DNA from: Pseudomonadota bacterium
GTDB taxonomy: Bacteria > Pseudomonadota > Gammaproteobacteria > Burkholderiales > Methylophilaceae
NCBI GenBank assembly: GCA_020053735.1
Contig: JAGVMP010000019.1
Location: forward strand, 1 to 64,000
Direction of reading: 5' to 3'
DNA length: 64,000 bases
The position numbers and the translations under genes were made by a program. The first letter of the stretch is position 1. Each line of letters opens with the position of its first letter. This document shows positions 1 to 64,000 of this stretch, one piece after another. Below the pieces are notes generated by a model that was not told the origin of the DNA, did not search any database, and saw only the letters and a list, made by a program, of their open reading frames with translations.

Positions 1-2094
1 ATTGGGGTCTGTTTGCGGGCCAAAGCCCGGCACAAATGAGGGCAGTGGGTTAGCAGGGGCCTTGCCGCCAGCACCACGTTCACCGGCGGGGGTGGCTGAG
101 GAATAAGGAATTAACCGTAATGGAGAGCCTCCCCCTCCGCCTTCTATCCTAACGCGATTCCCATTTTCGTCTTGGAGGATTGGGGTAGAGCCGGGATAAC
201 CTACTGCTTGCTGTCCTGTCTGTGTATAAGTTACCTTACCATTGGCAATGGTTACTCTAATAATCGGGCGAACCGGTGGGCCTGGTGTATACGGGGAGCG
301 AACATCAGTTGTTTTGATAATGATACCAGGCAAGTAGTTTAATATTGGCAGAATGCCATTACCTATTGGTAAAGCAGTTTGATTTAAATCTATACCTAAA
401 TCGCCATTGCTAAAGTTTTTAATAACAAATGATTCATAATTGCCATTATGAGTACCGCTCACTGTCAATTCATTACCTGATAGATTGTAATGGTTGCCTA
501 AGTCATCAGCATAATAGCTTTGACCACCCACTTTGGTACCGCCAGTTAATAGCCTATCCCCAAAAAAGACATTACCAAAAGATGGTGGTTGAGAGGTGGT
601 GTTTTCTAAATCAATGACGATGTCGCCTTTGCCGACAACGTAAGTGCTAAACCCTTCTCCACCAATGAGTTCATCGGCTTGGTCGCCACCGAATAACTGG
701 TCATCTCCTTTGCCGCCAATCAGTACAACGCCGTTTAACTTACCGTAATTCTTAAGCGAGGATACAAGCGGTAGATCATCTAATTTCGACGCCGAGATCG
801 TATCCGCATTGTTTGTGCCATAGATAATGGCTTTATTATCTTGGGATAAAAATTTAGTCACGCCGCTGTCCCACAGCTTAGATGGAATTTCTGCTGGAGC
901 TCCTAGTAAAATAGAGGAGGCTTTAATTGCGGCATAGAGGTCATCTCTGTCATCCGTATCTATCGTGGGCTTATCCCCTCCTTTAATAGTTTGTGTTAAT
1001 CCGGCAACAAGTTCTTCCAGGCTTTTTGCTGCATCGTTGGTGGATTTTTTCATTAATGCGTTAAGGGCTGCCAGCGCCTCTGTCATAGGCTTGTCAGCTA
1101 AACCGCTATCCAACTGAATGAATAAATTGGCAACAGCGAGGCTGTCGGTCATTTGACTAGAGGAATGACCAAATACGTTGCCAGCACTGCCGCTTTCAAT
1201 AAATATGGCATCATGTGAACCTTGCTGTACGAGGCCATAAGAGTTGTTCATAGTAACAATCTGTGGCATTTTGTCGCCGAAAATATTCTTTATCTCACCA
1301 AAATTACTGCCCCCGCCAAGCGTGGTAAAAAGATTGTGAATATTTACAGAAGCGTTACCTGAAATGCCATCTATCGAGCCTGCTGGAAACCCTGCTCCGT
1401 TTATTGTTAAGGCACTGGCGGCACCTGGGAACAGTCTCGTAAAAGCAGCTGCCAAATGTCCACCGAGGCTATGCCCAGTGACAGTTAAACCTCCCGACTG
1501 TAGCATAACGCCAAGGCCATATGACCTTGGGTCGCCCACTGGATATGAGGTCGCAGAATCTACAAAAGAAATCGCGTATGTTACGCCGCTAGGTTGATCA
1601 ACTATATAGCTACTTGGCGGATATACAACGCTACCATTCACAGGTAAAAGTACTGCACGCTGGTAACTTTGCCCAGCTGCCGTATTCATTTGTGTCCAAT
1701 GGTTATACATATCAATAATTTGACCAAAAGCAAGACCGTCAACAGCAATATCACCTACATCGACAGCCAAATCTATAGAGTTAATCACATAATCAGGTTC
1801 AGTCCCTCTCAATGAAAGTACGTACTCCCCATTTGAAAATCCGCTATTGGGGTCATTGCCAATGTATTTGAACAAAGTACCTGAATAGCCACCATTCGTA
1901 TTAGGCTGTTGTGAAATAACTTGCCAGTTAGCAACAAATTCGGCGGCTTGAGTGGTAGAAAAACCTTTGGCAATAAGCGCGGTTTTTACTTGTTCGGAGT
2001 TTGTAATTGTATTATTGCCTGCAACATTAAATAAATTCGCATAAGATGCCTCCGCTAATTGGGCATTCTCAAATATAGATAAAACATTATTCAT
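1..2094 (-). CDS. RTX-type secreted lipase, 3' end outside window
   Basis: This reading frame is open from the ATG at 2094 to the window edge (698 codons), so the C-terminus is missing. A lipase-type nucleophile elbow GHSLGG lies near residues 207-212, preceded by an LRGTEP motif typical of class 3-like lipases. A calcium-binding RTX-like stretch (GGKGDDQLFGGDQADELIGG) lies near residues 459-480. There is no N-terminal signal peptide, as expected for a type I secretion substrate whose signal is at the C-terminus. A GAGGAG Shine-Dalgarno sequence precedes the ATG. The start overlaps the stop of the upstream membrane protein gene (ATGA). The ABC transporter at 3.5-5.7 kb is the likely exporter. 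Predicted role: extracellular lipid or ester hydrolysis; the substrate is unknown. Confidence 0.85.
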   Translation of the reverse strand, partial: MNNVLSIFENAQLAEASYANLFNVAGNNTITNSEQVKTALIAKGFSTTQAAEFVANWQVISQQPNTNGGYSGTLFKYIGNDPNSGFSNGEYVLSLRGTEPDYVINSIDLAVDVGDIAVDGLAFGQIIDMYNHWTQMNTAAGQSYQRAVLLPVNGSVVYPPSSYIVDQPSGVTYAISFVDSATSYPVGDPRSYGLGVMLQSGGLTVTGHSLGGHLAAAFTRLFPGAASALTINGAGFPAGSIDGISGNASVNIHNLFTTLGGGSNFGEIKNIFGDKMPQIVTMNNSYGLVQQGSHDAIFIESGSAGNVFGHSSSQMTDSLAVANLFIQLDSGLADKPMTEALAALNALMKKSTNDAAKSLEELVAGLTQTIKGGDKPTIDTDDRDDLYAAIKASSILLGAPAEIPSKLWDSGVTKFLSQDNKAIIYGTNNADTISASKLDDLPLVSSLKNYGKLNGVVLIGGKGDDQLFGGDQADELIGGEGFSTYVVGKGDIVIDLENTTSQPPSFGNVFFGDRLLTGGTKVGGQSYYADDLGNHYNLSGNELTVSGTHNGNYESFVIKNFSNGDLGIDLNQTALPIGNGILPILNYLPGIIIKTTDVRSPYTPGPPVRPIIRVTIANGKVTYTQTGQQAVGYPGSTPILQDENGNRVRIEGGGGGSPLRLIPYSSATPAGERGAGGKAPANPLPSFVPGFGPQTDPN

Positions 2095-2690
2095 TTTTCT
2101 ACTCCTCTGACTGTATCTTCATATAAATACATCTGTCCTTGATTGTACTCACCATTAGTACAATGTTCATTTGCTAACCACATCTTCCAACCATTCCAAC
2201 CCGCCTGCGGTGAAATCTGCGAGGTTGAGAAATCTACATATTTCACTAATACCTCTCCAGTTTTGGTATCAACAACACTCTGCTCATGAAGCCACCGATT
2301 AAATAAAAATTTCCCATGCCTTTTAACAACCCAATTGAATCGGTCATTTAAAAAATATGTATCTGAATAATTTTTCATATCGCCCTGACGTGCAGAAGGC
2401 GCGCCTTTATTATTGACCAGGCCCTCCATCACCCCCGGATTCTCTTGCTTCCACTGCTCCGGCGTTTTATACACCCAAAACCCGGCCTGCGTTGCACAGT
2501 AGTATTTGTGCATGACTAACGTCGGTATCAAATCCCAAAACACGAGGTTGTACATCACAAAAGCTGCTAGCCCGCCCCATAGCCAAGGTTTTTTGTTGTT
2601 GGACTTCGCCCAACTTACTGCTTTATTAGTTACCCAAATGGATACCAGCAAATAAACTGTCAATGCCCCTAAAACCATTAAACCCATCAT
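2091..2690 (-). CDS. Small membrane protein upstream of the lipase
   Basis: About 199 residues, of no family I recognise. The N-terminal 65 residues contain two hydrophobic segments (starting MMGLMVLGALTVYLLVSIW and, later, LAAFVMYNLVFWDLIPTLVM). The rest is soluble and rich in Trp, Tyr and Asn. I chose the ATG at 2690 because GGAGGG stands six bases before it; an in-frame GTG at 2705 lies upstream of that site. The stop overlaps the lipase ATG, so the two are translationally coupled. A role in lipase folding, immunity or export is only inferred from this coupling. Confidence 0.6.
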   Translation of the reverse strand: MMGLMVLGALTVYLLVSIWVTNKAVSWAKSNNKKPWLWGGLAAFVMYNLVFWDLIPTLVMHKYYCATQAGFWVYKTPEQWKQENPGVMEGLVNNKGAPSARQGDMKNYSDTYFLNDRFNWVVKRHGKFLFNRWLHEQSVVDTKTGEVLVKYVDFSTSQISPQAGWNGWKMWLANEHCTNGEYNQGQMYLYEDTVRGVEK

Positions 2691-2892
2691 ACTGCCACCC
2701 TCCACTCGTTGTTATTACTTGCTAGTTTTGATGTTAATTGTGTATTTAGGTTAAATAATGGCAGGTCTGCAGCCCCCATGGATATTGGCTTGCAGGCCTG
2801 TTTATTTAAGATTTTAATGTGTCTTGTAATGTTTATCATGCTACCAAGCTCCATGCATTGTCATTCGCCGCTACTTTAAAACAACTTAAACC

Positions 2893-2921
2893 TTGACTAT
2901 GCATACAATTGTGCATATTAT
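2893..2921 (+). promoter_or_regulatory. brnTA promoter with palindrome in spacer
   Basis: TTGACT (2893-2898) and TATTAT (2916-2921) are separated by exactly 17 bases, a near-consensus sigma-70 promoter. The spacer holds an imperfect inverted repeat, TATGCA (2898-2903) and TGCATA (2912-2917). A repressor bound there would block RNA polymerase. BrnA-type antitoxins autorepress their own operon, so this is the probable operator. The expected transcription start is within a base or two of the GTG at 2928. Confidence 0.6.
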
Positions 2922-2927
2922 CAACGA

Positions 2928-3200
2928 GTGAATATTGAATTTGATCCTGTGAAAGCTGCAAGCAATCTGAAGAAACATGGGGTTGCGTTTGATGCAGCAT
3001 CTGCTGCCTTGCTTGACCCGCTGGCTTTAGTAATTGAAGACCCTGATGCAGTTGACGAAATGAGGTGGCTGTTAATTGGGACAAGTGATTTAGGTTTATT
3101 AACCGTTTGTTATACGCTACGCGATGAAGAAACGATTCGTTTGATTTCTGCCCGCAAAGCCACAACCAAGGAGAAAAAATATTATGCGCAAGGAATATGA
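2928..3200 (+). CDS. brnT: BrnT-family toxin (DUF497)
   Basis: The 90-residue product has the BrnT/DUF497 pattern: IEFDPVKAASNLKKHGVAF at the N-terminus, a central acidic DPDA segment, and the C-terminal RLISARKATTKEKKYY block. BrnT toxins are RelE-fold ribonucleases that stop translation by cutting mRNA and are neutralised by BrnA. The start is GTG, with only a weak purine stretch (AACGAG) before it. Because the promoter -10 ends at 2921, the message may be nearly leaderless. The 3' end overlaps brnA by 17 bases. With brnA it is the only plus-strand operon in the window, lying between the lipase genes and their probable transporter. Confidence 0.85.
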   Translation: MNIEFDPVKAASNLKKHGVAFDAASAALLDPLALVIEDPDAVDEMRWLLIGTSDLGLLTVCYTLRDEETIRLISARKATTKEKKYYAQGI

Positions 3201-3447
3201 TTTTAGTAACGCTAAACGGGCTAAAGATGTGCCTGTGTTGGCAAAATTGCAAGCTGAAATGGCGGGTAAAACCCGCATTACCATGCGGGTAGATAACGCT
3301 GTGCTGAATGCGTTTAAGGCGAGAGCCGAAGCCAGCGGCGGCAGTTACCAAACCATGATGAATGAAGCGTTGAGCCAATATGCACAAGGTTTGAGCTTGG
3401 CCGATGTGGTGCGTGATACGATTCGTAAAGAGTTGCACGCAGCTTAA
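3184..3447 (+). CDS. brnA: BrnA-family antitoxin
   Basis: The 87-residue product matches the BrnA pattern: a charged N-terminus that binds the toxin, then a ribbon-helix-helix-like segment (TRITMRVDNAVLNAFKARAE, then GSYQTMMNEALSQYAQG). It should wrap around BrnT and bind the palindrome in the shared promoter. The ATG lies inside the end of brnT, with AGGAGAAAAA upstream. The Leu/Ala-rich C-terminus ends eight bases before the stop of the converging transporter gene, so the two operons are tail to tail. Confidence 0.85.
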   Translation: MRKEYDFSNAKRAKDVPVLAKLQAEMAGKTRITMRVDNAVLNAFKARAEASGGSYQTMMNEALSQYAQGLSLADVVRDTIRKELHAA

Positions 3448-3454
3448 TATATGT

Positions 3455-5728
3455 TTAATCATTGCCACCTCCTCCAGTTTGATTATGCACGCTTGCTTGC
3501 AGGTCATTTTGTGCTGCAGTGGCTTGCAGACCACCCTTAATGCTGCTTTTCTCCTTACCCAATATCACCGCTTCATCCACCTGCAATCCCTTGGGCAGCT
3601 GATGCGTAATAAACAGAATGGTGACTTTACCTTTCAGTTTATTCACCGTCTGCGCAAAGTGTTCTGCGGTTTGTTGATCTAGATTACTGACTGCTTCATC
3701 AAAGATCAGCACCTTGGGTTGTTTAAGCAATGCTCTGGCAATGGCAATGCGTTGCTTTTGTCCGCCACTTAAACCTGTACCATGTTCACCCACTGTAGTT
3801 TGATAACCTTGTGGTAGTTTCTCGATGGTTTGGTGGATTTCTGCCAATTGACAAGCTTGGATGATTTGCTCAAAGCTGGCGTGTGGATTAGCTAAGATAA
3901 GGTTATCGTAGATAGTGCCTGAGAAAATGACGGTTTCTTGTGGCACTACCCCGAAGTGATTACGCAGTTCATTGGCAGCGAGGTAACTGATGTCTTGTCC
4001 ATTAAGTTTAATATTGCCTTGTTGTGGGCGATAGAAACCGAGTAACAATTTAGCCAGCGTGCTTTTACCACAACCACTGGGGCCCATCACCAATACGCAA
4101 TGCCCTGCTTGAATGTTAAAGCTGAGGTTTTGATAGAGCCAAGGTAAATCATCGCCATATCTAAAGCCCAAGCTATCCACCGTAATATTGGTCGCTTGAT
4201 TGATATTGGCACGGGTGGGAATCAGTGTCATGGGTTCTGCAGGCGCGTTCATCACATCGCCTAAGCGTTTTACTGCAATATCGGCTTGTTGAAACTCTTG
4301 CCATAAACCCACCAGACGCATCACTGGTTGCGAAAGTCTGCCTGAGAACATCTGAAATGCCACCAGCATTCCGATTGTGAAGTTAGTGTTATGCATGACT
4401 AGCCAGGCACCGACACAAAGAATCGCCAGTGTTTGTAGTTGGTCTAAGGTGTTGGCAGCGGTGTTGTAGGTAATAGAGAGTTTACGACTATCAAAGCTGG
4501 CATTAAGGTATGTGCTTAAGTAGTTGCCAAAGGTTTGTTTGAGTTGTGGCTCCATCTGTAGAGATTTGACGGTTTCCATACCTGAGACATATTCAGTGAG
4601 AAAAGCTTGATTACGTGCACCGAGCATAAACTGGTAGTTGAGCTTGGCACGAATGATGGGCGTGACAATAAAGCTGATGATGGAAATGAGCGTTAAACAA
4701 GCAACAGAAATTAAAGCCAGCTGCCAGCTATACCAGAACATAATGGCGAGAAACACAATCAAGAACGGAAAATCTAGCAACAGCGTAACGAGACCGCCAG
4801 CTAAAAACTCCCGAATAGTCTCTACGCCCTGCACGCGGGCGATGATGACCCCTGTGGGCCTGTGATCATAATAACGTACGGGTAAATCGAGCAAGTGACT
4901 AAATACTTTGTGCCCTAGCGTGGCATCAATACGATTACCTGTATGCAATACCAGGTATTGCCGCACCCAACCCATGATATTGCTAAAGATCAGAAAGATC
5001 AGCAAAGCGACACCAATCACAATCAGTGTGCTGGTGGTGTGATGCACCACCACTTTATCAATGACGATTTGGGTACAGATAGGCACAGCTAAACCAACCA
5101 GTTGAATAGCGAGCGATGCGGTTAATACTTCTGACCAAATCTTTTTGTACTTAAGTAGCTCAGGGATAAACCATTTAAAACCGAACTCTTTTTGCGCGTT
5201 GAGTTGATTGGCGGTAGATGATTTCGCTTCTATGCTTTCTTCGTCGTCAGCGACCGTTTCTGCCTCTTTACGCACCATCAGAAAATCACCCGTTAGGCGA
5301 GATTCAACATCTTTAATATTTAAGGTTTGTGGTTGTGCTTGGTCGGGTTCTAGCAACAGCACACGCTCGTTATCTAGACTCAGAATAAGCGCTACCGGAT
5401 ATTGTATATGGGATTCTGTCGCAGGTTCAGTTGATGGCGCTATATCAGAAACGGCTGCTTCAGTTGTTGATGTAACAGCTTGCTGCACGTTAGGTTTGAG
5501 TATGGCCAAACATGGTAATGAGGCTGTGGTTAACTTGGATAATTGAGATTGCTTGAGTGAGGTAGTAAAACCAAAGCTTTGGAGTGCGTGTTCTAGCTGA
5601 ATATTGGTATACGGCGGTGGATACTGCTTAACAAGTAGCTCAGCACTAAAGGGAATGCGGTTAAGCTGACAAAATGCGCTTAACGACCATATAAACGCCT
5701 CGTGATTAAGTGGATATTGTGTGGCCAC
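3455..5728 (-). CDS. Type I secretion ABC transporter (HlyB/LapB-like)
   Basis: The 757-residue inner-membrane exporter has an N-terminal C39-peptidase-like domain (about 1-140), then six membrane segments (about 190-460), then an ATPase domain. The ATPase shows Walker A GPSGCGKST near 552, signature LSGGQKQR, Walker B VLIFDEA and the switch histidine in FITHQLP. The C39 region lacks a recognisable catalytic Cys-His pair, so it is probably a non-cleaving substrate-docking domain as in HlyB. It likely exports the RTX lipase nearby. The HlyD-type adaptor and TolC partner that such systems need are not in this segment and may lie left of the window. Confidence 0.85.
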   Translation of the reverse strand: MATQYPLNHEAFIWSLSAFCQLNRIPFSAELLVKQYPPPYTNIQLEHALQSFGFTTSLKQSQLSKLTTASLPCLAILKPNVQQAVTSTTEAAVSDIAPSTEPATESHIQYPVALILSLDNERVLLLEPDQAQPQTLNIKDVESRLTGDFLMVRKEAETVADDEESIEAKSSTANQLNAQKEFGFKWFIPELLKYKKIWSEVLTASLAIQLVGLAVPICTQIVIDKVVVHHTTSTLIVIGVALLIFLIFSNIMGWVRQYLVLHTGNRIDATLGHKVFSHLLDLPVRYYDHRPTGVIIARVQGVETIREFLAGGLVTLLLDFPFLIVFLAIMFWYSWQLALISVACLTLISIISFIVTPIIRAKLNYQFMLGARNQAFLTEYVSGMETVKSLQMEPQLKQTFGNYLSTYLNASFDSRKLSITYNTAANTLDQLQTLAILCVGAWLVMHNTNFTIGMLVAFQMFSGRLSQPVMRLVGLWQEFQQADIAVKRLGDVMNAPAEPMTLIPTRANINQATNITVDSLGFRYGDDLPWLYQNLSFNIQAGHCVLVMGPSGCGKSTLAKLLLGFYRPQQGNIKLNGQDISYLAANELRNHFGVVPQETVIFSGTIYDNLILANPHASFEQIIQACQLAEIHQTIEKLPQGYQTTVGEHGTGLSGGQKQRIAIARALLKQPKVLIFDEAVSNLDQQTAEHFAQTVNKLKGKVTILFITHQLPKGLQVDEAVILGKEKSSIKGGLQATAAQNDLQASVHNQTGGGGND

Positions 5729-6118
5729 TTAAAGCTCCCTTATTTTTATAGTTTTAACAGCTTGTTATTTATTGTTAGATATATTTATCTCAGTGCCACT
5801 CTTATATAAAACCCATGTGTTTCGTGTGTGACTATATTCCGCTAAATTGTGTTTGGCAAGAACTAAACTTGAGAAGTTTTTATGACATAAAGTAATAGAC
5901 TTAACAAAGCTAATTCATACAGTTAGTTAAGAATTTTTGTTAGAGTAGATAGTTATAGTAAAGATAGCAGGAACTTTAAGTTAATAAAAAAATCACGTAG
6001 CTAAAACGTAACTACCTAAGCTTATGTATACCCTTTTTATGACTGTTTGTAACTTTACTATGTAGCAGCAGGTATTGCAGGTTGTTGATTTAATTAAAAA
6101 ATTTATTTACGCTTAATT
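5729..6118. other. AT-rich intergenic region before tRNA fragment
   Basis: About 390 bases without a convincing gene. It holds the probable promoter of the secretion transporter at 5831-5859. It also contains poly-A/T stretches near 6090-6110 leading up to the tRNA-Asn fragment. I see no tRNA 5' half, no integrase remnant and no other structured element here. Confidence 0.5.
5831..5859 (-). promoter_or_regulatory. Probable sigma-70 promoter of the secretion transporter
   Basis: On the minus strand TTGCCA (5859-5854) and TATAGT (5836-5831) are spaced by 17 bases. They are directed at the transporter gene, whose start is about 100 bases downstream. This is a sequence match only. Confidence 0.4.
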
Positions 6119-6163
6119 CTGTTAATCCGTGTGTCCCTGGTTCGAGCCCAGGTCGAGGAGCCA
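6119..6163 (+). repeat. tRNA-Asn 3' fragment (copy A, att-like)
   Basis: From the anticodon loop (CTGTTAA) to the terminal CCA this reads as the 3' half of a tRNA-Asn gene. It includes the T arm CTGGTTCGAGCCCAGG and acceptor strand ending GAGGAGCCA. The sequence 5' of the anticodon loop does not match a tRNA, so this is not a functional gene. Tyrosine integrases that recombine in the anticodon loop leave exactly this kind of duplicated 3' end at the far side of an island. Copies with 4 mismatches or small indels occur at 57916, 61593 and 63175. I infer an attachment-site remnant. Confidence 0.7.
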
Positions 6164-6170
6164 AGATACA

Positions 6171-6201
6171 AGCCGTTGACAGCAATGTCAGCGGCTTTTT
6201 T
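6171..6201 (+). terminator. Hairpin with T-run after tRNA fragment A
   Basis: An 11-bp stem (AGCCGTTGACA paired with TGTCAGCGGCT, one G-T pair) with a GCAA loop is followed by six T residues. It is a strong intrinsic terminator on the plus strand, probably inherited with the tRNA end. Confidence 0.7.
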
Positions 6202-6259
6202 CATTTTGTACTTTGCTCAAAAAGTACAAATTCGGTACAGTAACCAATCCTACACCTTT

Positions 6260-6565
6260 TTATTTAGAACAAAAATGGCAACGATTGTTAAACTGAATCT
6301 GGTACCTGGAAGGCAGTCGTCCGCCGAACAGGTTGGCCAACATGAATTTCAGGAACTGATCCCTTTTGAATGGTTGCTCATCGTAGAAAACTGTCCGGCT
6401 CAAATATTCCTCCAGCGTGAGCTTGCCTTCCTCGCAAGTGGAGAAGTTCAGCCTATGCCGATCCTCCATCTCGCCCCACTCCAACTTGAATTTCGCCGTC
6501 GCCCGCTTGCGGGCATGACGACCCAACCCGTTAGTGAGCAGGACACCGCCAATATCCAAAAACAA
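6260..6565 (-). pseudogene. HAD-superfamily hydrolase, truncated at island edge
   Basis: The 101-residue frame starts with the HAD motif I signature (FLDIGGVLLTNG) and continues with a cap-like region typical of HAD phosphatases of about 200 residues. Motifs II to IV are absent. The last dozen codons look unrelated and run toward the tRNA fragment at 6.16 kb, so the gene was cut at the island boundary. The only start codon available is a TTG at 6565; an in-frame stop lies just upstream. It follows glgX directly. It probably encodes no active enzyme. Confidence 0.6.
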
Positions 6566-6588
6566 TGTCGTGATCGGGATATTTCATT

Positions 6589-8871
6589 TCATTTGGCCTC
6601 TCTCAATGTCATCTGCGAACCCAGACTGATTGTCTCTCGAACCAAAAGTATGGCACTAGATTGCGAGTCTAGTCGGTAAGCACGCGTATCTTCCCAAAGC
6701 GGCTCCTCGCCCACAGCAAACATATCTTGTGGCGCTTCGTGCGAAGTGTCAGCGAACAGATGCCACCGAGTATCTGGCAATAAGGGTGGCAAACTAAAAT
6801 CAACTGCATCTGCGCCAGCATTGAACATCAGGTACAAAGCATTGTGTTCGCCCTCAGGGATTAAACAGGCAAACTGCTTTTCTTTTGAGTCAGTCCATCT
6901 GGGCAAATCCCCTTGCGGGTTGAACCAAGAGATTTCCGCCTCCATGTAGAAGTGCTCCTGACTCAGAATCGGATGCGCTCGACGAAAGGCGATCATGCCA
7001 CGGGTGAAGCGGTACATTTCCTGATGCTGCTCCAGTTGGCTCCAGTCATACCAGCTGGTCTCGTTGTCCTGGCAGTAGGCATTATTGTTGCCTTGCTGCG
7101 TGCGGCAAAATTCGTCCCCGCCCGATAGCATCGGCACACCGCGTGAGATCAATAGGCTCAGCAGGAAGTTCTTGATCTGGCGTATCCGGATGGATTCGAT
7201 CTCTCCATCCGATGTCTCGCCTTCAACGCCGTAATTGTCGCTGAAATTCTCATTAGTCCCATCACGGTTGCTTTCTCCGTTGGCTTCATTGTGCTTGTTC
7301 CGATAACTCACCAGATCATGCAAGGTGAAGCCATCGTGACAGGTGACGAAATTGATGCTGCACTCAGGACATTTACCGGTCTTGGCATAAATGTCGGCGC
7401 TGCCACAGATGCGGCTAGCAAACGCACCTAGCATTCCATCGTCGCCACGCCAGTATCGGCGCACATCGTCACGGTATCTACCGTTCCACTCTGCCCAGCC
7501 CTGGGAAAAACTACCTACCTCATAAGCTCCTGCAGCATCCCACGCTTCGGCGATAAGTTTGGTTCCCCTCAGGATTGGATCTTCGGCAATCTGCTCGAGC
7601 AGTGGGGGATTCGACAGCAAATTGCCGATATTATCCCGGCCGAGAATTGACGCCAGATCAAAACGGAATCCATCGATATGCATCTCTAACACCCAGTAAC
7701 GCAGCGCACTCAAGATGAGATCCCGCACCACAGGATGGTTGGCGTTGATGGTATTGCCAGTACCAGCGTAGTTTTTGTAGTAGCGTTTGTCTGATGCCAG
7801 CGTGTAGAAAATCGCGTTATCAATCCCGCGGAAACATAACGTTGGGCCCAGCTCGTTTCCTTCTGCCGTGTGATTGAATACGACATCCAGGATCACTTCT
7901 ATACCAGCACGATGGAGCGCCAAAACCATCTCCTTAAACTCCAGCTTCTGCTGACCTAAGCCTCCAGCACTACTGTAGGAGGCTTTAGGTGCAAAGAAGG
8001 ACACAGGATCGTAACCCCAGTAATTTCTGAGTAGCTGGCCAGTTTGCGGATTGATACCCAGTACCTGCTGTTCATTAAACTCATGCACAGGCATCAGTTC
8101 CAAGGTCGTCACTCCCAAGTCTTTAAGGTGTGGGATCTTTTCTATCAGGCCGCGATATGTACCAGGATGTCTCACATTGGAGCTGGGATGAATAGTGAAG
8201 CCACGCACGTGTGTTTCATAAATAATCGTCTTCGGCCAGGGATGTCTGAGCGGCCGATCATCCTGCCAGTGGAAGTGCTCGTGAGTGAACACACATTTTG
8301 GCATGGCACCAGCATCATTGACTTTCGAACAAACCAGATTTTGCTCCAGTTCCAGCGTGTCGTAACCTCGCGCCGCGTCAAAATCCCAATCAGGCAATAT
8401 CGAAATCGCCGTCGCAAAAGGGTCTAGAAGAAGCTTGTTGAAATTGAAACGGTGTCCGTCCTTGGGCTGATACGGGCCGTCCACGCGATAGGCATACAGC
8501 TGGCCGGGCCGAATCCCCTCAATCCAGACGTGCCACACATCGCCAGTGCGGTTGCGCGCTGGATTCAGATCAATCGCCCTGGCGGCCATGACATCTTCAA
8601 CATGATCAAACAACTCCAGCTGGACGCGACTCGCATGTCGGCTGAAGAACGCAAAGTTAACTCCTTCGCCATGTGCATAGGCCCCCATAGGCAATGGCAT
8701 ACCAACTCGAACATCAGTCCGCTCCGATACCTCGGTTACATAAGCATGCAGAGGGCATTCGGTTGCGGTCATATCTGCGATTGCGTCTGCATTTTCTGTG
8801 GCATGGTCTGATATAGATAACACCTGACCTGCTGGCTTTTGCATTCTTTTAGGTCTTTTTGATTCCTTCAT
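6589..8871 (-). CDS. glgX: Glycogen debranching enzyme (isoamylase type)
   Basis: The 760-residue GH13 enzyme hydrolyses alpha-1,6 branches of glycogen. It has an N-terminal CBM48-like domain (about 55-170) and the amylase barrel with VVFNHTAEGNE, the nucleophile in GFRFDLAS (Asp near 403), the acid/base in LIAEAWD (Glu near 439) and the third carboxylate in CHDGFTLHDL (near 509). The first 55 residues before the conserved domain are poorly conserved, so an internal start is possible. It works with the glycogen phosphorylase encoded at 11-12.8 kb: GlgP shortens outer chains and GlgX removes the limit branches. It lies near the end of the group starting at the MerR-type promoter at 10.4 kb. 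Confidence 0.95.
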   Translation of the reverse strand: MKESKRPKRMQKPAGQVLSISDHATENADAIADMTATECPLHAYVTEVSERTDVRVGMPLPMGAYAHGEGVNFAFFSRHASRVQLELFDHVEDVMAARAIDLNPARNRTGDVWHVWIEGIRPGQLYAYRVDGPYQPKDGHRFNFNKLLLDPFATAISILPDWDFDAARGYDTLELEQNLVCSKVNDAGAMPKCVFTHEHFHWQDDRPLRHPWPKTIIYETHVRGFTIHPSSNVRHPGTYRGLIEKIPHLKDLGVTTLELMPVHEFNEQQVLGINPQTGQLLRNYWGYDPVSFFAPKASYSSAGGLGQQKLEFKEMVLALHRAGIEVILDVVFNHTAEGNELGPTLCFRGIDNAIFYTLASDKRYYKNYAGTGNTINANHPVVRDLILSALRYWVLEMHIDGFRFDLASILGRDNIGNLLSNPPLLEQIAEDPILRGTKLIAEAWDAAGAYEVGSFSQGWAEWNGRYRDDVRRYWRGDDGMLGAFASRICGSADIYAKTGKCPECSINFVTCHDGFTLHDLVSYRNKHNEANGESNRDGTNENFSDNYGVEGETSDGEIESIRIRQIKNFLLSLLISRGVPMLSGGDEFCRTQQGNNNAYCQDNETSWYDWSQLEQHQEMYRFTRGMIAFRRAHPILSQEHFYMEAEISWFNPQGDLPRWTDSKEKQFACLIPEGEHNALYLMFNAGADAVDFSLPPLLPDTRWHLFADTSHEAPQDMFAVGEEPLWEDTRAYRLDSQSSAILLVRETISLGSQMTLREAK

Positions 8872-8931
8872 GCGTTGATTTCTGTCGCCCTCCCTTGTTC
8901 CAGATTAGTTTACCGCTGCCAGAGACTGTGA

Positions 8932-9123
8932 TCAACTTCCAAGGGCACCACAATGCCGACGCAGTGCGGTATAACGCACAGCATATAAGCCATTGCGAGC
9001 CAGGCTGGCGATAGCCGCCTTGCCAGTTGAAGCCCTCGCTGTCGCCCATAAGGACGCTGAGGGTTTCCTGCCCGCGTTCGAGCCATGCCAGACTAGATCG
9101 ACCTTCGGAAGCGTCTTATTCAT
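8932..9123 (-). CDS. Possible small gene or broken gene, function unknown
   Basis: The ATG at 9123 is preceded by an excellent GAGGAG site, so translation probably starts here. The 63-residue product resembles nothing I recognise. A second minus frame (9049 to 8849) overlaps it, and its residues (for example GDSEGFNWQGGYR) look at least as protein-like. The simplest reading is a small gene, or a gene broken by a frameshift in the first 25 codons. I cannot decide between them. Confidence 0.3.
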   Translation of the reverse strand: MNKTLPKVDLVWHGSNAGRKPSASLWATARASTGKAAIASLARNGLYAVRYTALRRHCGALGS

Positions 9124-9161
9124 TTTTACTCCTCTTCAGTTTGAGGCTCATTGACCATTGC

Positions 9162-9448
9162 CTAGACGATATCCATAAGTTGGTCGGCATTCATGCTGTC
9201 ATGCTGAGTGCTCCAGAATTCCCACTCAACTCTGTAGAACGCGCCGAACACAAAACCGGCAGTGGTCAACATTACGAATCCTGTCAGGAAGCTGATGGGA
9301 CCACCATAGATCGGCCATGGACTGGCCGACGAAAGCTTGGCGAGAAACCCATAAGGTGGAAACAGCATATCAAAAATGGCGCACAGGATATATGCCACAG
9401 CCAAGTCGTAGCTAGCGAAAATGTATGCAATTTCCAAAAGTTAATCAT
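9162..9448 (-). pseudogene. DUF5676-like membrane protein, frameshifted
   Basis: An AAGGAG site precedes the ATG at 9448, which begins MINFWKLHTFSLAT, a start typical of DUF5676 proteins. The rest of the family-like sequence (LAVAYILCAIFDMLFPPYG and a second hydrophobic segment ending FGAFYRV) lies in another frame that is open from 9437 to 9162. One missing base within about codons 11-17 (near 9405) would join them. A full-length relative is at 39.9-40.2 kb, also directly after a small His-rich membrane protein. The break is either real decay or an assembly error. Confidence 0.6.
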
Positions 9449-9459
9449 GACAAATCTCC

Positions 9460-9642
9460 TTAATGTTGATGGCCTTGCGGCCGATCTTTGCTAGGTTTTT
9501 CTCCGGCTGCTGGGCGTTGATCTTCCTCGTCATGGCGACTACCGTGCCCGCCATGACATCCATGTCCAGACATATGCATTCCGATAAACGCCGCGAACAC
9601 CAGCACCCACACCCAGTTTTGCACTAGCCAGTCCATATCCAT
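9460..9642 (-). CDS. Small His-rich membrane protein (DUF2933-like)
   Basis: A 60-residue protein with one membrane segment (WLVQNWVWVLVFAAFIGMHM) followed by a His/Gly-rich tail (SGHGCHGGHGSRHDEE). Such proteins are common next to copper and other metal-resistance genes. Metal binding by the His tail is plausible but unproven. A clear paralogue is at 40223-40399. In both places it is followed by a DUF5676-like gene, so the pair is a duplicated module. A GGAGATGG stretch precedes the ATG. Confidence 0.7.
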   Translation of the reverse strand: MDMDWLVQNWVWVLVFAAFIGMHMSGHGCHGGHGSRHDEEDQRPAAGEKPSKDRPQGHQH

Positions 9643-9678
9643 CTCCTCATTTACGTTTGCTTCAATCCCTAAGAACTA

Positions 9679-9906
9679 CTACTTGGTCAGTTTGGTATCG
9701 GACTCAAGCTTGGCCTTGCGCTCTTCATATTCTGCCGTCGCAATTTCACCCGCAGCATAGCGGCGCTGTAATATCTCAAGCGGCGTCTCACGTCGTCGAA
9801 CGCGCGGTACTGGCGTAATCGGAGAAAACAACACCACGATCGCCACGATCCAGAATAACCACCAAAAAACGTGCATCCCCCATAAACTTTGTCCAATGTA
9901 ATGCAT
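9679..9906 (-). CDS. SHOCT-domain membrane protein
   Basis: A 75-residue protein with one N-terminal membrane segment (VFWWLFWIVAIVVLF) and a C-terminal SHOCT motif (PLEILQRRYAAGEIATAEYEERKAKL). SHOCT is a short helical-hairpin domain found at the ends of many membrane or secreted proteins and thought to mediate oligomerisation. It belongs to the run of small proteins between the MerR-type promoter and glgX. No specific function can be assigned. Confidence 0.8.
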   Translation of the reverse strand: MHYIGQSLWGMHVFWWLFWIVAIVVLFSPITPVPRVRRRETPLEILQRRYAAGEIATAEYEERKAKLESDTKLTK

Positions 9907-9976
9907 AATTTATTTCCTTGTTGAAATATAAAATATTCTTAACCAATTGCGTCTCTCATCACTCCCTTAATTGTGG

Positions 9977-10177
9977 TTAGAGTTTACCTTCAGCCAGCAA
10001 CCGATCAATTTCAGCTTCTGCGGCCAGCCAGTTCTCCAAATCACAACCTGAAATAAATCCCTTACTTTCGGCGATGTTATAGGCAGCAATCTCAATATAG
10101 TGCTGACGTTGCTCTTCTGTCAGCGTGGCATCACCATTGGTCTTTGCTTTGGTTTTGGTTTTGGTATTAGTACTCAT
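9977..10177 (-). CDS. DUF2934 protein
   Basis: A 66-residue soluble protein with a Lys/Thr-rich N-terminus (TKTKTKAKTNGD) and a DUF2934 helix pair (QHYIEIAAYNIAESKGFISG, then CDLENWLAAEAEIDRLL). The ATG at 10177 is chosen because AAGGAG lies just before it; that site sits inside a longer frame starting at 10192. DUF2934 proteins often sit in stress-related clusters with glycogen genes, but their role is unknown. A frameshifted paralogue lies 700 bases upstream, on the other side of merR. Confidence 0.8.
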   Translation of the reverse strand: MSTNTKTKTKAKTNGDATLTEEQRQHYIEIAAYNIAESKGFISGCDLENWLAAEAEIDRLLAEGKL

Positions 10178-10371
10178 TCTTTTCTCCTTCATATAAAAAA
10201 TTACAGTTCGTCGTAGCCCTTGTTTTTCACCATCTTAGGTTTCAGCCATAGCCTGGTCTCCTACATGTGATGCACTCATGGTGCTGAGTGCGCTTGTGTC
10301 GCACAACAGCTGTTTCAAGTAAGCAGTTGCTAGCGCTACACGATCATCATCTTTCGTATTGTCATTACAGT

Positions 10372-10407
10372 AACTATAATAAAAGCTGTGTGTAGCACAT
10401 AAGTCAA
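10372..10407 (-). promoter_or_regulatory. MerR-type promoter of the DUF2934-SHOCT-glgX group
   Basis: On the minus strand TTGACT (10407-10402) is followed after 19-20 bases by TTATTAT. MerR regulators need such an over-long spacer, which they twist to activate. The spacer holds a short dyad TGTG-CTA-CACA. The -35 overlaps the stop codon of the merR gene. A promoter with the same start and dyad (TTGACTTAxGTGxxACACA) precedes glgP at 12.88 kb. Confidence 0.5.
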
Positions 10408-10814
10408 TCTTTCATTGCTATCGCTTCGATAAGTTGGCACACAGCTTCTCCATCTGGCATGCCATCGGGCATATTCACCCATAGTGCTACTGCATGCTCC
10501 ATGCGCACCTGTAAATTCTCCAAATCCTGTAGCTTGCGGCGGGTTTCTTGAAGATGCTGATCCATGAGCTTTCGCACCCGCGGACAAGGAGAGTGTCCAT
10601 GGCTGCTCTCTTTCAAAATATCTTGGACATTTCCCACGCTGAACCCCAGCAGACGCGCCTTGCGGATAAACAATATGCGCGTAAGATCACCGCTGCTATA
10701 GCAGTTATAGCCGTTACTTTCATCGCGTTCTGGGACAAGCAAGCCACAGCGCGTGTAGTGACGCACGGTATCTGCAGTTACTCCTGCACGTCTGGCGAGT
10801 TCTGAAACTGTCAT
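10404..10814 (-). CDS. MerR-family transcriptional regulator
   Basis: The 136-residue product begins with the MerR helix-turn-helix (TVSELARRAGVTADTVRHYT) and second wing (LLVPERDESNGYNCYSSGDL), followed by a dimerisation helix (about 80-120). A Cys-containing segment, GHSPCPRVRKLMDQHL, occupies the position of the first metal-ligand cysteine in heavy-metal MerR proteins. The C-terminal CC motif of CueR/ZntR is missing, so the inducer is uncertain. An AGGAGGT site precedes the ATG. It probably acts on the two long-spacer promoters at 10.4 and 12.9 kb and so couples metal or redox stress to glycogen breakdown; that is inference. Confidence 0.85.
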   Translation of the reverse strand: MTVSELARRAGVTADTVRHYTRCGLLVPERDESNGYNCYSSGDLTRILFIRKARLLGFSVGNVQDILKESSHGHSPCPRVRKLMDQHLQETRRKLQDLENLQVRMEHAVALWVNMPDGMPDGEAVCQLIEAIAMKD

Positions 10815-10856
10815 AGACCTCCTTGTTCAAGTAGAAGCATTCTTAACGAGTTGCTG

Positions 10857-11040
10857 CTAGAGCTTACACTCAGCCAGCAACCGATCAATTTCCGCTTCTG
10901 CGGCCAACCAGTTCTCCAGATCACAACCGCCGATGAATCCTTTACTTTCAGCGATGTTATAGGCAGCAATCTCAATATAGTGCTGACGTTGCTTTTCTGT
11001 CAGCACAGCATCCCCCCCCTGTTTTGGTATTAGTACTCAT
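10857..11040 (-). pseudogene. DUF2934 paralogue, out of frame at a G8 tract
   Basis: From the ATG at 11040 this closely matches the DUF2934 gene at 9977-10177 in DNA and protein (MSTNTKT, then QRQHYIEIAAYNIAESKGF, CDLENWLAAEAEIDRLL). A run of eight G (minus strand) after codon 7 shifts the frame. With seven (or ten) G the frame would stay open to the TAG at 10857. It is either an inactive duplicate, a gene switched by slippage in the G tract, or a homopolymer error. Confidence 0.65.
11012..11019 (-). repeat. Poly-G tract (G8) inside the DUF2934 paralogue
   Basis: Eight consecutive C on the plus strand, i.e. eight G in the coding direction, within the first 10 codons. Tracts of this length slip readily during replication and could switch the downstream frame on or off. 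Confidence 0.6.
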
Positions 11041-11059
11041 GGCCAAATAGGGTCGCGTC

Positions 11060-12820
11060 TCATCGGATATACGCTTCTGTCGCATAACGGCGCATCATGC
11101 GATGACTATTGAAATAGGAAGCATTCTTGCTGATTGCGCCTTTCATTACTTTGACCCAGTTGCTACGATCATTGCTGTAATAGAGAGGGAGCACTACCTG
11201 CTCTAGCTTGTCGTATAATTCATGTCCGTCGCCGTCGGCTCTTTCCGTAATGTCGCCGATCGCCCAGCCAGTCTCTCCTTCGATGCAGCCTTCGATCCAC
11301 CAGCCATCCATAACCGATAGGCTGGGTACGCCATTGAGCGCGGCTTTCATGCCACTGGTGCCAGAAGCTTCTAGCGGCGGCAATGGTGTGTTGAGCCAAA
11401 TATCTGCTCCCGCCGTCAGCGTCTGAGCCAGCTCAATGTTGTAATCAGGCAGATAGGCAACCGAAATCGCGCCAGCCAAGTCGCGCGCATGAGCTTGCAG
11501 TTGCTCAATCAGGTGTTTGCCATTTTCGTCGTGCGCATGCGCCTTGCCGGCAAGTACGACCTGGAACGGGTATTGGCGGGCGATTGTTTTCAGTCTCTCA
11601 ATATCGAAGAACAGCAAATCTGGACGTTTATAGGCCGTCATACGCCGCGCAAAGCCAATAATCGGTAGCTTCGGATCCAGCGAAACCCCAGTGAGAGCTT
11701 GCACCTTCTCAATGAGATGCTGTTTCGCCTGAACATGCGATTCCCAAATCGCCGCATCTGGAATGCAACAATCGGCACGGATCAGCAGCTGCGGTTCATG
11801 GCACCAGCCAGGTAAATAATGGTTGTATAGCTGGCGAAAGCTTTCTGCTGTCCATGTGAACGGGTGCACGCCGTTGGTAATGGCATGTACTCGATAACCA
11901 GGAAACATTGCATTCGACACCTCAGCATGTTTTTTGGCAACGCCGTTGACATATTCACTCAAATTCAGAGCCAGCCGCGTCATATTCAGATTGTTTTCGC
12001 CAGCCAGATGTTTGATGCCTTCGATGTCAAAGTCATTATCGAGCACCCTCTGCACCATATCGTAGGCAAAGCGATCATGACCTGCTTCAATCGGGGTGTG
12101 TGTAGTAAAGCTGCACAAATCCCGCACTCTGGGAAGATCATAACGTGACTCACCCGACCTAACATCTTCGGTTGGGTAGGCATAGCGGCGTAGCAATTCC
12201 AGCCCAAGCAATGCGGAGTGCCCCTCGTTCATGTGATAGTGACGGACGGTAACACCGAGTGCTTGCAGCATCCGTACACCGCCAATTCCGAGCACGATCT
12301 CCTGCTTGAGCCGGTAGGCTGTATCTCCGCCATATAAATAATGCGTAATCTCACGGTCCTCAGGGTGATTTTCGTTCAGGTCGGTGTCGAGCAATAGCAC
12401 TGGTTGGCGCCCGCCCATGTGACCTTCAATCACATACAACCAAGCACTGACCCATACAGCGCGCCCCTCGATAAGCACCGCTACTTTGGCGTCTAGCGCA
12501 CGTGTCCAGCGCTCAGGTTCCCAGAAGATCGCCTGCTCAACCTGCCGACCCTGGGCATCAATCTGCTGATGAAAATAACCGGCACGGCTTACCAGGCTCA
12601 CCGCCACTATTGGTATCATTAGATCAACCGCAGACCGCACCGTATCACCAGCAAGTACACCAAGGCCACCAGCATAGGTCGGGATTTCGTTGCGCAGTGC
12701 TATCTCCATGGAGAAATATGCAACGCGAGGTCCGTGGTTGAATTCGTCTAGCATGATTGCCCTCTCATTTTGTGGATTCGGTCGCTTGATAGCATGCGAG
12801 ACAAGTCGCCATGCACTCAT
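11060..12820 (-). CDS. glgP: Alpha-glucan (glycogen) phosphorylase, short GT35 form
   Basis: The enzyme cleaves alpha-1,4-glucan with phosphate to glucose-1-phosphate. The 586-residue frame shows the bacterial short-form start (PRVAYFSMEIALRNEIPTYA), a central active-site region and the PLP-binding segment SGTSGMKAALNG (Lys near 487). I give the longest frame. An internal ATG at 12754 (MLDEFNHGPRVAYFSMEIA) has a stronger site (GAGAGGG) and matches where relatives usually begin, so the true protein may have about 564 residues. Its product feeds Pgm encoded at 19.5-21.2 kb. A MerR-type promoter lies about 40 bases upstream. Confidence 0.92.
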   Translation of the reverse strand: MSAWRLVSHAIKRPNPQNERAIMLDEFNHGPRVAYFSMEIALRNEIPTYAGGLGVLAGDTVRSAVDLMIPIVAVSLVSRAGYFHQQIDAQGRQVEQAIFWEPERWTRALDAKVAVLIEGRAVWVSAWLYVIEGHMGGRQPVLLLDTDLNENHPEDREITHYLYGGDTAYRLKQEIVLGIGGVRMLQALGVTVRHYHMNEGHSALLGLELLRRYAYPTEDVRSGESRYDLPRVRDLCSFTTHTPIEAGHDRFAYDMVQRVLDNDFDIEGIKHLAGENNLNMTRLALNLSEYVNGVAKKHAEVSNAMFPGYRVHAITNGVHPFTWTAESFRQLYNHYLPGWCHEPQLLIRADCCIPDAAIWESHVQAKQHLIEKVQALTGVSLDPKLPIIGFARRMTAYKRPDLLFFDIERLKTIARQYPFQVVLAGKAHAHDENGKHLIEQLQAHARDLAGAISVAYLPDYNIELAQTLTAGADIWLNTPLPPLEASGTSGMKAALNGVPSLSVMDGWWIEGCIEGETGWAIGDITERADGDGHELYDKLEQVVLPLYYSNDRSNWVKVMKGAISKNASYFNSHRMMRRYATEAYIR

Positions 12821-12861
12821 TTACTGTCATCCTGCATATCGGTCGCACCATAATCGTTCTC

Positions 12862-12892
12862 AGCTTAAACCTTTGTGTTACACCTAAGTCAA
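12862..12892 (-). promoter_or_regulatory. MerR-type promoter upstream of glgP
   Basis: On the minus strand TTGACT (12892-12887) is followed by a 19-base spacer and a -10-like TAAGCT/TTTAAG. The spacer contains the dyad GTGT-A-ACAC. It shares TTGACTTAxGTGxxACACA with the promoter at 10372-10407. Both would suit one MerR regulator. Confidence 0.45.
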
Positions 12893-12947
12893 TCTCAGAG
12901 TCAGAGCACCAAAACACATCGTTGTTCTAAAGGTGACTATAAACAAA

Positions 12948-13301
12948 CTAGCCTGCTGTGGTAGTCCTTTGTTGCGCAGCTCGACGAATCTCGGTTTGTA
13001 GGAAATAATTAAGTACAGTTCGTAGTACTACAATGGCGGCAAGCTTGCCGATTTCCTCCCAACTCGGTGCAATTGTGGTTCGCAAAATATCAGCTGCTAA
13101 CTCAAATTCGATTGCAAGCGAAAGCCATAACCCAAATTGTAGTCTGACATCCTCCTTCTCTGCGGTAGAGGGGCTACGCCGAAAAAATAGGCCTGCTACG
13201 GTCACAGCGCATTGCAGACTTGCTAACCCGATCAATAAGGCTGCGATAATCTCAATTGCGCTCACAAGGTAAAGCATTCCACTACTAACAATAGGAAGCA
13301 A
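12948..13301 (-). CDS. DUF1622 family membrane protein
   Basis: A 117-residue inner-membrane protein with three hydrophobic segments. The family hallmark is the block QFGLWLSLAIEFELAADILR, followed by WEEIGKLAAIVVLRTVLNYF. DUF1622 proteins are widespread and uncharacterised. The N-terminus here (MLPIVSSGMLYLVSAIEIIAA) and an AAGGAGAG site support the start. It sits between glgP and the copper genes, as its own unit or with copBA upstream. Confidence 0.8.
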   Translation of the reverse strand: MLPIVSSGMLYLVSAIEIIAALLIGLASLQCAVTVAGLFFRRSPSTAEKEDVRLQFGLWLSLAIEFELAADILRTTIAPSWEEIGKLAAIVVLRTVLNYFLQTEIRRAAQQRTTTAG

Positions 13302-13403
13302 GAAACTCTCCTTTTAAAACATCAAGCCCGTGGCACTTTAGCGACTTTTGAAAAAATGACACTTGGTTTGCAGTTAATCGAGAGTGATGCTTTTTAATCC
13401 AAG

Positions 13404-14204
13404 TTAAAACCATAATCGGATCCCAGTGACCAAGCTCCATTGATTCACATCTTCACCTCGGTCCCGCGCAAAATCAGCTGTTCCACCGTAGCGAGACTGC
13501 CATGACACACCAACATAGGGGGCAAATTCGCGCTTGATCTCATAACGTAAGCGTAGTCCGAGTTCCAGATCGTTCAAGCCGCGACCTATACCTTGATCTC
13601 TTACTTCTTGAATAGCGTAATTGACAGCTAAGCGTGGCTGTAAAATCCAGCGCTGGGTTAGCAGCAGCTCATATTCCAACTCGGCCCGCGCGGAGACATC
13701 GCCTCGCTCGCTTAAGAAAGTCGCGGCCTGCACCTCAAATCGATAAGGCGCAAGTCCTTGGACACCAAACACTGCGTAGCTGCGCGATGGTCCATCCGAT
13801 AGCGGCTTGGCGTAGCGCACGCCCGCTTGCAAATCCCAAAATGGAGCAATGAGGCGACCGTATAGAAGCTGCACATCTGCATCCTCCAGATTGCCATCAT
13901 AGACTTTCGTGCCTTCGGTGTAGTACCAGAGCCGGTTGTAGTCGCCACCAATCCATCCAGTCGTATTAAAGCGCAGCGCATTAGCATTATTATCACCGCC
14001 GGTGTAACGCGTTGTGGTGTGTTCAAGCTGATCGATCAATAAGAAACTGCGAATTGCACTATCTTCCACGGGAGAAGGTAATTCTTCAGGGGTCACTTCA
14101 GCCTTGACCAATGAAGGCATCAATGCCATTAGAGCCAACAGCTTGCAAGCCAGCAAGAAAGTAGCATGGCATACTTGGTATTTTTTATTTGACGAGGTAA
14201 TCAT
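13404..14204 (-). CDS. copB: Copper resistance protein B (outer-membrane CopB/PcoB)
   Basis: The 266-residue product has a signal peptide (hydrophobic 18-34, cut near VKA) and the CopB beta-barrel pattern. Typical blocks include FLLIDQLEHT, GWIGGDYNRLWYYTEG, LLYGRLIAPFWDLQAGVRYA, and a C-terminal beta strand ending in Phe (LVTGIRLWF) that marks an outer-membrane barrel. CopB is thought to bind or sequester copper at the outer membrane. The Met-rich N-terminal region seen in many CopB proteins is missing, so this is a short version. Its ATG overlaps the copA stop by four bases, so the two are coupled. Confidence 0.9.
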   Translation of the reverse strand: MITSSNKKYQVCHATFLLACKLLALMALMPSLVKAEVTPEELPSPVEDSAIRSFLLIDQLEHTTTRYTGGDNNANALRFNTTGWIGGDYNRLWYYTEGTKVYDGNLEDADVQLLYGRLIAPFWDLQAGVRYAKPLSDGPSRSYAVFGVQGLAPYRFEVQAATFLSERGDVSARAELEYELLLTQRWILQPRLAVNYAIQEVRDQGIGRGLNDLELGLRLRYEIKREFAPYVGVSWQSRYGGTADFARDRGEDVNQWSLVTGIRLWF

Positions 14205-16207
14205 GACTGCACCTTACCTTTCTGATCCGTCACTGAGACCACGCGCAACATGCCGAGCTCCATATGAAAAAGCAAGTGACAGTGGAATGCCCACTTGCCA
14301 ATCTCATCAGGTTTCACATCGAATGACAGCCGTTCGCCTGCCTTGACATTGATTGTATGTTTCCGAGGACGCTTTGGTCCTGTGCCGTTATCCAGCACCA
14401 TCCACATGCCATGCAGATGCATCGGGTGATCCATCATCGTATCGTTGACAAAAGTGATTCGAAGCCATTTTCCATATTCAAAGGGAATTGGTTCTTTGGC
14501 CTCGGAATATTTCTTGCCATCGAAACCCCATATCTGCCGCTCCATATTGCCGGTAATATGGAGTTCAATCTCTCGTTCTGGTGTACCTTGCGGCCCGTCT
14601 GTGGACAATCGCCGCAAGTCACCATACACCAGCACTCGGCGGCCAGCATCCCCCAGACCGCTACCGGGTTCGTTAATTCGACTGACGGGCATTTCCGCGA
14701 CCGTGGAATTTCCGGGGCCATGTCGATCTGGCCCATGCGGTTTAGCTGGTATGTTGTCAGCTTTTGCGGGTGCTGCCCCCGATCCCTTTTCCATGCCTGG
14801 CATTCCAGGCATATCATCTGATGGCATTTCCATACCTGCCATTCCATCCATCTTGGGCTCACCTGCACTTGCTGGCATTTCCATACCTGCCATTCCATCC
14901 ATCTTGGGCTCACCTGCACTTGCTGGCATTTCCATACCAGACATTGTAGGCGTAGCGTCCGGCGTTGCCATCTCAGGCATCCCGTCTGCACTTGGTATAC
15001 CGTCTTTAGATGGCATTGCCATATTGCCCATCGCATCGCCAGACATGCCCATGTCGGCCATGGTCCGAAGAGGACGTATACGCCGCACTGGGATCGGCGC
15101 GCTTAGTCCATCACGTAGTGCCAACGTACCAGCTGCATAACCACTACGATCCATCGTTTCGGCAAAGATAGTATATGCCTCTTCGGTTTGTGGTTGCACA
15201 ATCATGTCGTAGGTTTCAGCGGGAGCGATACGAAACTCTTCAACGGTAACTGGCTCGACATTCTGACCATCGGCTTGCACCAGCGTCATCTTTAGCCCCG
15301 GAATGCGAACATCAAAATGCGTCATCGCGCCCGCATTGATGAAGCGAATACGGATTCGCTCACCTGGCTTAAACAGCGTGGTCCAATTCTGATCAGCCGA
15401 CTGGCCGTTAAGCAAATAGGTATATGTGAAACCAGTCACGTCGGCAATGTCAGTTGGGTCCATACGCATCTTTGCCCACTCCATTCGGTCTCTTATCGTT
15501 GCGCGCCAACCGTTGAGGCCAGCATCGCGAAATACATCACTCAGAGTTCGCCGATTGTAGTTATAGTAAGAACCAAATTTCTTCATCTTCGCCAGCACGC
15601 GCGCTGGATCCTCGAAGGTCCAATCCGACAGCACCACGATGCATTCGCTATCGTAGGAGAATGGGTCTGGTGTAATAGGGTCGATGATGAATGGGCCGTA
15701 TAGCCCCGCCTGTTCCTGATTGCCAGAATGGCTGTGGTACCAGTAAGTGCCACTCTGGATAAGCTTGAATTGATAGATGAAGGTTTCGCCGGGTCGAATA
15801 CCGGCAAAACTTACCCCTGGAACGCCGTCCATATCTGCTGGAACTATAAGTCCATGCCAATGAATAGAGCTGGTTTCTTCCAGTTGGTTGGTCACGCGGA
15901 TGGTCACAGCATCACCTTCGCGATACCTCAATATAGGGCCTGGTAGCAAACCATTTACTACAGTTGGCATTGCCAAGCGCCCTGCAATGTTAAGCTTATG
16001 CTTGGCAATGAAGAGATCAGTGGCCAAAGTAGAGTTATTCAAGGAAGAGCTAATCGTAGTAGATTCTGTGTCAATTGCGTAAGCTGGGGACAGCCTGTGC
16101 AGCAGCAACCCTGCTCCCACTGCAACGGTAGTTTTCAGGAAACGTCGTCGCTGATAATGCTGCGATGATTTTATCCCACGAGGTTTGTTTGGCGAGCTGT
16201 TTTTCAT
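14201..16207 (-). CDS. copA: Copper resistance multicopper oxidase CopA/PcoA
   Basis: The 668-residue periplasmic oxidase detoxifies Cu(I). It starts with a Tat signal (RRRFLKTTVAVGAGLLLHRL). The copper motifs are all present: HWHGL, YWYHSHSGNQ, HPMHLHG and HCHLLFHMELGM. Between the second and third cupredoxin domains is a Met-rich insert, including a 17-residue unit (GEPKMDGMAGMEMPASA) that is repeated. Such inserts bind copper in CopA/PcoA. It is coupled to copB downstream. No copRS two-component system is seen nearby, so control may be through another regulator. Confidence 0.95.
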   Translation of the reverse strand: MKNSSPNKPRGIKSSQHYQRRRFLKTTVAVGAGLLLHRLSPAYAIDTESTTISSSLNNSTLATDLFIAKHKLNIAGRLAMPTVVNGLLPGPILRYREGDAVTIRVTNQLEETSSIHWHGLIVPADMDGVPGVSFAGIRPGETFIYQFKLIQSGTYWYHSHSGNQEQAGLYGPFIIDPITPDPFSYDSECIVVLSDWTFEDPARVLAKMKKFGSYYNYNRRTLSDVFRDAGLNGWRATIRDRMEWAKMRMDPTDIADVTGFTYTYLLNGQSADQNWTTLFKPGERIRIRFINAGAMTHFDVRIPGLKMTLVQADGQNVEPVTVEEFRIAPAETYDMIVQPQTEEAYTIFAETMDRSGYAAGTLALRDGLSAPIPVRRIRPLRTMADMGMSGDAMGNMAMPSKDGIPSADGMPEMATPDATPTMSGMEMPASAGEPKMDGMAGMEMPASAGEPKMDGMAGMEMPSDDMPGMPGMEKGSGAAPAKADNIPAKPHGPDRHGPGNSTVAEMPVSRINEPGSGLGDAGRRVLVYGDLRRLSTDGPQGTPEREIELHITGNMERQIWGFDGKKYSEAKEPIPFEYGKWLRITFVNDTMMDHPMHLHGMWMVLDNGTGPKRPRKHTINVKAGERLSFDVKPDEIGKWAFHCHLLFHMELGMLRVVSVTDQKGKVQS
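14825..14926. repeat. 51-bp tandem repeat in the Met-rich insert of copA
   Basis: Two essentially identical 51-base units (14825-14875 and 14876-14926) are followed by a partial third unit. Each encodes 17 residues with four Met (EPKMDGMAGMEMP). The near identity at DNA level suggests recent expansion by slippage or unequal exchange. Confidence 0.9.
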
Positions 16208-16358
16208 ATTCAGCCTTTCTGTTTTTACATCACTATCTGAGCCGGCAACATGAGTAGTCTTTAAAGGACAGTTGAGTGCACAAAATTATATATACGCTGC
16301 CAACTGACCTTGTCGCCATCATCATCTCCTGCCCTAGCTATGCGTACTTTCCTTCAAA

Positions 16359-16710
16359 TTAGTGATCTCTACCTTCCCTATTTTCCCTTCCCATCATTTC
16401 GCGACCATGCTCAGAACCAGATCCATAACCATGTTCCTGAATTGTAATCTTGTCAATGACCTCGGTGACGCCGTCGGTAGCGCGCGCCACTGAGACGGCT
16501 TGATCCTTAACTGCTTGGGTATCGACAGATCCTGACAGGGTGACGATTTTATCTTTCACATCAACATTAATCTCAGCTGCCTTTACTGTTTCGTCGGCCA
16601 TAAGATTTCGTTTTAACTTTCGTACTAATTCCAATGTCGGTCTGACTGCAGGCTATAGTAATAAATGATACTGCCAATATACTTATGAACGTTTTGTAAT
16701 ACTGATACAC
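16359..16710 (-). pseudogene. BON-domain lipoprotein, frameshifted
   Basis: An AGGAGA site precedes a GTG at 16710. It opens a lipoprotein signal (KTFISILAVSFITIAC, Cys near codon 21) and continues SQTDIGISTKVKT. The BON domain (NLMADETVKAAEINVDVKD, then VTLSGSVDTQAVKDQA and VTEVIDKITI) lies in the next frame. One extra A near 16612 accounts for the shift. BON domains bind membranes or other ligands and occur in osmotic-stress proteins such as OsmY. Without the shift the product would be a periplasmic lipoprotein of about 116 residues. It may be decayed or an assembly error. Confidence 0.65.
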
Positions 16711-16835
16711 AATTTAGTCTCCTGTATTGACTAATATCAATCTTTTGCCATTTACTTCATCAACTCACCAACTCCACTATGAACGCTGTTATATTTTTTA
16801 TCTGTGCGTTGCCGAACTTAACAAGGCCGTAGCTA

Positions 16836-18137
16836 TTACAACCAACCGCCCTTGAATCCTGCACGTAGTAAGCCTTTAACGGTATATGGACAATTTCGCA
16901 TTAATTTCCACAACAGGCCAGAACGGTAATTTTCGATCATCAAAATAATTGGTCCTTGATTGAGCCCGAAATGCCACGGTGAAACCCACCAGCCATAAGG
17001 ATTGCCAGGCTCACCTGGGTGGGATGGGTTAAAAGAGGCTTTGAAACCGTAGGAGTTAAACTGGGTTAACTTGGCCTGATGAATACAATGGTTGAGCGCA
17101 GTCAATACGATTTCGGGTGCGAAAGGCAGCGAGGCTGCCAGCGCCCAAGGTGCAAGGGTACCATCGTCTGGGCCATAAGGCACGCCACGTCCCTCGTAAT
17201 CGAACAACGGCCATTCGATGCCGTTTAATTTGAGAGTGCCTGGGCCGGGGCCTTCGCTTGCGGTAATACCCCAGCAATGCGAGCCGTAGTCCTTGAATTT
17301 AAGCGGATTATTGATCGCGTACTGTTGTTGCACATACGTTGCGCGGCGGCTGTTCTCAAAATAGTCGATACCCTTGTCACGCATGAAGGCATCTTGAATA
17401 CCCCGAAAGTCTATCCAGACATGCGAGAGCTGATGGGTAAATAGCGGCCCTGCGTACAGATATTCCTGTCCGTAACAGTGTTCCCATTTATAAGTTGAAG
17501 CCCACGCCGCGTAGCTCTCCTCGGGCAACGGATGCGTCGGCGAGCCCAGCCCTAGAATATATAACAGCAGCGCCTCGTCATAGCCTTCCCATCGATATTT
17601 AAGGAAGCCGCTTTCTGGTTTCCAGCCGTGCGTCACCGTTGCGCCTTGGTTTTGTGCCCATTGCCAATCAGCACGTCGATAGAGGGCGTCGGCAAGCGTG
17701 CGGATTTCACTCTCGTCCACACTGTCTGCATCAAAGTAAATCCCTGCCGTCAAAGCCCCAGCCAACAAAAAAGTGCTATCCACTGTTGAAAGTTCGCATT
17801 GCCAAGCGCGTCGACCAGTCTGCATGTCGAGGAAATGATAGTAGAACCCTTTGTAGCCCGTCGCGTCAGGCTCAGGCCCTTGGGGACTGTTCCAAAAAAA
17901 ACGCAGTGTCACGAGCGTACGTTCCACCGCTGCCGCGCGCGTCATAAAACCACGCTCGACACTGACTGGATAGCATGCCAACGCAAGACCAGTCGCGGCA
18001 ATACTGGCAGGCCAATTCTCAGCATCTTTATCAATCACCAAACCATTATCGAGATTCGTTTCATACAGAAAATAGTCGAATGTTTGACGCTGTAAATTTT
18101 CCAATTCCGCATCTACAGATAGTTTATTTGAGGTCAT
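16836..18137 (-). CDS. Glucoamylase-like glycoside hydrolase (GH144/COG5368 type)
   Basis: The 433-residue product belongs to the alpha/alpha-barrel 'glycoamylase' family, recognisable from QRQTFDYFLYETN at the N-terminus, the GLVIDKD and WPASIAATGLAL blocks, STVDSTFLLAGAL, and the C-terminal GWWVSPWHFGLNQGPIILMI. Characterised GH144 members cut beta-1,2-glucan; action on alpha-glucan is not established. There is no signal peptide, so it is cytoplasmic. The start overlaps the stop of the ATP-grasp gene (ATGA). A remnant of the 5' end of a related gene is found at 42.58 kb. Confidence 0.85.
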   Translation of the reverse strand: MTSNKLSVDAELENLQRQTFDYFLYETNLDNGLVIDKDAENWPASIAATGLALACYPVSVERGFMTRAAAVERTLVTLRFFWNSPQGPEPDATGYKGFYYHFLDMQTGRRAWQCELSTVDSTFLLAGALTAGIYFDADSVDESEIRTLADALYRRADWQWAQNQGATVTHGWKPESGFLKYRWEGYDEALLLYILGLGSPTHPLPEESYAAWASTYKWEHCYGQEYLYAGPLFTHQLSHVWIDFRGIQDAFMRDKGIDYFENSRRATYVQQQYAINNPLKFKDYGSHCWGITASEGPGPGTLKLNGIEWPLFDYEGRGVPYGPDDGTLAPWALAASLPFAPEIVLTALNHCIHQAKLTQFNSYGFKASFNPSHPGEPGNPYGWWVSPWHFGLNQGPIILMIENYRSGLLWKLMRNCPYTVKGLLRAGFKGGWL

Positions 18138-19519
18138 GTTTTTCCCTTACGCCAACTGGTTATGCATTTACTAGGTATATCGGTGAAAACTGGTGCAAAA
18201 CCGCCACCAGGAGTGCGAAAATTTGTCGTCTGACCTTGATAGAGCCGTGCCGTGATAAATTGTACTGCGCCGTCATACACATAATTGCGTATATCAAACT
18301 TAAGCGCGTGAGGCACATCATGACCTGCTATCAGACGTTCTCCGGGAGGCACCAGCGCCTGCGCGATATAATCCCCGGCAATTATTTCTCCCCATACACG
18401 TTTGGTTAATTTGTCACCCCGATAGGCAGCTCTACTGCCGAAGCCCGCAGCTGGCTTGAAAAAAAGTCTGCGCCGCTCTGACCATAAACGTTCAGCATCG
18501 GCGGCATTGACAATTTCAGTTCGCGGAATGCCGCTCAGAAGCGTTTGTACAATGTCTTCAGTGACACCGAACGAATGCAAGCGCTCAGGATCGCTAAGCA
18601 CGGCGAGGTTACGCTTGTTGGCGTAAAGCGCATGAGCCCGCGGATTGGGCGTCAGAACGACGGCATTATTCAGATATGCATCACGCAGTACCTTGTGCGC
18701 AGGCTCTTCCAGCATAAAGTCGGTAAGCCGGTTGTAAACGAGATCAATCGGCGCTTCCCCATGCCACAGGACACCATCGTGCAGCTGCAACTCCATTGGG
18801 TCGGCGATTACCGCATCAATCCCATGTCGGCGAAACATCTGTTGGAACAGCCGGAACTCGGGGTAGAGATATTGCTCTTGCGGGTTGTCGTCAACGATAG
18901 CAATGCGTCGCAAATCCTGACCGCCTCGCGCGAGACACCATTCATTGAGAAACATAGAGACGAAGGTTTGATGGAGCGCCCCGATTGCAACTGGGCTGGT
19001 AGTCATGTCGGCAATCGCCGGGCAGCAAGCCCGTTGTGTGCGCGCCAGTACGGCATTTAAAAGTGCGCCGCCGGCATTGGTATTGATTTCGATCAATTGA
19101 GGATCAGCGCCGGACAGATGAAAATCGTAGCTCAGGAACACACCTTGCGCACCAGCTGCATCATAATGCGCGATCTCGGGCGCCCATTCGAGCACAATCT
19201 CTCGGAACGCAGGCAACGCAATGACTGTCTGCGCCGCCTGCACGATTGCCGCCATGCGATCCAGATGATGCCTCGACACAAACACGGGCATTGCTGCGAA
19301 TAAATTTGGGCATTTTTCCAAAATCAATGGATACAAGTTGCGCGTCTCGGCGTCTACTTCAAACTCGCGCTTCAGTGCATCAGCGTCAAGACTGATGCAA
19401 AAGCAGTTGTTGTTAAGCGATTCAACTCCGAGGGTGTCTGGTTGGACACTACAGGCGGGCTGCTGCCCAGATGTGCATTGCGTTTCATGAATTGTGCTCA
19501 GAGGTTTGGATTCGATCAT
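18134..19519 (-). CDS. ATP-grasp-like protein, substrate unknown
   Basis: The 461-residue protein has features of a circularly permuted ATP-grasp ligase: [16 protein letters not shown] in the first half; in the second half [19 protein letters not shown] (the grasp lysine region) and [20 protein letters not shown], near the metal ligands. ATP-grasp enzymes join a carboxylate to an amine or thiol through an acyl phosphate. The partner molecules cannot be read from the sequence. It overlaps genes on both sides (pgm upstream, GH144-like downstream) and is translationally coupled to both. A role in modifying a storage compound or peptide is only a guess. Confidence 0.7.
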
Positions 19520-21165
19520 AGTTTTTCCTTGAGTGCAGTATCGACAATAGCTTGCGCCTCTTCCACAATTCGATTCAGATGATCTTCTCCGCGAAAGCTC
19601 TCAGCATAAATCTTGTAAATATCTTCAGTACCTGATGGACGCGCAACAAACCAGCCGTTTTCTGCCACTACCTTTACCCCGCCAATGGACGCGCCATTGC
19701 CAGGCGCATGGCTAATGATGCTTTGGATTTTCTCGCCAGCCAGGTTTGTGGCATGAACTTGTTGTGGTGAAAGCGCCGACAGCCTCGATTTTTGCTCTGG
19801 TGTAGCGGGTGCCTCAACACGGTCGTAGGCAGGCTCGCCTAATTCGCGTGTCAGTTCGCGGTATATCTCGCCAGGGTCTCGACCCATTCGCGCAGTGATC
19901 TCTGCTGCGAGTAAAGCCGGGATTATGCCATCCTTGTCTGTGGTCCAGACTGATCCATCCAAGCGCAGGAAAGACGCGCCAGCACTTTCTTCGCCGCAAA
20001 AACCGAGTGTACTGTCGAGTAAGCCACCGACGAACCACTTGAAGCCGACTGGCACCTCGTACAATTTCCGGCCTAACTTCTTAGTCACACGATCAATCAT
20101 TTGGCTGCTCACCACGGTCTTTCCGACAGCCGCTTCCGTGCGCCATTCGGGACGATGTTGGTACAGGTAGTGGATAGCGACACAAAGATAATGATTGGGC
20201 GGGAGCAAGCCCGTGCTGCGGGTGACGATGCCGTGCCGGTCGTGGTCGGGGTCGCACGCAAAGGCGATATCGAAGTGATCCTTCAAGCCTATCAAATTCT
20301 GCATGGCATAGATTGATGATGGATCCATGCGTATACGCCCATCCCAGTCAACGGGCATGAAACGAAATGTCGGATCTAGCTCGTTGTTGACTACTGCAAG
20401 GTTTAGGCGATAGCGCTCCGCAATGGCAGCCCAGTAGTGAACTCCAGCACCCCCGAGAGGGTCAACGCCCATACTGATATTGGCATCACGAATCGCGTCC
20501 ATATCGATGACATTACCGAGGTCGCTTATGTAAGTGTTGAGATAGTCATGACGGTGCGTCGTGGCGGCGCGTAAAGCCTTATCCAAGGATATTCTTCGTA
20601 TGCCCTGCAGTCCACTTTTGAGTAACTCATTGGCCTTTGCTTCGATCCAGCCAGTGACTACTGGGTCCGCTGGGCCACCATGTGGCGGATTGTATTTGAA
20701 GCCACCATAGTTGGGTGGGTTATGTGAGGGGGTGATGACAATGCCATCTGCACGTGCTGCAATCCGGCCTCGGTTGTAAGTAAGTATCGCGTGAGAAACC
20801 GCAGGTGTAGGGGTGTATTCGTCCTTCTCAGCGATCATTACTTCAACACCATTGGCCGCTAACACTTCGAGCGCGCTGGCTAAGGCCGGTTCGGACAGCG
20901 CGTGGGTGTCAATGCCGAGAAACAGGGGACCATCTATACCTTGCAGCTTGCGGTAGAGACAAATTGCCTGACTAATGGCAAGCACATGCCATTCATTAAA
21001 ACTCTTTTCGAGTGGCGATCCACGATGCCCGGATGTTCCAAACGTGACTCCCTGTGCGGGTATTGAGATGTCAGGTGTATCCGTATAATAGGCCGTCACT
21101 AATTTTGCAACGTTTATTAACATCGACGCGGGCGTTGGTTTCCCAGCAAGAGGGCTTACATTCAT
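19516..21165 (-). CDS. pgm: Phosphoglucomutase (alpha-D-glucose specific)
   Basis: The 549-residue enzyme interconverts glucose-1-phosphate and glucose-6-phosphate. It shows the sugar-phosphate binding start [19 protein letters not shown], the phosphoserine loop [20 protein letters not shown] (Ser near 144), the metal loop [10 protein letters not shown], the sugar loop [11 protein letters not shown] and the phosphate-binding end [16 protein letters not shown]. All catalytic blocks are intact. It takes glucose-1-phosphate from GlgP into glycolysis. Start and stop overlap the neighbouring genes by four bases each. Confidence 0.95.
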
Positions 21166-22187
21166 TCTTGCTCCATCACAACTGTGTAGTTGCCTTGCGT
21201 AGCCGCGCTATTCAGGCGGGCTCGCTGGTATAGCGCTTGCTGCGCAATCAACTTGTTTGTAGCCTCGCCGCGCCAAGCGTGAAGAGCAGATGCCTGCAAA
21301 GCGCGCCCGTACGAAAAACGCAAACCCCAGGGCGGTTTCTCAACAGCGGAATTCAACGCATTGAGGTTAGCGGTAGCTGCTGCCTCACTCTGGCCTCCAG
21401 AGAGGAAGGTGATCAGGGGTACCGCTGCAGGCACTGTGCGTTTAAGGCAGATGAGCGTTGCTTGCGCAACTTGTTGCGGCGTTGCGAGTTCGGGGCAGGT
21501 GTGGCCAGGCTCGACCATGTTGGGTTTCAAAATCATGTATTCCAACGCTACGCGTTCTTTGTGAAGCGCATGAAATACCGCATGCAAGACTTCCTCCGTG
21601 ATGCGGGCAGAAGTCGCAAGTGTGTGGTCGCCCTCCATCAGTACTTCCGGTTCTACAATCGGTAGCACACCGTGTTCCTGGCAAATGGCTGCGTAGCGCG
21701 CCAGCATATGCGCGTTGATTGCAATCGCCTGTGCAGTTGGAATGCCGGCGCCGATGTTGATGACTGCGCGCCATTTGGCGAAGCGCGCGCCTAGTTGCTT
21801 ATATTCGCCTAGCCGCTGTGCCAGGTTATCCAAGCCTTGCGTTACACTTTCTCCTGTAAAATTAGACAACGGCAGCATACCCTTATCTACTTTGATACCG
21901 GGTACGATGCCCTGCGCTTTTAGTAACTCTGGCAGTGGCAAGCCTGCAGCACTTTTCTGTTTGAGAGTCTCTTCGAACAAAATAGCGCCGCAAATATAAT
22001 CGCCAAGGCTGGATGTTGAAAACAGCAGTTCACGGTAATCGCGCCGAGTTTCTTCCGTGTTCGCTATACCGACAGCCTTGAATAACTTTTCAATAGTGCC
22101 GAGGCTTTCATCCGCTGCAAGAAGTCCTTTAGCTGGTGTAGTCAGCTCGGCTAATGTCTTTGCCAACTCTTGTGTTGATATTGTCAT
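21162..22187 (-). CDS. Fructose-bisphosphate aldolase, class I
   Basis: The 341-residue Schiff-base aldolase splits fructose-1,6-bisphosphate into triose phosphates. It shows the class I start [19 protein letters not shown], the [14 protein letters not shown] block, the Schiff-base lysine in YMILKPNMV (near 219) and the phosphate-binding [19 protein letters not shown] region followed by [12 protein letters not shown]. Many proteobacteria rely on class II enzymes, so this may be a second, metal-independent aldolase, useful under metal or peroxide stress. It is coupled to pgm (ATGA). Confidence 0.93.
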
Positions 22188-22233
22188 GGAGTCTCCGTTA
22201 CTTTAGCCGTCTGCTAGTTTAAGTTATGCATAA

Positions 22234-22821
22234 TCATGGCTGTGCGCCGTTCAACATACGAATGACTGGCTCGCCCACATCATGGTCATAACCCAATATA
22301 CTCAAGGAAGTAGTTGCCAGATGTAAACGACGGGCTTCGAGCGCGGGCAGCGCGACCCAGCGCACAATAAGAATGCGCAATATGTCCCGGTGTGCGAAAA
22401 CGAGCACGTCACTATTATGTTCACGCATTCGAGCAATGACTCGGTCTGCACGTGCTGCCACGTCTGCCAAAGTCTCACCACCTGGACAACCGTCATCTAA
22501 CAAATGCCACCCATGACGCTCGGTCCGAATATCCGTGGTGCGTCGACCTTCGTACGCACCATAATCCCATTCCATTAGGTCGGCATCAAATTCCATACGT
22601 CCACTGAAACCTGCCAGGTCACCAGTTTGCCGCGCTCGTTGCAGCGGGCTGGCTAGCACTTTAACAAGACTCAAGCCGTGCAAGTGCGCACGCAGCGCGC
22701 GGGCATCGTGCTCGCCTCGCTCAGTAAGCGGAATATCGGTACGACCCGTATGCTGGCCGCTGATCGTCCAGGCGGTCTCGCCATGCCGGACTAGAAATAT
22801 TTCAGGTAGCGTCTGATTCAT
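22234..22821 (-). CDS. Histidine phosphatase / phosphoglycerate-mutase-like
   Basis: The ATG at 22821 (MNQTLPEIFLVRHGETAW) is chosen because the preceding 34 residues of the open frame lie inside tpiA and do not look like this family. The 195-residue product has the RHGE motif (His near 13), the ASPLQRARQT block and the second catalytic His in VFAHRDILR. Glu in MEWDYGAYEGR completes the active site. The family includes cofactor-dependent phosphoglycerate mutases and unrelated sugar phosphatases. Context with aldolase and tpiA favours a glycolytic phosphate ester. It overlaps the 3' end of tpiA by 20 bases. Confidence 0.85.
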   Translation of the reverse strand: MNQTLPEIFLVRHGETAWTISGQHTGRTDIPLTERGEHDARALRAHLHGLSLVKVLASPLQRARQTGDLAGFSGRMEFDADLMEWDYGAYEGRRTTDIRTERHGWHLLDDGCPGGETLADVAARADRVIARMREHNSDVLVFAHRDILRILIVRWVALPALEARRLHLATTSLSILGYDHDVGEPVIRMLNGAQP

Positions 22822-23653
22822 TCTGCGAGCCTTTCTGTTTTCCTTGATTTTGAACGTTTTCTCGAAAAGCTCTTGGGGGCTTATCGACTCCAGCCTGGAT
22901 GATGGACAGAAACTGGTCAGCATTCAGGCTATCCGCGCCGACGAGGACTCCGTCCACTCCTTGTTGACCAAGTAGCGCGGCGGCGTCCTCTGGACTAACG
23001 CTGCCGCCATACAGTATGAGAAGCGTTTGTGCCCATTTCTCTTCGAACATCTGACCGAAGCAGCGTCTGATAATGGCATGTGCATCCTGAGCCTGCCGTG
23101 GGGTGGCATGGTGTCCGAAATTACCGATTGCCCAGACGGGTTCATATGCAATATTCAGGCGGGGTAATATATCTGCAGACAAGCCAGCCAATCCCTGCAT
23201 GAGTTGCCGGTGAAGCACAGCTTCTGTCTGGTGGGACTCACGTTGGTGCAAAGTCTCGCCGACACAGAAGATTACATCAAGGCCGGCGGCCAAGGCAACC
23301 AGTACTTTTTGGTTGATAAACGTATCGGATTCGCTCAGCTTATGGCGGCGCTCGCTGTGCCCCAGGATCACATACTTGCAGCCGAGATCAAGAAGCATCG
23401 TTGGGCTGACCTCGCCGGTAAACGCACCTTCCTTTTCAGGAAACAGATTCTGCGCCCCAAGCTTGACGCGGCTACCTTGAAGAACCTTTGCGACAATGCC
23501 CAGATACGGGAAAGGAGGACAAATGACAGCAGTTACACTGTTTTCAGTACCCATGCCCTCAACGACCGACTTGGCCAGCTCCCGGGCTTCAGTGGCCGTG
23601 GTATACATCTTCCAGTTACCAATCACCAGCACATATGGCTTTTCTTGTGTCAC
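22802..23653 (-). CDS. tpiA: Triose-phosphate isomerase
   Basis: The 283-residue enzyme interconverts dihydroxyacetone phosphate and glyceraldehyde-3-phosphate. It shows GNWKMY at the N-terminus (catalytic Lys), the catalytic His in VILGHSERR (near 96), the catalytic Glu in IAYEPVWAIG (near 169) and the phosphate loop LILYGGSV followed by GVLVGADSL. It carries about 30 extra charged residues at the C-terminus (from about 255) compared with the usual 250, and that tail overlaps the phosphatase gene downstream. It probably duplicates a housekeeping copy elsewhere. Confidence 0.93.
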   Translation of the reverse strand: MTQEKPYVLVIGNWKMYTTATEARELAKSVVEGMGTENSVTAVICPPFPYLGIVAKVLQGSRVKLGAQNLFPEKEGAFTGEVSPTMLLDLGCKYVILGHSERRHKLSESDTFINQKVLVALAAGLDVIFCVGETLHQRESHQTEAVLHRQLMQGLAGLSADILPRLNIAYEPVWAIGNFGHHATPRQAQDAHAIIRRCFGQMFEEKWAQTLLILYGGSVSPEDAAALLGQQGVDGVLVGADSLNADQFLSIIQAGVDKPPRAFRENVQNQGKQKGSQNESDAT

Positions 23654-23686
23654 GAGAGTTTCACTCCATGCATCAATAGATGGTAG

Positions 23687-24382
23687 TTATTCGGCAACAC
23701 TGCGTTTCCAGGTGAAATGTTCATACAACCCTGAATAGATCAGGCCAAACGAAAATGCGAAAATCAATTCTTCAAGCGGCAAACCATAGATTAGAACTCC
23801 GCTGAGATCCTTGAGATTCCATACCTGTTCGATATAACCTGGCGCCGACCACTTCAGTCCCAGTAAAAAAGTTGTGTAGATGACAAAAAACAAAACACCG
23901 CCTACGACCATATTGGACTTTAGATCGGGGCGACATAACACTGCGGGAATAGCGCCCAGCACCAGCGCCGCAATACCAGCGTAAATCGGATTCCAAGGCA
24001 GGAAATATAGAATCGGAAACAACACAAATGGGACTGCCAGTGCCCATCGGTGCCAACCATGCCGCCATTGATGGCGCTCTATGGGGCTGACTACCCCCAT
24101 GCGTTTATGCAGGATGACGTTATAAAGCACAGCAGCGATGCCGCCAATGGCGAAGCTGAAAATAAAACTTTCAATGTCAAAGCCGGTTCTTTGCGCCAAT
24201 TCAAACAAGCTCGGCGGGTTCCAGTATTCGGGTACAAAAATCGGTTCGGTCAGTCCAAACGGCAGCATGAACAAGCTTGCCCGCCACATGACGGGCCGAT
24301 GCTGTGGGAATAAGCTATACAGCAGCACCCATGGCAGCAAAAATGCGCTCGACCAGACCAGCCAGACGTAGTGATAAATCAT
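23687..24382 (-). CDS. Lycopene cyclase domain-containing membrane protein
   Basis: The 231-residue protein has about seven membrane segments and two lycopene-cyclase-like half domains. Markers are LTEPIFVPEYWNPPSLFELA, FDIESFIFSFAIGGIAAVLY and GLPLEELIFAFSFGLIYSGLYE, with the paired acidic residues (PLEE) characteristic of CrtYc/d-type cyclases. No carotenoid genes are seen nearby, so cyclisation of lycopene is not supported by context. It overlaps the MFS gene by four bases and precedes tpiA by 33 bases, in the same operon. Confidence 0.6.
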   Translation of the reverse strand: MIYHYVWLVWSSAFLLPWVLLYSLFPQHRPVMWRASLFMLPFGLTEPIFVPEYWNPPSLFELAQRTGFDIESFIFSFAIGGIAAVLYNVILHKRMGVVSPIERHQWRHGWHRWALAVPFVLFPILYFLPWNPIYAGIAALVLGAIPAVLCRPDLKSNMVVGGVLFFVIYTTFLLGLKWSAPGYIEQVWNLKDLSGVLIYGLPLEELIFAFSFGLIYSGLYEHFTWKRSVAE

Positions 24383-25671
24383 GATGGACTTTGTTCCTGC
24401 GGATCGCCCGCAATTGCGTTTATCCGAAGATTGCGGTGCACAAGTAATTGAGGAAGTTGCAGACTCAAAACGAAGCCAATAATCACAAGCAGTGCGGCTA
24501 AAATAAAGGGGGCACCTGGCTGCACGGCTGTATTGAAAAGGAGCCCGCCCGCTGCCGAGCCCAAAGTAACTCCTAAGCTGGCGGCTGCCGTCTGCTTACC
24601 GAGTTCCCAGCCCTGCGCGCGCTCGGCTTTGGCTGAAATCCAGTAGGTCAGGATGGGCGAGAGAATGCCAGCACTCGCTGCGACCGCACCGATTACGACC
24701 AGCATCAAGCTGAAATCTGACGCTCGCGGTATGAAGAACAAGCCGGTCGCGAGCACCGCGAGTGCGGGCGCGATAAGCCAGCGCGTGGCGTCTGGCTTGA
24801 CTAAGGGTGAAAATACAATTGCCTGCAACAGAAACATGACCAAGCTGCATTCAGTGAACATCAACGCGATTTGGTAAGCGGTCAAGCCTAGCTCCTGCTT
24901 GCCCCGCAGTACAAGACCGACCTCGAACACCCCAACACTGGCCGAGACAATAAAAGTGAGGATGAGTAGCTTCGGTACCAGCCATACCGTCTTATCGACC
25001 GAAGCATCTTTAGTTTTTGCTGGTTGATCTTGTCCATTACCATTAGGCACGGTGAGTGCGACAGCAAGGGCTGCGACAAAAGCGAGCAGTGCAGTCGCAG
25101 CGAGCGGGGCCGCCACCGATCCAGCTAATGTGGTAAAAGTAAATATATCCGCTACTAAACGTGTAACAAAAACACCCAGCATCGGTCCGAGCAGAAAACC
25201 AGCAATGCCAGCCAGGCTCACGAACGAAAGCCGACGAGCACGTCCATGATCTATCGTAGTTAAATTTCCGACCACAGCGGCGGCCACTGGCGTTACTGCC
25301 GCCGAGAATACGCCGCTCAAGAAGCGCTCGGCATAAATCGCGATTAGACTCTCGACGAACGCGAAGACCAGCATGGTTACGCCAAAGCCGAGCAGCCCAA
25401 CCAGTAGCACACCACGTGACCCGCGCTGATCAGACAACCGCCCCCATATAGGTGCAAATAGAAAAAGCGATAGGGTATAAACAGCGGTCAGCAGGCCCGT
25501 ATGTCGGGAAACTTGTGCAGGCTGTACTCCTGCCCCCAATAGACGCTCGATCAGGTAGGGCAAAAGTGGAAGCACTACGCCAAAACCTACTGACACTGTA
25601 AAAACGGCAAGCATGAGCGCAATCATTGCTGATGAGGATAGAGCAGTTGCGGACTGAGTGTTGACGTTCAT
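24379..25671 (-). CDS. Major facilitator superfamily transporter
   Basis: The 430-residue protein has 12 predicted membrane segments and the MFS motif between segments 2 and 3 (GRLSDQRGSRGVLLVGL), and looks like a drug or sugar efflux carrier of the TetA-like type. The first about 75 residues reappear, with about 85 percent identity, at the front of the NodT gene at 32.6 kb. It is the first gene of the eight-gene run that extends to the GH144-like gene. The substrate cannot be deduced. Confidence 0.85.
   Translation of the reverse strand: MNVNTQSATALSSSAMIALMLAVFTVSVGFGVVLPLLPYLIERLLGAGVQPAQVSRHTGLLTAVYTLSLFLFAPIWGRLSDQRGSRGVLLVGLLGFGVTMLVFAFVESLIAIYAERFLSGVFSAAVTPVAAAVVGNLTTIDHGRARRLSFVSLAGIAGFLLGPMLGVFVTRLVADIFTFTTLAGSVAAPLAATALLAFVAALAVALTVPNGNGQDQPAKTKDASVDKTVWLVPKLLILTFIVSASVGVFEVGLVLRGKQELGLTAYQIALMFTECSLVMFLLQAIVFSPLVKPDATRWLIAPALAVLATGLFFIPRASDFSLMLVVIGAVAASAGILSPILTYWISAKAERAQGWELGKQTAAASLGVTLGSAAGGLLFNTAVQPGAPFILAALLVIIGFVLSLQLPQLLVHRNLRINAIAGDPQEQSPS
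25453..25625. repeat. Direct repeat copy 1 (5' part of the MFS gene)
   Basis: About 170 bases inside the MFS gene match 32405-32575 in the same orientation with scattered mismatches (for example the block GTATAAACAGCGGTCAGCAG on the plus strand). The two copies flank the exporter genes between them. Confidence 0.85.
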
Positions 25672-25893
25672 ACAGCAACTTTTCTTTTACAGGCGCCAGT
25701 TTTCTGCCACAAAATACGCCTATGCTGCCTATCGCATTTATGTTTCGCTAATTTTGTATTCATTTTATCTCGTTCCTTAATATATCTTGTTTACCTAAAA
25801 ATAGTTTGTACTTATCAATATTGCCCTGACTCCAAATTACATGGCCGTTTACGTTTTAGTCAGCTTAGTGGGCAAAAGCGAATGTTGGGCATG

Positions 25894-27021
25894 CTAATTA
25901 ACTACCTGGCTGACAGTCTTGTGAAAACGCACCAGAGCCGCAATGAACAGGAAACCGCCGATGGCAATGATGGCGAGAAACTGCGGCCACACCACGTCGA
26001 TGCCAGCGCCGCGATACAAGATGGCTTGCGCTGCTGAGACAAAATGGGTGGTTGGCGTGGCGAGCATGACATTCTGCACAAACAGCGGCATGCTTTCATT
26101 AGGTGTGATGGCACCTGAAAGAAGTTTTAGCGGCAGCAGCACCAACACCAGCAACATGCCAAACTGCGGCATGGAACGCGCCAGAGTGGCCAAGAAGATG
26201 CCCATCGAAGTGGTGGCAAAAAGGTAGAGTGCGGTTGCCAGCATGAATAACAGCGCAGAACCGTGCACTGGAACCCGCAACACGCCCTGGATGACGAACA
26301 GCAGTGACAACATCGCCGCCAGTATCACCACTAAACCCATGGACCACACCTTAGCCAGCATTATTTCAAGGGGGGTCACTGGCATGACGAGCAAATGCTC
26401 CAGAGTTCCATGCTCACGTTCGCGGATGAGTGCTGCACCAGTCAGGATGATGGAAAGAAAGGTCACGTTGTTGATCAGATCCATCACCGATCCAAACCAT
26501 GTCCGTTCAAGGTTTTGGTTGAAGCGCATGCGCAACACCAAGTCCACCGGCACAGAAGCGGAGCGGCGGTAACGCTGAACGAACTCTCCAACTTCAGCTC
26601 CCACAATTTGCTGTATATAGCCACTACCGACAAAGGCCTGGCTGATGAGGGTCGCGTCCACGTTCAACTGCACAGCGGGCTTGCGGCCGGCCAGTACATC
26701 GCGTTGGAAGTCAGGCGGAATACTCAGTCCGAAGGCATAACGTCCACTGTCCATTCCTGCGTCTACTTCTGCCAGCGAGGCAAGCACAGGAGTTTTGAAA
26801 TGAGGAGGATAGAAGCTCGCCACAATGCGTGCCGAGAGTAACGATTGGTCTTCATCGATGATTGCAATGGCCGCGTTATGCAAGCTCTCGGGCATGGCCG
26901 TGGCAGCAGCGTAGATGGACACTGTGAACGTAAAGACGACCAGCACCATCATAATTGGGTCGCGAAGCAGGCTCCACAGCTCCTTCACGCCAAGACGAAC
27001 TACATTAGAGACCTGTATCAT
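25894..27021 (-). CDS. yhhJ: ABC-2 type permease (YhhJ-like)
   Basis: The 375-residue inner-membrane permease has one N-terminal segment, a large extracytoplasmic domain (about 45-170) and five C-terminal segments, with the ABC-2 signature REREHGTLEHLLVMPVTPLEI. It follows the RbbA-like gene after four bases and is the last gene of the exporter group. In E. coli YhhJ accompanies RbbA and YhiI. Function inferred: efflux of an unknown compound with RbbA, YhiI and the outer-membrane channel. Confidence 0.88.
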   Translation of the reverse strand: MIQVSNVVRLGVKELWSLLRDPIMMVLVVFTFTVSIYAAATAMPESLHNAAIAIIDEDQSLLSARIVASFYPPHFKTPVLASLAEVDAGMDSGRYAFGLSIPPDFQRDVLAGRKPAVQLNVDATLISQAFVGSGYIQQIVGAEVGEFVQRYRRSASVPVDLVLRMRFNQNLERTWFGSVMDLINNVTFLSIILTGAALIREREHGTLEHLLVMPVTPLEIMLAKVWSMGLVVILAAMLSLLFVIQGVLRVPVHGSALLFMLATALYLFATTSMGIFLATLARSMPQFGMLLVLVLLPLKLLSGAITPNESMPLFVQNVMLATPTTHFVSAAQAILYRGAGIDVVWPQFLAIIAIGGFLFIAALVRFHKTVSQVVN

Positions 27022-27025
27022 GAGG

Positions 27026-29833
27026 TCAGGACTCCTGCTTATTCAAAGACAAAATGGCCAGTCCGAGTATCACTGGCACTGCGGCGAGTAGCGCCCAGAA
27101 GGATGAATCAAGCCCCGAGAGGTCAAGCGCCTTGTTGAAGACACCACGATTGATGTCCAAAAAGTGAGCGACGGGATAGATGCGACCGATGACCGCACCC
27201 AAGCCCTGCAGCGAGGACACAGGGTCTACTAGGCCAGCGAACTGGACGCTGGGAATAATAGTGCCCATCAGGGTCAGAAACACCGCTGCTATTTGACTCT
27301 TCGTGAAGGATGAAGCAAGCAGACCGATACCAGTGGATCCGACTACGAAGATCAGCGCGGCCAGCGTCAGCGTGGTGAAGCTACCCTTGACTGGCACTCC
27401 AAACACCGTGACAGCGAGCGCCATCAGAATGAGGAAGTTGACCATCGCTAACAAGATATAAGGAAACTGCTTGCCAAGCAGAAATTCGCTGCGTGTGACC
27501 GGCGTGACATACAGATTGATGATTGAGCCGAGTTCCTTCTCGCGTACCACCGACAGCGCCGTCAGCATGGCTGGGATTAGCATCAGCAGCATCGGAATCA
27601 TCGCAGGCACCATGGCGGACAGGCTTTGTACATTAGGGTTATAGCGATAGCGGGTTTCAATCGTGCTGGGCGCCTCTAACGTAATCCCTAGGCGATTTTT
27701 GGCGATATCTACCAGCCATGTCTGGTGGATGGCTTGGACGTATACGCCCACCGTCTCTGCCCGGACGGGCATGGCTCCGTCTACCCAGGCGCCGATTTGT
27801 GCCGGTGTGCCGCGCTGTATGTCTCGAGCGAAGCCCGAGGGGATCTCAATAGCCAGCGACAATTTACCACTACGCATGCGCTGGTCCAGATCGACGTAGT
27901 CAGCAATCGGCGGCCTCTCGAGGAAGTAACGAGAACCCGAGAGATTAAGCGCGTAGTTCTGGCTCAACCCAGTCTGGTCGCGATCCAGCACGGCATAGGA
28001 CAACTGGTTTACATCGAAGCTGATGCCGTAGCTGACCACGAATAGCAGCATTGCGGCGCCTAGCAGTGCGAGGGCTGCTCGAAATGGATCGCGACGCAGT
28101 TCAAGCGTCTCAAGCAACATATAGCTAAGCGCACGAGCAACGCTGAACCCCCGACGGAGAGGCTTGACACCGAAGCTACCCGCTAGCTTGACGCTCATGA
28201 ATACGTCGGCAGCGGGAACCGCGCAGGCTTGGCTTGTGTTGGCTGAAGCTTCTTCCAGGTAGCTGATGAACGCCTGCTCCAAGGTTTGCGTCCCGCGCTT
28301 GCGCACGAGTGCCGAAGGGCTATCGGTCACCAGCACCCGGCCCACATGCATCAGAGAGATGCGGTCGCAGCGATTGGCCTCGTTCATGAAGTGGGTGGAG
28401 ATGAAAATCGTAACGCGATCTTGACGCGCCAGCTCTATCAGTAGCTGCCAGAACATGTCCCGTGCCAGTGGATCCACGCCCGAGGTGGGCTCATCCAAAA
28501 TTAGCAATTCCGGCTTATGCACCATGGCCACCGCCAGCGATAAGCGCTGGCGCATACCCAGCGACAGGCTCTCAGGCAAGCTATCCGGCATATCGCCCAA
28601 GCCGAAACGCACCAGCATCTCGTTAACGCGTGCTAGGATTTGCACCTCAGGCACCTGGAACAGACGCGCATGGAGCACTAAGTTCTGCCGCACTGTGAGC
28701 TCTCCATAAAGTGAAAACCCTTGTGACATATAGCCCACGCGACGTCGCGTCTCAATGTCCCGTGAATCGACCTCGCGGCCGAATAGAGTTGCACGACCTT
28801 CGCTGGCGGGCAGCAATCCAGTGAGCATCTTCATCGTCGTCGACTTGCCGCTTCCGTTGGAGCCAATGAAACCAAATATCTCGCCTCGCCGTATAAGTAA
28901 GTTCACATGGTCGACGGCCACGAAGTCGCCAAATCGCATCGTCAGTTCCTGAGCCTCAATGGCGATTTCGGCGTTGGCCGACTCCACTAGCGGAGTCAAC
29001 ATGACCGCCTGGTGACCGAGCCGCTTTTGCTCGGGCAGTAAGGCGATGAAGGCGTCTTCCAGCAATGCGGTATTCGTGCTGGTCTTTAACTCGGCTGGTG
29101 TACCCATCGCCAGCACGCGTCCCGCGTCCATTGCTACCAGCCAATCGAAACGATCAGCCTCCTCCATGTAGGCAGTGGCTACGATAACACTCATACCCTC
29201 TCGTTCGGTGCGTATGTGTTCAATCAGATCCCAGAACTGGCGGCGCGATAGCGGATCCACCCCAGTAGTGGGCTCGTCTAATATCAGCAGATCTGGGTCG
29301 TGAATCAGTGCACAGCATAGTCCCAGCTTCTGCTTCATGCCGCCCGATAGCTTGCCCACAGGACGCGACAAGAACGTGTTCAATCCAGTGCTGGTCGTCA
29401 GTGAGTCGATGCGGCGACGGCGCTCGACCGCATCGTGACCGAATAGGCGGCCAAAGAACTGCAGATTTTCCTCTACTGGCAAGTTCGGGTAAAGATTTTT
29501 CCCCAGACCTTGTGGCATATAGGCAATCCTCGGACAAACGGTATCGCGGTGGTGCCTGCTAGCCATATCGCCGCCCAAGACCTCCACGTGTCCTTCCTGT
29601 ATAGCACGCGCACCTGCCAGCAGTGACAACAGACTAGACTTGCCCACACCATCAGGCCCGATTAGACCAGCCATGCATCCAGCCGGTATCTCAAAATCGA
29701 TACCAGCCAGCGCCTGTATCTTGCCGTAGCGCAAGTTGACGCCAACCAAGATTGCCACTGGCTTTGCATACGGTGCAGGGCTGGCGTCAGGCTTATTCAC
29801 TGCGGTACCTTCAGGGCCAGTTCGGCTGGCCAT
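27026..29833 (-). CDS. rbbA: Fused double ABC ATPase/permease (RbbA-like)
   Basis: The 935-residue product has two complete ATPase domains: Walker [12 protein letters not shown] with [12 protein letters not shown] and [11 protein letters not shown], then GSNGSGKST with [13 protein letters not shown] and [14 protein letters not shown]-terminal ABC-2 permease domain (about 560-935, with [21 protein letters not shown]) follows. E. coli RbbA was described as a ribosome-associated ATPase, but the gene order with HlyD- and permease-type neighbours fits an exporter. It overlaps the yhiI-like gene by 37 bases. Confidence 0.9.
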
Positions 29834-30960
29834 TGAGCCTTGGCGTCAACTTTGAGCCAGGCTAAGCCTGGCAAGCCGGACTTGACGTGTGGGAGGTGTT
29901 TTTGCAGCAAATCACGATCAATCTGAGCCTTGACGCGGAACATCAGCTTTTGCCGTTCACTCGCCGTTTCCACCGTTTTCGGCGTGAACTGGGCGGTGCT
30001 AGCCACAAACGACACCCGAGATGGAATGAAATACTGCGGAGCCGCATCAAGCACGATTCGTACTTCGCTGCCTAGAGCAAGTTTGCCAGCCACAGCTTCG
30101 GGCACAAAAAAGGTCATATAGACGTCACTCAGATCTACTAAGTTAAGCACCTTGCCACCAGCACCCACCACTTCACCGGGCTGCACAATGCGGTATTGCA
30201 CGCGACCATCGCGTGGTGCGACTAGCGCGCTGTCGTCAATATCGGCCTTAATCCGCGCAACGGTGGCTTCAGTGGCAGCGACCGTTGCGCGTGCACCTGC
30301 CACCTGCGTTTGCGCGGCGGTAATGGCGGCCTGCGATGCCTCCTCTTGCGCGGTGGCGGCTACAACGGCAGCCTGAAGACTACGAACTTGCGCACGGTCA
30401 TCATCTACTTCCTGTTCAGACGATGCTCCCTCGCGTACCAGAGTCTGCGAGCGTTGCAGGCGCCTCTGTGCCGCGTCCAGCTCGCTCTCACGCTGCGCCA
30501 CTATTGCCTGTAACGCCCGCCGGTCGCTCAGGCGCATTGCCACTTGCGCCTGAGCCGTGGCGACGCTGGTAACTGACTGTTGCTGCCTTGCACGTGATTC
30601 GTCACGTTGGGCTTCAAGTGTTTGTATTTGCATCTGGGCGAGCATCTGGCCTGATGTAACGAAGTCACCTTCTCTGACCAAAATGTCCTGCACGCGTCCG
30701 CCGAGCTTGGCGGCAACGTCTATTTCGGTGGCTTCAATGCGGCCATTACTGCTCACGAAGCCCTTACCAGCGCCCTTGGGCAGCAATAGTTGCCACGCCA
30801 TCAGACTGGCCATCACTAGGGCAACGGCGACCGCAGCTGTAATCAGCCTGATCTTCCATATTTTCAGAAATGATCTGGCTGGCAGTGTTACTGCCAAAGG
30901 CATGACAGGTGGCCTTGCTGGCGCTGGCGCCAAAGATGACGGGGTGTTGGGGGGGATCAT
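29797..30960 (-). CDS. yhiI: HlyD-family membrane-fusion protein (YhiI-like)
   Basis: The 387-residue periplasmic adaptor has one N-terminal membrane anchor ([20 protein letters not shown]), biotinyl-lipoyl halves ([19 protein letters not shown] and [19 protein letters not shown]), a long coiled coil (about 110-225) and a beta-barrel domain. It joins the RbbA/YhhJ transporter to the outer-membrane channel. It is coupled to the NodT-like gene upstream (ATGA) and overlaps rbbA downstream. Confidence 0.9.
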
Positions 30961-32621
30961 GGCGTATTCAAACCTTCTGGGGATATAGGAACAAATTCTA
31001 GCGATCCACCGCCCAGCGCCTTATAAAGGCTGATGTGGCTGGACAGCAGGGCACGGCGTGTCAGCACGAGCTGCTGCTCGGCCGAAAGTAACTCGCGCTG
31101 GGCATCGAGTACCTCTAGAAAAGTGGATGCTCCGTTGTCATAGCGGAGTTGGGACAGTCGTGCGCGCTCAGCCTGAGTCTTCAGGGCGGCCTCAGCTAAG
31201 ACAGTTTGCTCAGCTATCCAACGGCGCGCCGACAGTGCATCGGACACGTCACGGAAAGCACTTTGTACAGTTTTTTCGTAGTTGGCGACTGCCAAGTTTC
31301 GGCGAACTTCGGCAAGGCTTAAGTTGTTGCGACGACGCCCACCGTCGAAAATCGGCAGCGAAATGCTCGGGGAGAATATCCAGGCATGACTACCCGAGGC
31401 AAATAAGCCATCGAGTTCAGCGCTTGCCGTACCCAGTAAACTGGTTAGTGCAACACGCGGAAAGAATGCTGCGCGCGCGGCGCCGATGTTCGCGTTCGAG
31501 GCCTTTAACTGGTACTCTGCAGCAGCGATATCGGGACGCTGGACGAGCAGATCAGACGGTAGACCTGGGCGCAGTTCAACCAGCATATCTTGTGCGCCGA
31601 GGCGGCCTGGTAGGGGGGGCAGATCAACGGAAGCACCAACAAGTAGCGTCAGCACATGGGCTTGGGTCTCCCGCGACTGTTCGAGTTGCGCACCAAGTAT
31701 CTGAGACTGGATCAATAGCGCCTCAACCTGGGTTAAATTGAGTCGCGAGGTCGCGCCGAGTGCGAAACGGCGCGAGAAAATGCGCAGGGTTTCGGTGCGA
31801 CTGGCGATGGTCTGACGTGCCAGAGAGATTCGCTCGTCGAGTTCACACAGAGTCAAGTAGCTGTTGGCAACCTGTGCAATCAATTCGATAACGGCGGCGC
31901 GACTTGCTGCATCGGTAGCCAAGTAGCTATCTAGCGCGGCATCCTTCAAGCTACGCACGCGACCCCAGAAGTCGATTTCCCAGCCCACCATACCCACTGC
32001 TACCTGATACAGGCTGATCACTTGCGACTGGCGCGCTAGGTTTAGGTCGGCTGGCACCCGCAAACGGCTCACGCCTGCCTGCACATCAAGGGCGGGGAAC
32101 TGCTCGGCGCGTTGAATACCGTAGATAGCGCGTGCCTCATCAACACGCAGCAGTGCGGTGCGCAAGTCGCGGTTATTGGCCAGTGCTTGCACAATCAGGG
32201 ACTGTAGGCGTGGGTCAGTAAAGTAGTCGCGCCAACCAATGGTTGTAACTCTGACGCCTTCCTGCGTAGCATAAAGAGCATAGCGTGGCTCAACCGGCAT
32301 CACTGGTACTACATAGGGCGGTGCCAGCGATGTGCAACTGACGAGCAGTAGCGAGACTGTAGCAATGACAAGTCCACTTTGATTGGATAACCAAGTCCAC
32401 ATGGATACAAATAGAAAAAGCGATAGAGTATAAACAGCGGTCAGCAGGCCCGTATGTCGGGAAATTTGTTCAAGCTGTACTCCTGCCCCCAATAGACGCT
32501 CAATCAGGTAGGGCAAATGTGGAAGCACCACGCCAAAGCCAACCGATACAGTGAAGACGGCCAGCATAAGTGTCAGCATGGTGAAAGTAGATATATCACT
32601 TGCTGGCTGAACATTGTTCAT
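30957..32621 (-). CDS. Outer-membrane efflux lipoprotein (NodT-like) fused to MFS fragment
   Basis: Residues from about 75 form a complete outer-membrane channel of the NodT/CusC type with a lipobox (LLLVSC), two TolC-like repeats (ALANNRDLRTALLRVDEARA, LRYDNGASTFLEVLDAQREL) and the QRPDIAAAEYQL block. The first about 74 residues instead copy the N-terminus of the MFS transporter at 24.4-25.7 kb. The join is at about position 32404. An internal ATG at 32402 (MWTWLSNQSGL, just ahead of the lipoprotein signal) could be the original start. The fused start overlaps the oleate hydratase stop. If translation begins at 32621, the MFS part would probably block lipoprotein processing. Confidence 0.85.
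   Translation of the reverse strand: MNNVQPASDISTFTMLTLMLAVFTVSVGFGVVLPHLPYLIERLLGAGVQLEQISRHTGLLTAVYTLSLFLFVSMWTWLSNQSGLVIATVSLLLVSCTSLAPPYVVPVMPVEPRYALYATQEGVRVTTIGWRDYFTDPRLQSLIVQALANNRDLRTALLRVDEARAIYGIQRAEQFPALDVQAGVSRLRVPADLNLARQSQVISLYQVAVGMVGWEIDFWGRVRSLKDAALDSYLATDAASRAAVIELIAQVANSYLTLCELDERISLARQTIASRTETLRIFSRRFALGATSRLNLTQVEALLIQSQILGAQLEQSRETQAHVLTLLVGASVDLPPLPGRLGAQDMLVELRPGLPSDLLVQRPDIAAAEYQLKASNANIGAARAAFFPRVALTSLLGTASAELDGLFASGSHAWIFSPSISLPIFDGGRRRNNLSLAEVRRNLAVANYEKTVQSAFRDVSDALSARRWIAEQTVLAEAALKTQAERARLSQLRYDNGASTFLEVLDAQRELLSAEQQLVLTRRALLSSHISLYKALGGGSLEFVPISPEGLNTP
32405..32575. repeat. Direct repeat copy 2 (MFS fragment in the NodT gene)
   Basis: Diverged copy of 25453-25625, giving the NodT-like gene its MFS-derived N-terminus. 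Similarity ends abruptly near 32404, where the channel gene begins. Confidence 0.85.
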
Positions 32622-34195
32622 TTAAATGCTTTAATTAATGCATCGAACTGCACATGAAGCGATTTATCGTGGGGCGTGACAGGCGGAATCTTGCGGTCGA
32701 TAGCGAGCAACTCGTACACGGCCATTTGAGCCGCGCGCACCGAATACTCGACTGTAAATACGACATCATCTGGAATCTCGACAAACTGGCTGATAAATGC
32801 GAAATTCTTCGAGCCCTGAGGTACAGGCAACGGACGGTCGCTACGCAAACGGGGCATAAACATGCTAGTGATATAGGGCATCCTGCAAGGGATGCAGTTG
32901 GCGGAAGCAACCGTGTCCAAATCGAATCGCAGATGCCCACAGAGTTCCTGCAGAATTTCCGCACCGTTGCATTCAGCCATCGGCTTGGGTACAAAATTGC
33001 CTACCCGATCTGGGAATAATGCGTAGCCCCAGAACACCTGCACGTTGGCAGGCTGATTTAAAAAGTGAGGTTGGTGCGCCAATACAATGGACATCAGCCA
33101 GTTTGAATCTTTGAATGTTACCAGTCCGCCAGTGCCAGGTTGATTGCCGCTGAATTGATTCATCTTGTCAAAGAATGCGGTGTCCTTCAGCGTCACGGTG
33201 AACGACTCCCAGCATGACTGTGCGATACTGCTATTAAAAGCTGTGGGATTGCCGAATTCTGGCCGCCCTTCCGCCAGCTTTTCCCAGAGTGTCCAACCGT
33301 TACTATCTTTCTTGGTCAACTTGCTTGGTGCGCTCGTCATTGTGCCAATGCTAGAAGCATCCGTCATTGAGCCGTTCTGCAGAAAAACCAGGTCGCCGAT
33401 ATTCACGTTAAGCACTTCGGTCTCGGTTTGTCGCAGACAATGAATGCCAGTCACCACGAACTCACCGCCTTCAGTCTTGTGACTGAGGTCTGTCACTTTA
33501 CAATCCATAATAAAATTGACGCCTTGTGCTTTAAGCCAGGTCTGCAAGGGCAAAACCAGTGAATCATACTGGTTATAGATGGTGCGCTTGACGCCTGCAA
33601 GTGTTTCAATGCGGGAAAACTCCAGCATAAAACGGTGCAGGTAACGTTTGAATTCAACCGCGCTATGCCAAGGCTGGAAAGCGAATGTGGTGACCCACAT
33701 GAACCAGAATTCGGTCTCAAAGAACGCGGGCGAAAGCCAATCGGTGATGCAGGTTGCGCCCATCTCATCTTCGTTGGCATTGCTAAGTTTCAATAGTTCG
33801 ACACGGTCTTGCATGGAGAAACCCATAGAGGTCACTGGAACCTTCGCGCGACGGCTGTCAACCAAACGCGCCATCGAATGCGCCTTAAACTCCCCGTTAA
33901 ACTCAACGGTTTCGTCAAACACCGATTTGCCCTCGTTATTTAGTGAAGGAATTGTTTTGTAAAGATCCCATGTGCATTCGTAGTTGTCAGTGGTCAACAT
34001 GCGGCCGCCACGCATTGAATACCCACGTGTGGAATCTCCCGCACCATCCAAACTTCCGCCCAGGGTGGGAGCCGCTTCAAGGATGGAAATATTTTCGCCA
34101 GGCATGTTACCGTCGCGAATCATAAAGGCAGCGGCAGCCAGAGAGCCAATGCCTCCGCCAATAAGATAAGCCTGCGCAATGTATGGTGTGTTCAT
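32618..34195 (-). CDS. ohyA: Oleate hydratase
   Basis: The 525-residue FAD enzyme adds water to the cis-9 double bond of oleate, giving 10-hydroxystearate. It has the FAD-binding start YLIGGGIGSLAAAAFMIRDG, LEAAPTLGGSLDGAG, the conserved RGGRMLTTDNYECTWDL, the substrate region MWVTTFAFQPWHSAVEFKRY, and GNQPGTGGLVTFKDSNWLMS. It is a little shorter than the 570-640 residues common in the family. It may detoxify unsaturated fatty acids or modify membrane lipids. It lies 12 bases after the DUF6629 gene and is coupled to the chimeric channel gene. Confidence 0.92.
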   Translation of the reverse strand: MNTPYIAQAYLIGGGIGSLAAAAFMIRDGNMPGENISILEAAPTLGGSLDGAGDSTRGYSMRGGRMLTTDNYECTWDLYKTIPSLNNEGKSVFDETVEFNGEFKAHSMARLVDSRRAKVPVTSMGFSMQDRVELLKLSNANEDEMGATCITDWLSPAFFETEFWFMWVTTFAFQPWHSAVEFKRYLHRFMLEFSRIETLAGVKRTIYNQYDSLVLPLQTWLKAQGVNFIMDCKVTDLSHKTEGGEFVVTGIHCLRQTETEVLNVNIGDLVFLQNGSMTDASSIGTMTSAPSKLTKKDSNGWTLWEKLAEGRPEFGNPTAFNSSIAQSCWESFTVTLKDTAFFDKMNQFSGNQPGTGGLVTFKDSNWLMSIVLAHQPHFLNQPANVQVFWGYALFPDRVGNFVPKPMAECNGAEILQELCGHLRFDLDTVASANCIPCRMPYITSMFMPRLRSDRPLPVPQGSKNFAFISQFVEIPDDVVFTVEYSVRAAQMAVYELLAIDRKIPPVTPHDKSLHVQFDALIKAFK

Positions 34196-34207
34196 CGTTG
34201 ATATCTC

Positions 34208-34918
34208 CTATGCATGGTGGTTAGACAAACTGTTATCGGTTGACTGGTCGAGCACGAAAGCGCCTGACTTTACAAGCGGTTTCCCCCGTTGCGCTTTGCG
34301 CCCTACAAAGTGCAGATAGACTACTGCACTCAACAGCGCGGCGAAGAAGCACCACACCGAGATAAACCAGATTGCATAAAAGTAGTAGGCTGTAGCAAAG
34401 GACAGCAGTGCCAGGACGCCGAAGACCTTTACCATTTTGTGTGTAGACAAAATCGGGCTTACGGTAGTTGATAACAAATAAAGTGTCATCACTACTCCCG
34501 CAAAAAAATGCGGCGAAACGTATTCGATGTGCTGACCTATGGGCCGCGAGGCAATCGGAAAAGTTATCATGAAATAAAGCAGATATACGCCCACCACGAA
34601 ACCTGCCACAACGAAAGCAGACAATACGTGACGGCGGCGCATGGACGGCTCCATTAGTAACACGGCCAAAGGCACGTAAAATGGCCAAAGTACATGGGAG
34701 AAAAAGGAATAAACCTGAGTCATTATCAAATTGAGAAGAGGCGCTTCGTGGCGAAAGGTAAGCCAGATCAAGCCCTCACTCAACTGCTGAATCGCGAACA
34801 ATAATGGAATGGCGGCAAACGTAAGTTCGCGCGGGTGACGCGCCAACTTCAGCGTTAACGTACCGATGCCCAGCAGTAGAACCCCCGCCGAAAAGCTCGC
34901 TGTAGCCGAAAAGCACAT
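34208..34918 (-). CDS. DUF6629 family membrane protein
   Basis: The 236-residue protein starts MCFSATASFSAGVLLLGIG, the typical start of this family, and has about seven membrane segments. The conserved AIQQLSEGLIWL block follows the second. Function unknown. It heads the probable operon with oleate hydratase and the exporter genes. The 170 bases upstream (34919-35089) contain the end of the next gene's unit and no other feature I can support. Confidence 0.75.
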   Translation of the reverse strand: MCFSATASFSAGVLLLGIGTLTLKLARHPRELTFAAIPLLFAIQQLSEGLIWLTFRHEAPLLNLIMTQVYSFFSHVLWPFYVPLAVLLMEPSMRRRHVLSAFVVAGFVVGVYLLYFMITFPIASRPIGQHIEYVSPHFFAGVVMTLYLLSTTVSPILSTHKMVKVFGVLALLSFATAYYFYAIWFISVWCFFAALLSAVVYLHFVGRKAQRGKPLVKSGAFVLDQSTDNSLSNHHA

Positions 34919-35089
34919 TTAGCTTATCTCCATGATTAGGCTATAGTGGCCAGCGTAGAAACAATTGTATTGATTGTGTCGATTCCATTCGTCGCGCCAT
35001 ACTCCTATCCTGTCGCATGAAATGCTCGCTCCGATCAGAGAAAATTTGTGTACCGCGATTATCATGACGGAGATATGTGGCGCCGAAGA

Positions 35090-37852
35090 TCAAGCGCCCC
35101 CCTTATCTGGTTGTGGCGCTGCCGCAGTGGATGGCATTTCTTCTGCTTTTGGGGTGGTTACAGCGGCAAGCGGGCTGGGCGCGGAGTCCTTGCTAGGCTG
35201 TCGGATACCGGCAAGCTTGGTGCGCTTTAGCATCAGCGCATTGATTGCCACGATGAGTGTGCTGCCCGACATCGACAGCGCTGCGACCTCCGGACTTAGC
35301 ACAAATGGATAGAGGACGCCCGCAGCGAGCGGAAATGCGATCACGTTGTAGCCCACCGCCCACCAAAGATTCTGGTGCATCTTGCGCACCGTGGCACGCG
35401 ACAACTCAATAGCCCCGACGATGTCATACGGGTCGCTCTTCATTAGCACCACATCGGCGCTTTCCATCGCGACGTCAGTGCCAGCGCCAATGGCAAATCC
35501 GACATTTGCCTGAGTAAGCGCAGGTGCATCGTTAACACCATCACCAACCATGCCAACCTTTTTACCGCTTGCCTGTAACTCTTTCACCTTCTCGGCCTTC
35601 TGAGCTGGCAATACATCAGCCAATATGCTATCGATGCCGATATCTGCGGCAATACGCTTGGCTGTGGCAGCGTTGTCGCCCGTCAACATCACCACTTCAA
35701 TCTTGTTTGCACGCAGTTTTGCCACTGCTGCTTTAGAAGTAGGTCTAATCGCATCAGCAATGGCGATAAGCCCAATTACACGACCTGCCTGTGACACGTG
35801 GACAACAGTTCTGCCATCCCCTTGCAAACGCGTCGCCTCAGCTTCCAGACTGCCAAGTGCGAGCTTCTGGGTATCCATTAGCAATCGATTACCAAGAAAG
35901 ACAGTGCCGTTAGTAGTTTCTGCTCGCGCACCCATACCATCCAAGCTTTCGAAGTCGGTTGGTGCCACAATAGTAAGCTTCGCCGCCCGGCGCACGATGG
36001 CTTGTGCCAGCGGATGAGCGGATCCCTGCTCTACAGCCGCCGCCGCGGTTAATACGGCATCTTCAGTGACACCCTCCGTCGTTACAATCTCTACAACTTC
36101 GGGCTGACCAACGGTAAGTGTGCCAGTTTTGTCGAAAATAATCACATTGAGCTTGGTGGCATCCTCAAGTGCTGAGGCATTTTTGAATAGAATGCCATTA
36201 GCTGCACCTAATCCCGTACTCACCATCACAGCCATTGGCGTAGCGAGGCCCAGCGCATCCGGGCAGGCAATCACAAATACCGTGATCGTAAGCGTTACTG
36301 CAAATAACAGAGGCTGGCCTATTACCCAGAACCACACCGCAAATGTGGCAAGTCCAATAACAATTGCGACGATTACCAGCCATTGTGCAGCTTTATCTGC
36401 CAGTAATTGCGCTGGTGCCTTCGAGTTCTGCGCCTCTTGCACCAGTTTTACAATCTGCGCCAACGCTGAATCGGCACCGACTTTAGTCGCTTTATAACGA
36501 AAACTACCACTCTTGTTAATAGTTGCACCAATAACCGTAGCACCTGGACCTTTCTGCACAGGCATCGATTCACCTGTGAGCATGGACTCATCAACGAGTG
36601 ATTCGCCAGTTTCTATGGTACCGTCAACTGGAATTTTGTTGCCTGGTCTAATCACCACTATGTCATCTGCTAACACATCCGCGGTAGGAACTTCAATTTC
36701 AGTTCCATTGCGAATCACTGACGCTTTTGTTGGCGTGAGATTCATTAACGCCTTAATGGCAGACGATGCGCCTGCGCGAGCACGCATTTCCAGCCAATGA
36801 CCAAGCAGAATAAAAACCAATAATACCGCTACGGCTTCAAAAAACTGCCCACCGCCTTCGAAGAAGAAGGTGCTGCCAACGCTAAATATATAGCCAGTGC
36901 CAACGCTCAACACGATCAGCGCTGCCATCCCTAATGTGCCTTTCTTAACTCCACGCCAGGCCGACACAAAGAATGGCCAGCTTGGATATAGAATTGCAGC
37001 ACTAGCGAAAAAAAACAGCCATAGGTTAAGCTTTATACCGAAGGGTGGCGTCGGAGGTTCAAACATACCTCCCATCGGTGCATATACAAAGATTGGAATA
37101 GTGAAGATTAGACAGATCCAGAAACGGTTACGCATGTCGCGCACCATGGCTTGCAGGTCCATGCCACTGTGACCCATTTCATGCGCCATATCACTTGGCA
37201 TGGTACTTGGAGCGCTAGTTGCAGCTTTAGTTTTTGTTGGGTCTGGCGCTGTGTGTCCCGCGTGGCCGCCAGCTTCTGGCACTTCTGGGGAAGTGTTCGT
37301 CACATCGGTTTCAGGCGTTGATGGCTTCACGTTTGGCTCATTTTTATCTTCGCCTACAAAAGTATCGTGTATCCAATTGGTAACCTTACTAACTGCTCCA
37401 GATTTTTCTTGATCATTTTGGTCAGTGGTTTGAGGACTGACTGTTTCAGGTAATGGTGTGGCAATAGCAGCATCTGACACTGCTTTATCTTGCTCTCCGC
37501 CATTTAGAGTAGGGGCTGGAACATCAACTTGAGGTGCTGGCATAGTCTGCTCAGGCTTGTCAGCTTTGGTCGCAGCAGTTACGGCGACTTTTTCTGGCGC
37601 ATCTGTGGAGTCGTTCGGCGTTAATGCAGTATTGTGTTTAGCCTCTTCCTCAGACTGACAACTCGCTTGATGCACAGCTGGTTTAATATCAGTAGCTTTA
37701 AGTCGAGTTTCATCGTAACGTACTGTAGCGCTACCTGCATCAAAATTGACTGTTACACTTTCCACGCCTGGTACTTCATTAATTCGCTTTTCTATGTCCT
37801 CTATGCTTAATACTGAAAGCATATCGTGCACTTTGATTACGCTCGTTTTCAT
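35090..37852 (-). CDS. P1B-type metal ATPase with CPD motif
   Basis: The 920-residue inner-membrane pump has an N-terminal HMA-fold domain lacking the CxxC metal site ([18 protein letters not shown]), a 150-residue low-complexity linker rich in Pro, Thr and Asp with a His/Met stretch ([12 protein letters not shown]), then the ATPase core. The core has TGESMP, the membrane motif [12 protein letters not shown] (near 528; CPD in place of CPC), DKTGTLT (near 571), the SAHPLAQ histidine loop and [13 protein letters not shown] variants are known in copper- and silver-related pumps, but the ion cannot be fixed. The small HMA-like protein gene lies directly upstream. Confidence 0.9.
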
Positions 37853-37896
37853 TATAAATCCTTAGTTAATTAGCCTCATTGAATGCCTATTGATCA

Positions 37897-38373
37897 TTAT
37901 TTGATAGGGGCATCATCTTTGGGGTCTGAAGCAGTTGACGGAGAAGCCCCCGTTTTGGCATCCGTAGGCGCTGCATTGGTTTTTGGCATGGACATGGGCG
38001 GTTTATCTGGTTGCCTATTATTCGCAATAGCTTCGGGGCCTACTATGTCTCTTGGTGGTGTCGTCGCAGATGCATCATCTTTGGGTGCATTGCCTGAAGA
38101 CGTCGAAGATGGCGCACTGGGTGAGTCTTTTAATGTTTTTGCAGTATCTTGCTTATTTTTAGACCCGTCTTCAGATTGATAACCAGCCTGATGAACAGCT
38201 GGTTTAATTTCGGCAGTTTTAAGTCGAGTTTCGTCATATCGTATTGTGGCAGTGCCTGCATCATAATTAACTGTGGCGCTTTCGACGCCAGATACCTCTT
38301 TAATGCGCGCCTCTACGCCTTCTACACTCAATACGGATAACATGTCGCGCACTTCAATCACATCTGTTTTCAT
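37897..38373 (-). CDS. HMA-like protein without CxxC, low-complexity tail
   Basis: The 158-residue protein begins with a 70-residue HMA fold that is nearly the same as the N-terminus of the adjacent ATPase (DMLSVLSVE..., [36 protein letters not shown]). The metal-binding CxxC is replaced by DMLSVLS, so it should not bind copper in the usual way. The remaining 85 residues are Pro/Ser/Thr/Asp rich and disordered. It arose by duplication of the 5' end of the ATPase gene (or the reverse). An AAGGAGTT site precedes the ATG. Confidence 0.75.
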   Translation of the reverse strand: MKTDVIEVRDMLSVLSVEGVEARIKEVSGVESATVNYDAGTATIRYDETRLKTAEIKPAVHQAGYQSEDGSKNKQDTAKTLKDSPSAPSSTSSGNAPKDDASATTPPRDIVGPEAIANNRQPDKPPMSMPKTNAAPTDAKTGASPSTASDPKDDAPIK

Positions 38374-38431
38374 GATAACTCCTTAATTATTGACATCTTT
38401 AGTAAGTTTTTAAAATCGTAATTTATTTGTA

Positions 38432-39088
38432 TTAACCATCGGCACCAATATTGATCTGAAAATCACTCAAATAAGCATGCGGTGGAATGATCAGATTTGT
38501 TGGTGCAGGAACACCTTTAAACACTCTTCCCGCCAAATCATATTTAGAACCATGACAAGGACAATAAAAGCCTCCACGCCATGCATTTCCAAGGTCAGCG
38601 GGTGATATTTCAGGTCGAAAGTTGGGTACACAACCCAAGTGTGTGCATATCCCGACCGAAACCAAGTATTCAGGCTTAATTGAGCGTGTGGAATTTTTGC
38701 TATATTTTGGCTGGTTAGGCACTTCCGATTGTGGATCGCTCAACTGTTGTTCATCTTTACTTAATTGCCTCAACATAGCCTCTGTGCGATGCAGAATCCA
38801 GACGGGTTTACCCTGCCATTCCACTGTAATTAGCTCACTGGGTTTGAGTTTGCTGATGTCGGCTTCTACTGGGGCACCAGCCGCTTTGGCTCTTTCGCTG
38901 GGTAACATACTGCCAATAAACGGTACTGTAGCAGCAGCAACGCCTAGTCCGCCCAAGGTTGAGGTTGCCATCACCAATGTTCGCCTCCGTTCAAGGTCGA
39001 CTGGATTGTGTGTTGGTTGAAACGCGGCGGTTAGATTCAAATCCGCCAAAGTTTGCGACCCTTTTGAATCAGGTAAACTTACGCTCAT
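38432..39088 (-). CDS. petA: Rieske iron-sulfur protein (cytochrome bc1 type)
   Basis: The 218-residue protein has a Tat-type anchor (RRRTLVMATSTLGGLGVAAA) and both cluster motifs: CTHLGC with its disulfide Cys, and CPCHGS. The first 25 residues before the anchor are longer than usual. A bc1 Rieske subunit normally lies with cytochrome b and c1 genes, but neither is present here. It is therefore a stand-alone, probably extra copy. It could replace a damaged subunit in the bc1 complex under stress, or serve another quinol-oxidising complex. Confidence 0.9.
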   Translation of the reverse strand: MSVSLPDSKGSQTLADLNLTAAFQPTHNPVDLERRRTLVMATSTLGGLGVAAATVPFIGSMLPSERAKAAGAPVEADISKLKPSELITVEWQGKPVWILHRTEAMLRQLSKDEQQLSDPQSEVPNQPKYSKNSTRSIKPEYLVSVGICTHLGCVPNFRPEISPADLGNAWRGGFYCPCHGSKYDLAGRVFKGVPAPTNLIIPPHAYLSDFQINIGADG

Positions 39089-39115
39089 GTTAAATACTTC
39101 ATCGCTGATCTTGAT

Positions 39116-39922
39116 TTACTTGGCAAGCTGGCCGTTTTCAAGATTGGAAACATCGCATGCAAACACAATCTGCGAATCTGGCAGAATTAATTTTTTATCT
39201 TTGTTGGTATAATGGATACGCCCAAGCATATCTTTAATAACATTAAGTCGTGCCAGATGTTTGTCATTAGCATGAACTAATGTCCAAGGCGTTATTGGGT
39301 TGTGCGTGCGTGCCAGCATCTCATTACGCGCTTGACTGTATTCTTTCCAGTATTTAATTGCCTCATCATCGATTGAACTAATTTTCCATTGTTTCAGTGG
39401 ATCCGTTTTGCGATCTTTAAGGCGCTGTTTTTGCTCATCTTTACTAATATCCAGATAATATTTAAGGAGCTGAACGCCAGAGCGTACTAGCATACTTTCG
39501 AAATTTGAAACAGAGCCCAAGAACTCTTCATGTTCATCCGCAGTGCAGAAGCCCATAACCCGTTCGACCCCCGCGCGGTTATACCAACTGCGATTGAACA
39601 GCACGAGCTCTTGAGCGGCTGGCAAATAAGGAACGTAACGTTGAAAGTACCACGATGTACGATCGCGATCAGAAGGTTTACCAAGTGCAACAACACGGGT
39701 TTCGCGCGGACTCGAGTGTTGAACGATGCGTTTGATCGTACCATCCTTGCCAGACGCATCTCGACCCTCAAAAATGATCAGTATCTTGTGATTGCATTTG
39801 ATTAAGTGTTGCTGTAGCTTGACCAATTCAACTTGAAGTTTGTGCAGGGTATCTTTATACGCTTCTTTCGAGATAGGCTTTCCCTGCTGACTCGATTCTG
39901 ATTGGAAGGCTTTCTTAGTCAT
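39116..39922 (-). CDS. ppk2: Polyphosphate kinase 2 (single domain)
   Basis: The enzyme transfers phosphate between polyphosphate and nucleotides. It has Walker A FEGRDASGKDG, the lid DRDRTSWYFQRYVPYLP, and the Walker B-like LFNRSWYNRAGVERVMGFC. The length, about 268 residues, fits single-domain PPK2. The ATG at 39922 is used because it overlaps the stop of the upstream gene (ATGA) and has a GAGG site; an in-frame ATG at 39940 has none. Which nucleotide it uses cannot be told from sequence alone. Confidence 0.92.
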   Translation of the reverse strand: MTKKAFQSESSQQGKPISKEAYKDTLHKLQVELVKLQQHLIKCNHKILIIFEGRDASGKDGTIKRIVQHSSPRETRVVALGKPSDRDRTSWYFQRYVPYLPAAQELVLFNRSWYNRAGVERVMGFCTADEHEEFLGSVSNFESMLVRSGVQLLKYYLDISKDEQKQRLKDRKTDPLKQWKISSIDDEAIKYWKEYSQARNEMLARTHNPITPWTLVHANDKHLARLNVIKDMLGRIHYTNKDKKLILPDSQIVFACDVSNLENGQLAK

Positions 39923-40185
39923 GACGAGTGCCTCACCCATTTACGATGCATAAAATTATAGATGGGGACATAAACTAAACCTGCGAACGCGCCATAAAGA
40001 AAAATCTGAATCAGCCCAGTAAAAAATCCTTGCCAAGTAAGCCATTTAAATCCAGGCAATATCTGCTCTAGAAGCATATGTACCCTCAAGCTCGATGGAG
40101 TCAATACACCATAGATGATACAAAACGCAAACATAAACGCCGCCCAAAGCGCCAATGACCAGGTCACAACTTTAATATTAAGCAT
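39919..40185 (-). CDS. DUF5676 family membrane protein
   Basis: The 88-residue protein has two membrane segments (VTWSLALWAAFMFAFCIIYG and GLIQIFLYGAFAGLVYVPIY) separated by a short hydrophilic stretch ending PGFKWLTWQGF. Function unknown; the family is common in metal-resistance neighbourhoods. Its stop overlaps the ppk2 start. It follows the His-rich small protein gene, an order also seen at 9.2-9.6 kb. Confidence 0.8.
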   Translation of the reverse strand: MLNIKVVTWSLALWAAFMFAFCIIYGVLTPSSLRVHMLLEQILPGFKWLTWQGFFTGLIQIFLYGAFAGLVYVPIYNFMHRKWVRHSS

Positions 40186-40222
40186 ACCGTTAACTCCTGT
40201 CTAAAAACTAATTCATAGCAGT

Positions 40223-40399
40223 TCAGTGTTTATGTACGGATTCTTTTTCCGAAGGTCTTTGCGTGTCGTCTTTGTTTGCGGATGTGGATTCATTTTGATT
40301 ACTGCCATGCCCACCATGACCGCCGTGACCAAACATATGCATCGCAATCATTCCAACGAAGAACAGCACCCATATCCAATTTTGTGAAAACCATTCCAT
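40223..40399 (-). CDS. Small His-rich membrane protein (DUF2933-like), second copy
   Basis: A 58-residue gene with an AAGGAG site. The protein has one membrane segment (WFSQNWIWVLFFVGMIAMHM) and the His/Gly tail FGHGGHGGHGS, then a charged end. It is paralogous to the protein at 9460-9642. Both stand just before a DUF5676-like gene, so the pair was duplicated as a unit. Confidence 0.75.
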   Translation of the reverse strand: MEWFSQNWIWVLFFVGMIAMHMFGHGGHGGHGSNQNESTSANKDDTQRPSEKESVHKH

Positions 40400-40454
40400 G
40401 ACTCACTCCTTTAATAGATTAATAAACTGTATGTTTTCTGTATTTTTGGCAATT

Positions 40455-41780
40455 TCATTGATAGAGATCATGCCTAGTCAGCGGTAAGTCAGCGCACCCT
40501 TCGCGCCCGTTTACTGCAAGAATCTGGTAGACACCAATCGCTCCTCGTTCAAATTGCAATGCACAGCCCACCATATACAATCGCCACACACGATAAGTGG
40601 CCTCACTCACGTGTTTAAGCGCTTCTTCATGTTGTGCTTCCAGACGATTAACCCAATGACGTAACGTCAACGCATAATGACAACGTAATGCTTCAACATC
40701 GCATATTTCAAAGTTGGTTTGCTCCATCACACGTTGCACGTTACTCAGGCTATCAAGCTCTCCGTCAGGAAACACGTAACGTTTGATAAACTCGGTACCC
40801 ACTGATTTTTGTTTGCCATTTTCGTTGTCAGTAATGCCATGATTAAGAAAAAGCCCACCGCGTTTAAGAACACGTTGCACAATAGCCGTGTAAGTGGGTA
40901 AGTTTTTGAGCCCTACATGCTCAAACATCCCAATACTAGAAACTTTGTCATACACTGCATCACTGGGTAAATCTCTGTAATCCCTTAACTCAACCGTCAC
41001 TTGCTTCTCAAGTCCTAAATCGCGAATTTTGGCTTGTGTAAATTCATACTGTTGACGACTTAAAGTGATGCCGTGAGCGTACACCCCATAATGCTGCGCC
41101 GCCCAGCAAATCAAAGCACCCCAACCACAGCCTATATCTAATAATCGCTCTCTAGGTTTAAGCCTTAATTTACGGCAAATATGATCCAGTTTATTACGCT
41201 GTGCTTGCTCCAGTGATTCATCCGTGTTTGTGAAATAGGCGCAGGAATATACACGCTCTTCATCAAGCCAAAGGCGGTAAAATTCGTTAGATACGTCGTA
41301 GTGAAAAGCGATGGCTTCACGATTGAGTGCTTTGGAGTGCCTACGTGTAAAACGTGCAACCACAGGTTTTACATACCTAACAGTGGCGTTATGTTGTGGC
41401 ACAAGCGCTGAAGTACTTTTTGGAAATAAAGCCGCAAAAAAAATAGAAATTCGATCTTGCATGCTGAAGCTAAGAGACTCCAGATGAATGCTTTGTTTTA
41501 AAAAAGTATACAAATCTCCCTCAACATCAAATTCTCCAAAAAAGTAGGCCTCAACTAGGCGTAAAGGATCTGGTCGCCAGATTAACTTTCTGAATAGCTT
41601 TACATTTTTGATGACTAAGGTTGCTGCATGATTATCCTGGCCCAACGAAAATGTGATTCCATCCCATAAACGTACGCCAAGACTACCAGTGTATCCGCCA
41701 AAAACCCTGTCTACAATGTGACGAATTTTGCTTGCATCAAAGTTATTAAATTGTAGTTCTGAACTGTTGGTATTCATCAA
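40455..41780 (-). CDS. cfa: Cyclopropane-fatty-acyl-phospholipid synthase
   Basis: The 441-residue enzyme transfers a methylene group from S-adenosylmethionine to double bonds in membrane phospholipids. It has an N-terminal lipid-binding region, IAFHYDVSNEFYRLWLDE, the SAM motif RLLDIGCGWGALICWAA, and MFEHVGLKNLPTY, HALTLRHWVNR-like end blocks and bicarbonate-site residues. All look intact. Cyclopropane lipids protect membranes from acid, solvent and metal stress, which fits the island. It may have its own promoter in the 195 bases upstream, in which I see no clear signal. Confidence 0.95.
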   Translation of the reverse strand: MMNTNSSELQFNNFDASKIRHIVDRVFGGYTGSLGVRLWDGITFSLGQDNHAATLVIKNVKLFRKLIWRPDPLRLVEAYFFGEFDVEGDLYTFLKQSIHLESLSFSMQDRISIFFAALFPKSTSALVPQHNATVRYVKPVVARFTRRHSKALNREAIAFHYDVSNEFYRLWLDEERVYSCAYFTNTDESLEQAQRNKLDHICRKLRLKPRERLLDIGCGWGALICWAAQHYGVYAHGITLSRQQYEFTQAKIRDLGLEKQVTVELRDYRDLPSDAVYDKVSSIGMFEHVGLKNLPTYTAIVQRVLKRGGLFLNHGITDNENGKQKSVGTEFIKRYVFPDGELDSLSNVQRVMEQTNFEICDVEALRCHYALTLRHWVNRLEAQHEEALKHVSEATYRVWRLYMVGCALQFERGAIGVYQILAVNGREGCADLPLTRHDLYQ

Positions 41781-41975
41781 ATACTCTCTTTCTTGTATGG
41801 AGATGCTTAACTTATCGTGGAATCAGTCACCACTAAAGCGTTAATTATTTACAGCAGGTATGTTATTACCGTAAGCGATGACAACGTAATTAACCCATTT
41901 TGATTTGACTCTCTTATTCTATGATGCTGTCTTTGGGAATTCCGATGCTGTAAAGCCCAGCACCTAAGCACTTAA

Positions 41976-42365
41976 TCAGCCAATTGTCATCATATTATGT
42001 TTACCCCTACGCTCTTTCTCGTCAGGACTTATATCCCAAACCATTTCGCAAGCAGCCGCAATTGAGGTAGCTCCACCACGCCAGAACCATGCAACAGGTA
42101 GAAATCGATCATTTTGATTTGCGATTTCTTCTGTTAGTTTAAAAGACACTTGCAACCCAGATTCCACCTGCATAACATCATCAGCAAGCTGTTGAAATCC
42201 TCCAGTTTTTTCGTCATGCATATGCGGCATAAAAATACCTAATTTGAATTTAGATAGCCTTTTGAGAATCTCTTGAACTTCTGGTAAGTGCATTGCATCC
42301 TGGGCAGTTTTCAATGTCTGCGGTAAATCATAATTGTTGGCTTGTGAAACATTCGCTACTGTCAT
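41976..42365 (-). CDS. Hypothetical protein
   Basis: A 129-residue soluble protein that I do not recognise. It has an amphipathic N-terminal half with HLPEVQEILKRLSKFKLGIF, then HMHDEKTGGFQQL, and a Trp/Ala-rich C-terminal half. No signal peptide or membrane segment. An AGGAGC site precedes the ATG. It stands alone between cfa and a remnant-bearing gap. Confidence 0.55.
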   Translation of the reverse strand: MTVANVSQANNYDLPQTLKTAQDAMHLPEVQEILKRLSKFKLGIFMPHMHDEKTGGFQQLADDVMQVESGLQVSFKLTEEIANQNDRFLPVAWFWRGGATSIAAACEMVWDISPDEKERRGKHNMMTIG

Positions 42366-42576
42366 AATGCGCTCCTACTTCTAAGTTATTGACCAATTTT
42401 AAGCCTGACTGGTCGGGGACTGATTCATTAAAATACTCCCTAGGCATATATCAGTATGTACGTTAGCAAACATAATCAATTGGATTTTTCAGAAATTTAA
42501 TAGCGGATCAACACAAGACTTTTTGCGGCAATACGGCCAGGCTAGCTATCAGCATTTTTGCTAATTACCGACGCGT

Positions 42577-42656
42577 TATTAAAATTCGTTTCACACATAA
42601 ATAATCAAATGTTTGACGTTTTAAATTTCCCAAATCTAAATTGACGGTCATTTTCA
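42577..42656 (-). pseudogene. Remnant of the 5' end of a GH144-like gene
   Basis: Within a 385-base gap (42366-42751) the minus strand reads about 25 codons, VNLDLGNLKRQTFDYLCVK, closely similar to the start of the glucoamylase-like gene at 18137. The similarity also holds in DNA (CAAATGTTTGACG block on the plus strand) and stops after KRI. The rest of this gap shows nothing I can support. It marks a duplicated and deleted copy. Confidence 0.6.
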
Positions 42657-42751
42657 TGCTACTCCTGTATTCACCCGATTCATTGTGTGTTATTTCAGTC
42701 AATTCAAATGTACATTTTTCCTGTATAAATTCTTTCTGTGTTTAAACCTAT

Positions 42752-43657
42752 TTAATGATGCTTGACCCAACCCACGCCTTTGATGTCGTTCCATGAAGTC
42801 GTCTGATGGCAAAGATAGCACTGGTTTACTTTAGCTTTTGGTTGACGCGCAATCGGGGCTGACATCATTGAAAAGTGCATCATGTAGTGACTAGGTGGTG
42901 CTTGATGACATTGTGCACAATTGGTCGAGCGCGAAGATGGATGGCGAAATTCAGAAACAGTCCACTGGGTTGTGGCGTGACATTGGACACAATTTGTCCC
43001 TAATAAGCCCTTATGTCGATCCTTAGTCGCGTGACAGCTCACGCAGTTGAGAGAAGATTCAACCGCACTAAGCCGTGGATGATTGACCAGCAATTCAGGC
43101 ACACTTGGCGGCTCGACGGCGATTTTGGTTTCAGCGCGCATATTTGAATCGTCACTCATCTGCGTATCGCTACTGCGGGTGCTTGCTAGGGGTGCCTGCG
43201 TAACAGGGGGAGGAATCTTATCTAATAATTTAACTGCTGTGCCAATATCTTGATTATTCGACCCTTCACCCAGTGCGGCCGCCTTTAAATCCAGATGACC
43301 GACCTCGGCAAGTAGCGTATGGTCCATCGTTGTTGGCATACGCACTGTTGCTTGATGCTCACCATGACAACCGCTACAAGTTTGAATGTTTGCATGAAAC
43401 GCCGTAGGCTGGCGCTGTAAAAGTGCTGTATTGTTGGCATGACACGCGATGCATTTACCAGCATCTACCCCTTTTACTGTCGTGTGACAAGCTACACAAT
43501 TTTTCGACAGCGATGCGTGTGACTTTGATAGCAATCCAGGGCTCACGACTTGCTGCCAAATATTGCGTGTGCGTGAGCTCGCTCCCCACTCGGTGCCGAT
43601 GATAATCGTGAGGGCAACCACGGTAAAAACTGCAATAAGGAATTTTATTTTGCCCAT
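42752..43657 (-). CDS. Heptaheme periplasmic cytochrome c
   Basis: The 301-residue protein has an N-terminal anchor (IKFLIAVFTVVALTIIIG) and seven CxxCH haem-binding motifs (CVACH, CIACH, CSGCH, CVSCH, CVQCH, CAQCH, CYLCH). They fall in two clusters separated by a proline-rich linker at about 145-190. It is likely anchored to the inner membrane and exposed to the periplasm, passing electrons to or from the membrane b-type protein encoded next to it. It may relate to the cytochrome c7/NapC-like multihaem families, but I cannot name one. Confidence 0.85.
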   Translation of the reverse strand: MGKIKFLIAVFTVVALTIIIGTEWGASSRTRNIWQQVVSPGLLSKSHASLSKNCVACHTTVKGVDAGKCIACHANNTALLQRQPTAFHANIQTCSGCHGEHQATVRMPTTMDHTLLAEVGHLDLKAAALGEGSNNQDIGTAVKLLDKIPPPVTQAPLASTRSSDTQMSDDSNMRAETKIAVEPPSVPELLVNHPRLSAVESSLNCVSCHATKDRHKGLLGTNCVQCHATTQWTVSEFRHPSSRSTNCAQCHQAPPSHYMMHFSMMSAPIARQPKAKVNQCYLCHQTTSWNDIKGVGWVKHH

Positions 43658-43661
43658 GTGT

Positions 43662-44408
43662 TTAGAGCCACCTAAGCCCGTATTGCACGCCAGCCCAGAT
43701 GTGCAGAGCGAGAAGAAGGTATAAAAAGACGGAGAGAATGATATGTAGCTTCAGAGACCAGCCGAACCAAAGCTTAAAGAACTCGTGCATGCGTACCGAG
43801 TACTCTAGGTCTGCGACAGCATCGGCAATGCGCGTCACCTCAGTCGTGGGGTTGCCAGCAGGTGGCATGATTACTAACGACGCTAGATTAGCGATCATGC
43901 CAGGCGCTTTCCGAAGAACGCTCGTTTCAACTTGAGCGTTCTCGATCACTCCCCAAGCAGCGTCAAGATCACCCCTAGCCGTTTGTAACAGGGCCAATTT
44001 TTCTTTCATATCATTGGCGACAAAAGTGAGTAAATACCGAACCACAAACCCGCTCACCACAACCAGCAACATCACTGTCGTCAGGGCGATTCCTAACCAG
44101 CTGTCGAATTTATGACCAGTATGAATGATTGCAAGCAGTGGGCCAACAATGCCAGCGTAAACGTGCAAGGTCATCAAAGATTGCATCGAAATGTGCGGTG
44201 TGACTCGGGCAAACAAAAAAGGAATACGCTTCACAACCGTGTAAGCGAGCGGTAATAGCATGAGCACTGCTCCCGCTATGCCAAATATTGCCCCGATTCC
44301 ACTGCCTGGAAAACGTGGCGAGCGATGTAGGAAAAATCCGAGCCAAGTCAAAAGCAAGAGGCAGATTACACCAGCAACAACGATGCCTTCTCTCTCTCTG
44401 TCCTTCAT
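43662..44408 (-). CDS. Membrane b-type cytochrome-like protein
   Basis: The 248-residue protein has about six membrane segments. Histidines in or next to segments (MTLHVYAGIVGPLLAIIHTGH and LKLHIILSVFLYLLLALHIWAG) are arranged like haem-b ligands in ferric-reductase or cytochrome b proteins. A soluble loop lies at about 145-200. It sits between the FNR-like reductase gene (2-base gap) and the multihaem cytochrome gene (4-base gap), so it is probably the transmembrane link between them. Confidence 0.7.
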   Translation of the reverse strand: MKDREREGIVVAGVICLLLLTWLGFFLHRSPRFPGSGIGAIFGIAGAVLMLLPLAYTVVKRIPFLFARVTPHISMQSLMTLHVYAGIVGPLLAIIHTGHKFDSWLGIALTTVMLLVVVSGFVVRYLLTFVANDMKEKLALLQTARGDLDAAWGVIENAQVETSVLRKAPGMIANLASLVIMPPAGNPTTEVTRIADAVADLEYSVRMHEFFKLWFGWSLKLHIILSVFLYLLLALHIWAGVQYGLRWL

Positions 44409-44410
44409 GG

Positions 44411-46594
44411 CTATGCCTCCACCTCGACAGGACCCTTCGGCTTTGCCTGACAGGCCAGAATAATACCCTCGGCCTTGTCGTTAGCATCGAGTCCATCCTC
44501 TATTGCCATCTCGACTTCGCCGGAAGTCATCTTTACCTTACAAATACCGCAGGTTCCAACGCGGCAAGAGAATTCTATGCCGATGTCGAGTTCCTCCGAT
44601 AGCTCTAAAACAGTCTGATCCACATGAATTTTGGCTGACTTGTTGTTCTTTGAAAAAGTAACCAACGGACCCGTCGCAGGAGTGGTGGGTTTTGCGGTGG
44701 TTCCGTCGGTTGCGGGGGTGGGTGCTGCTGAACCAAAATTCTCGGTCTTCACTTGCTCTGGGGGAACCTTCAACTCAACAAGTATCGCCTTGACCGCTTC
44801 CATCATAACCACTGGCCCGCATATATGGATTCTGCGCAAAGCAATATTAGGTACTGCATGCATTAGTAACTCCTTGCTAATACGTCCCTGATGACCTTGC
44901 CAGTCGGTGCTTTCCGGGCGATCCATCGTGACTGTAACGTGCAGCTTCGGATTCGCCGCCTGAAGCTCGGCAATGTCTTTGGCAAAAATGAATTCTGCCG
45001 GAATACTGCACCCATAGATAAAGTAAATGTCGCCAGACCACGAACGCTCCGTCAGATAGCGCGCGATGCTCATCATCGGGGTAATTCCTACGCCACCAGA
45101 GATAAGCACAATGCTCTGTGCCTCTTCACCTGTAAAGGTAAACCGCCCAACGGGGCCGCCCACTTCGATCTCGTTGCCAACCTTTAGCAAGTCAACGATG
45201 TGTCGGGAGACTGCACCTCGCGGCTCTCGTTTCACCGTCAAGTCTACGTATTCTCGCCGCGTGGGGGAAGATGAAATAGAGTAGGAGCGGTTCATTTTTG
45301 CCCCGCCAATCGAAAACGAGAGGTTGAGGAATTGACCAGGCACAAAGGTGAAAGGCATGAGGCTAAGGCTAGATGCCGGTAGCAGACGTAGCGTTTTGAC
45401 GTTCGGCGTTTCCCTGATAATACTCCCCACGCGCAGCTGACCTTGCCAATTGGCATTAAGTGGCAACGCTGAGTCCGCATCCGCGATTAAGGTTGCTGAT
45501 GACCCTTTAGGCGATTGGCCCGTCGCCTGAGACTTTTTAGTGGGTGGCGACTTTGGATTATTAGCAGGCGGCGGTGCTGGCTCTTTAGGCGGCCCAGCAT
45601 TTCCATTAGGCAGCGCCACGGGCGAAGGTGGGTTGGGCACTCCTCCAAGTGGTGGCGAGGCTCCAGGTGGTGGCGAGCCTGAGTCTTGTTTGATGCGACC
45701 AAAGAGCTGAGCGGCGCGGCGCATTTTGAAGAAGTATATGACGACCATTGCCAGTGCGAACGCTATAAGCAGCCCCATTGCAAACAGGTGTAATGTCGTC
45801 ACGCCATGCAACACATCAGAATCGCTAGTCGTACTGGCAGACGGAAGGTTCATCTCGCGCTTGAACCATTGCACAGCAACACTTTGCGGCGATGCTCCTT
45901 CAATAAGCAACCGATGCGCAGCAACACCACTTGCTATCATGCCCAAACTATCTTGAGATTGTTGGAGTGCTCGCTCAGTTGCCTTAAGATCACTTGTTTG
46001 CAGTGCTTTCGACAAGCTATCGTAAGATGTCTGGAAATTACTCGTACCTTTGTGGATACGCTCTTGAGATAAACTTTCTACTTCCAGTCGAATCTCGCGG
46101 GTCCATGCGGGCAGGCTCATCAGGAATGGGTAAAGCTCTTTACGCGATGCCCCAACTCCACCGCAGCAGCCTTCATCGCCACCTTGTTTGGTTGGAGCCA
46201 TCATGTCTTTCATCATTTTCTGCATGCCCTCCATCGTTCCCGGCCCGCTAGTCGTTGAGGTTGGCATGGTTGCGGAACTTTGTGGAGAATTTTGTTTGAG
46301 TTTTGGGCTGCCCATTAGAGCGGCATCTGGAGTAACAGCAGCATCTGGAGTTGGGCTATATGGTGTATTACTAATTGGTGGGTTACTTGATGGCATGCTA
46401 CTAGATGGAGTGGTATTAGGCGCAGCAGCAGGATGATGAGACTCGTGCTCACTCTGCTCTGGTTGCGCGAATACTGGTGATTGCCCCAATAATATCACCA
46501 ACATTGCCAAGACGAACATCCGTAAAGTTTGACTGATCCATTGCAGCACTGAATGTTTTGCAAAAAAACGAGTTTCCGTAGAATGTGGTCTCAT
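44411..46594 (-). CDS. Membrane-anchored FNR-type reductase with 2Fe-2S domain
   Basis: The 727-residue protein has a signal/anchor (MFVLAMLVILLGQSPVFA), a periplasmic domain of about 200 residues (with a CCGG motif near 145 and a helix-rich part), a membrane segment near 270-290, a Pro-rich linker, and a cytoplasmic reductase. The reductase has FAD motif RSYSISSSP, NAD-binding SGGVGITPMMSIA, and a C-terminal plant-type 2Fe-2S site (CRVGTCGIC ... C). It would take electrons from NAD(P)H and pass them to the neighbouring b-type protein. The periplasmic domain is not recognisable and could sense or bind metal or a partner. Confidence 0.85.
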   Translation of the reverse strand: MRPHSTETRFFAKHSVLQWISQTLRMFVLAMLVILLGQSPVFAQPEQSEHESHHPAAAPNTTPSSSMPSSNPPISNTPYSPTPDAAVTPDAALMGSPKLKQNSPQSSATMPTSTTSGPGTMEGMQKMMKDMMAPTKQGGDEGCCGGVGASRKELYPFLMSLPAWTREIRLEVESLSQERIHKGTSNFQTSYDSLSKALQTSDLKATERALQQSQDSLGMIASGVAAHRLLIEGASPQSVAVQWFKREMNLPSASTTSDSDVLHGVTTLHLFAMGLLIAFALAMVVIYFFKMRRAAQLFGRIKQDSGSPPPGASPPLGGVPNPPSPVALPNGNAGPPKEPAPPPANNPKSPPTKKSQATGQSPKGSSATLIADADSALPLNANWQGQLRVGSIIRETPNVKTLRLLPASSLSLMPFTFVPGQFLNLSFSIGGAKMNRSYSISSSPTRREYVDLTVKREPRGAVSRHIVDLLKVGNEIEVGGPVGRFTFTGEEAQSIVLISGGVGITPMMSIARYLTERSWSGDIYFIYGCSIPAEFIFAKDIAELQAANPKLHVTVTMDRPESTDWQGHQGRISKELLMHAVPNIALRRIHICGPVVMMEAVKAILVELKVPPEQVKTENFGSAAPTPATDGTTAKPTTPATGPLVTFSKNNKSAKIHVDQTVLELSEELDIGIEFSCRVGTCGICKVKMTSGEVEMAIEDGLDANDKAEGIILACQAKPKGPVEVEA

Positions 46595-46657
46595 TAAAGT
46601 AGTTTACGACTTTCGAAAAGCGATTTTTATATTAGGGCAAGTCCTTTCAAAGACGCA

Positions 46658-47164
46658 TTACATATCAGACATTGGAGCGGATTCAGGCATCGGGGCGGGC
46701 TCTGTCATTGGAGCGGGCGTATCAGACATGTCAGTGGATGGAGGATTGCTATCAACTGGTGCTGGTTTTTTCCCTGAAGGCTGCGCTGCCCCTTTTTTAC
46801 CAACTCCCTTTTTAGCCTTACCATCTTTATTTTTCATCTTGCCTTTATCGTCCATTTTATGCATATGATCCTTGTCATGCATTTTTTTCATATCCCCTTT
46901 ATTTTTCATTTTGTCTTTTTTGTCCATGCCATCCATTTTGTCCATGTCATCCATTTTGTCCATATCTTCTTTTTCATCCATCATTGCAAGATTAAAATCA
47001 GAGGCGCTGTCTTGCGATAAAGGTAGTGCAACTGGGAACTCGTTCAAATTGACGCTATTCAATGTTGAATGCGGGTCAGTGCTTAAGGGCATTTCATCTG
47101 CTGATGCGATAGATATAGAAAAGGCAATTGAAACAAGCGAAGGAACCAGTATTGAAGTTTTCAT
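46658..47164 (-). CDS. Secreted Met/Asp/Lys-rich repeat protein
   Basis: The 168-residue protein has a signal peptide (VPSLVSIAFSISIASA) and a middle part built of irregular repeats of KMDxMDKM, HDKDHMHKM and KNKDG. The C-terminus is Pro/Met rich (PAPMTEPAPMPESAPM). Such repeats resemble periplasmic copper-binding or pentapeptide-like proteins. It lies just upstream of the FNR-like gene. Role inferred: metal binding. Confidence 0.65.
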   Translation of the reverse strand: MKTSILVPSLVSIAFSISIASADEMPLSTDPHSTLNSVNLNEFPVALPLSQDSASDFNLAMMDEKEDMDKMDDMDKMDGMDKKDKMKNKGDMKKMHDKDHMHKMDDKGKMKNKDGKAKKGVGKKGAAQPSGKKPAPVDSNPPSTDMSDTPAPMTEPAPMPESAPMSDM

Positions 47165-47380
47165 TGTAATACTCCTATAAAAATAAAATTAATTTCTTAG
47201 TGAAACCCAAATATTAAGAATAACTTTTTTAATCTGGACATCACGAGGTTGCATTTCTTAGTACATAAAGCTTTATGGTGATTTTTACTACCAGAAATCG
47301 TTTATAAAGTTTTCCATCAATTCTATATTAAAGAAATCACCACCTTTAACTAATTAACAAGAAAATTACTTTGCAGGTGG

Positions 47381-47755
47381 TTAGTGATTTGTCTCACTTG
47401 GTTGTAATTTATTGGCTTTAGTTGTGCCATGATTCATTTCGGCATCCATATCCTTAATACTGACACCACCATTGGTTTGTTTCATCTTGCCATATGCCTG
47501 ATCATGGTGTGTTGTGTATTCTTCTTTAGAAACCTTACCATCGCTATTAGTATCCATCACTTTGCTATCAAAAAGACCTTTATGCGCCATATTCTTGCGG
47601 CCAGTTTTAGTGCTACTACCCATTGATTGCTCCATGGTCTGGTCTGCAGCGACTATAATTTTTGCATTTTCAGTACTGGCTTGATTAGCAGCTAACGCAA
47701 AATTAGCGTTATAAAATAAAGTACCTATAAGTAATGTTTTAATATAATTGTTCAT
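47381..47755 (-). CDS. Secreted EF-hand protein
   Basis: The 124-residue protein has a signal peptide (LLIGTLFYNANFALA) and one clear EF-hand loop, DTNSDGKVSKEEY, near 67-79. A second, degenerate loop (GGVSIKDMDAEM) follows. It probably binds calcium or another metal in the periplasm. The ATG overlaps the stop of the 49-residue frame upstream (ATGA). Confidence 0.7.
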   Translation of the reverse strand: MNNYIKTLLIGTLFYNANFALAANQASTENAKIIVAADQTMEQSMGSSTKTGRKNMAHKGLFDSKVMDTNSDGKVSKEEYTTHHDQAYGKMKQTNGGVSIKDMDAEMNHGTTKANKLQPSETNH

Positions 47756-47901
47756 GATGATTCCTTTAAGTTAAAAAAAGTTATTAATTGACATCTCATT
47801 CCTGACCAGCGCTTGTGTCTGTGCGATAAAGCACATAGTGTAGAGATGGTGAATGTTAAAATACCAAACACACTGCTAGCAACTATCAAATGTGTTTTCA
47901 T
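47752..47901 (-). CDS. Small frame with signal-like start, 49 residues
   Basis: Begins at 47901 after GGAGAATAAA. The first 25 residues (MKTHLIVASSVFGILTFTIS) look like a signal peptide or membrane segment, followed by a short basic tail (SHRHKRWSGMRCQ). The stop overlaps the EF-hand start. It is either a small membrane protein coupled to the EF-hand gene, or a remnant of a longer one. Confidence 0.45.
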   Translation of the reverse strand: MKTHLIVASSVFGILTFTISTLCALSHRHKRWSGMRCQLITFFNLKESS

Positions 47902-48203
47902 TTTATTCTCCAAAAATGTTGTGTCATCAAAATTATTACTCTGCTATAACAAATACTATCAAAGTTTATTTTTTCCTATTTGACCTATGTCAAGGGATGC
48001 ATAAATTTTTCACTAATCTGCAACAGATAACATGTTAAGGAATGCCTAACGAGAAAAAGTTTTTCTCTTTACACAATCTACTTGCTAACAATGGTAGTCT
48101 GTACGCTAACACACAGTTAAAACTAGAATTAAGCAGAAAATTGCGGTTTTGAGTAAGTAAAGTGGTAAATATTGATTTTAATTTCATGAGCAAAATTGCA
48201 AAA
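47902..48203. other. AT-rich intergenic region
   Basis: About 300 bases between the small frame and the end of the P-type ATPase gene. It is AT-rich; I see no gene, hairpin with T-run or clear promoter pair that I can support. Confidence 0.4.
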
Positions 48204-50090
48204 TTAAATTCCATCAATTCGAACACGTAATAACTTCGCCGAATTGACGAAAACTAGAATATCTGGACCTAGATGTATAAGCGCCGCTTGGATTGGTCCT
48301 ATCCAACCCAATAGCGCAGCAGTAATTCCCAATACATGAACTACGCCAACGCCTACAAATAAATTCTCTTGAATAGTACGATAAGCACGTCTGGCTATTG
48401 CACGGGCACTCACAATTTTAGATAAATCATCCGTCATCAGCACAATATCGGCTGCTTCCAAGGCTGATTGAGTGCCGCCTCCGCCCATCGCAATACCAAC
48501 GTCTGCGCTAGCCAATGCTGGCGCATCGTTAATGCCATCACCTATCATTGCCACACGGTGACCTTGTTTTTTCAATTCTTTAATGGCTTTTACTTTATCT
48601 TCTGGCAATAAGTTGGCGCGCACTTCATCAACACCCAAATCCCTTGCTACGGCCTGAGCAGTGGCCTCATTGTCTCCAGTAAGCATTACGATGCGCTTCA
48701 CGCCAGTTTCTTTCAACCTTACCAAGGCTTCACGGGCTCCTGGCCTTAATAAATCGGCGATAAAAATTACCCCTGCAAACTGCCCATCCACCGCAACGTG
48801 AACCGGTGTTAGTCCGCCAGATTCAATTGCCGCGGTAAGTTGCACGCCGTTTTCTTGTAATAACGCTGCATTACCGACTAAAACTTTACGCCCCGTAACG
48901 GTTGCTATTACACCGCGACCTTGCAATTGCTCATATTGGTCTGGTTCTGGCGCATTAACCTGCTTAAGCGTTGCATAGTCCACGACCGCTTTAGCTAAAG
49001 GATGTGCAGAGCGGCGGTCTGCAGCCGCGGCTAAACTTAACAATTCCATTTCAGTGAATCGAGAGTCTCCAACCTCAACTCGAACTACTTCTGGCTTGTT
49101 TGCGGTCAGAGTCCCTGTTTTATCAAACACCATCACATCTACTTTAGCCAAAGACTCTAAATAAAGTCCACCTTTGACTAAAATACCATGGCGAGCAGCA
49201 CGTGCAATCGCAGCTATCATGACCAATGGCGTTGCCAGGCCTAATTCTGCAGGTGAGGTAAAAATTAATAAGGTAACTATCATGCGAACGTCACGTGTGA
49301 CAAAGTAAACTGCAATTAAAAATACAAATATAACGGGGATAAGCCAAGATGCAACTTTATCTGCAAGTTTCTGTACAGGTGCTTGGGTGGCTTCAGCGTT
49401 TTCCACCAAACCGATTATGCGTGCAAAGGTAGTGTCGCTACCGACTTTTTCAGTCTTAATATCTATTGCGCCCGATGCAACTATTGTCCCAGCAAACACG
49501 AGGTCACCTGTACTTTTATCTTTAGGTAAACTTTCGCCAGTGATGGGTGCTTCATTGATTGATGCGGCCCCTCCAACGATACTGCCGTCTACGGGTATTT
49601 TTTCACCTGCGCGTACTAAAACGATATCTCCTGCAATCAATTGATTAATAGCTACTTCACGCTCACCCTCCGCAGAGCGCTTAAGAGCAACTTGTGGCAC
49701 AGAACCGATTAAGCTTTTGATTGAGGCCCGCGCACGATCCATATTTAATTCAGCGATAAATTCCGCTATAAGAATAATTACCATTAACACTGCACCAGCA
49801 ACTGTCTCTCCACCTAGCACGGCGACTAGTGTAGCGATGGTAACAAAAATCTCTGTGCCGACCTTGCGTTCGTATATCAAGTCCATTAAGCCAGTTTTAA
49901 ATAAGGGATATAAACCAATAGCAATCGCGATCCACAGAATTTGAATTGGCACTAATTGCTGCCAGTAGAGTAATGCTATCAGTCCAGTGACTAAAATACG
50001 CCCTACTTCAATCCACCGTTCCTGTGTTATTAAAACTCGAAAACTGAATGAGCTCGATTGATCGATTAACACTGCACTATTGTTACCCAT
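48204..50090 (-). CDS. P1B-like ATPase with cysteine-free membrane motif (SPAE)
   Basis: The 628-residue pump has the ATPase core: TGESLP, DKTGTLT (near 322), [17 protein letters not shown]. The membrane metal motif is FTSPAELGLATP (near 278) instead of CPC or SPC, so it lacks the cysteine that normally binds the ion. It has no N-terminal metal-binding domain. It may move a different ion, act with low selectivity, or be a subunit or regulator. The core is otherwise intact. Confidence 0.85.
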   Translation of the reverse strand: MGNNSAVLIDQSSSFSFRVLITQERWIEVGRILVTGLIALLYWQQLVPIQILWIAIAIGLYPLFKTGLMDLIYERKVGTEIFVTIATLVAVLGGETVAGAVLMVIILIAEFIAELNMDRARASIKSLIGSVPQVALKRSAEGEREVAINQLIAGDIVLVRAGEKIPVDGSIVGGAASINEAPITGESLPKDKSTGDLVFAGTIVASGAIDIKTEKVGSDTTFARIIGLVENAEATQAPVQKLADKVASWLIPVIFVFLIAVYFVTRDVRMIVTLLIFTSPAELGLATPLVMIAAIARAARHGILVKGGLYLESLAKVDVMVFDKTGTLTANKPEVVRVEVGDSRFTEMELLSLAAAADRRSAHPLAKAVVDYATLKQVNAPEPDQYEQLQGRGVIATVTGRKVLVGNAALLQENGVQLTAAIESGGLTPVHVAVDGQFAGVIFIADLLRPGAREALVRLKETGVKRIVMLTGDNEATAQAVARDLGVDEVRANLLPEDKVKAIKELKKQGHRVAMIGDGINDAPALASADVGIAMGGGGTQSALEAADIVLMTDDLSKIVSARAIARRAYRTIQENLFVGVGVVHVLGITAALLGWIGPIQAALIHLGPDILVFVNSAKLLRVRIDGI

Positions 50091-50283
50091 TGCTTAGACT
50101 CCTGTACTTAATTCAGAAATATGATTGTTAACTGGAAGCGTTATTAACTGTGCCTGTTTTGCATTATTCTGCTCGCAATACTAATGTTGATTAAAGTTAT
50201 GCCTGCTGCTACTAAGGCAAGGCCTTAAGCTAGAGTCCTAAGCTGACAATGAGTGGCGACTTTTACAATTGTGACTCTATAAC

Positions 50284-52617
50284 CTACCTGGTACTAGCGC
50301 CCCTCAAACGGAGCGCGTTGGTAATCACTGATACCGAACTCAAGCTCATCGCTAGGGCAGCAATCATCGGCGAGAGTAACCAACCCGTAAATGGATAAAG
50401 TACACCAGCTGCTAACGGCACACCTAACGCGTTATAAATGAATGCAAAGCCCAAATTTTGTTTCATATTGATGATGGTTTGTTCAGATATGGCACGCGCT
50501 TGCGCTATACCACGCAAGTCTCCTTTAACGAGCGTGACTTGAGCGCTGTTCATAGCGACATCAGTGCCAGTACCCATTGCCACACCTACATCGGCCTTGG
50601 CTAATGCAGGTGCATCGTTAATGCCATCTCCCGCCATCGCTACCACACGGCCATCGCGTTGTAACTTATCTACTAATTCTAGCTTATCGGCGGGTTTAAC
50701 TTCTCCATATACTTCATCAATACCTAACTTAGCGGCCACTGATTTTGCCGTAAGCAGGCCATCGCCTGTCGCCATGATAACGCGCATACCTGAAGCTTTT
50801 AAGGTATTTAATGCTTCGGCTGTGCTTACTTTGATTGGGTCTGATACTGATAACAATCCTGCTGGCTGACCATTAACGGCTAGATACATAACACTAGCAC
50901 CTGTTGCACGTAATTCTTCTGCTTGTTCTTTTAATGACTCGATTTGAACATTGAGCTGGCCCATCAGCGCAGTATTCCCAAGCGCTAATTGTTTACCATT
51001 GACACTACCACGCACGCCAATACCCGTGCTGGACTCAAAGCCATCTACCTTATCAATAACCAGATTCTTTTCACGCGCTGCTTTCACAATGGCATCTGCT
51101 AAGGGGTGCTCACTGCCTTGGTCAAGACTGGCTGCTAGGCGTAACACCTCATCTTCAGTATAGCCTGATGCTGCTAAAGCTAAATTAAAACGTGGTTTAC
51201 CTTCAGTTAGCGTACCAGTCTTGTCTACAATTAAGGTGTCGACTTTGCGGAAGTTTTCGATAGCAGCTGCGTCGCGGAACAGAATACCTTGCGTTGCAGC
51301 TTTTCCAGTGGCGACCATGATAGACATCGGTGTTGCTAAACCTAGCGCGCATGGACAGGCAATAATGAGTACCGCCACTGCGTTGATTAAACCAAATACC
51401 CAACTTGGCTCTGGACCAAGTAACCCCCAAACGACAAATGTCAGTAATGCAATTACGGCGACAGTGACTACAAAGTAGCCGGCCACTTGATCCGCCATAC
51501 GTTGCATGGGCGCTTTAGAGCGTTGAGCTTGAATGACCATCTGCACAATACTGGCCAATACTGTCTGTGAACCTACTTTTTCTGAGCGCATAATTAATGC
51601 GCCATTGGTATTAAGTGTTGCACCAATGAGCTTATCACCGACACCTTTAGTGACTGGCATTGGCTCGCCAGTGAGCATGGATTCATCCACTGCGCTACCG
51701 CCTTCGGTCACAACGCCATCGACGGGCACTTTTTCGCCTGGCCGTATGCGTAACATATCACCTACATGCACATGCGTAAGTGGCACATCTTCTTCTCTAC
51801 CATCCGCATTAATCCTGCGGGCTGTTTTAGGCGATAGACCAAGTAAAGATTTAATCGCAGCAGAAGTTTGTGAGCGTGCTTTAAGTTCTAAAATTTGGCC
51901 AAGCAGAGTCAGTGAAATAATCACTGCCGCCGCTTCAAAGTAGACGGCTACGCGACCCATCGTCATAAACGATGCAGGGAATACATTGGGTGCAACCGTC
52001 GCGACAACGCTGTAAATAAATGCGGCTGCAGTCCCCAAGCCTATCAATGTCCACATATTCGGGCTGCGATTGATGACGGATTGAAAGCCACGTACAAAGA
52101 ACGGCCAACCAGCCCATAATACTATGGGTAGCGACAATACAAGCTCAATCCAGCTTTGCGTAACCATTTCAAACCATTGCAAACGATGCCCCACCATCGC
52201 CAGAATAGTAACGATGACAGTCAGTGGCAACGTCCAAACAAAACGCTGTTTGAAGTCTGCCAACTCAGGGCTTTCTTCATCATCTAAGCTGGGCATCTCC
52301 GGCTCTAATGCCATGCCACATTTAGGACAAGCGCCCGCATGGTCTTGCCTCACTTCAGGGTGCATCGGGCAGGTGTAAATGGTGCCAGTGGGGATTGGGG
52401 CGGGCGGAGTAGATTTTGTTTCTAAAACTGCGGTATCAGCGCTTGAGTCTGCAACTAAATACTTAGCTGGATCAGCCGCAAACTTAGCTTGGCAGCCAGC
52501 ACTACAAAAGTAAACTGGCTTACCTTTATATTTAAACACATTGGGCGATTGATTCGTCACGGTCATTCCGCAGACTGGATCTTTTAATGTTGGTTTTATT
52601 GCATTATCAACACTCAT
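50284..52617 (-). CDS. copA: Copper-exporting P1B ATPase with YHS and HMBD domains
   Basis: The 777-residue pump exports Cu(I) from the cytoplasm. The N-terminus has a YHS domain ([26 protein letters not shown]), then a heavy-metal-binding domain ([23 protein letters not shown]). The core has [18 protein letters not shown] (near 422), DKTGTLT (near 461), SEHPLAD and [10 protein letters not shown]. It is 12 bases downstream of the copper chaperone gene. The domain order is typical of proteobacterial silver/copper ATPases. The symbol is shared with the multicopper oxidase at 14.2 kb and is a family name only. Confidence 0.93.
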
Positions 52618-52629
52618 AATTTCTCACTC

Positions 52630-52899
52630 CTAGTGATTTAACAGCACTTGGCCACAGCAGCCTTTACCTTGGGTTAGCTCGGTGACATTCGACGCCACTA
52701 TGCCATAGCCAGCTTCTTTTACCGCTGACTTTAATTGCTCAGGAGAGGTTAACTTCTCATCATATTGCACTGTCGCCTGACCAGTTGCCAATGACACTAT
52801 TACATCATCTACCCCATTTACGGCCTTAAGTGCGTTTGTAACTTTGCTACTACAGCCGCCGCAAGTCATTCCTGTTACTTTTAACTGTTCAGTTTGCAT
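52630..52899 (-). CDS. copZ: Copper chaperone (HMA domain, CopZ-like)
   Basis: Starting at 52899 (AAGGAA site; the longer frame to 52929 lacks a site), the 89-residue protein has a complete HMA domain with GMTCGGCSSKV and the C-terminal CC-containing tail GKGCCGQV. It carries Cu(I) to the ATPase encoded directly downstream. The two genes form one operon, and the extra cysteine pair may help copper transfer. Confidence 0.88.
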   Translation of the reverse strand: MQTEQLKVTGMTCGGCSSKVTNALKAVNGVDDVIVSLATGQATVQYDEKLTSPEQLKSAVKEAGYGIVASNVTELTQGKGCCGQVLLNH

Positions 52900-53137
52900 G
52901 GTGAAATTCCTTTTAAAGTATTCGGACAAATGTCAGTCAATCTATCATGTACAAATTTGCCATCACTGTCTGTTAGTCAACGCGCTTAAACTATATAAGT
53001 CTAAATATGTGAGAATTAGCACCATCAACACATATATGATTGGGTCAGCATAATTTCCATTTTAATTACAGAGTCTTAACTACCAACTATACTAAGTTTT
53101 TAAGTTATTTAGTATAGCTGGCGTCAATCACTTTAAC

Positions 53138-54532
53138 TCAATGCCCCGTATGACCCTTCGGTTTACGTACCGACATTTCCATACCGCCTTCCGGCACACT
53201 CATTTCTGATCTCTCTACTGGGGGTAAGTCGTTTGCAACTTCCCGTGCCACAGTGCCTATAGGATGTTTATAGTAACCAGGGTCTTTGTAATCATTACGA
53301 GCAAGCCCCTCCCTTACTTTGACTGTGGTGAACATACCGCCCATTTCAACAGCACCAAACTGAGCCTTACCAGCCATCATAGGTAAAGTGTTTTCAGGCA
53401 AGGGCATATCCATCATCTCAGCCATATCTGTCATCTCAGACATGCCTGTTTCACCCATTGGCATATACTCAGGTACCAAATTACCGATTTTTTTCATCAA
53501 GTCCCCTTGTTTAACCCCAAGTAATGTGGGCAAGTCATGCCCCATTGCATTCATGGTGTGATGACTTTTATGACAATGAAATGCCCAATCACCAGGCTCA
53601 TTAGCAATAAACTCTATTGCCCGCATTTGACCTACTGCAATGTCAGCTGTAACTTCTGGCCAGCGTGCTGTCTTCGGCACCCAACCGCCATCGGTGCCAG
53701 TTACTTCAAATTCATGCCCATGCAAGTGTATGGGGTGATTGGTCATCGTAAGGTTACCAATACGAATCCGAACACGATCATTTTTACGTACCACAATTGG
53801 ATCAATTCCAGGGAATGCACGGCTATTCCATGTCCACAAATTGAAATCTAACATGGTATTAACTTTAGGTGTGTAGCTGCCAGGATCAATATCGTAAGCA
53901 TTTAACAGAAAAACAAAATCACGATCCACAGGCATGAATTTTGGATTTTTAGGATGTGTGACCCAGCTCCCCATCATACCCATCGCCATTTGCAGCATTT
54001 CATCGGCGTGGGGATGGTACATAAACGTGCCTACGCGCTTGGCCTCAAACTCATACATAAAAGTCTTACCTGGTGGTATAGGTGGCTGATTCAGCCCGCT
54101 TACGCCATCCATGCCATTCGGTAATCGCTGACCGTGCCAGTGAATACTTGTAATTTCAGGTAATCTGTTCGTGACAAAAATTCTGACTTTATCGCCCTCA
54201 ACTACTTCTATCGTAGGGCCTGGACTTTGGCCGTTATAGCCCCATAAATGTGCCTTCATACCTGGTGAAATTTCACGTACCACTGGCTCAGCCACAAGGT
54301 GAAATTCTTTCACACCTTTATTCATACGCCACGGCAAGCTCCAACCATTAAGCGTTACAACGGGGCTGTAGGGTCTGCCAGTATTAGGTTGTAACGGTGC
54401 TTGAGTGTTGGCTTGCTCGACTGAAACAATTTCAGGTAACGCGGCCATTGAAACTTTACTTACAGTAGCTGCAGCAATGCCTGCACCAGCAAATACGAAG
54501 AAGTCACGTCTGCTAAATTTTGAAAAATCCAT
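53138..54532 (-). CDS. Multicopper oxidase with Met-rich tail
   Basis: The 464-residue periplasmic protein has a Tat signal (SRRDFFVFAGAGIAAATV) and copper motifs HWHGQ, YHPHADE (HPH in place of the usual HSH), HPIHLHGHEFE and HCHKSHHTMNAMGHD. A Met-rich segment (ETGMSEMTDMAEMMDMP) follows. Two cupredoxin-like domains are visible, so it is shorter than CopA (about 650). It starts one base after the stop of the TolC-like gene. Role: Cu(I) oxidation or copper storage in the periplasm. Confidence 0.88.
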   Translation of the reverse strand: MDFSKFSRRDFFVFAGAGIAAATVSKVSMAALPEIVSVEQANTQAPLQPNTGRPYSPVVTLNGWSLPWRMNKGVKEFHLVAEPVVREISPGMKAHLWGYNGQSPGPTIEVVEGDKVRIFVTNRLPEITSIHWHGQRLPNGMDGVSGLNQPPIPPGKTFMYEFEAKRVGTFMYHPHADEMLQMAMGMMGSWVTHPKNPKFMPVDRDFVFLLNAYDIDPGSYTPKVNTMLDFNLWTWNSRAFPGIDPIVVRKNDRVRIRIGNLTMTNHPIHLHGHEFEVTGTDGGWVPKTARWPEVTADIAVGQMRAIEFIANEPGDWAFHCHKSHHTMNAMGHDLPTLLGVKQGDLMKKIGNLVPEYMPMGETGMSEMTDMAEMMDMPLPENTLPMMAGKAQFGAVEMGGMFTTVKVREGLARNDYKDPGYYKHPIGTVAREVANDLPPVERSEMSVPEGGMEMSVRKPKGHTGH

Positions 54533-54533
54533 A

Positions 54534-55922
54534 TTAATTTCCTTCCATCATATTTTCGTTACCAATCAGCGTCATTTGTAATGTGCTATCGGCCACCCAG
54601 AATTCACGTAAAGATTCGATATAGCTTTTCACACTAGTGACTTGCGCGCGTGCGTCACCAAACAGCTCAAATGGGCTGGTTAGCATGCCGTTATAGCGAA
54701 GTTGGTTTTCTTGCAGAATTTTTTTGCGAAGCGGCACGATTTCATCCCGTATATGCTTTGTCATATCATAGTTAGTTCGGTAGGTGTTGTAGGCCTCACG
54801 GATTTCAGACTGCGCATTGATGGCTAACTGTGCGGCCCGATTCACTGATTGCATGTAAATGGATTCGGCCCGTGCAACCCTCGCAGTACCCCAGTCAAAT
54901 ATGGGCAACTCAAATGAAAGCTCTACGCCTTTTTTATAGGGATCGCCACGCCGACCTTCTAACGTTCTTGCTGGCCCAATTTCCAGTACATTAATAAAGC
55001 GTGTCATCTTGGTGAGGCCCAGTTGTTTAGCCAATGCATCAGTTTCTAATCTAATGGCCTGTAAATCCAGTCGCTGTTCAAAAGCGGCTTTCTCAAATGG
55101 TTGCAATTCTGTGAGCGCCTTGGGTAAATCTGGTAGACGTTCTTCCAAGTTCAACTGATCCACTGATACACCTAGTAAACGTGATAGTGCTTCATATGCA
55201 GATACTTGCTTATTGGTCGCGCTTGCGTAATCAAGCGCAGCATCCGCATAAAAACTCTGCTCCCGCACTTGCTGCAGCTTGTTAAAGTTACCTGCCTTTA
55301 GCATTCTTCTTGCTAATTCAGCACTGGCTTCGGCAGATTCTTTGACTTGCTCGCTATAGCGTACTTGCTCTATAGCCGCGACTGCATTGAAATAGGCTAT
55401 ACGTGTGTGATTTGCGATTTTAATCACTTCATAAGCGGTTCTTTTCTGAGTTTGCACAAATCTCTGACGTTCAATTTCTTGCATTCTAGGCATAGTAATC
55501 AGCGAAAAAATATTGAATGTAAGAATTTGTTCGATCTTATAAACACCGTCATTACGTGTATAAAGCATTGAAAATCTGGGATTAGGTAAACGACCAGCTT
55601 GTACCAAATCGGATTCCGATATACCAAGATTATAGAAATCTGCCTGCAACCCTTTATTGTTCAGTAGCGCAATTTGTACGGCTTGCTCTACATCCAAACG
55701 TTTTGATAATAGTTCGTTTACGCGTTCTGTGACTTGATTCTTTTCACCTTCCGTTTTTGGCCAAACCACTTCTTGCTTAATGTGTTTTTGAGTAGCCTCT
55801 TGCACAGCACCAAAACCACCATCTTTAGAAAAAGTAGCACAGCCGCCTAGCACAAAACTGGTACTGACAAGGGCTATTAAAGTACGAGATTTGAATGCTG
55901 CATGTGGTGTGTTAGTGCGCAT
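54534..55922 (-). CDS. TolC-family outer-membrane lipoprotein (CusC-like)
   Basis: The ATG at 55922 has an AGGAGAA site; a frame to 55964 lies inside the upstream gene. The 462-residue protein has a lipobox (VLGGC), two TolC repeats (VEQAVQIALLNNKGLQADFY and the later LRYNGMLTSPFELFGDARAQ) and an alpha-helical barrel region. It is a channel of the CusC/NodT type. No RND pump (CusA) or fusion protein (CusB) is seen here. It overlaps the DUF2231 gene by 11 bases and may serve another pump. Confidence 0.85.
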   Translation of the reverse strand: MRTNTPHAAFKSRTLIALVSTSFVLGGCATFSKDGGFGAVQEATQKHIKQEVVWPKTEGEKNQVTERVNELLSKRLDVEQAVQIALLNNKGLQADFYNLGISESDLVQAGRLPNPRFSMLYTRNDGVYKIEQILTFNIFSLITMPRMQEIERQRFVQTQKRTAYEVIKIANHTRIAYFNAVAAIEQVRYSEQVKESAEASAELARRMLKAGNFNKLQQVREQSFYADAALDYASATNKQVSAYEALSRLLGVSVDQLNLEERLPDLPKALTELQPFEKAAFEQRLDLQAIRLETDALAKQLGLTKMTRFINVLEIGPARTLEGRRGDPYKKGVELSFELPIFDWGTARVARAESIYMQSVNRAAQLAINAQSEIREAYNTYRTNYDMTKHIRDEIVPLRKKILQENQLRYNGMLTSPFELFGDARAQVTSVKSYIESLREFWVADSTLQMTLIGNENMMEGN

Positions 55923-57225
55923 GCGATTCTCCTTTTTTATCATCATTCTTTTCTGTATGCTCACCAGGCCCAGCGTTAGGCGTAGCAGTCACCTCTGCAC
56001 TTTCATTATGACCATGGCCTGCGCCACTGCTGGATGGAATGGATAACACACCGATGCCATGTCGATAAACCACTTCTCCTCCCAGCCATCCAGTCACGGC
56101 GATTGCTTGAGAGAGCAGAAAAAGTAAAAACAGCATTGGTATGGATAGCAGCTCGTTGATACGATGCTTCCAGGCGTCCCAAGCTGCCAGTAGCACAAGC
56201 CCAATGGCTGTAGGAATTGCCCACGCACGATGCAATAGCATTGCGGCATGGCCTGCATCATCGTGATTAGCAATCGAATTAAAAGCTAGCCAGCCAAATA
56301 ACACCGCTGCTGCAGCGCCTAGGGCAGCGAGCCACAGGGTAAAGTGACCGGCGGCAGCCAGCTGCGCAGAGATGGGATGACTGCGCCGCACGTAAGCAGC
56401 AATACTCAACACAAAAGCAATGATGGTTAAAGCTATGGGAAAATGCACCACAATAGGATGAAAGTTAGGGATTATCTGCCATGGTGTGGCTTGTGTTGCA
56501 GCTGACGTCGAGGGCATTGCCATCCCTGCATGTTCAGACGCTTGTTTAGCTGCTTGCTCTTGTGGTTGAGATTCCTCTTGCCCGACTTCTGCTTGTAGCG
56601 CACTTTCCTGACTTGGTTGCATGTCATTCGGCTTTGAGTCGCTCATCTTTGACTCACTCATTTTTGAATGGTCCATCGCTTTCATATCAGGCTCAGCGTG
56701 GTCATGCCCAGCCATTTCGTGATGGTTCATCTCTGCCATATCTTCTTTTTTCATTGGCTGTATGGCTGACTTGCTATCAGGCATGGTCTTCATGTTGTCC
56801 TGATTCATGCCGGCCATTTTTGAATGATCCCTCCCAGCCATTGGCGTCATGGTTTGGTCTTGCTTCATTTGACTGTGATCCATGCCCTGCATTTTGTCTG
56901 GAGTCGTTTTTTTCATGCTTTCCATGCTGCTATGGTTCATACCCTCCATGCTAGGCATTTCCTTGCTGTCGGACGGCATATTAGCCATCTGTTCTGGCGT
57001 CATGTTATGTTGCATGCCTGCCATGGAGTGCCCCGCATGTCCGCCGCCATTTGAAGGCACGTTTATAGATTTCCAATCTGACAAGTTGTCATCAGATAGG
57101 GGCTTGTATCCATCAAAGGATGATTGGTAGGTATTAGTCTCTTGAGACGCATCTGCAGCCCATAGGGGCGTAGATATTCCTATACCAAGAGAAAGAATAA
57201 ACAACGCTAAGTTGAATAGTTTCAT
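55912..57225 (-). CDS. DUF2231 membrane protein with long Met/His-rich N-terminus
   Basis: The 437-residue protein has a signal peptide (LALFILSLGIGISTPLWA), then about 220 residues rich in Met, His and Asp (MAGMNQDNMKTM, AEMNHHEMAGHDHAEPDMKAMDH). The C-terminal half has about five membrane segments with the DUF2231 signature FHPIVVHFPIALTIIAFVL. The periplasmic Met/His region probably binds copper. It heads the TolC-like and multicopper oxidase genes. Members of the family are uncharacterised. Confidence 0.8.
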   Translation of the reverse strand: MKLFNLALFILSLGIGISTPLWAADASQETNTYQSSFDGYKPLSDDNLSDWKSINVPSNGGGHAGHSMAGMQHNMTPEQMANMPSDSKEMPSMEGMNHSSMESMKKTTPDKMQGMDHSQMKQDQTMTPMAGRDHSKMAGMNQDNMKTMPDSKSAIQPMKKEDMAEMNHHEMAGHDHAEPDMKAMDHSKMSESKMSDSKPNDMQPSQESALQAEVGQEESQPQEQAAKQASEHAGMAMPSTSAATQATPWQIIPNFHPIVVHFPIALTIIAFVLSIAAYVRRSHPISAQLAAAGHFTLWLAALGAAAAVLFGWLAFNSIANHDDAGHAAMLLHRAWAIPTAIGLVLLAAWDAWKHRINELLSIPMLFLLFLLSQAIAVTGWLGGEVVYRHGIGVLSIPSSSGAGHGHNESAEVTATPNAGPGEHTEKNDDKKGESHAH

Positions 57226-57311
57226 CGAAATCTCATTTCAAAAATAAATGTGAACAATCTGCAACAGACTAAATTAAAGCCTGTTGCAAGAGTTAAACTA
57301 CAGTATATTTT

Positions 57312-57689
57312 TTAAGAGATAGGTGGTCTGTTCGGCTGTGCACTGACGTGCGAGATGTAGCTAGATTCAAACAAGCTATTAGCAACCGCATGAACCTCAG
57401 ATTGCATATTATCTAATTGACTTGGTGGCAAAACGGTAAAGCAAGCCATGCAATGGCCGCATTTTGAGCAATGATCACTGGAAGACTCTTCCTGCTGAGT
57501 ATCATCTTTGTGATGATCATGTGCGTCAACATGAGTTGGTTCTGGAGAATGTGCATTATCGGTAGTATGGTGATTTGCAGATAACTGATCTGCAACCATC
57601 ATGCCGCTAGCGTAAATAGTGTCAGTAAAGAACACGGCTAGTAGCAGGAAAATAAAAGTACGCAATGATTTAAGCTGTTTAAATTGCAT
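57312..57689 (-). CDS. Small periplasmic His/Cys-rich protein
   Basis: The 125-residue protein has a signal peptide (FIFLLLAVFFTDTIYA), a His-rich stretch (HVDAHDHHKDDT) and a HCSKCGHCMACF cluster near 78-89. The pattern resembles small metal-resistance proteins such as CzcI or DUF2946, but I cannot assign it firmly. It lies 86 bases upstream of the DUF2231 gene and is probably the first gene of this copper group. Confidence 0.65.
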   Translation of the reverse strand: MQFKQLKSLRTFIFLLLAVFFTDTIYASGMMVADQLSANHHTTDNAHSPEPTHVDAHDHHKDDTQQEESSSDHCSKCGHCMACFTVLPPSQLDNMQSEVHAVANSLFESSYISHVSAQPNRPPIS

Positions 57690-57915
57690 AACGCCATCTT
57701 ACTCCAATTAGAATAAGTTAAATTAATTTGTTTAATATCTTTCTGAAGAGACATGCATAATAACTATTTTGGAAATAACTTATTTGAGATTACGCTGCTA
57801 TTAACGTAACTAAACTTCCTAAATTAATCTTGTCTATATTTTTTATATTGCAATTCGGAATAGACTAGAATTGCAACGCATTGATTATTATATAATTTTT
57901 AATACAAATTTTAAT

Positions 57916-57960
57916 CTGTTAATACGTGTGTCTCTGGTTCGAGTCTAGGTCGAGGAGCCA
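57916..57960 (+). repeat. tRNA-Asn 3' fragment (copy B, att-like)
   Basis: Forty-five bases matching copy A from the anticodon loop to CCA with four substitutions, none affecting the length. The T arm is weakened (CTGGTTCGAGTCTAGG). The 300-base gap 57690-57992 otherwise holds only AT-rich DNA and the hairpin that follows. It lies at the end of the 52-kb module and directly before the GGDEF-EAL gene. Confidence 0.7.
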
Positions 57961-57970
57961 AATACCTAGA

Positions 57971-57994
57971 GGCCTACAGGAATGTAGGGCTTTT
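57971..57994 (+). terminator. Hairpin after tRNA fragment B
   Basis: CCTACA paired with TGTAGG around a GGAA loop, followed by GCTTTTAA. A weaker intrinsic terminator on the plus strand. It resembles the hairpin after copy D. Confidence 0.5.
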
Positions 57995-60900
57995 AATTTT
58001 TAGAAACAGCCTTAAGCAACTTCTCAAATTCTGCCGCAGGCAAGGGCTTGGAGTACAGATAGCCCTGCGCATAATCACAACCTGCTGCGAGCAGTAAGTC
58101 ACGCTGCCCCTCAGTTTCCACGCCCTCCGCAATCACCTTCATGCCGAGTTTATGCGCCATCACAATAATGGCTTCACACAGCACCATATCGCTGGAGCCT
58201 AGCTCTAGGTTGCCTGTAAAAGATTTGTCGATTTTGACATAATCGATATCGAATTTCTTCAGATACGACAGGGATGAATAGCCAGTGCCAAAATCATCTA
58301 TCGATATCTGCATGCCAGCATTACGGAATTCAAGCAATTGGACGGTGACAGTAGCCCTAGCGTGCAGCAGCAAGCCTTCGGTAATCTCCACAGCAATACT
58401 CTGCCCCGGCAAATCAAGCTGACGCAGATAATCTATCCAATCAACATGCGTATTGCCAGTGGCGTGGAACTGCACTGGGGACTTATTCACGCTGACCTGA
58501 AATGTGGCATGGTGAGAAGCACGCCAGAGTTTCACCTGTTTTGCCGCCTCGGTAAATACCCAGTTGCCAATGTCATTAATCATACCGGTCTCTTCTGCAA
58601 TCGGAATGAATTCAATAGGACTCACTAAACCACGTGTTGGGTGCTGCCAACGAATAAGGGCTTCTGCTTTATAAATAGCGCCTGTTGCCAGTTCGATAAT
58701 GGGTTGGTAATAGAGTATAAACTCGCTGTTAGCCACTGCATCACGTAAGTCAATGGTAAGACGCTTTTTCGCCTGGGCGGTTTCCTGCATGGAGGCAGTA
58801 AAATACTGGTAACGATTACGCCCTAGATCTTTGGCGGTATACATGGCCTGATCTGCGTTTTTGAGCAATACATCAATATCTGTAGCATCCTCTGGATACA
58901 GCGTAATGCCAATACTCGCCGAAACGTAGGCAACATCATCACCCAATTGAAATGGTTCTGCCAATTTCTGCAAGATATTGCGGACCACCCGCTCCACGTT
59001 TGTTGGGTGATTAAGATTGCCTAGGATAATAATGAATTCATCCCCGCCTAAACGGGCAACCGTATCTGTTGCCCGTACGCAGCCAATCAAACGTCTGGCG
59101 GCCTCTTTAAGCATGATGTCGCCCATGCTGTGGCCAAATGTGTCGTTAACCTCTTTAAATCGATCAAGGTCAAGAAACAGCACAGCTAAAGCTTGCCCTG
59201 CACGTTGCGCTTTTCTGATTTCCTGATTCAAACGATCATGGAACAATTGACGGTTAGGTAATTCAGTCAATAAATCGAAATTAGCCTGTTTCCAGATGAG
59301 GTCTTCCGACTGTTTCCTTTGGGTAATGTCAGAGAACAGTGCCACCCGACGATGTACTGATCCGTTTTCTTGGTAAATCGTATTGATGGTGAGTAATTCT
59401 AGAAAAGTCTCACCATTTTTGCGTTTGTTCCATAGTTCGCCTTTCCACTGTCCAGTCGTAGCTACTTCTTTCCATATCTCTTTATTGAGCTTATTGTTCC
59501 CAATGTCCGAATACAAGATTTTGGCATTCTTGCCGATAATTTCTTCTGACGTGTATTCCATAATCCTAGTAAAGGAAGGGTTGATGGAAAGGATATTATT
59601 GTCGGCATCCGTCACCATCATTGCTTCACTACTGACTTCATAGACAGAAGCTGCCAACAACAGGGATTCTTGCGCTAATTGTCGCTGCATTTCATGATCA
59701 AAATTATCAAGCGCGAAGGAAATGTTCACCGTCATTTCATCCAGCAATGCAATGGCCTCTTCATTAAAAGCGTTAGTTTGCTCATGATAAACAGAGAGTA
59801 CCGCAAACGGTCGCCCACCACGCTGGATTGGGAAGGCAGCACAGGAGTTCCAGCCATATTTGGCAGCTCGCGCCTGCCAAGGCAAGGTTCTCGGATCGAC
59901 CGAGAAATTGTTAACAATAACTGTTCGATTCTCACGGAGTGCCGTACCAGTAGGCCCGAGTCCTTCCGGCATGTCAGCACGCGAAGAAATGGTGATATCA
60001 GTTAGATAGTCCTGCCCGAAACCGTAGCTCGCGGACGGCACAATCAAACCGCTTTTATCATTTAGCTGGCCAATCCACGCCAACTTCATACCCCCGAATT
60101 CGACGGCGCAACGGCATACCAGCGGAAACAGTTCTGTTTGCTGCTTCATGCGTACGATAGCCTGATTAGTTTCGCTGAGTGCCTGATAAAGTTGCGACAA
60201 GCGTATTACCCGTGCCTGTGCAATCTTGAGCTCATTCAATTCCTCGCTTATCTCCCGCGAGGCTTGCACGGCACGTGCCCGTTCTTGCACCAGCAGCCAG
60301 ACTAGGAGGAGTGCCAAGCCTATACTGCTGCCAACAATAGTGACGAACCGCGGTTTTGATTGGTCTAGCCTCGCCTCAAAAGCAGGATGAGAGCTGACCA
60401 CCATGGTCCAGACATGGCCAGCAATTTCAAGTTCTTGGGAAGACTGAAAGAGCGGTTTCTCTGTTCCGAAAGCTCGCCGTACGCGATCAGCATCGTACAT
60501 CAACGTCTTTTCCGACGGCTTATTGCCGTCGAAAATCTCAATGTCGATATCGGTTACGTGCTCCCCAAGGATGCCTCCCATCAGGTCATTCGCACGGAAC
60601 AGCGCGTAAACCCAGCCAACAAGGTTGGCGCGACGATTAGCCAAGGTGTCATGTGGTGCGCCATTTTTATATATGGGCATATACATCTTAAAACCGACTT
60701 GTTCATGTCCCTTAATGTCTGCCACCAGTTTTATGGGCCCAGATAAGGCTGCCATATCGTTATCACGTGCCTGCACCATAGCGGCACGGCGCAATGGCTC
60801 GGTATACATATCGTAACCAAAAGGACGCTGATTAATGACAGAAAATGGTTCGATATAAATAATGGAGGTAAAAATACTGCGGTCACTCACTGGCCAAATA

Positions 60901-61295
60901 GAAAATGCTGGAAATCCTTCATTGCGGACGCTGGTGGTGAATTTGTCTTTCTGCGCAGGGGGGATGACTTGCGCATAACCTACACCTTGAATGCCGGGGA
61001 AGTTTTGATCGAGATTTAGTTTATTAAAGAAGGTACGGAAAGCGCTACGGCTCACGCTCTCGGAACTGGCAAACAGGCCTTGCACCCCGCGCAACTGCTG
61101 CTCGTAAGCCAACATGCGCTGCTCAATACGGACCCCAGTTTCGCGGACACGGAAATTAAAATCGGTTTGCAGCGTATCAGTAGCATGCTGCTGTTCGTTC
61201 TTCCGCAACTGGAACGTCACAGTCAAGATAATAGCAAACGCCATCCACGGCAGCCACCTGCTGAGCTTTGGCCATGTTAGCGGGCGCCAGTTCAC
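57993..61295 (-). CDS. CHASE-GAF-PAS-GGDEF-EAL signalling protein
   Basis: The 1100-residue protein has an N-terminal membrane anchor (LPWMAFAIILTVTFQL), a periplasmic CHASE domain (about 40-330), a second anchor (VGSSIGLALLLVWLLV), then GAF (about 375-525), PAS (about 545-665), GGDEF and EAL domains. RLGGDEFIIILG and the RATD inhibitory site five residues earlier are intact, as are the EAL motif (AEALIRWQHP) and DDFGTGYSSLSYL. It could both make and break cyclic di-GMP in response to an external ligand. It is the only gene of the module between tRNA fragments B and C. Confidence 0.93.
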   Translation of the reverse strand: MNWRPLTWPKLSRWLPWMAFAIILTVTFQLRKNEQQHATDTLQTDFNFRVRETGVRIEQRMLAYEQQLRGVQGLFASSESVSRSAFRTFFNKLNLDQNFPGIQGVGYAQVIPPAQKDKFTTSVRNEGFPAFSIWPVSDRSIFTSIIYIEPFSVINQRPFGYDMYTEPLRRAAMVQARDNDMAALSGPIKLVADIKGHEQVGFKMYMPIYKNGAPHDTLANRRANLVGWVYALFRANDLMGGILGEHVTDIDIEIFDGNKPSEKTLMYDADRVRRAFGTEKPLFQSSQELEIAGHVWTMVVSSHPAFEARLDQSKPRFVTIVGSSIGLALLLVWLLVQERARAVQASREISEELNELKIAQARVIRLSQLYQALSETNQAIVRMKQQTELFPLVCRCAVEFGGMKLAWIGQLNDKSGLIVPSASYGFGQDYLTDITISSRADMPEGLGPTGTALRENRTVIVNNFSVDPRTLPWQARAAKYGWNSCAAFPIQRGGRPFAVLSVYHEQTNAFNEEAIALLDEMTVNISFALDNFDHEMQRQLAQESLLLAASVYEVSSEAMMVTDADNNILSINPSFTRIMEYTSEEIIGKNAKILYSDIGNNKLNKEIWKEVATTGQWKGELWNKRKNGETFLELLTINTIYQENGSVHRRVALFSDITQRKQSEDLIWKQANFDLLTELPNRQLFHDRLNQEIRKAQRAGQALAVLFLDLDRFKEVNDTFGHSMGDIMLKEAARRLIGCVRATDTVARLGGDEFIIILGNLNHPTNVERVVRNILQKLAEPFQLGDDVAYVSASIGITLYPEDATDIDVLLKNADQAMYTAKDLGRNRYQYFTASMQETAQAKKRLTIDLRDAVANSEFILYYQPIIELATGAIYKAEALIRWQHPTRGLVSPIEFIPIAEETGMINDIGNWVFTEAAKQVKLWRASHHATFQVSVNKSPVQFHATGNTHVDWIDYLRQLDLPGQSIAVEITEGLLLHARATVTVQLLEFRNAGMQISIDDFGTGYSSLSYLKKFDIDYVKIDKSFTGNLELGSSDMVLCEAIIVMAHKLGMKVIAEGVETEGQRDLLLAAGCDYAQGYLYSKPLPAAEFEKLLKAVSKN

Positions 61296-61592
61296 TTACA
61301 ATGTCTCTTACTGCTGGTACGTGGCATTAACCCAGCTATCTGCCATAACCAGACCTGCGATAATCTGTTCAAATCATTCGCCTTTGTTTGTGTTGTGGAT
61401 ATATTGCTTTTATACAAACAGTACTAAAGGTTACAGGTGTATTCTAACCTAAATTCATTAGGGTGCATGATTACTAAGGATGCTTCCCAGCCTGCAGAAT
61501 CTAATGGAGTGATTGCTAAGCCAGTAGCATCTGCCCACTGGGTTTCAAAAGACCCTCATATGATGTAACTTGAATGATTAAGCTATTATCTA

Positions 61593-61636
61593 CTGTTAAT
61601 CCGTGTGTCCCTGATTCGAGCCAGGTAGAGGAGCCA
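61593..61636 (+). repeat. tRNA-Asn 3' fragment (copy C, att-like)
   Basis: Copy of the tRNA-Asn 3' end from CTGTTAATCCG to CCA, one base shorter than copy A and with substitutions in the T loop and acceptor strand. The 430-base gap 61296-61728 otherwise shows no gene I can support. Confidence 0.65.
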
Positions 61637-61642
61637 ATATAC

Positions 61643-61670
61643 AAGCCGCTGAGAGAGATTCCGGCGGCTT
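61643..61670 (+). terminator. Hairpin after tRNA fragment C
   Basis: AAGCCGC paired with GCGGCTT around a 14-base loop, followed by TAACTTTT. Resembles the hairpin after copy A (AAGCCG...CGGCTT) but with a poorer T-run. Confidence 0.45.
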
Positions 61671-61728
61671 TAACTTTTCCTGCAAAATATAAATTTAGAT
61701 GTTTATACTTGGTGTAAATATGTAAATT

Positions 61729-62904
61729 CTATTCACGATAAAACATTCTACCATCCCCCAATAGGTGCGCATGGCAGTCTTTGCGAGCATTGAGGCAGTT
61801 TTTAACGATACCTTCTAGTTCCTTCTCATCCCATCCGTTCACCCAATCTGCGTGGCCTGAGTAGCCGGCATTACGGCCATTAAAGGTGTAATTATCAGAG
61901 GCCAGACGCCATTTGTTCATGGGGCTATCGGCATGTACTTTGTAATTTAAGTTAAGGGAGATTTCAGGAAAGATTACAGGATGAGTAGCAGGACATATAC
62001 CAGATCGCGAGGGATAAGCCATGTGGTCTTGATGGTTTGGGCTATCGAGGTTTTTGCCATCCCAGCATTGCGGGAATAACACAACCTGCTGCATAAATGA
62101 TTCGGGACCACAGTTAGGTATAGTGCTTTGCCACTTCATGCCATTGCTATGCTGCATCGCAATATTAATGCATACATACTTGCTTGCTTGCGATTGACCA
62201 AATGTGGTCGCCTTTGGGTTACCAGCCAACATACGCAAGCCTATTGGTGGAGGTTTGATTCTACCCCCAAATGCAGGATGGCCGACTTTGTAATAAAAGA
62301 TAGCGCCTTGATCCGGTAAAACAGCGGCATTTGTCAGCGTGTTGATGATGGTCGGGTGCCAATAGGCACTGCGATTCATAATACCGCCATCGCAGGTGCT
62401 ATTGCCAGTGGTTGATAATTGGTCTAAATCAGTATCGAATCTCACCTGAGTATTACCATAAAACGTGTGATGATGCGACGCACCTTCTTGTCCAGGGTAA
62501 ATCATCGGGTCATCATTGCTCATATGACTTACCAGACATGAGATGCGGAATGCGCTATCCCGGGTAGCTTTAGCTTGCTCGTTGGTTGGCCTAATGCGCA
62601 GATCGCTATAACCTTCTGCCGGTGTGATATTTTTGCTGATGTCCACGACAGGCATCAAACCAGTTTGGCCTGGCGGTGGCGTAGGTTTAGGGGTTGGCAC
62701 CGTGTCAGGGACTGGTGCCGGTGTCGTTGTGGCGGCTGCTGGTGCAGGGGTTGCAGCCTCTGCCAGAGCAGGCGATCTGGCCATAACAATTTGGTTGACC
62801 TCCCCCATGATATTAAATAAGGCTGGAAACGCATTTGTGGTGAATAATGTTAATGCAAGTAATATTAAGATTATGCCAATTAAATAGGGTTTAGTCGTGT
62901 TCAT
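61729..62904 (-). CDS. DUF1996 secreted or membrane-anchored protein
   Basis: The 391-residue protein has an N-terminal anchor (LIGIILILLALTLFTTNAF), a Pro/Ala/Thr-rich linker (about 50-80) and the DUF1996 domain: CLVSHMSNDDPMIYPGQEG, SHHHTFYGNT, RSAYWHPTI, FPQCWDGKNLDSPNHQDHMA, GHADWVNGWD. The His-rich conserved residues suggest a metal-dependent or carbohydrate-related function. The family is mostly known from fungi and actinobacteria and is uncharacterised. It is alone between tRNA fragments C and D. Confidence 0.85.
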   Translation of the reverse strand: MNTTKPYLIGIILILLALTLFTTNAFPALFNIMGEVNQIVMARSPALAEAATPAPAAATTTPAPVPDTVPTPKPTPPPGQTGLMPVVDISKNITPAEGYSDLRIRPTNEQAKATRDSAFRISCLVSHMSNDDPMIYPGQEGASHHHTFYGNTQVRFDTDLDQLSTTGNSTCDGGIMNRSAYWHPTIINTLTNAAVLPDQGAIFYYKVGHPAFGGRIKPPPIGLRMLAGNPKATTFGQSQASKYVCINIAMQHSNGMKWQSTIPNCGPESFMQQVVLFPQCWDGKNLDSPNHQDHMAYPSRSGICPATHPVIFPEISLNLNYKVHADSPMNKWRLASDNYTFNGRNAGYSGHADWVNGWDEKELEGIVKNCLNARKDCHAHLLGDGRMFYRE

Positions 62905-63174
62905 TTTTCAACTCCTAATCACCTTTGTTCGATTTTAATATCATCTCTAGCCAAATAAAAATCAGCGGCTGCAACAACGATCTAGGCTTCGGTGTCAACT
63001 TGACGTTTGACAGTGAGGGAAGAGCCGTCACGCAAAGCAACAAGCTAAGAATCAGCAAGGTGTTTTTTCAATTTTAGCTTCCTTTTTAACTACATCAATG
63101 ATTTTATTACCATGGGTGAGAATTGCAATGGTATGTTGCCGATGACCTCTTGTTAAAGCTAATAAGGATCCATG

Positions 63175-63197
63175 CTTCGAGCCCAGGTCGAGGACCA
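63175..63197 (+). repeat. tRNA-Asn 3' fragment (copy D, degraded)
   Basis: Only TTCGAGCCCAGGTCGAGGA and CCA (one G lost) are recognisable. A GTTAA at 63152 may be what remains of the anticodon loop. The rest of the 368-base gap 62905-63272 shows no gene. Confidence 0.55.
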
Positions 63198-63212
63198 CAT
63201 ATGGTGAAATAA

Positions 63213-63238
63213 CCCTACATAGACTTAGGGCTTTTTTT
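63213..63238 (+). terminator. Hairpin with T7 after tRNA fragment D
   Basis: CCCTA paired with TAGGG, then GC and seven T residues. Similar to the hairpin after copy B. Confidence 0.55.
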
Positions 63239-63272
63239 AATTTTGATAATTAGTAAGCTAAAAAATTAATAA

Positions 63273-64000
63273 TTAGGCAAAAACGTAACTTACTTTAGTT
63301 TGTTTCGCCGCATACATCGCTTCATCTGCCAGCTTAATTAAATCTTCTTGGTTATTTGCATTTTTAGGAAATAAAGACACGCCAATGCTTGATTTAACTA
63401 CTAAATTTGGCTCAAAATCTTCACATGGCAACTCAATTGTTTGAATCAATTTCTTGATAACTTTAGTTACTTCACGCTCGTTTTTTACTTCCATCAATAG
63501 ATACAAAAACTCATCGCCACCTAGTCGACAAATTGTATCGTTGCTACGTGTGTTTTCTTTCAACCTTTTAGCAATTGTTAACAATACCTTGTCACCAACA
63601 TCATGCCCATATTCATCATTAATATTCTTGAAATTATCTAAATCTATAAACACAACAGCCAAATTCCAATCATGGCGCTTTGCTAGCTCTAATCCGTGTT
63701 CAAGCCTGTCATAAAACAATATTCTATTAGGCAGGCCAGTTAAGGCATCGTGCAACGAAGCTTGTGTAGCAATATCCTTACTAAGCTTTGTCTCTTCAAG
63801 CTCTCGCTCAATAATTTCTCGCTCCTTTACTTCTTCTTGCAATGCGTCATTGACCACACTGAGCTCATCTACTGCCGATTGCACTTTACTTTCAACCGTT
63901 GTATTTTTTTTAATCGCTTTTTTAATCGAAGGCTGTGGGTTCTTAATTGTTAATTCATTTTTTAGAACCGTATTTACTTCGGACAAATCATCTGCGCAAA
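63273..64000 (-). CDS. Diguanylate cyclase (GGDEF), N-terminus outside window
   Basis: The frame is open to the window edge (ADDLSEVNTVLKNEL), so the beginning is missing; a TTG at 63986 is only an apparent start. A coiled coil (about residues 40-75 from that TTG) leads into a GGDEF domain with LHDALTGLPNRILFYDRL, RLGGDEFLYLL and an RSND inhibitory site. It makes cyclic di-GMP. The sensor part is not visible. It lies beyond tRNA fragment D. Confidence 0.88.
   Translation of the reverse strand, partial: CADDLSEVNTVLKNELTIKNPQPSIKKAIKKNTTVESKVQSAVDELSVVNDALQEEVKEREIIERELEETKLSKDIATQASLHDALTGLPNRILFYDRLEHGLELAKRHDWNLAVVFIDLDNFKNINDEYGHDVGDKVLLTIAKRLKENTRSNDTICRLGGDEFLYLLMEVKNEREVTKVIKKLIQTIELPCEDFEPNLVVKSSIGVSLFPKNANNQEDLIKLADEAMYAAKQTKVSYVFA

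Follow-up and report, generated by a model that had tools for sequence, protein, structure and literature searches.

A tRNA-Asn array in a Methylophilaceae genome, very probably built by successive insertion of integrative elements

Organization of the locus

The genome comprises 2.44 Mb in 19 contigs; the DNA analysed here, referred to as the window, is the initial 64 kb of the 288,582-bp contig C5. No tRNA was found by ARAGORN in the 64-kb window. The intact tRNA-Asn (GTT), 76 nt long, lies on the minus strand of contig C4 (C4:12851-12926) and is followed by a hairpin; a gene for a tyrosine integrase of 340 aa (C4:11794-12816, Pfam) adjoins it, with the gene end 34 bp from the CCA of the tRNA, and is itself preceded by an HTH_17 gene. 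The tRNA gene and the integrase that the first-pass annotation had proposed to seek to the left of the window are thus both present on C4. This contig opens inside a 3207-aa RTX ORF (C4:3-9626), next to which an HlyD gene is found (C4:9699-11114). C5 begins with a minus-strand ORF cut by the contig end (window positions 1-2094, the first 698 codons), which shows a GHSLGG motif, is lipase-like by eye and may be the continuation of the RTX ORF on C4; the ABC transporter gene that lies further on (3455-5728, minus strand, Pfam) probably forms one type I secretion operon with the HlyD gene. From the core genes and from the secretion operon divided between them, C4 (reversed) and C5 would surround one locus, with what would be a single operon; the contig ends share no exact overlap of at least 12 bp, so that the join would span a gap of some length.

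The five intervals delimited by the tRNA gene and its displaced copies (A to E, described below) are indicated as M1 to M5. Of 53 non-overlapping ORFs of at least 150 aa counted between the tRNA and C5:79000, 52 point leftward; these are mechanical ORFs, of which at least one is doubtful. The first-pass statement that the genes are all leftward agrees with this count and fails for two rightward features, an integrase remnant at 6275-6342 and a BrnT/BrnA toxin-antitoxin pair located in M1, before copy A (2928-3447, plus strand, Pfam). A leftward ORF of 232 aa that overlaps the pair has no Pfam match and is probably not a gene. Both directions occur among the modules of relatives, and one-directionality is therefore no rule.

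Displaced copies of the tRNA 3' half and their hairpins

Smith-Waterman comparison of the intact 76-nt tRNA-Asn with the window gave scores of 45, 37, 39 and 23 for A, B, C and D in turn; when the bases of the window were shuffled 20 times (one strand), the highest score reached was 19. The four tRNA-Asn 3' fragments first noticed at 6119, 57916, 61593 and 63175 are thus real, all of them scoring above the best shuffle. Copy A (6119-6163, plus strand), at the end of M1 and the start of M2, is identical to the tRNA 3' half (nt 32-76) in 45 of 45 positions; copies B (57916-57960, plus strand, 41/45) and C (61593-61636, plus strand, 42/45 with one deletion) are each followed by a hairpin. These three run from the anticodon loop to CCA, as had been proposed, but the 5' part of copy D (63169-63197, plus strand) has decayed, leaving about 30 nt (nt 47-76) recognisable and a weak hairpin. 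The array does not end with four copies: a fifth, E, lies beyond the window in the same tRNA orientation (C5:66484-66527, plus strand, 35/45 identical). Decay along the array is not strictly monotonic, since E is nearer to the intact gene than D, and C slightly nearer than B. When whole tRNAs were used as query on this and related loci, 23 of 28 displaced copies started at nt 28-33, on the 5' side of the anticodon loop.

The hairpins of A, B, C, E and the intact gene fold better than shuffled sequences (z of -6.8, -2.7, -3.8, -2.5 and -4.5, respectively), but that of D does not (z -1.1, with 30 of 200 shuffles equally good), and a hairpin after each copy can be maintained for A, B and C and not for D. 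Of the likenesses noticed between hairpins, A to C was confirmed by eye, but B is closer to E and to the intact gene than to D. The hairpin after copy A (6170-6197, plus strand) is terminator-like, with a GCAA tetraloop and then a T run; a GNRA or near-GNRA loop of four bases, then T, is also found in the hairpins of the intact gene, B and E. Across the 650 kb of DNA retrieved, in which att sites abound, terminator-like sites most often have GAAA, GCAA or GCGA as their four-base loop, and a hairpin of the copies' type occurs away from any tRNA at C11:13640. A special recombination structure was considered for these hairpins and discarded, the GNRA-type loop with T and the tRNA-free example on C11 being more simply accounted for by a terminator. 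In the simplest reading, the hairpins would end tRNA transcription, and each element would bring its own terminator for the tRNA rebuilt by its insertion.

The newest element and its integrase family

M1 contains the integrase, the HTH_17 gene and the RTX and secretion genes. The RTX protein would reach at least 3900 aa, accompanied by type I secretion genes, if C4:3-9626 and window positions 1-2094 are one gene; this very large protein and its secretion genes seem to form the cargo carried by the youngest element. Beside the integrase, on C4, a direct repeat (CGTAGCCAAATCGTACC) is found at +49; a matching arm-like direct repeat (CGTAGCTAAAACGTAAC, 5996-6012, plus strand) precedes copy A by 123 bp. 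The two are thus paired at +49 and -123 with a period of 11 bp, and by place and pairing they would be arm-type binding sites.

A scan of the named genomes with the M1 integrase gave 119 candidates, 79 of which were kept as loci. In 65 of them a tRNA 3' end faces the integrase within 250 bp, the targets being tRNA-Lys (18), Met (10), Phe, Asn and Arg (9 each), Ser and Thr (3 each), Leu (2), Ala and Val (1 each); the other 14 have no tRNA within 250 bp, two of them with less than 150 bp of DNA remaining. A direct repeat of period 11 (YGTRNY N5 YGTRNY) occurs within 120 bp in 50 of the 65 loci, 32 of the 50 carrying it at +46 to +50; on one strand, the background of this motif is 52 in 2150 chunks of 300 bp of the fetched DNA. 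The displaced copy falls within the DNA covered at 21 loci. Among the 17 named elements with both right repeat and distal copy, 12 show a matching left repeat between -118 and -128 relative to the copy (three at Asn, five at Lys, three at Met and one at Phe) and five lack it at the expected place. Likewise, no left repeat was found by motif in six of ten tRNA-Asn elements with a full-length integrase (G146, G064, G159, G154, G013 and G012), some of which have integrases of other lineages. With ten kinds of tRNA and a conserved geometry, this family lends itself well to the study of target change in tRNA-targeting integrases. Those of its targets seen at tRNA-Asn, Phe, Lys and Met have AATCCG after the anticodon in common, which may help explain target switching. 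A 3.1-kb tRNA-Asn element of G135 (contig C1, L100:3433-6639) has both repeats and genes for an integrase, HTH_17 and Rep_trans (PF02486) proteins; it is perhaps a minimal autonomous form of the M1 type.

The second element

The sequence that begins with copy A (6119-6342) is identical in 217 of 225 bases to the end of an element found at the tRNA-Asn of G154, which belongs to another genus. The likeness takes in the core, the hairpin, a repeat and the first part of an integrase gene that reads rightward. The repeat, GTACCGAATTTGTAC (6224-6238, minus strand), differs in sequence and orientation from those of M1, and the integrase start (6275-6342, plus strand), which reads away from the tRNA, is truncated and frameshifted. 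No intact integrase lies in the window, as was noted at first, but the start of a truncated one follows copy A. The G154-type integrase shares 26% identity with that of M1 over 278 aa. Because of the 217/225 match and of the truncated integrase, M2 would owe its arrival, at least at the copy A side, to an integrase of another lineage, which it would then have lost.

No match to the G154 element was found at the left end of M2, which precedes copy B. The best repeat match there has five mismatches; the G154 element itself carries a repeat with two mismatches about 130 bp before its copy. Since the end before copy B is unlike the G154 element, M2 may be composite. The cargoes of the two elements are also unlike. 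That of M2 (6589-57689, minus strand; 36 ORFs scanned with Pfam) lies in the 51.75 kb from A to B, which have a GC content of 49.0%, compared with 42.7 and 43.7% for the two core flanks. It includes sugar and glycogen enzymes, copper and metal genes (CopB, two multicopper oxidases, three P-type ATPases), an ABC exporter, CMAS and PPK2. The gene for a copper-type P-type ATPase (window positions 50303-52514) has 79% DNA identity with the gene after the third tRNA-Asn site of G145, a member of another genus, and the two would be metal cargo common to one hotspot; no further decayed copy was found inside M2 near this gene, which in G145 also stands after a copy.

The small distal modules

M3 and M4 consist of one gene each by domain search: a CHASE-GAF-PAS-GGDEF-EAL gene (57993-61295, minus strand) and a DUF1996 gene (61729-62904, minus strand), respectively. 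M5 has a GGDEF gene (63273-64000, minus strand, running on to C5:64106) and, outside the window and before copy E, a GGDEF-EAL gene (C5:64374-66356), a counterpart of which, with 82% DNA identity, is present in the variable region of G013. A second copy of the DUF1996 gene, 64% identical, occurs at C5:105667-106764; signs of mobility of this gene were not found in other genomes.

No integrase was detected in M3-M5 by HMM or by BLAST against the integrases collected here. Best matches of the M1-type repeat to the left of B, C, D and E have 8, 9, 7 and 6 mismatches, which is the random range (6-9 mismatches in 19,377 of 20,000 random segments). Thus no arm of the two kinds tried is seen to the left of B-E, where arms of other kinds would escape recognition; this absence is weak evidence, the left repeat also being missing by motif in the six of ten elements with a full-length integrase mentioned above. 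Since no arm is recognised, the integration origin of B-E rests on core, hairpin and position. Most likely, M3-M5 are old elements whose integrases were lost by deletion and decay, leaving cargo genes.

The same locus in relatives

A query made of the tRNA-Asn and its hairpin has matches in 15 of 15 genomes of the genus, in G003 in the hairpin part only. The locus is bordered by left core genes for proteins of 678, 341 and 412 aa and by right core genes for 497, 257 and 806 aa. In G012 and G014, and in G005 except for the 497-aa gene, both sets lie on the contig of the tRNA-Asn, at either side of it, with differing content in between; G010 and G013 have other contents too, no right core gene being found within the stretch read. 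Conversely, in five members of the family the site is near-empty, the distance from the tRNA to the match of the 497-aa right core gene being 0.24 kb in G056, 0.9 kb in G095, 1.3 kb in both G017 and G019, and 2.25 kb in G097. An empty site is missing in three of the eight regions read: in G076 the left core is present with no right core within 10 kb, in G118 the left core is about 5 kb off with no right core, and in G121 neither core is seen. The comparison of related genomes suggested at the outset thus gave near-empty sites in some family members and differing contents in others. In the present genome, the tRNA is separated from the right core by 12.85 kb on C4 and 81.3 kb on C5 plus the gap, i.e. 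at least 94 kb, of which at least 79.3 kb lead to copy E; homology to relatives resumes at C5:80339, a border that no copy marks. The locus therefore has the features of an additive flexible genomic island, namely one place, varying content and near-empty sites in some genomes.

Origin of the array

The array very probably arose by tandem accretion of integrative elements at one tRNA-Asn, with the newest element by the tRNA and the one-gene modules as old remnants. The successive insertion proposed from the first reading is borne out by the intact gene with its adjoining integrase, by the near-empty sites and differing contents in relatives, and by the confinement of the displaced copies to C5. 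In such a process, a tyrosine recombinase encoded on each incoming circle would act at the anticodon-loop region of the chromosomal tRNA-Asn, the attP core of the circle being a tRNA 3' half with its own terminator-like hairpin. Each insertion would rebuild a complete tRNA-Asn with a new hairpin and displace outward every older element together with the previous 3' half and its hairpin; the array would then be roughly ordered by age, from M1 at the tRNA to the oldest modules towards the right core genes. Catalysis by the M1 integrase and this order of events are what we infer from sequence.

A different proposal, which appears unlikely, is that of a working tRNA-anchored cassette system, where small integrase-less units, each with a core, a terminator, a pair of arm sites and one or two genes, would be moved in trans by resident integrases, much as integron cassettes are. 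It bears on a census of 22 tRNA-Asn modules, a non-random sample from the 14 fetched genomes having a second copy on one contig (left out are G001, whose copies are on other contigs, and regions of G089, G151 and G156 C5). Twelve of these modules have no full-length integrase, eight of the twelve being under 2.5 kb, and they include four of the 14 tRNA-proximal modules, as a cassette system would have it. Full-length integrases are nevertheless confined to the proximal modules (10/14, against 0/8 of the distal ones; Fisher p 0.0017), a 131-aa integrase piece being found in one distal module (G135). This contrast fits the decay of buried elements, which predicts the loss seen in all eight distal modules.

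A candidate for such a unit is located at the tRNA-Asn of G145 (contig C75, L104:4693-7180). It measures 2.4 kb, has no integrase and includes a perfect 45-bp copy; the repeats at its two sides, at +43 and -123 counted from nt 32, are identical but for one base. Its genes are a HIT gene and a ThsA macro gene, scored by PADLOC as ThsC and ThsA (a Thoeris-type pair), plus a 92-aa ORF; the next module of G145, of 1.8 kb, has an Mrr-like nuclease gene and a 99-aa ORF. Judged by its sequence, the unit keeps both attachment sites, as a cis-mobilizable element would. It speaks against such movement that a search of the remaining 186 family genomes (E<=1e-40, two candidates scored per genome) yielded nothing of the unit beyond a 120-bp match at the tRNA of G169, and that the one G145 integrase locus examined carries a repeat different from that of the unit, in a genome that is 79% complete. 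Within the array itself, the cassette-like arrangement first suggested is not demonstrated for copies B-E: their cores have decayed and, compared with a cis-mobilizable element, M3-M5 show no arm of the two kinds tried, an absence of little weight as arms of other kinds would go unrecognised. Nor does the array resemble an integron in its enzyme or its repeats, since the M1 integrase scores 61 bits with the best NCBIfam recombinase model, whose cut-off is 220 bits, and the repeats are tRNA 3' halves. In its broadest form, the idea would make of the anticodon-loop att sites, the built-in terminator and the two-arm frame (about +49 and about -123) a common platform for gene-sized units without integrase, like that of G145, moving in trans from one genome to another, and of the tRNA-Asn locus an integron-like collector in Methylophilaceae; this too is doubtful. 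Element ends, with their core, hairpin and paired repeats, are defined enough to predict which units might still be mobile.

It is far less probable that only two or three large insertions took place and that C-E are later local duplications of the tRNA end during rearrangement. The small modules lie without exception in the distal part of the array, which, together with the decay of D and E, would suit this history; however, duplication of one end would not produce downstream spacers and hairpins that differ among the copies, and other small modules occur at tRNA-Asn in relatives. Finally, a dispersed repeat without link to module borders, in favour of which nothing speaks except the hairpin-only match on C11, is ruled out by genome-wide searches: the C11 hairpin aside, these located copies at the intact gene on C4 and in the array on C5; in this genome a pattern allowing up to three mismatches has one forward and one reverse match, and among 187 genomes counted it has at most one match per genome in the 47 of the small-genome genera g2 and g16.

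Relation to known systems

Tandem accretion at tRNA genes is itself long known, and the locus is a long, readable example of a known route of gene gain: a record, at least 79 kb long, of serial acquisition at one site in the chromosome of a methylotroph. The array is less unusual than the first-pass annotation held, as published accounts already describe repeat arrays at tRNA or ssrA genes, among them, in the accessible part of PMC10872708, tRNA-Lys repeats in Methylophilaceae. The latter belong to fGI-2, an additive flexible genomic island of a 'Ca.' member of this family, with 20-bp repeats and units of 330 bp to 42 kb and 1 to 63 genes, metal and stress functions included (PMC10872708). The two arrays share the family and the succession of repeated tRNA 3' ends with highly variable units; here, unlike in fGI-2 as described in those passages, the target is tRNA-Asn, the copies are 45 bp long, start in the anticodon loop and have hairpins, the integrase is identified and the repeats are paired (PMC10872708). 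The term 'Asn' has 0 occurrences in the accessible text of that paper (PMC10872708), and no description of this tRNA-Asn array was found among the matches listed in a literature search that left subscription journals mostly outside. Tycheposons, as described in the same passages, have a tRNA border, a tyrosine recombinase, cargo and a size of 4-200 kb, all of which are found here (PMC10872708).

Another comparable array, according to the sections available, is that of the Dehalococcoides ssrA islands, which follow a single RNA gene in tandem and show more than a dozen repeats of its 3' end; an integration module is present in 16 islands and absent from 15, the latter being discussed as possible cis-mobilizable elements (PMC3146451). 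There the enzyme is a serine recombinase and the target a tmRNA, whereas tyrosine recombinases and tRNA-Asn are involved at the present locus (PMC3146451). The additive fGI1 of Alteromonas, as far as the excerpted text describes it, resembles the array in the conserved tRNA target for added cassettes, the metal-efflux cargo and the length that varies among strains, and differs in host and cargo (PMC4119200).

Like the tDNA islands of the Islander type, in the parts of the source at hand, the array has a restored tRNA gene, a displaced 3' fragment and a site centred on the anticodon (PMC4383910). Indeed, one intact tRNA gene (C4) and five 3' fragments in the same orientation (C5, with C4 reversed, the join being inferred) are present; as for the tyrosine integrase that each island should carry, M1 has one, M2 has a truncated one and in M3-M5 none was found. 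Units without integrase or under 2 kb are rejected by Islander (PMC4383910), and for this reason M3-M5 could not be resolved by it; small units would be overlooked by any tool that requires an integrase or at least 2 kb. Among the 3919 islands reported in the same sections, 125 tandems are of two or more and four of three or more (PMC4383910).
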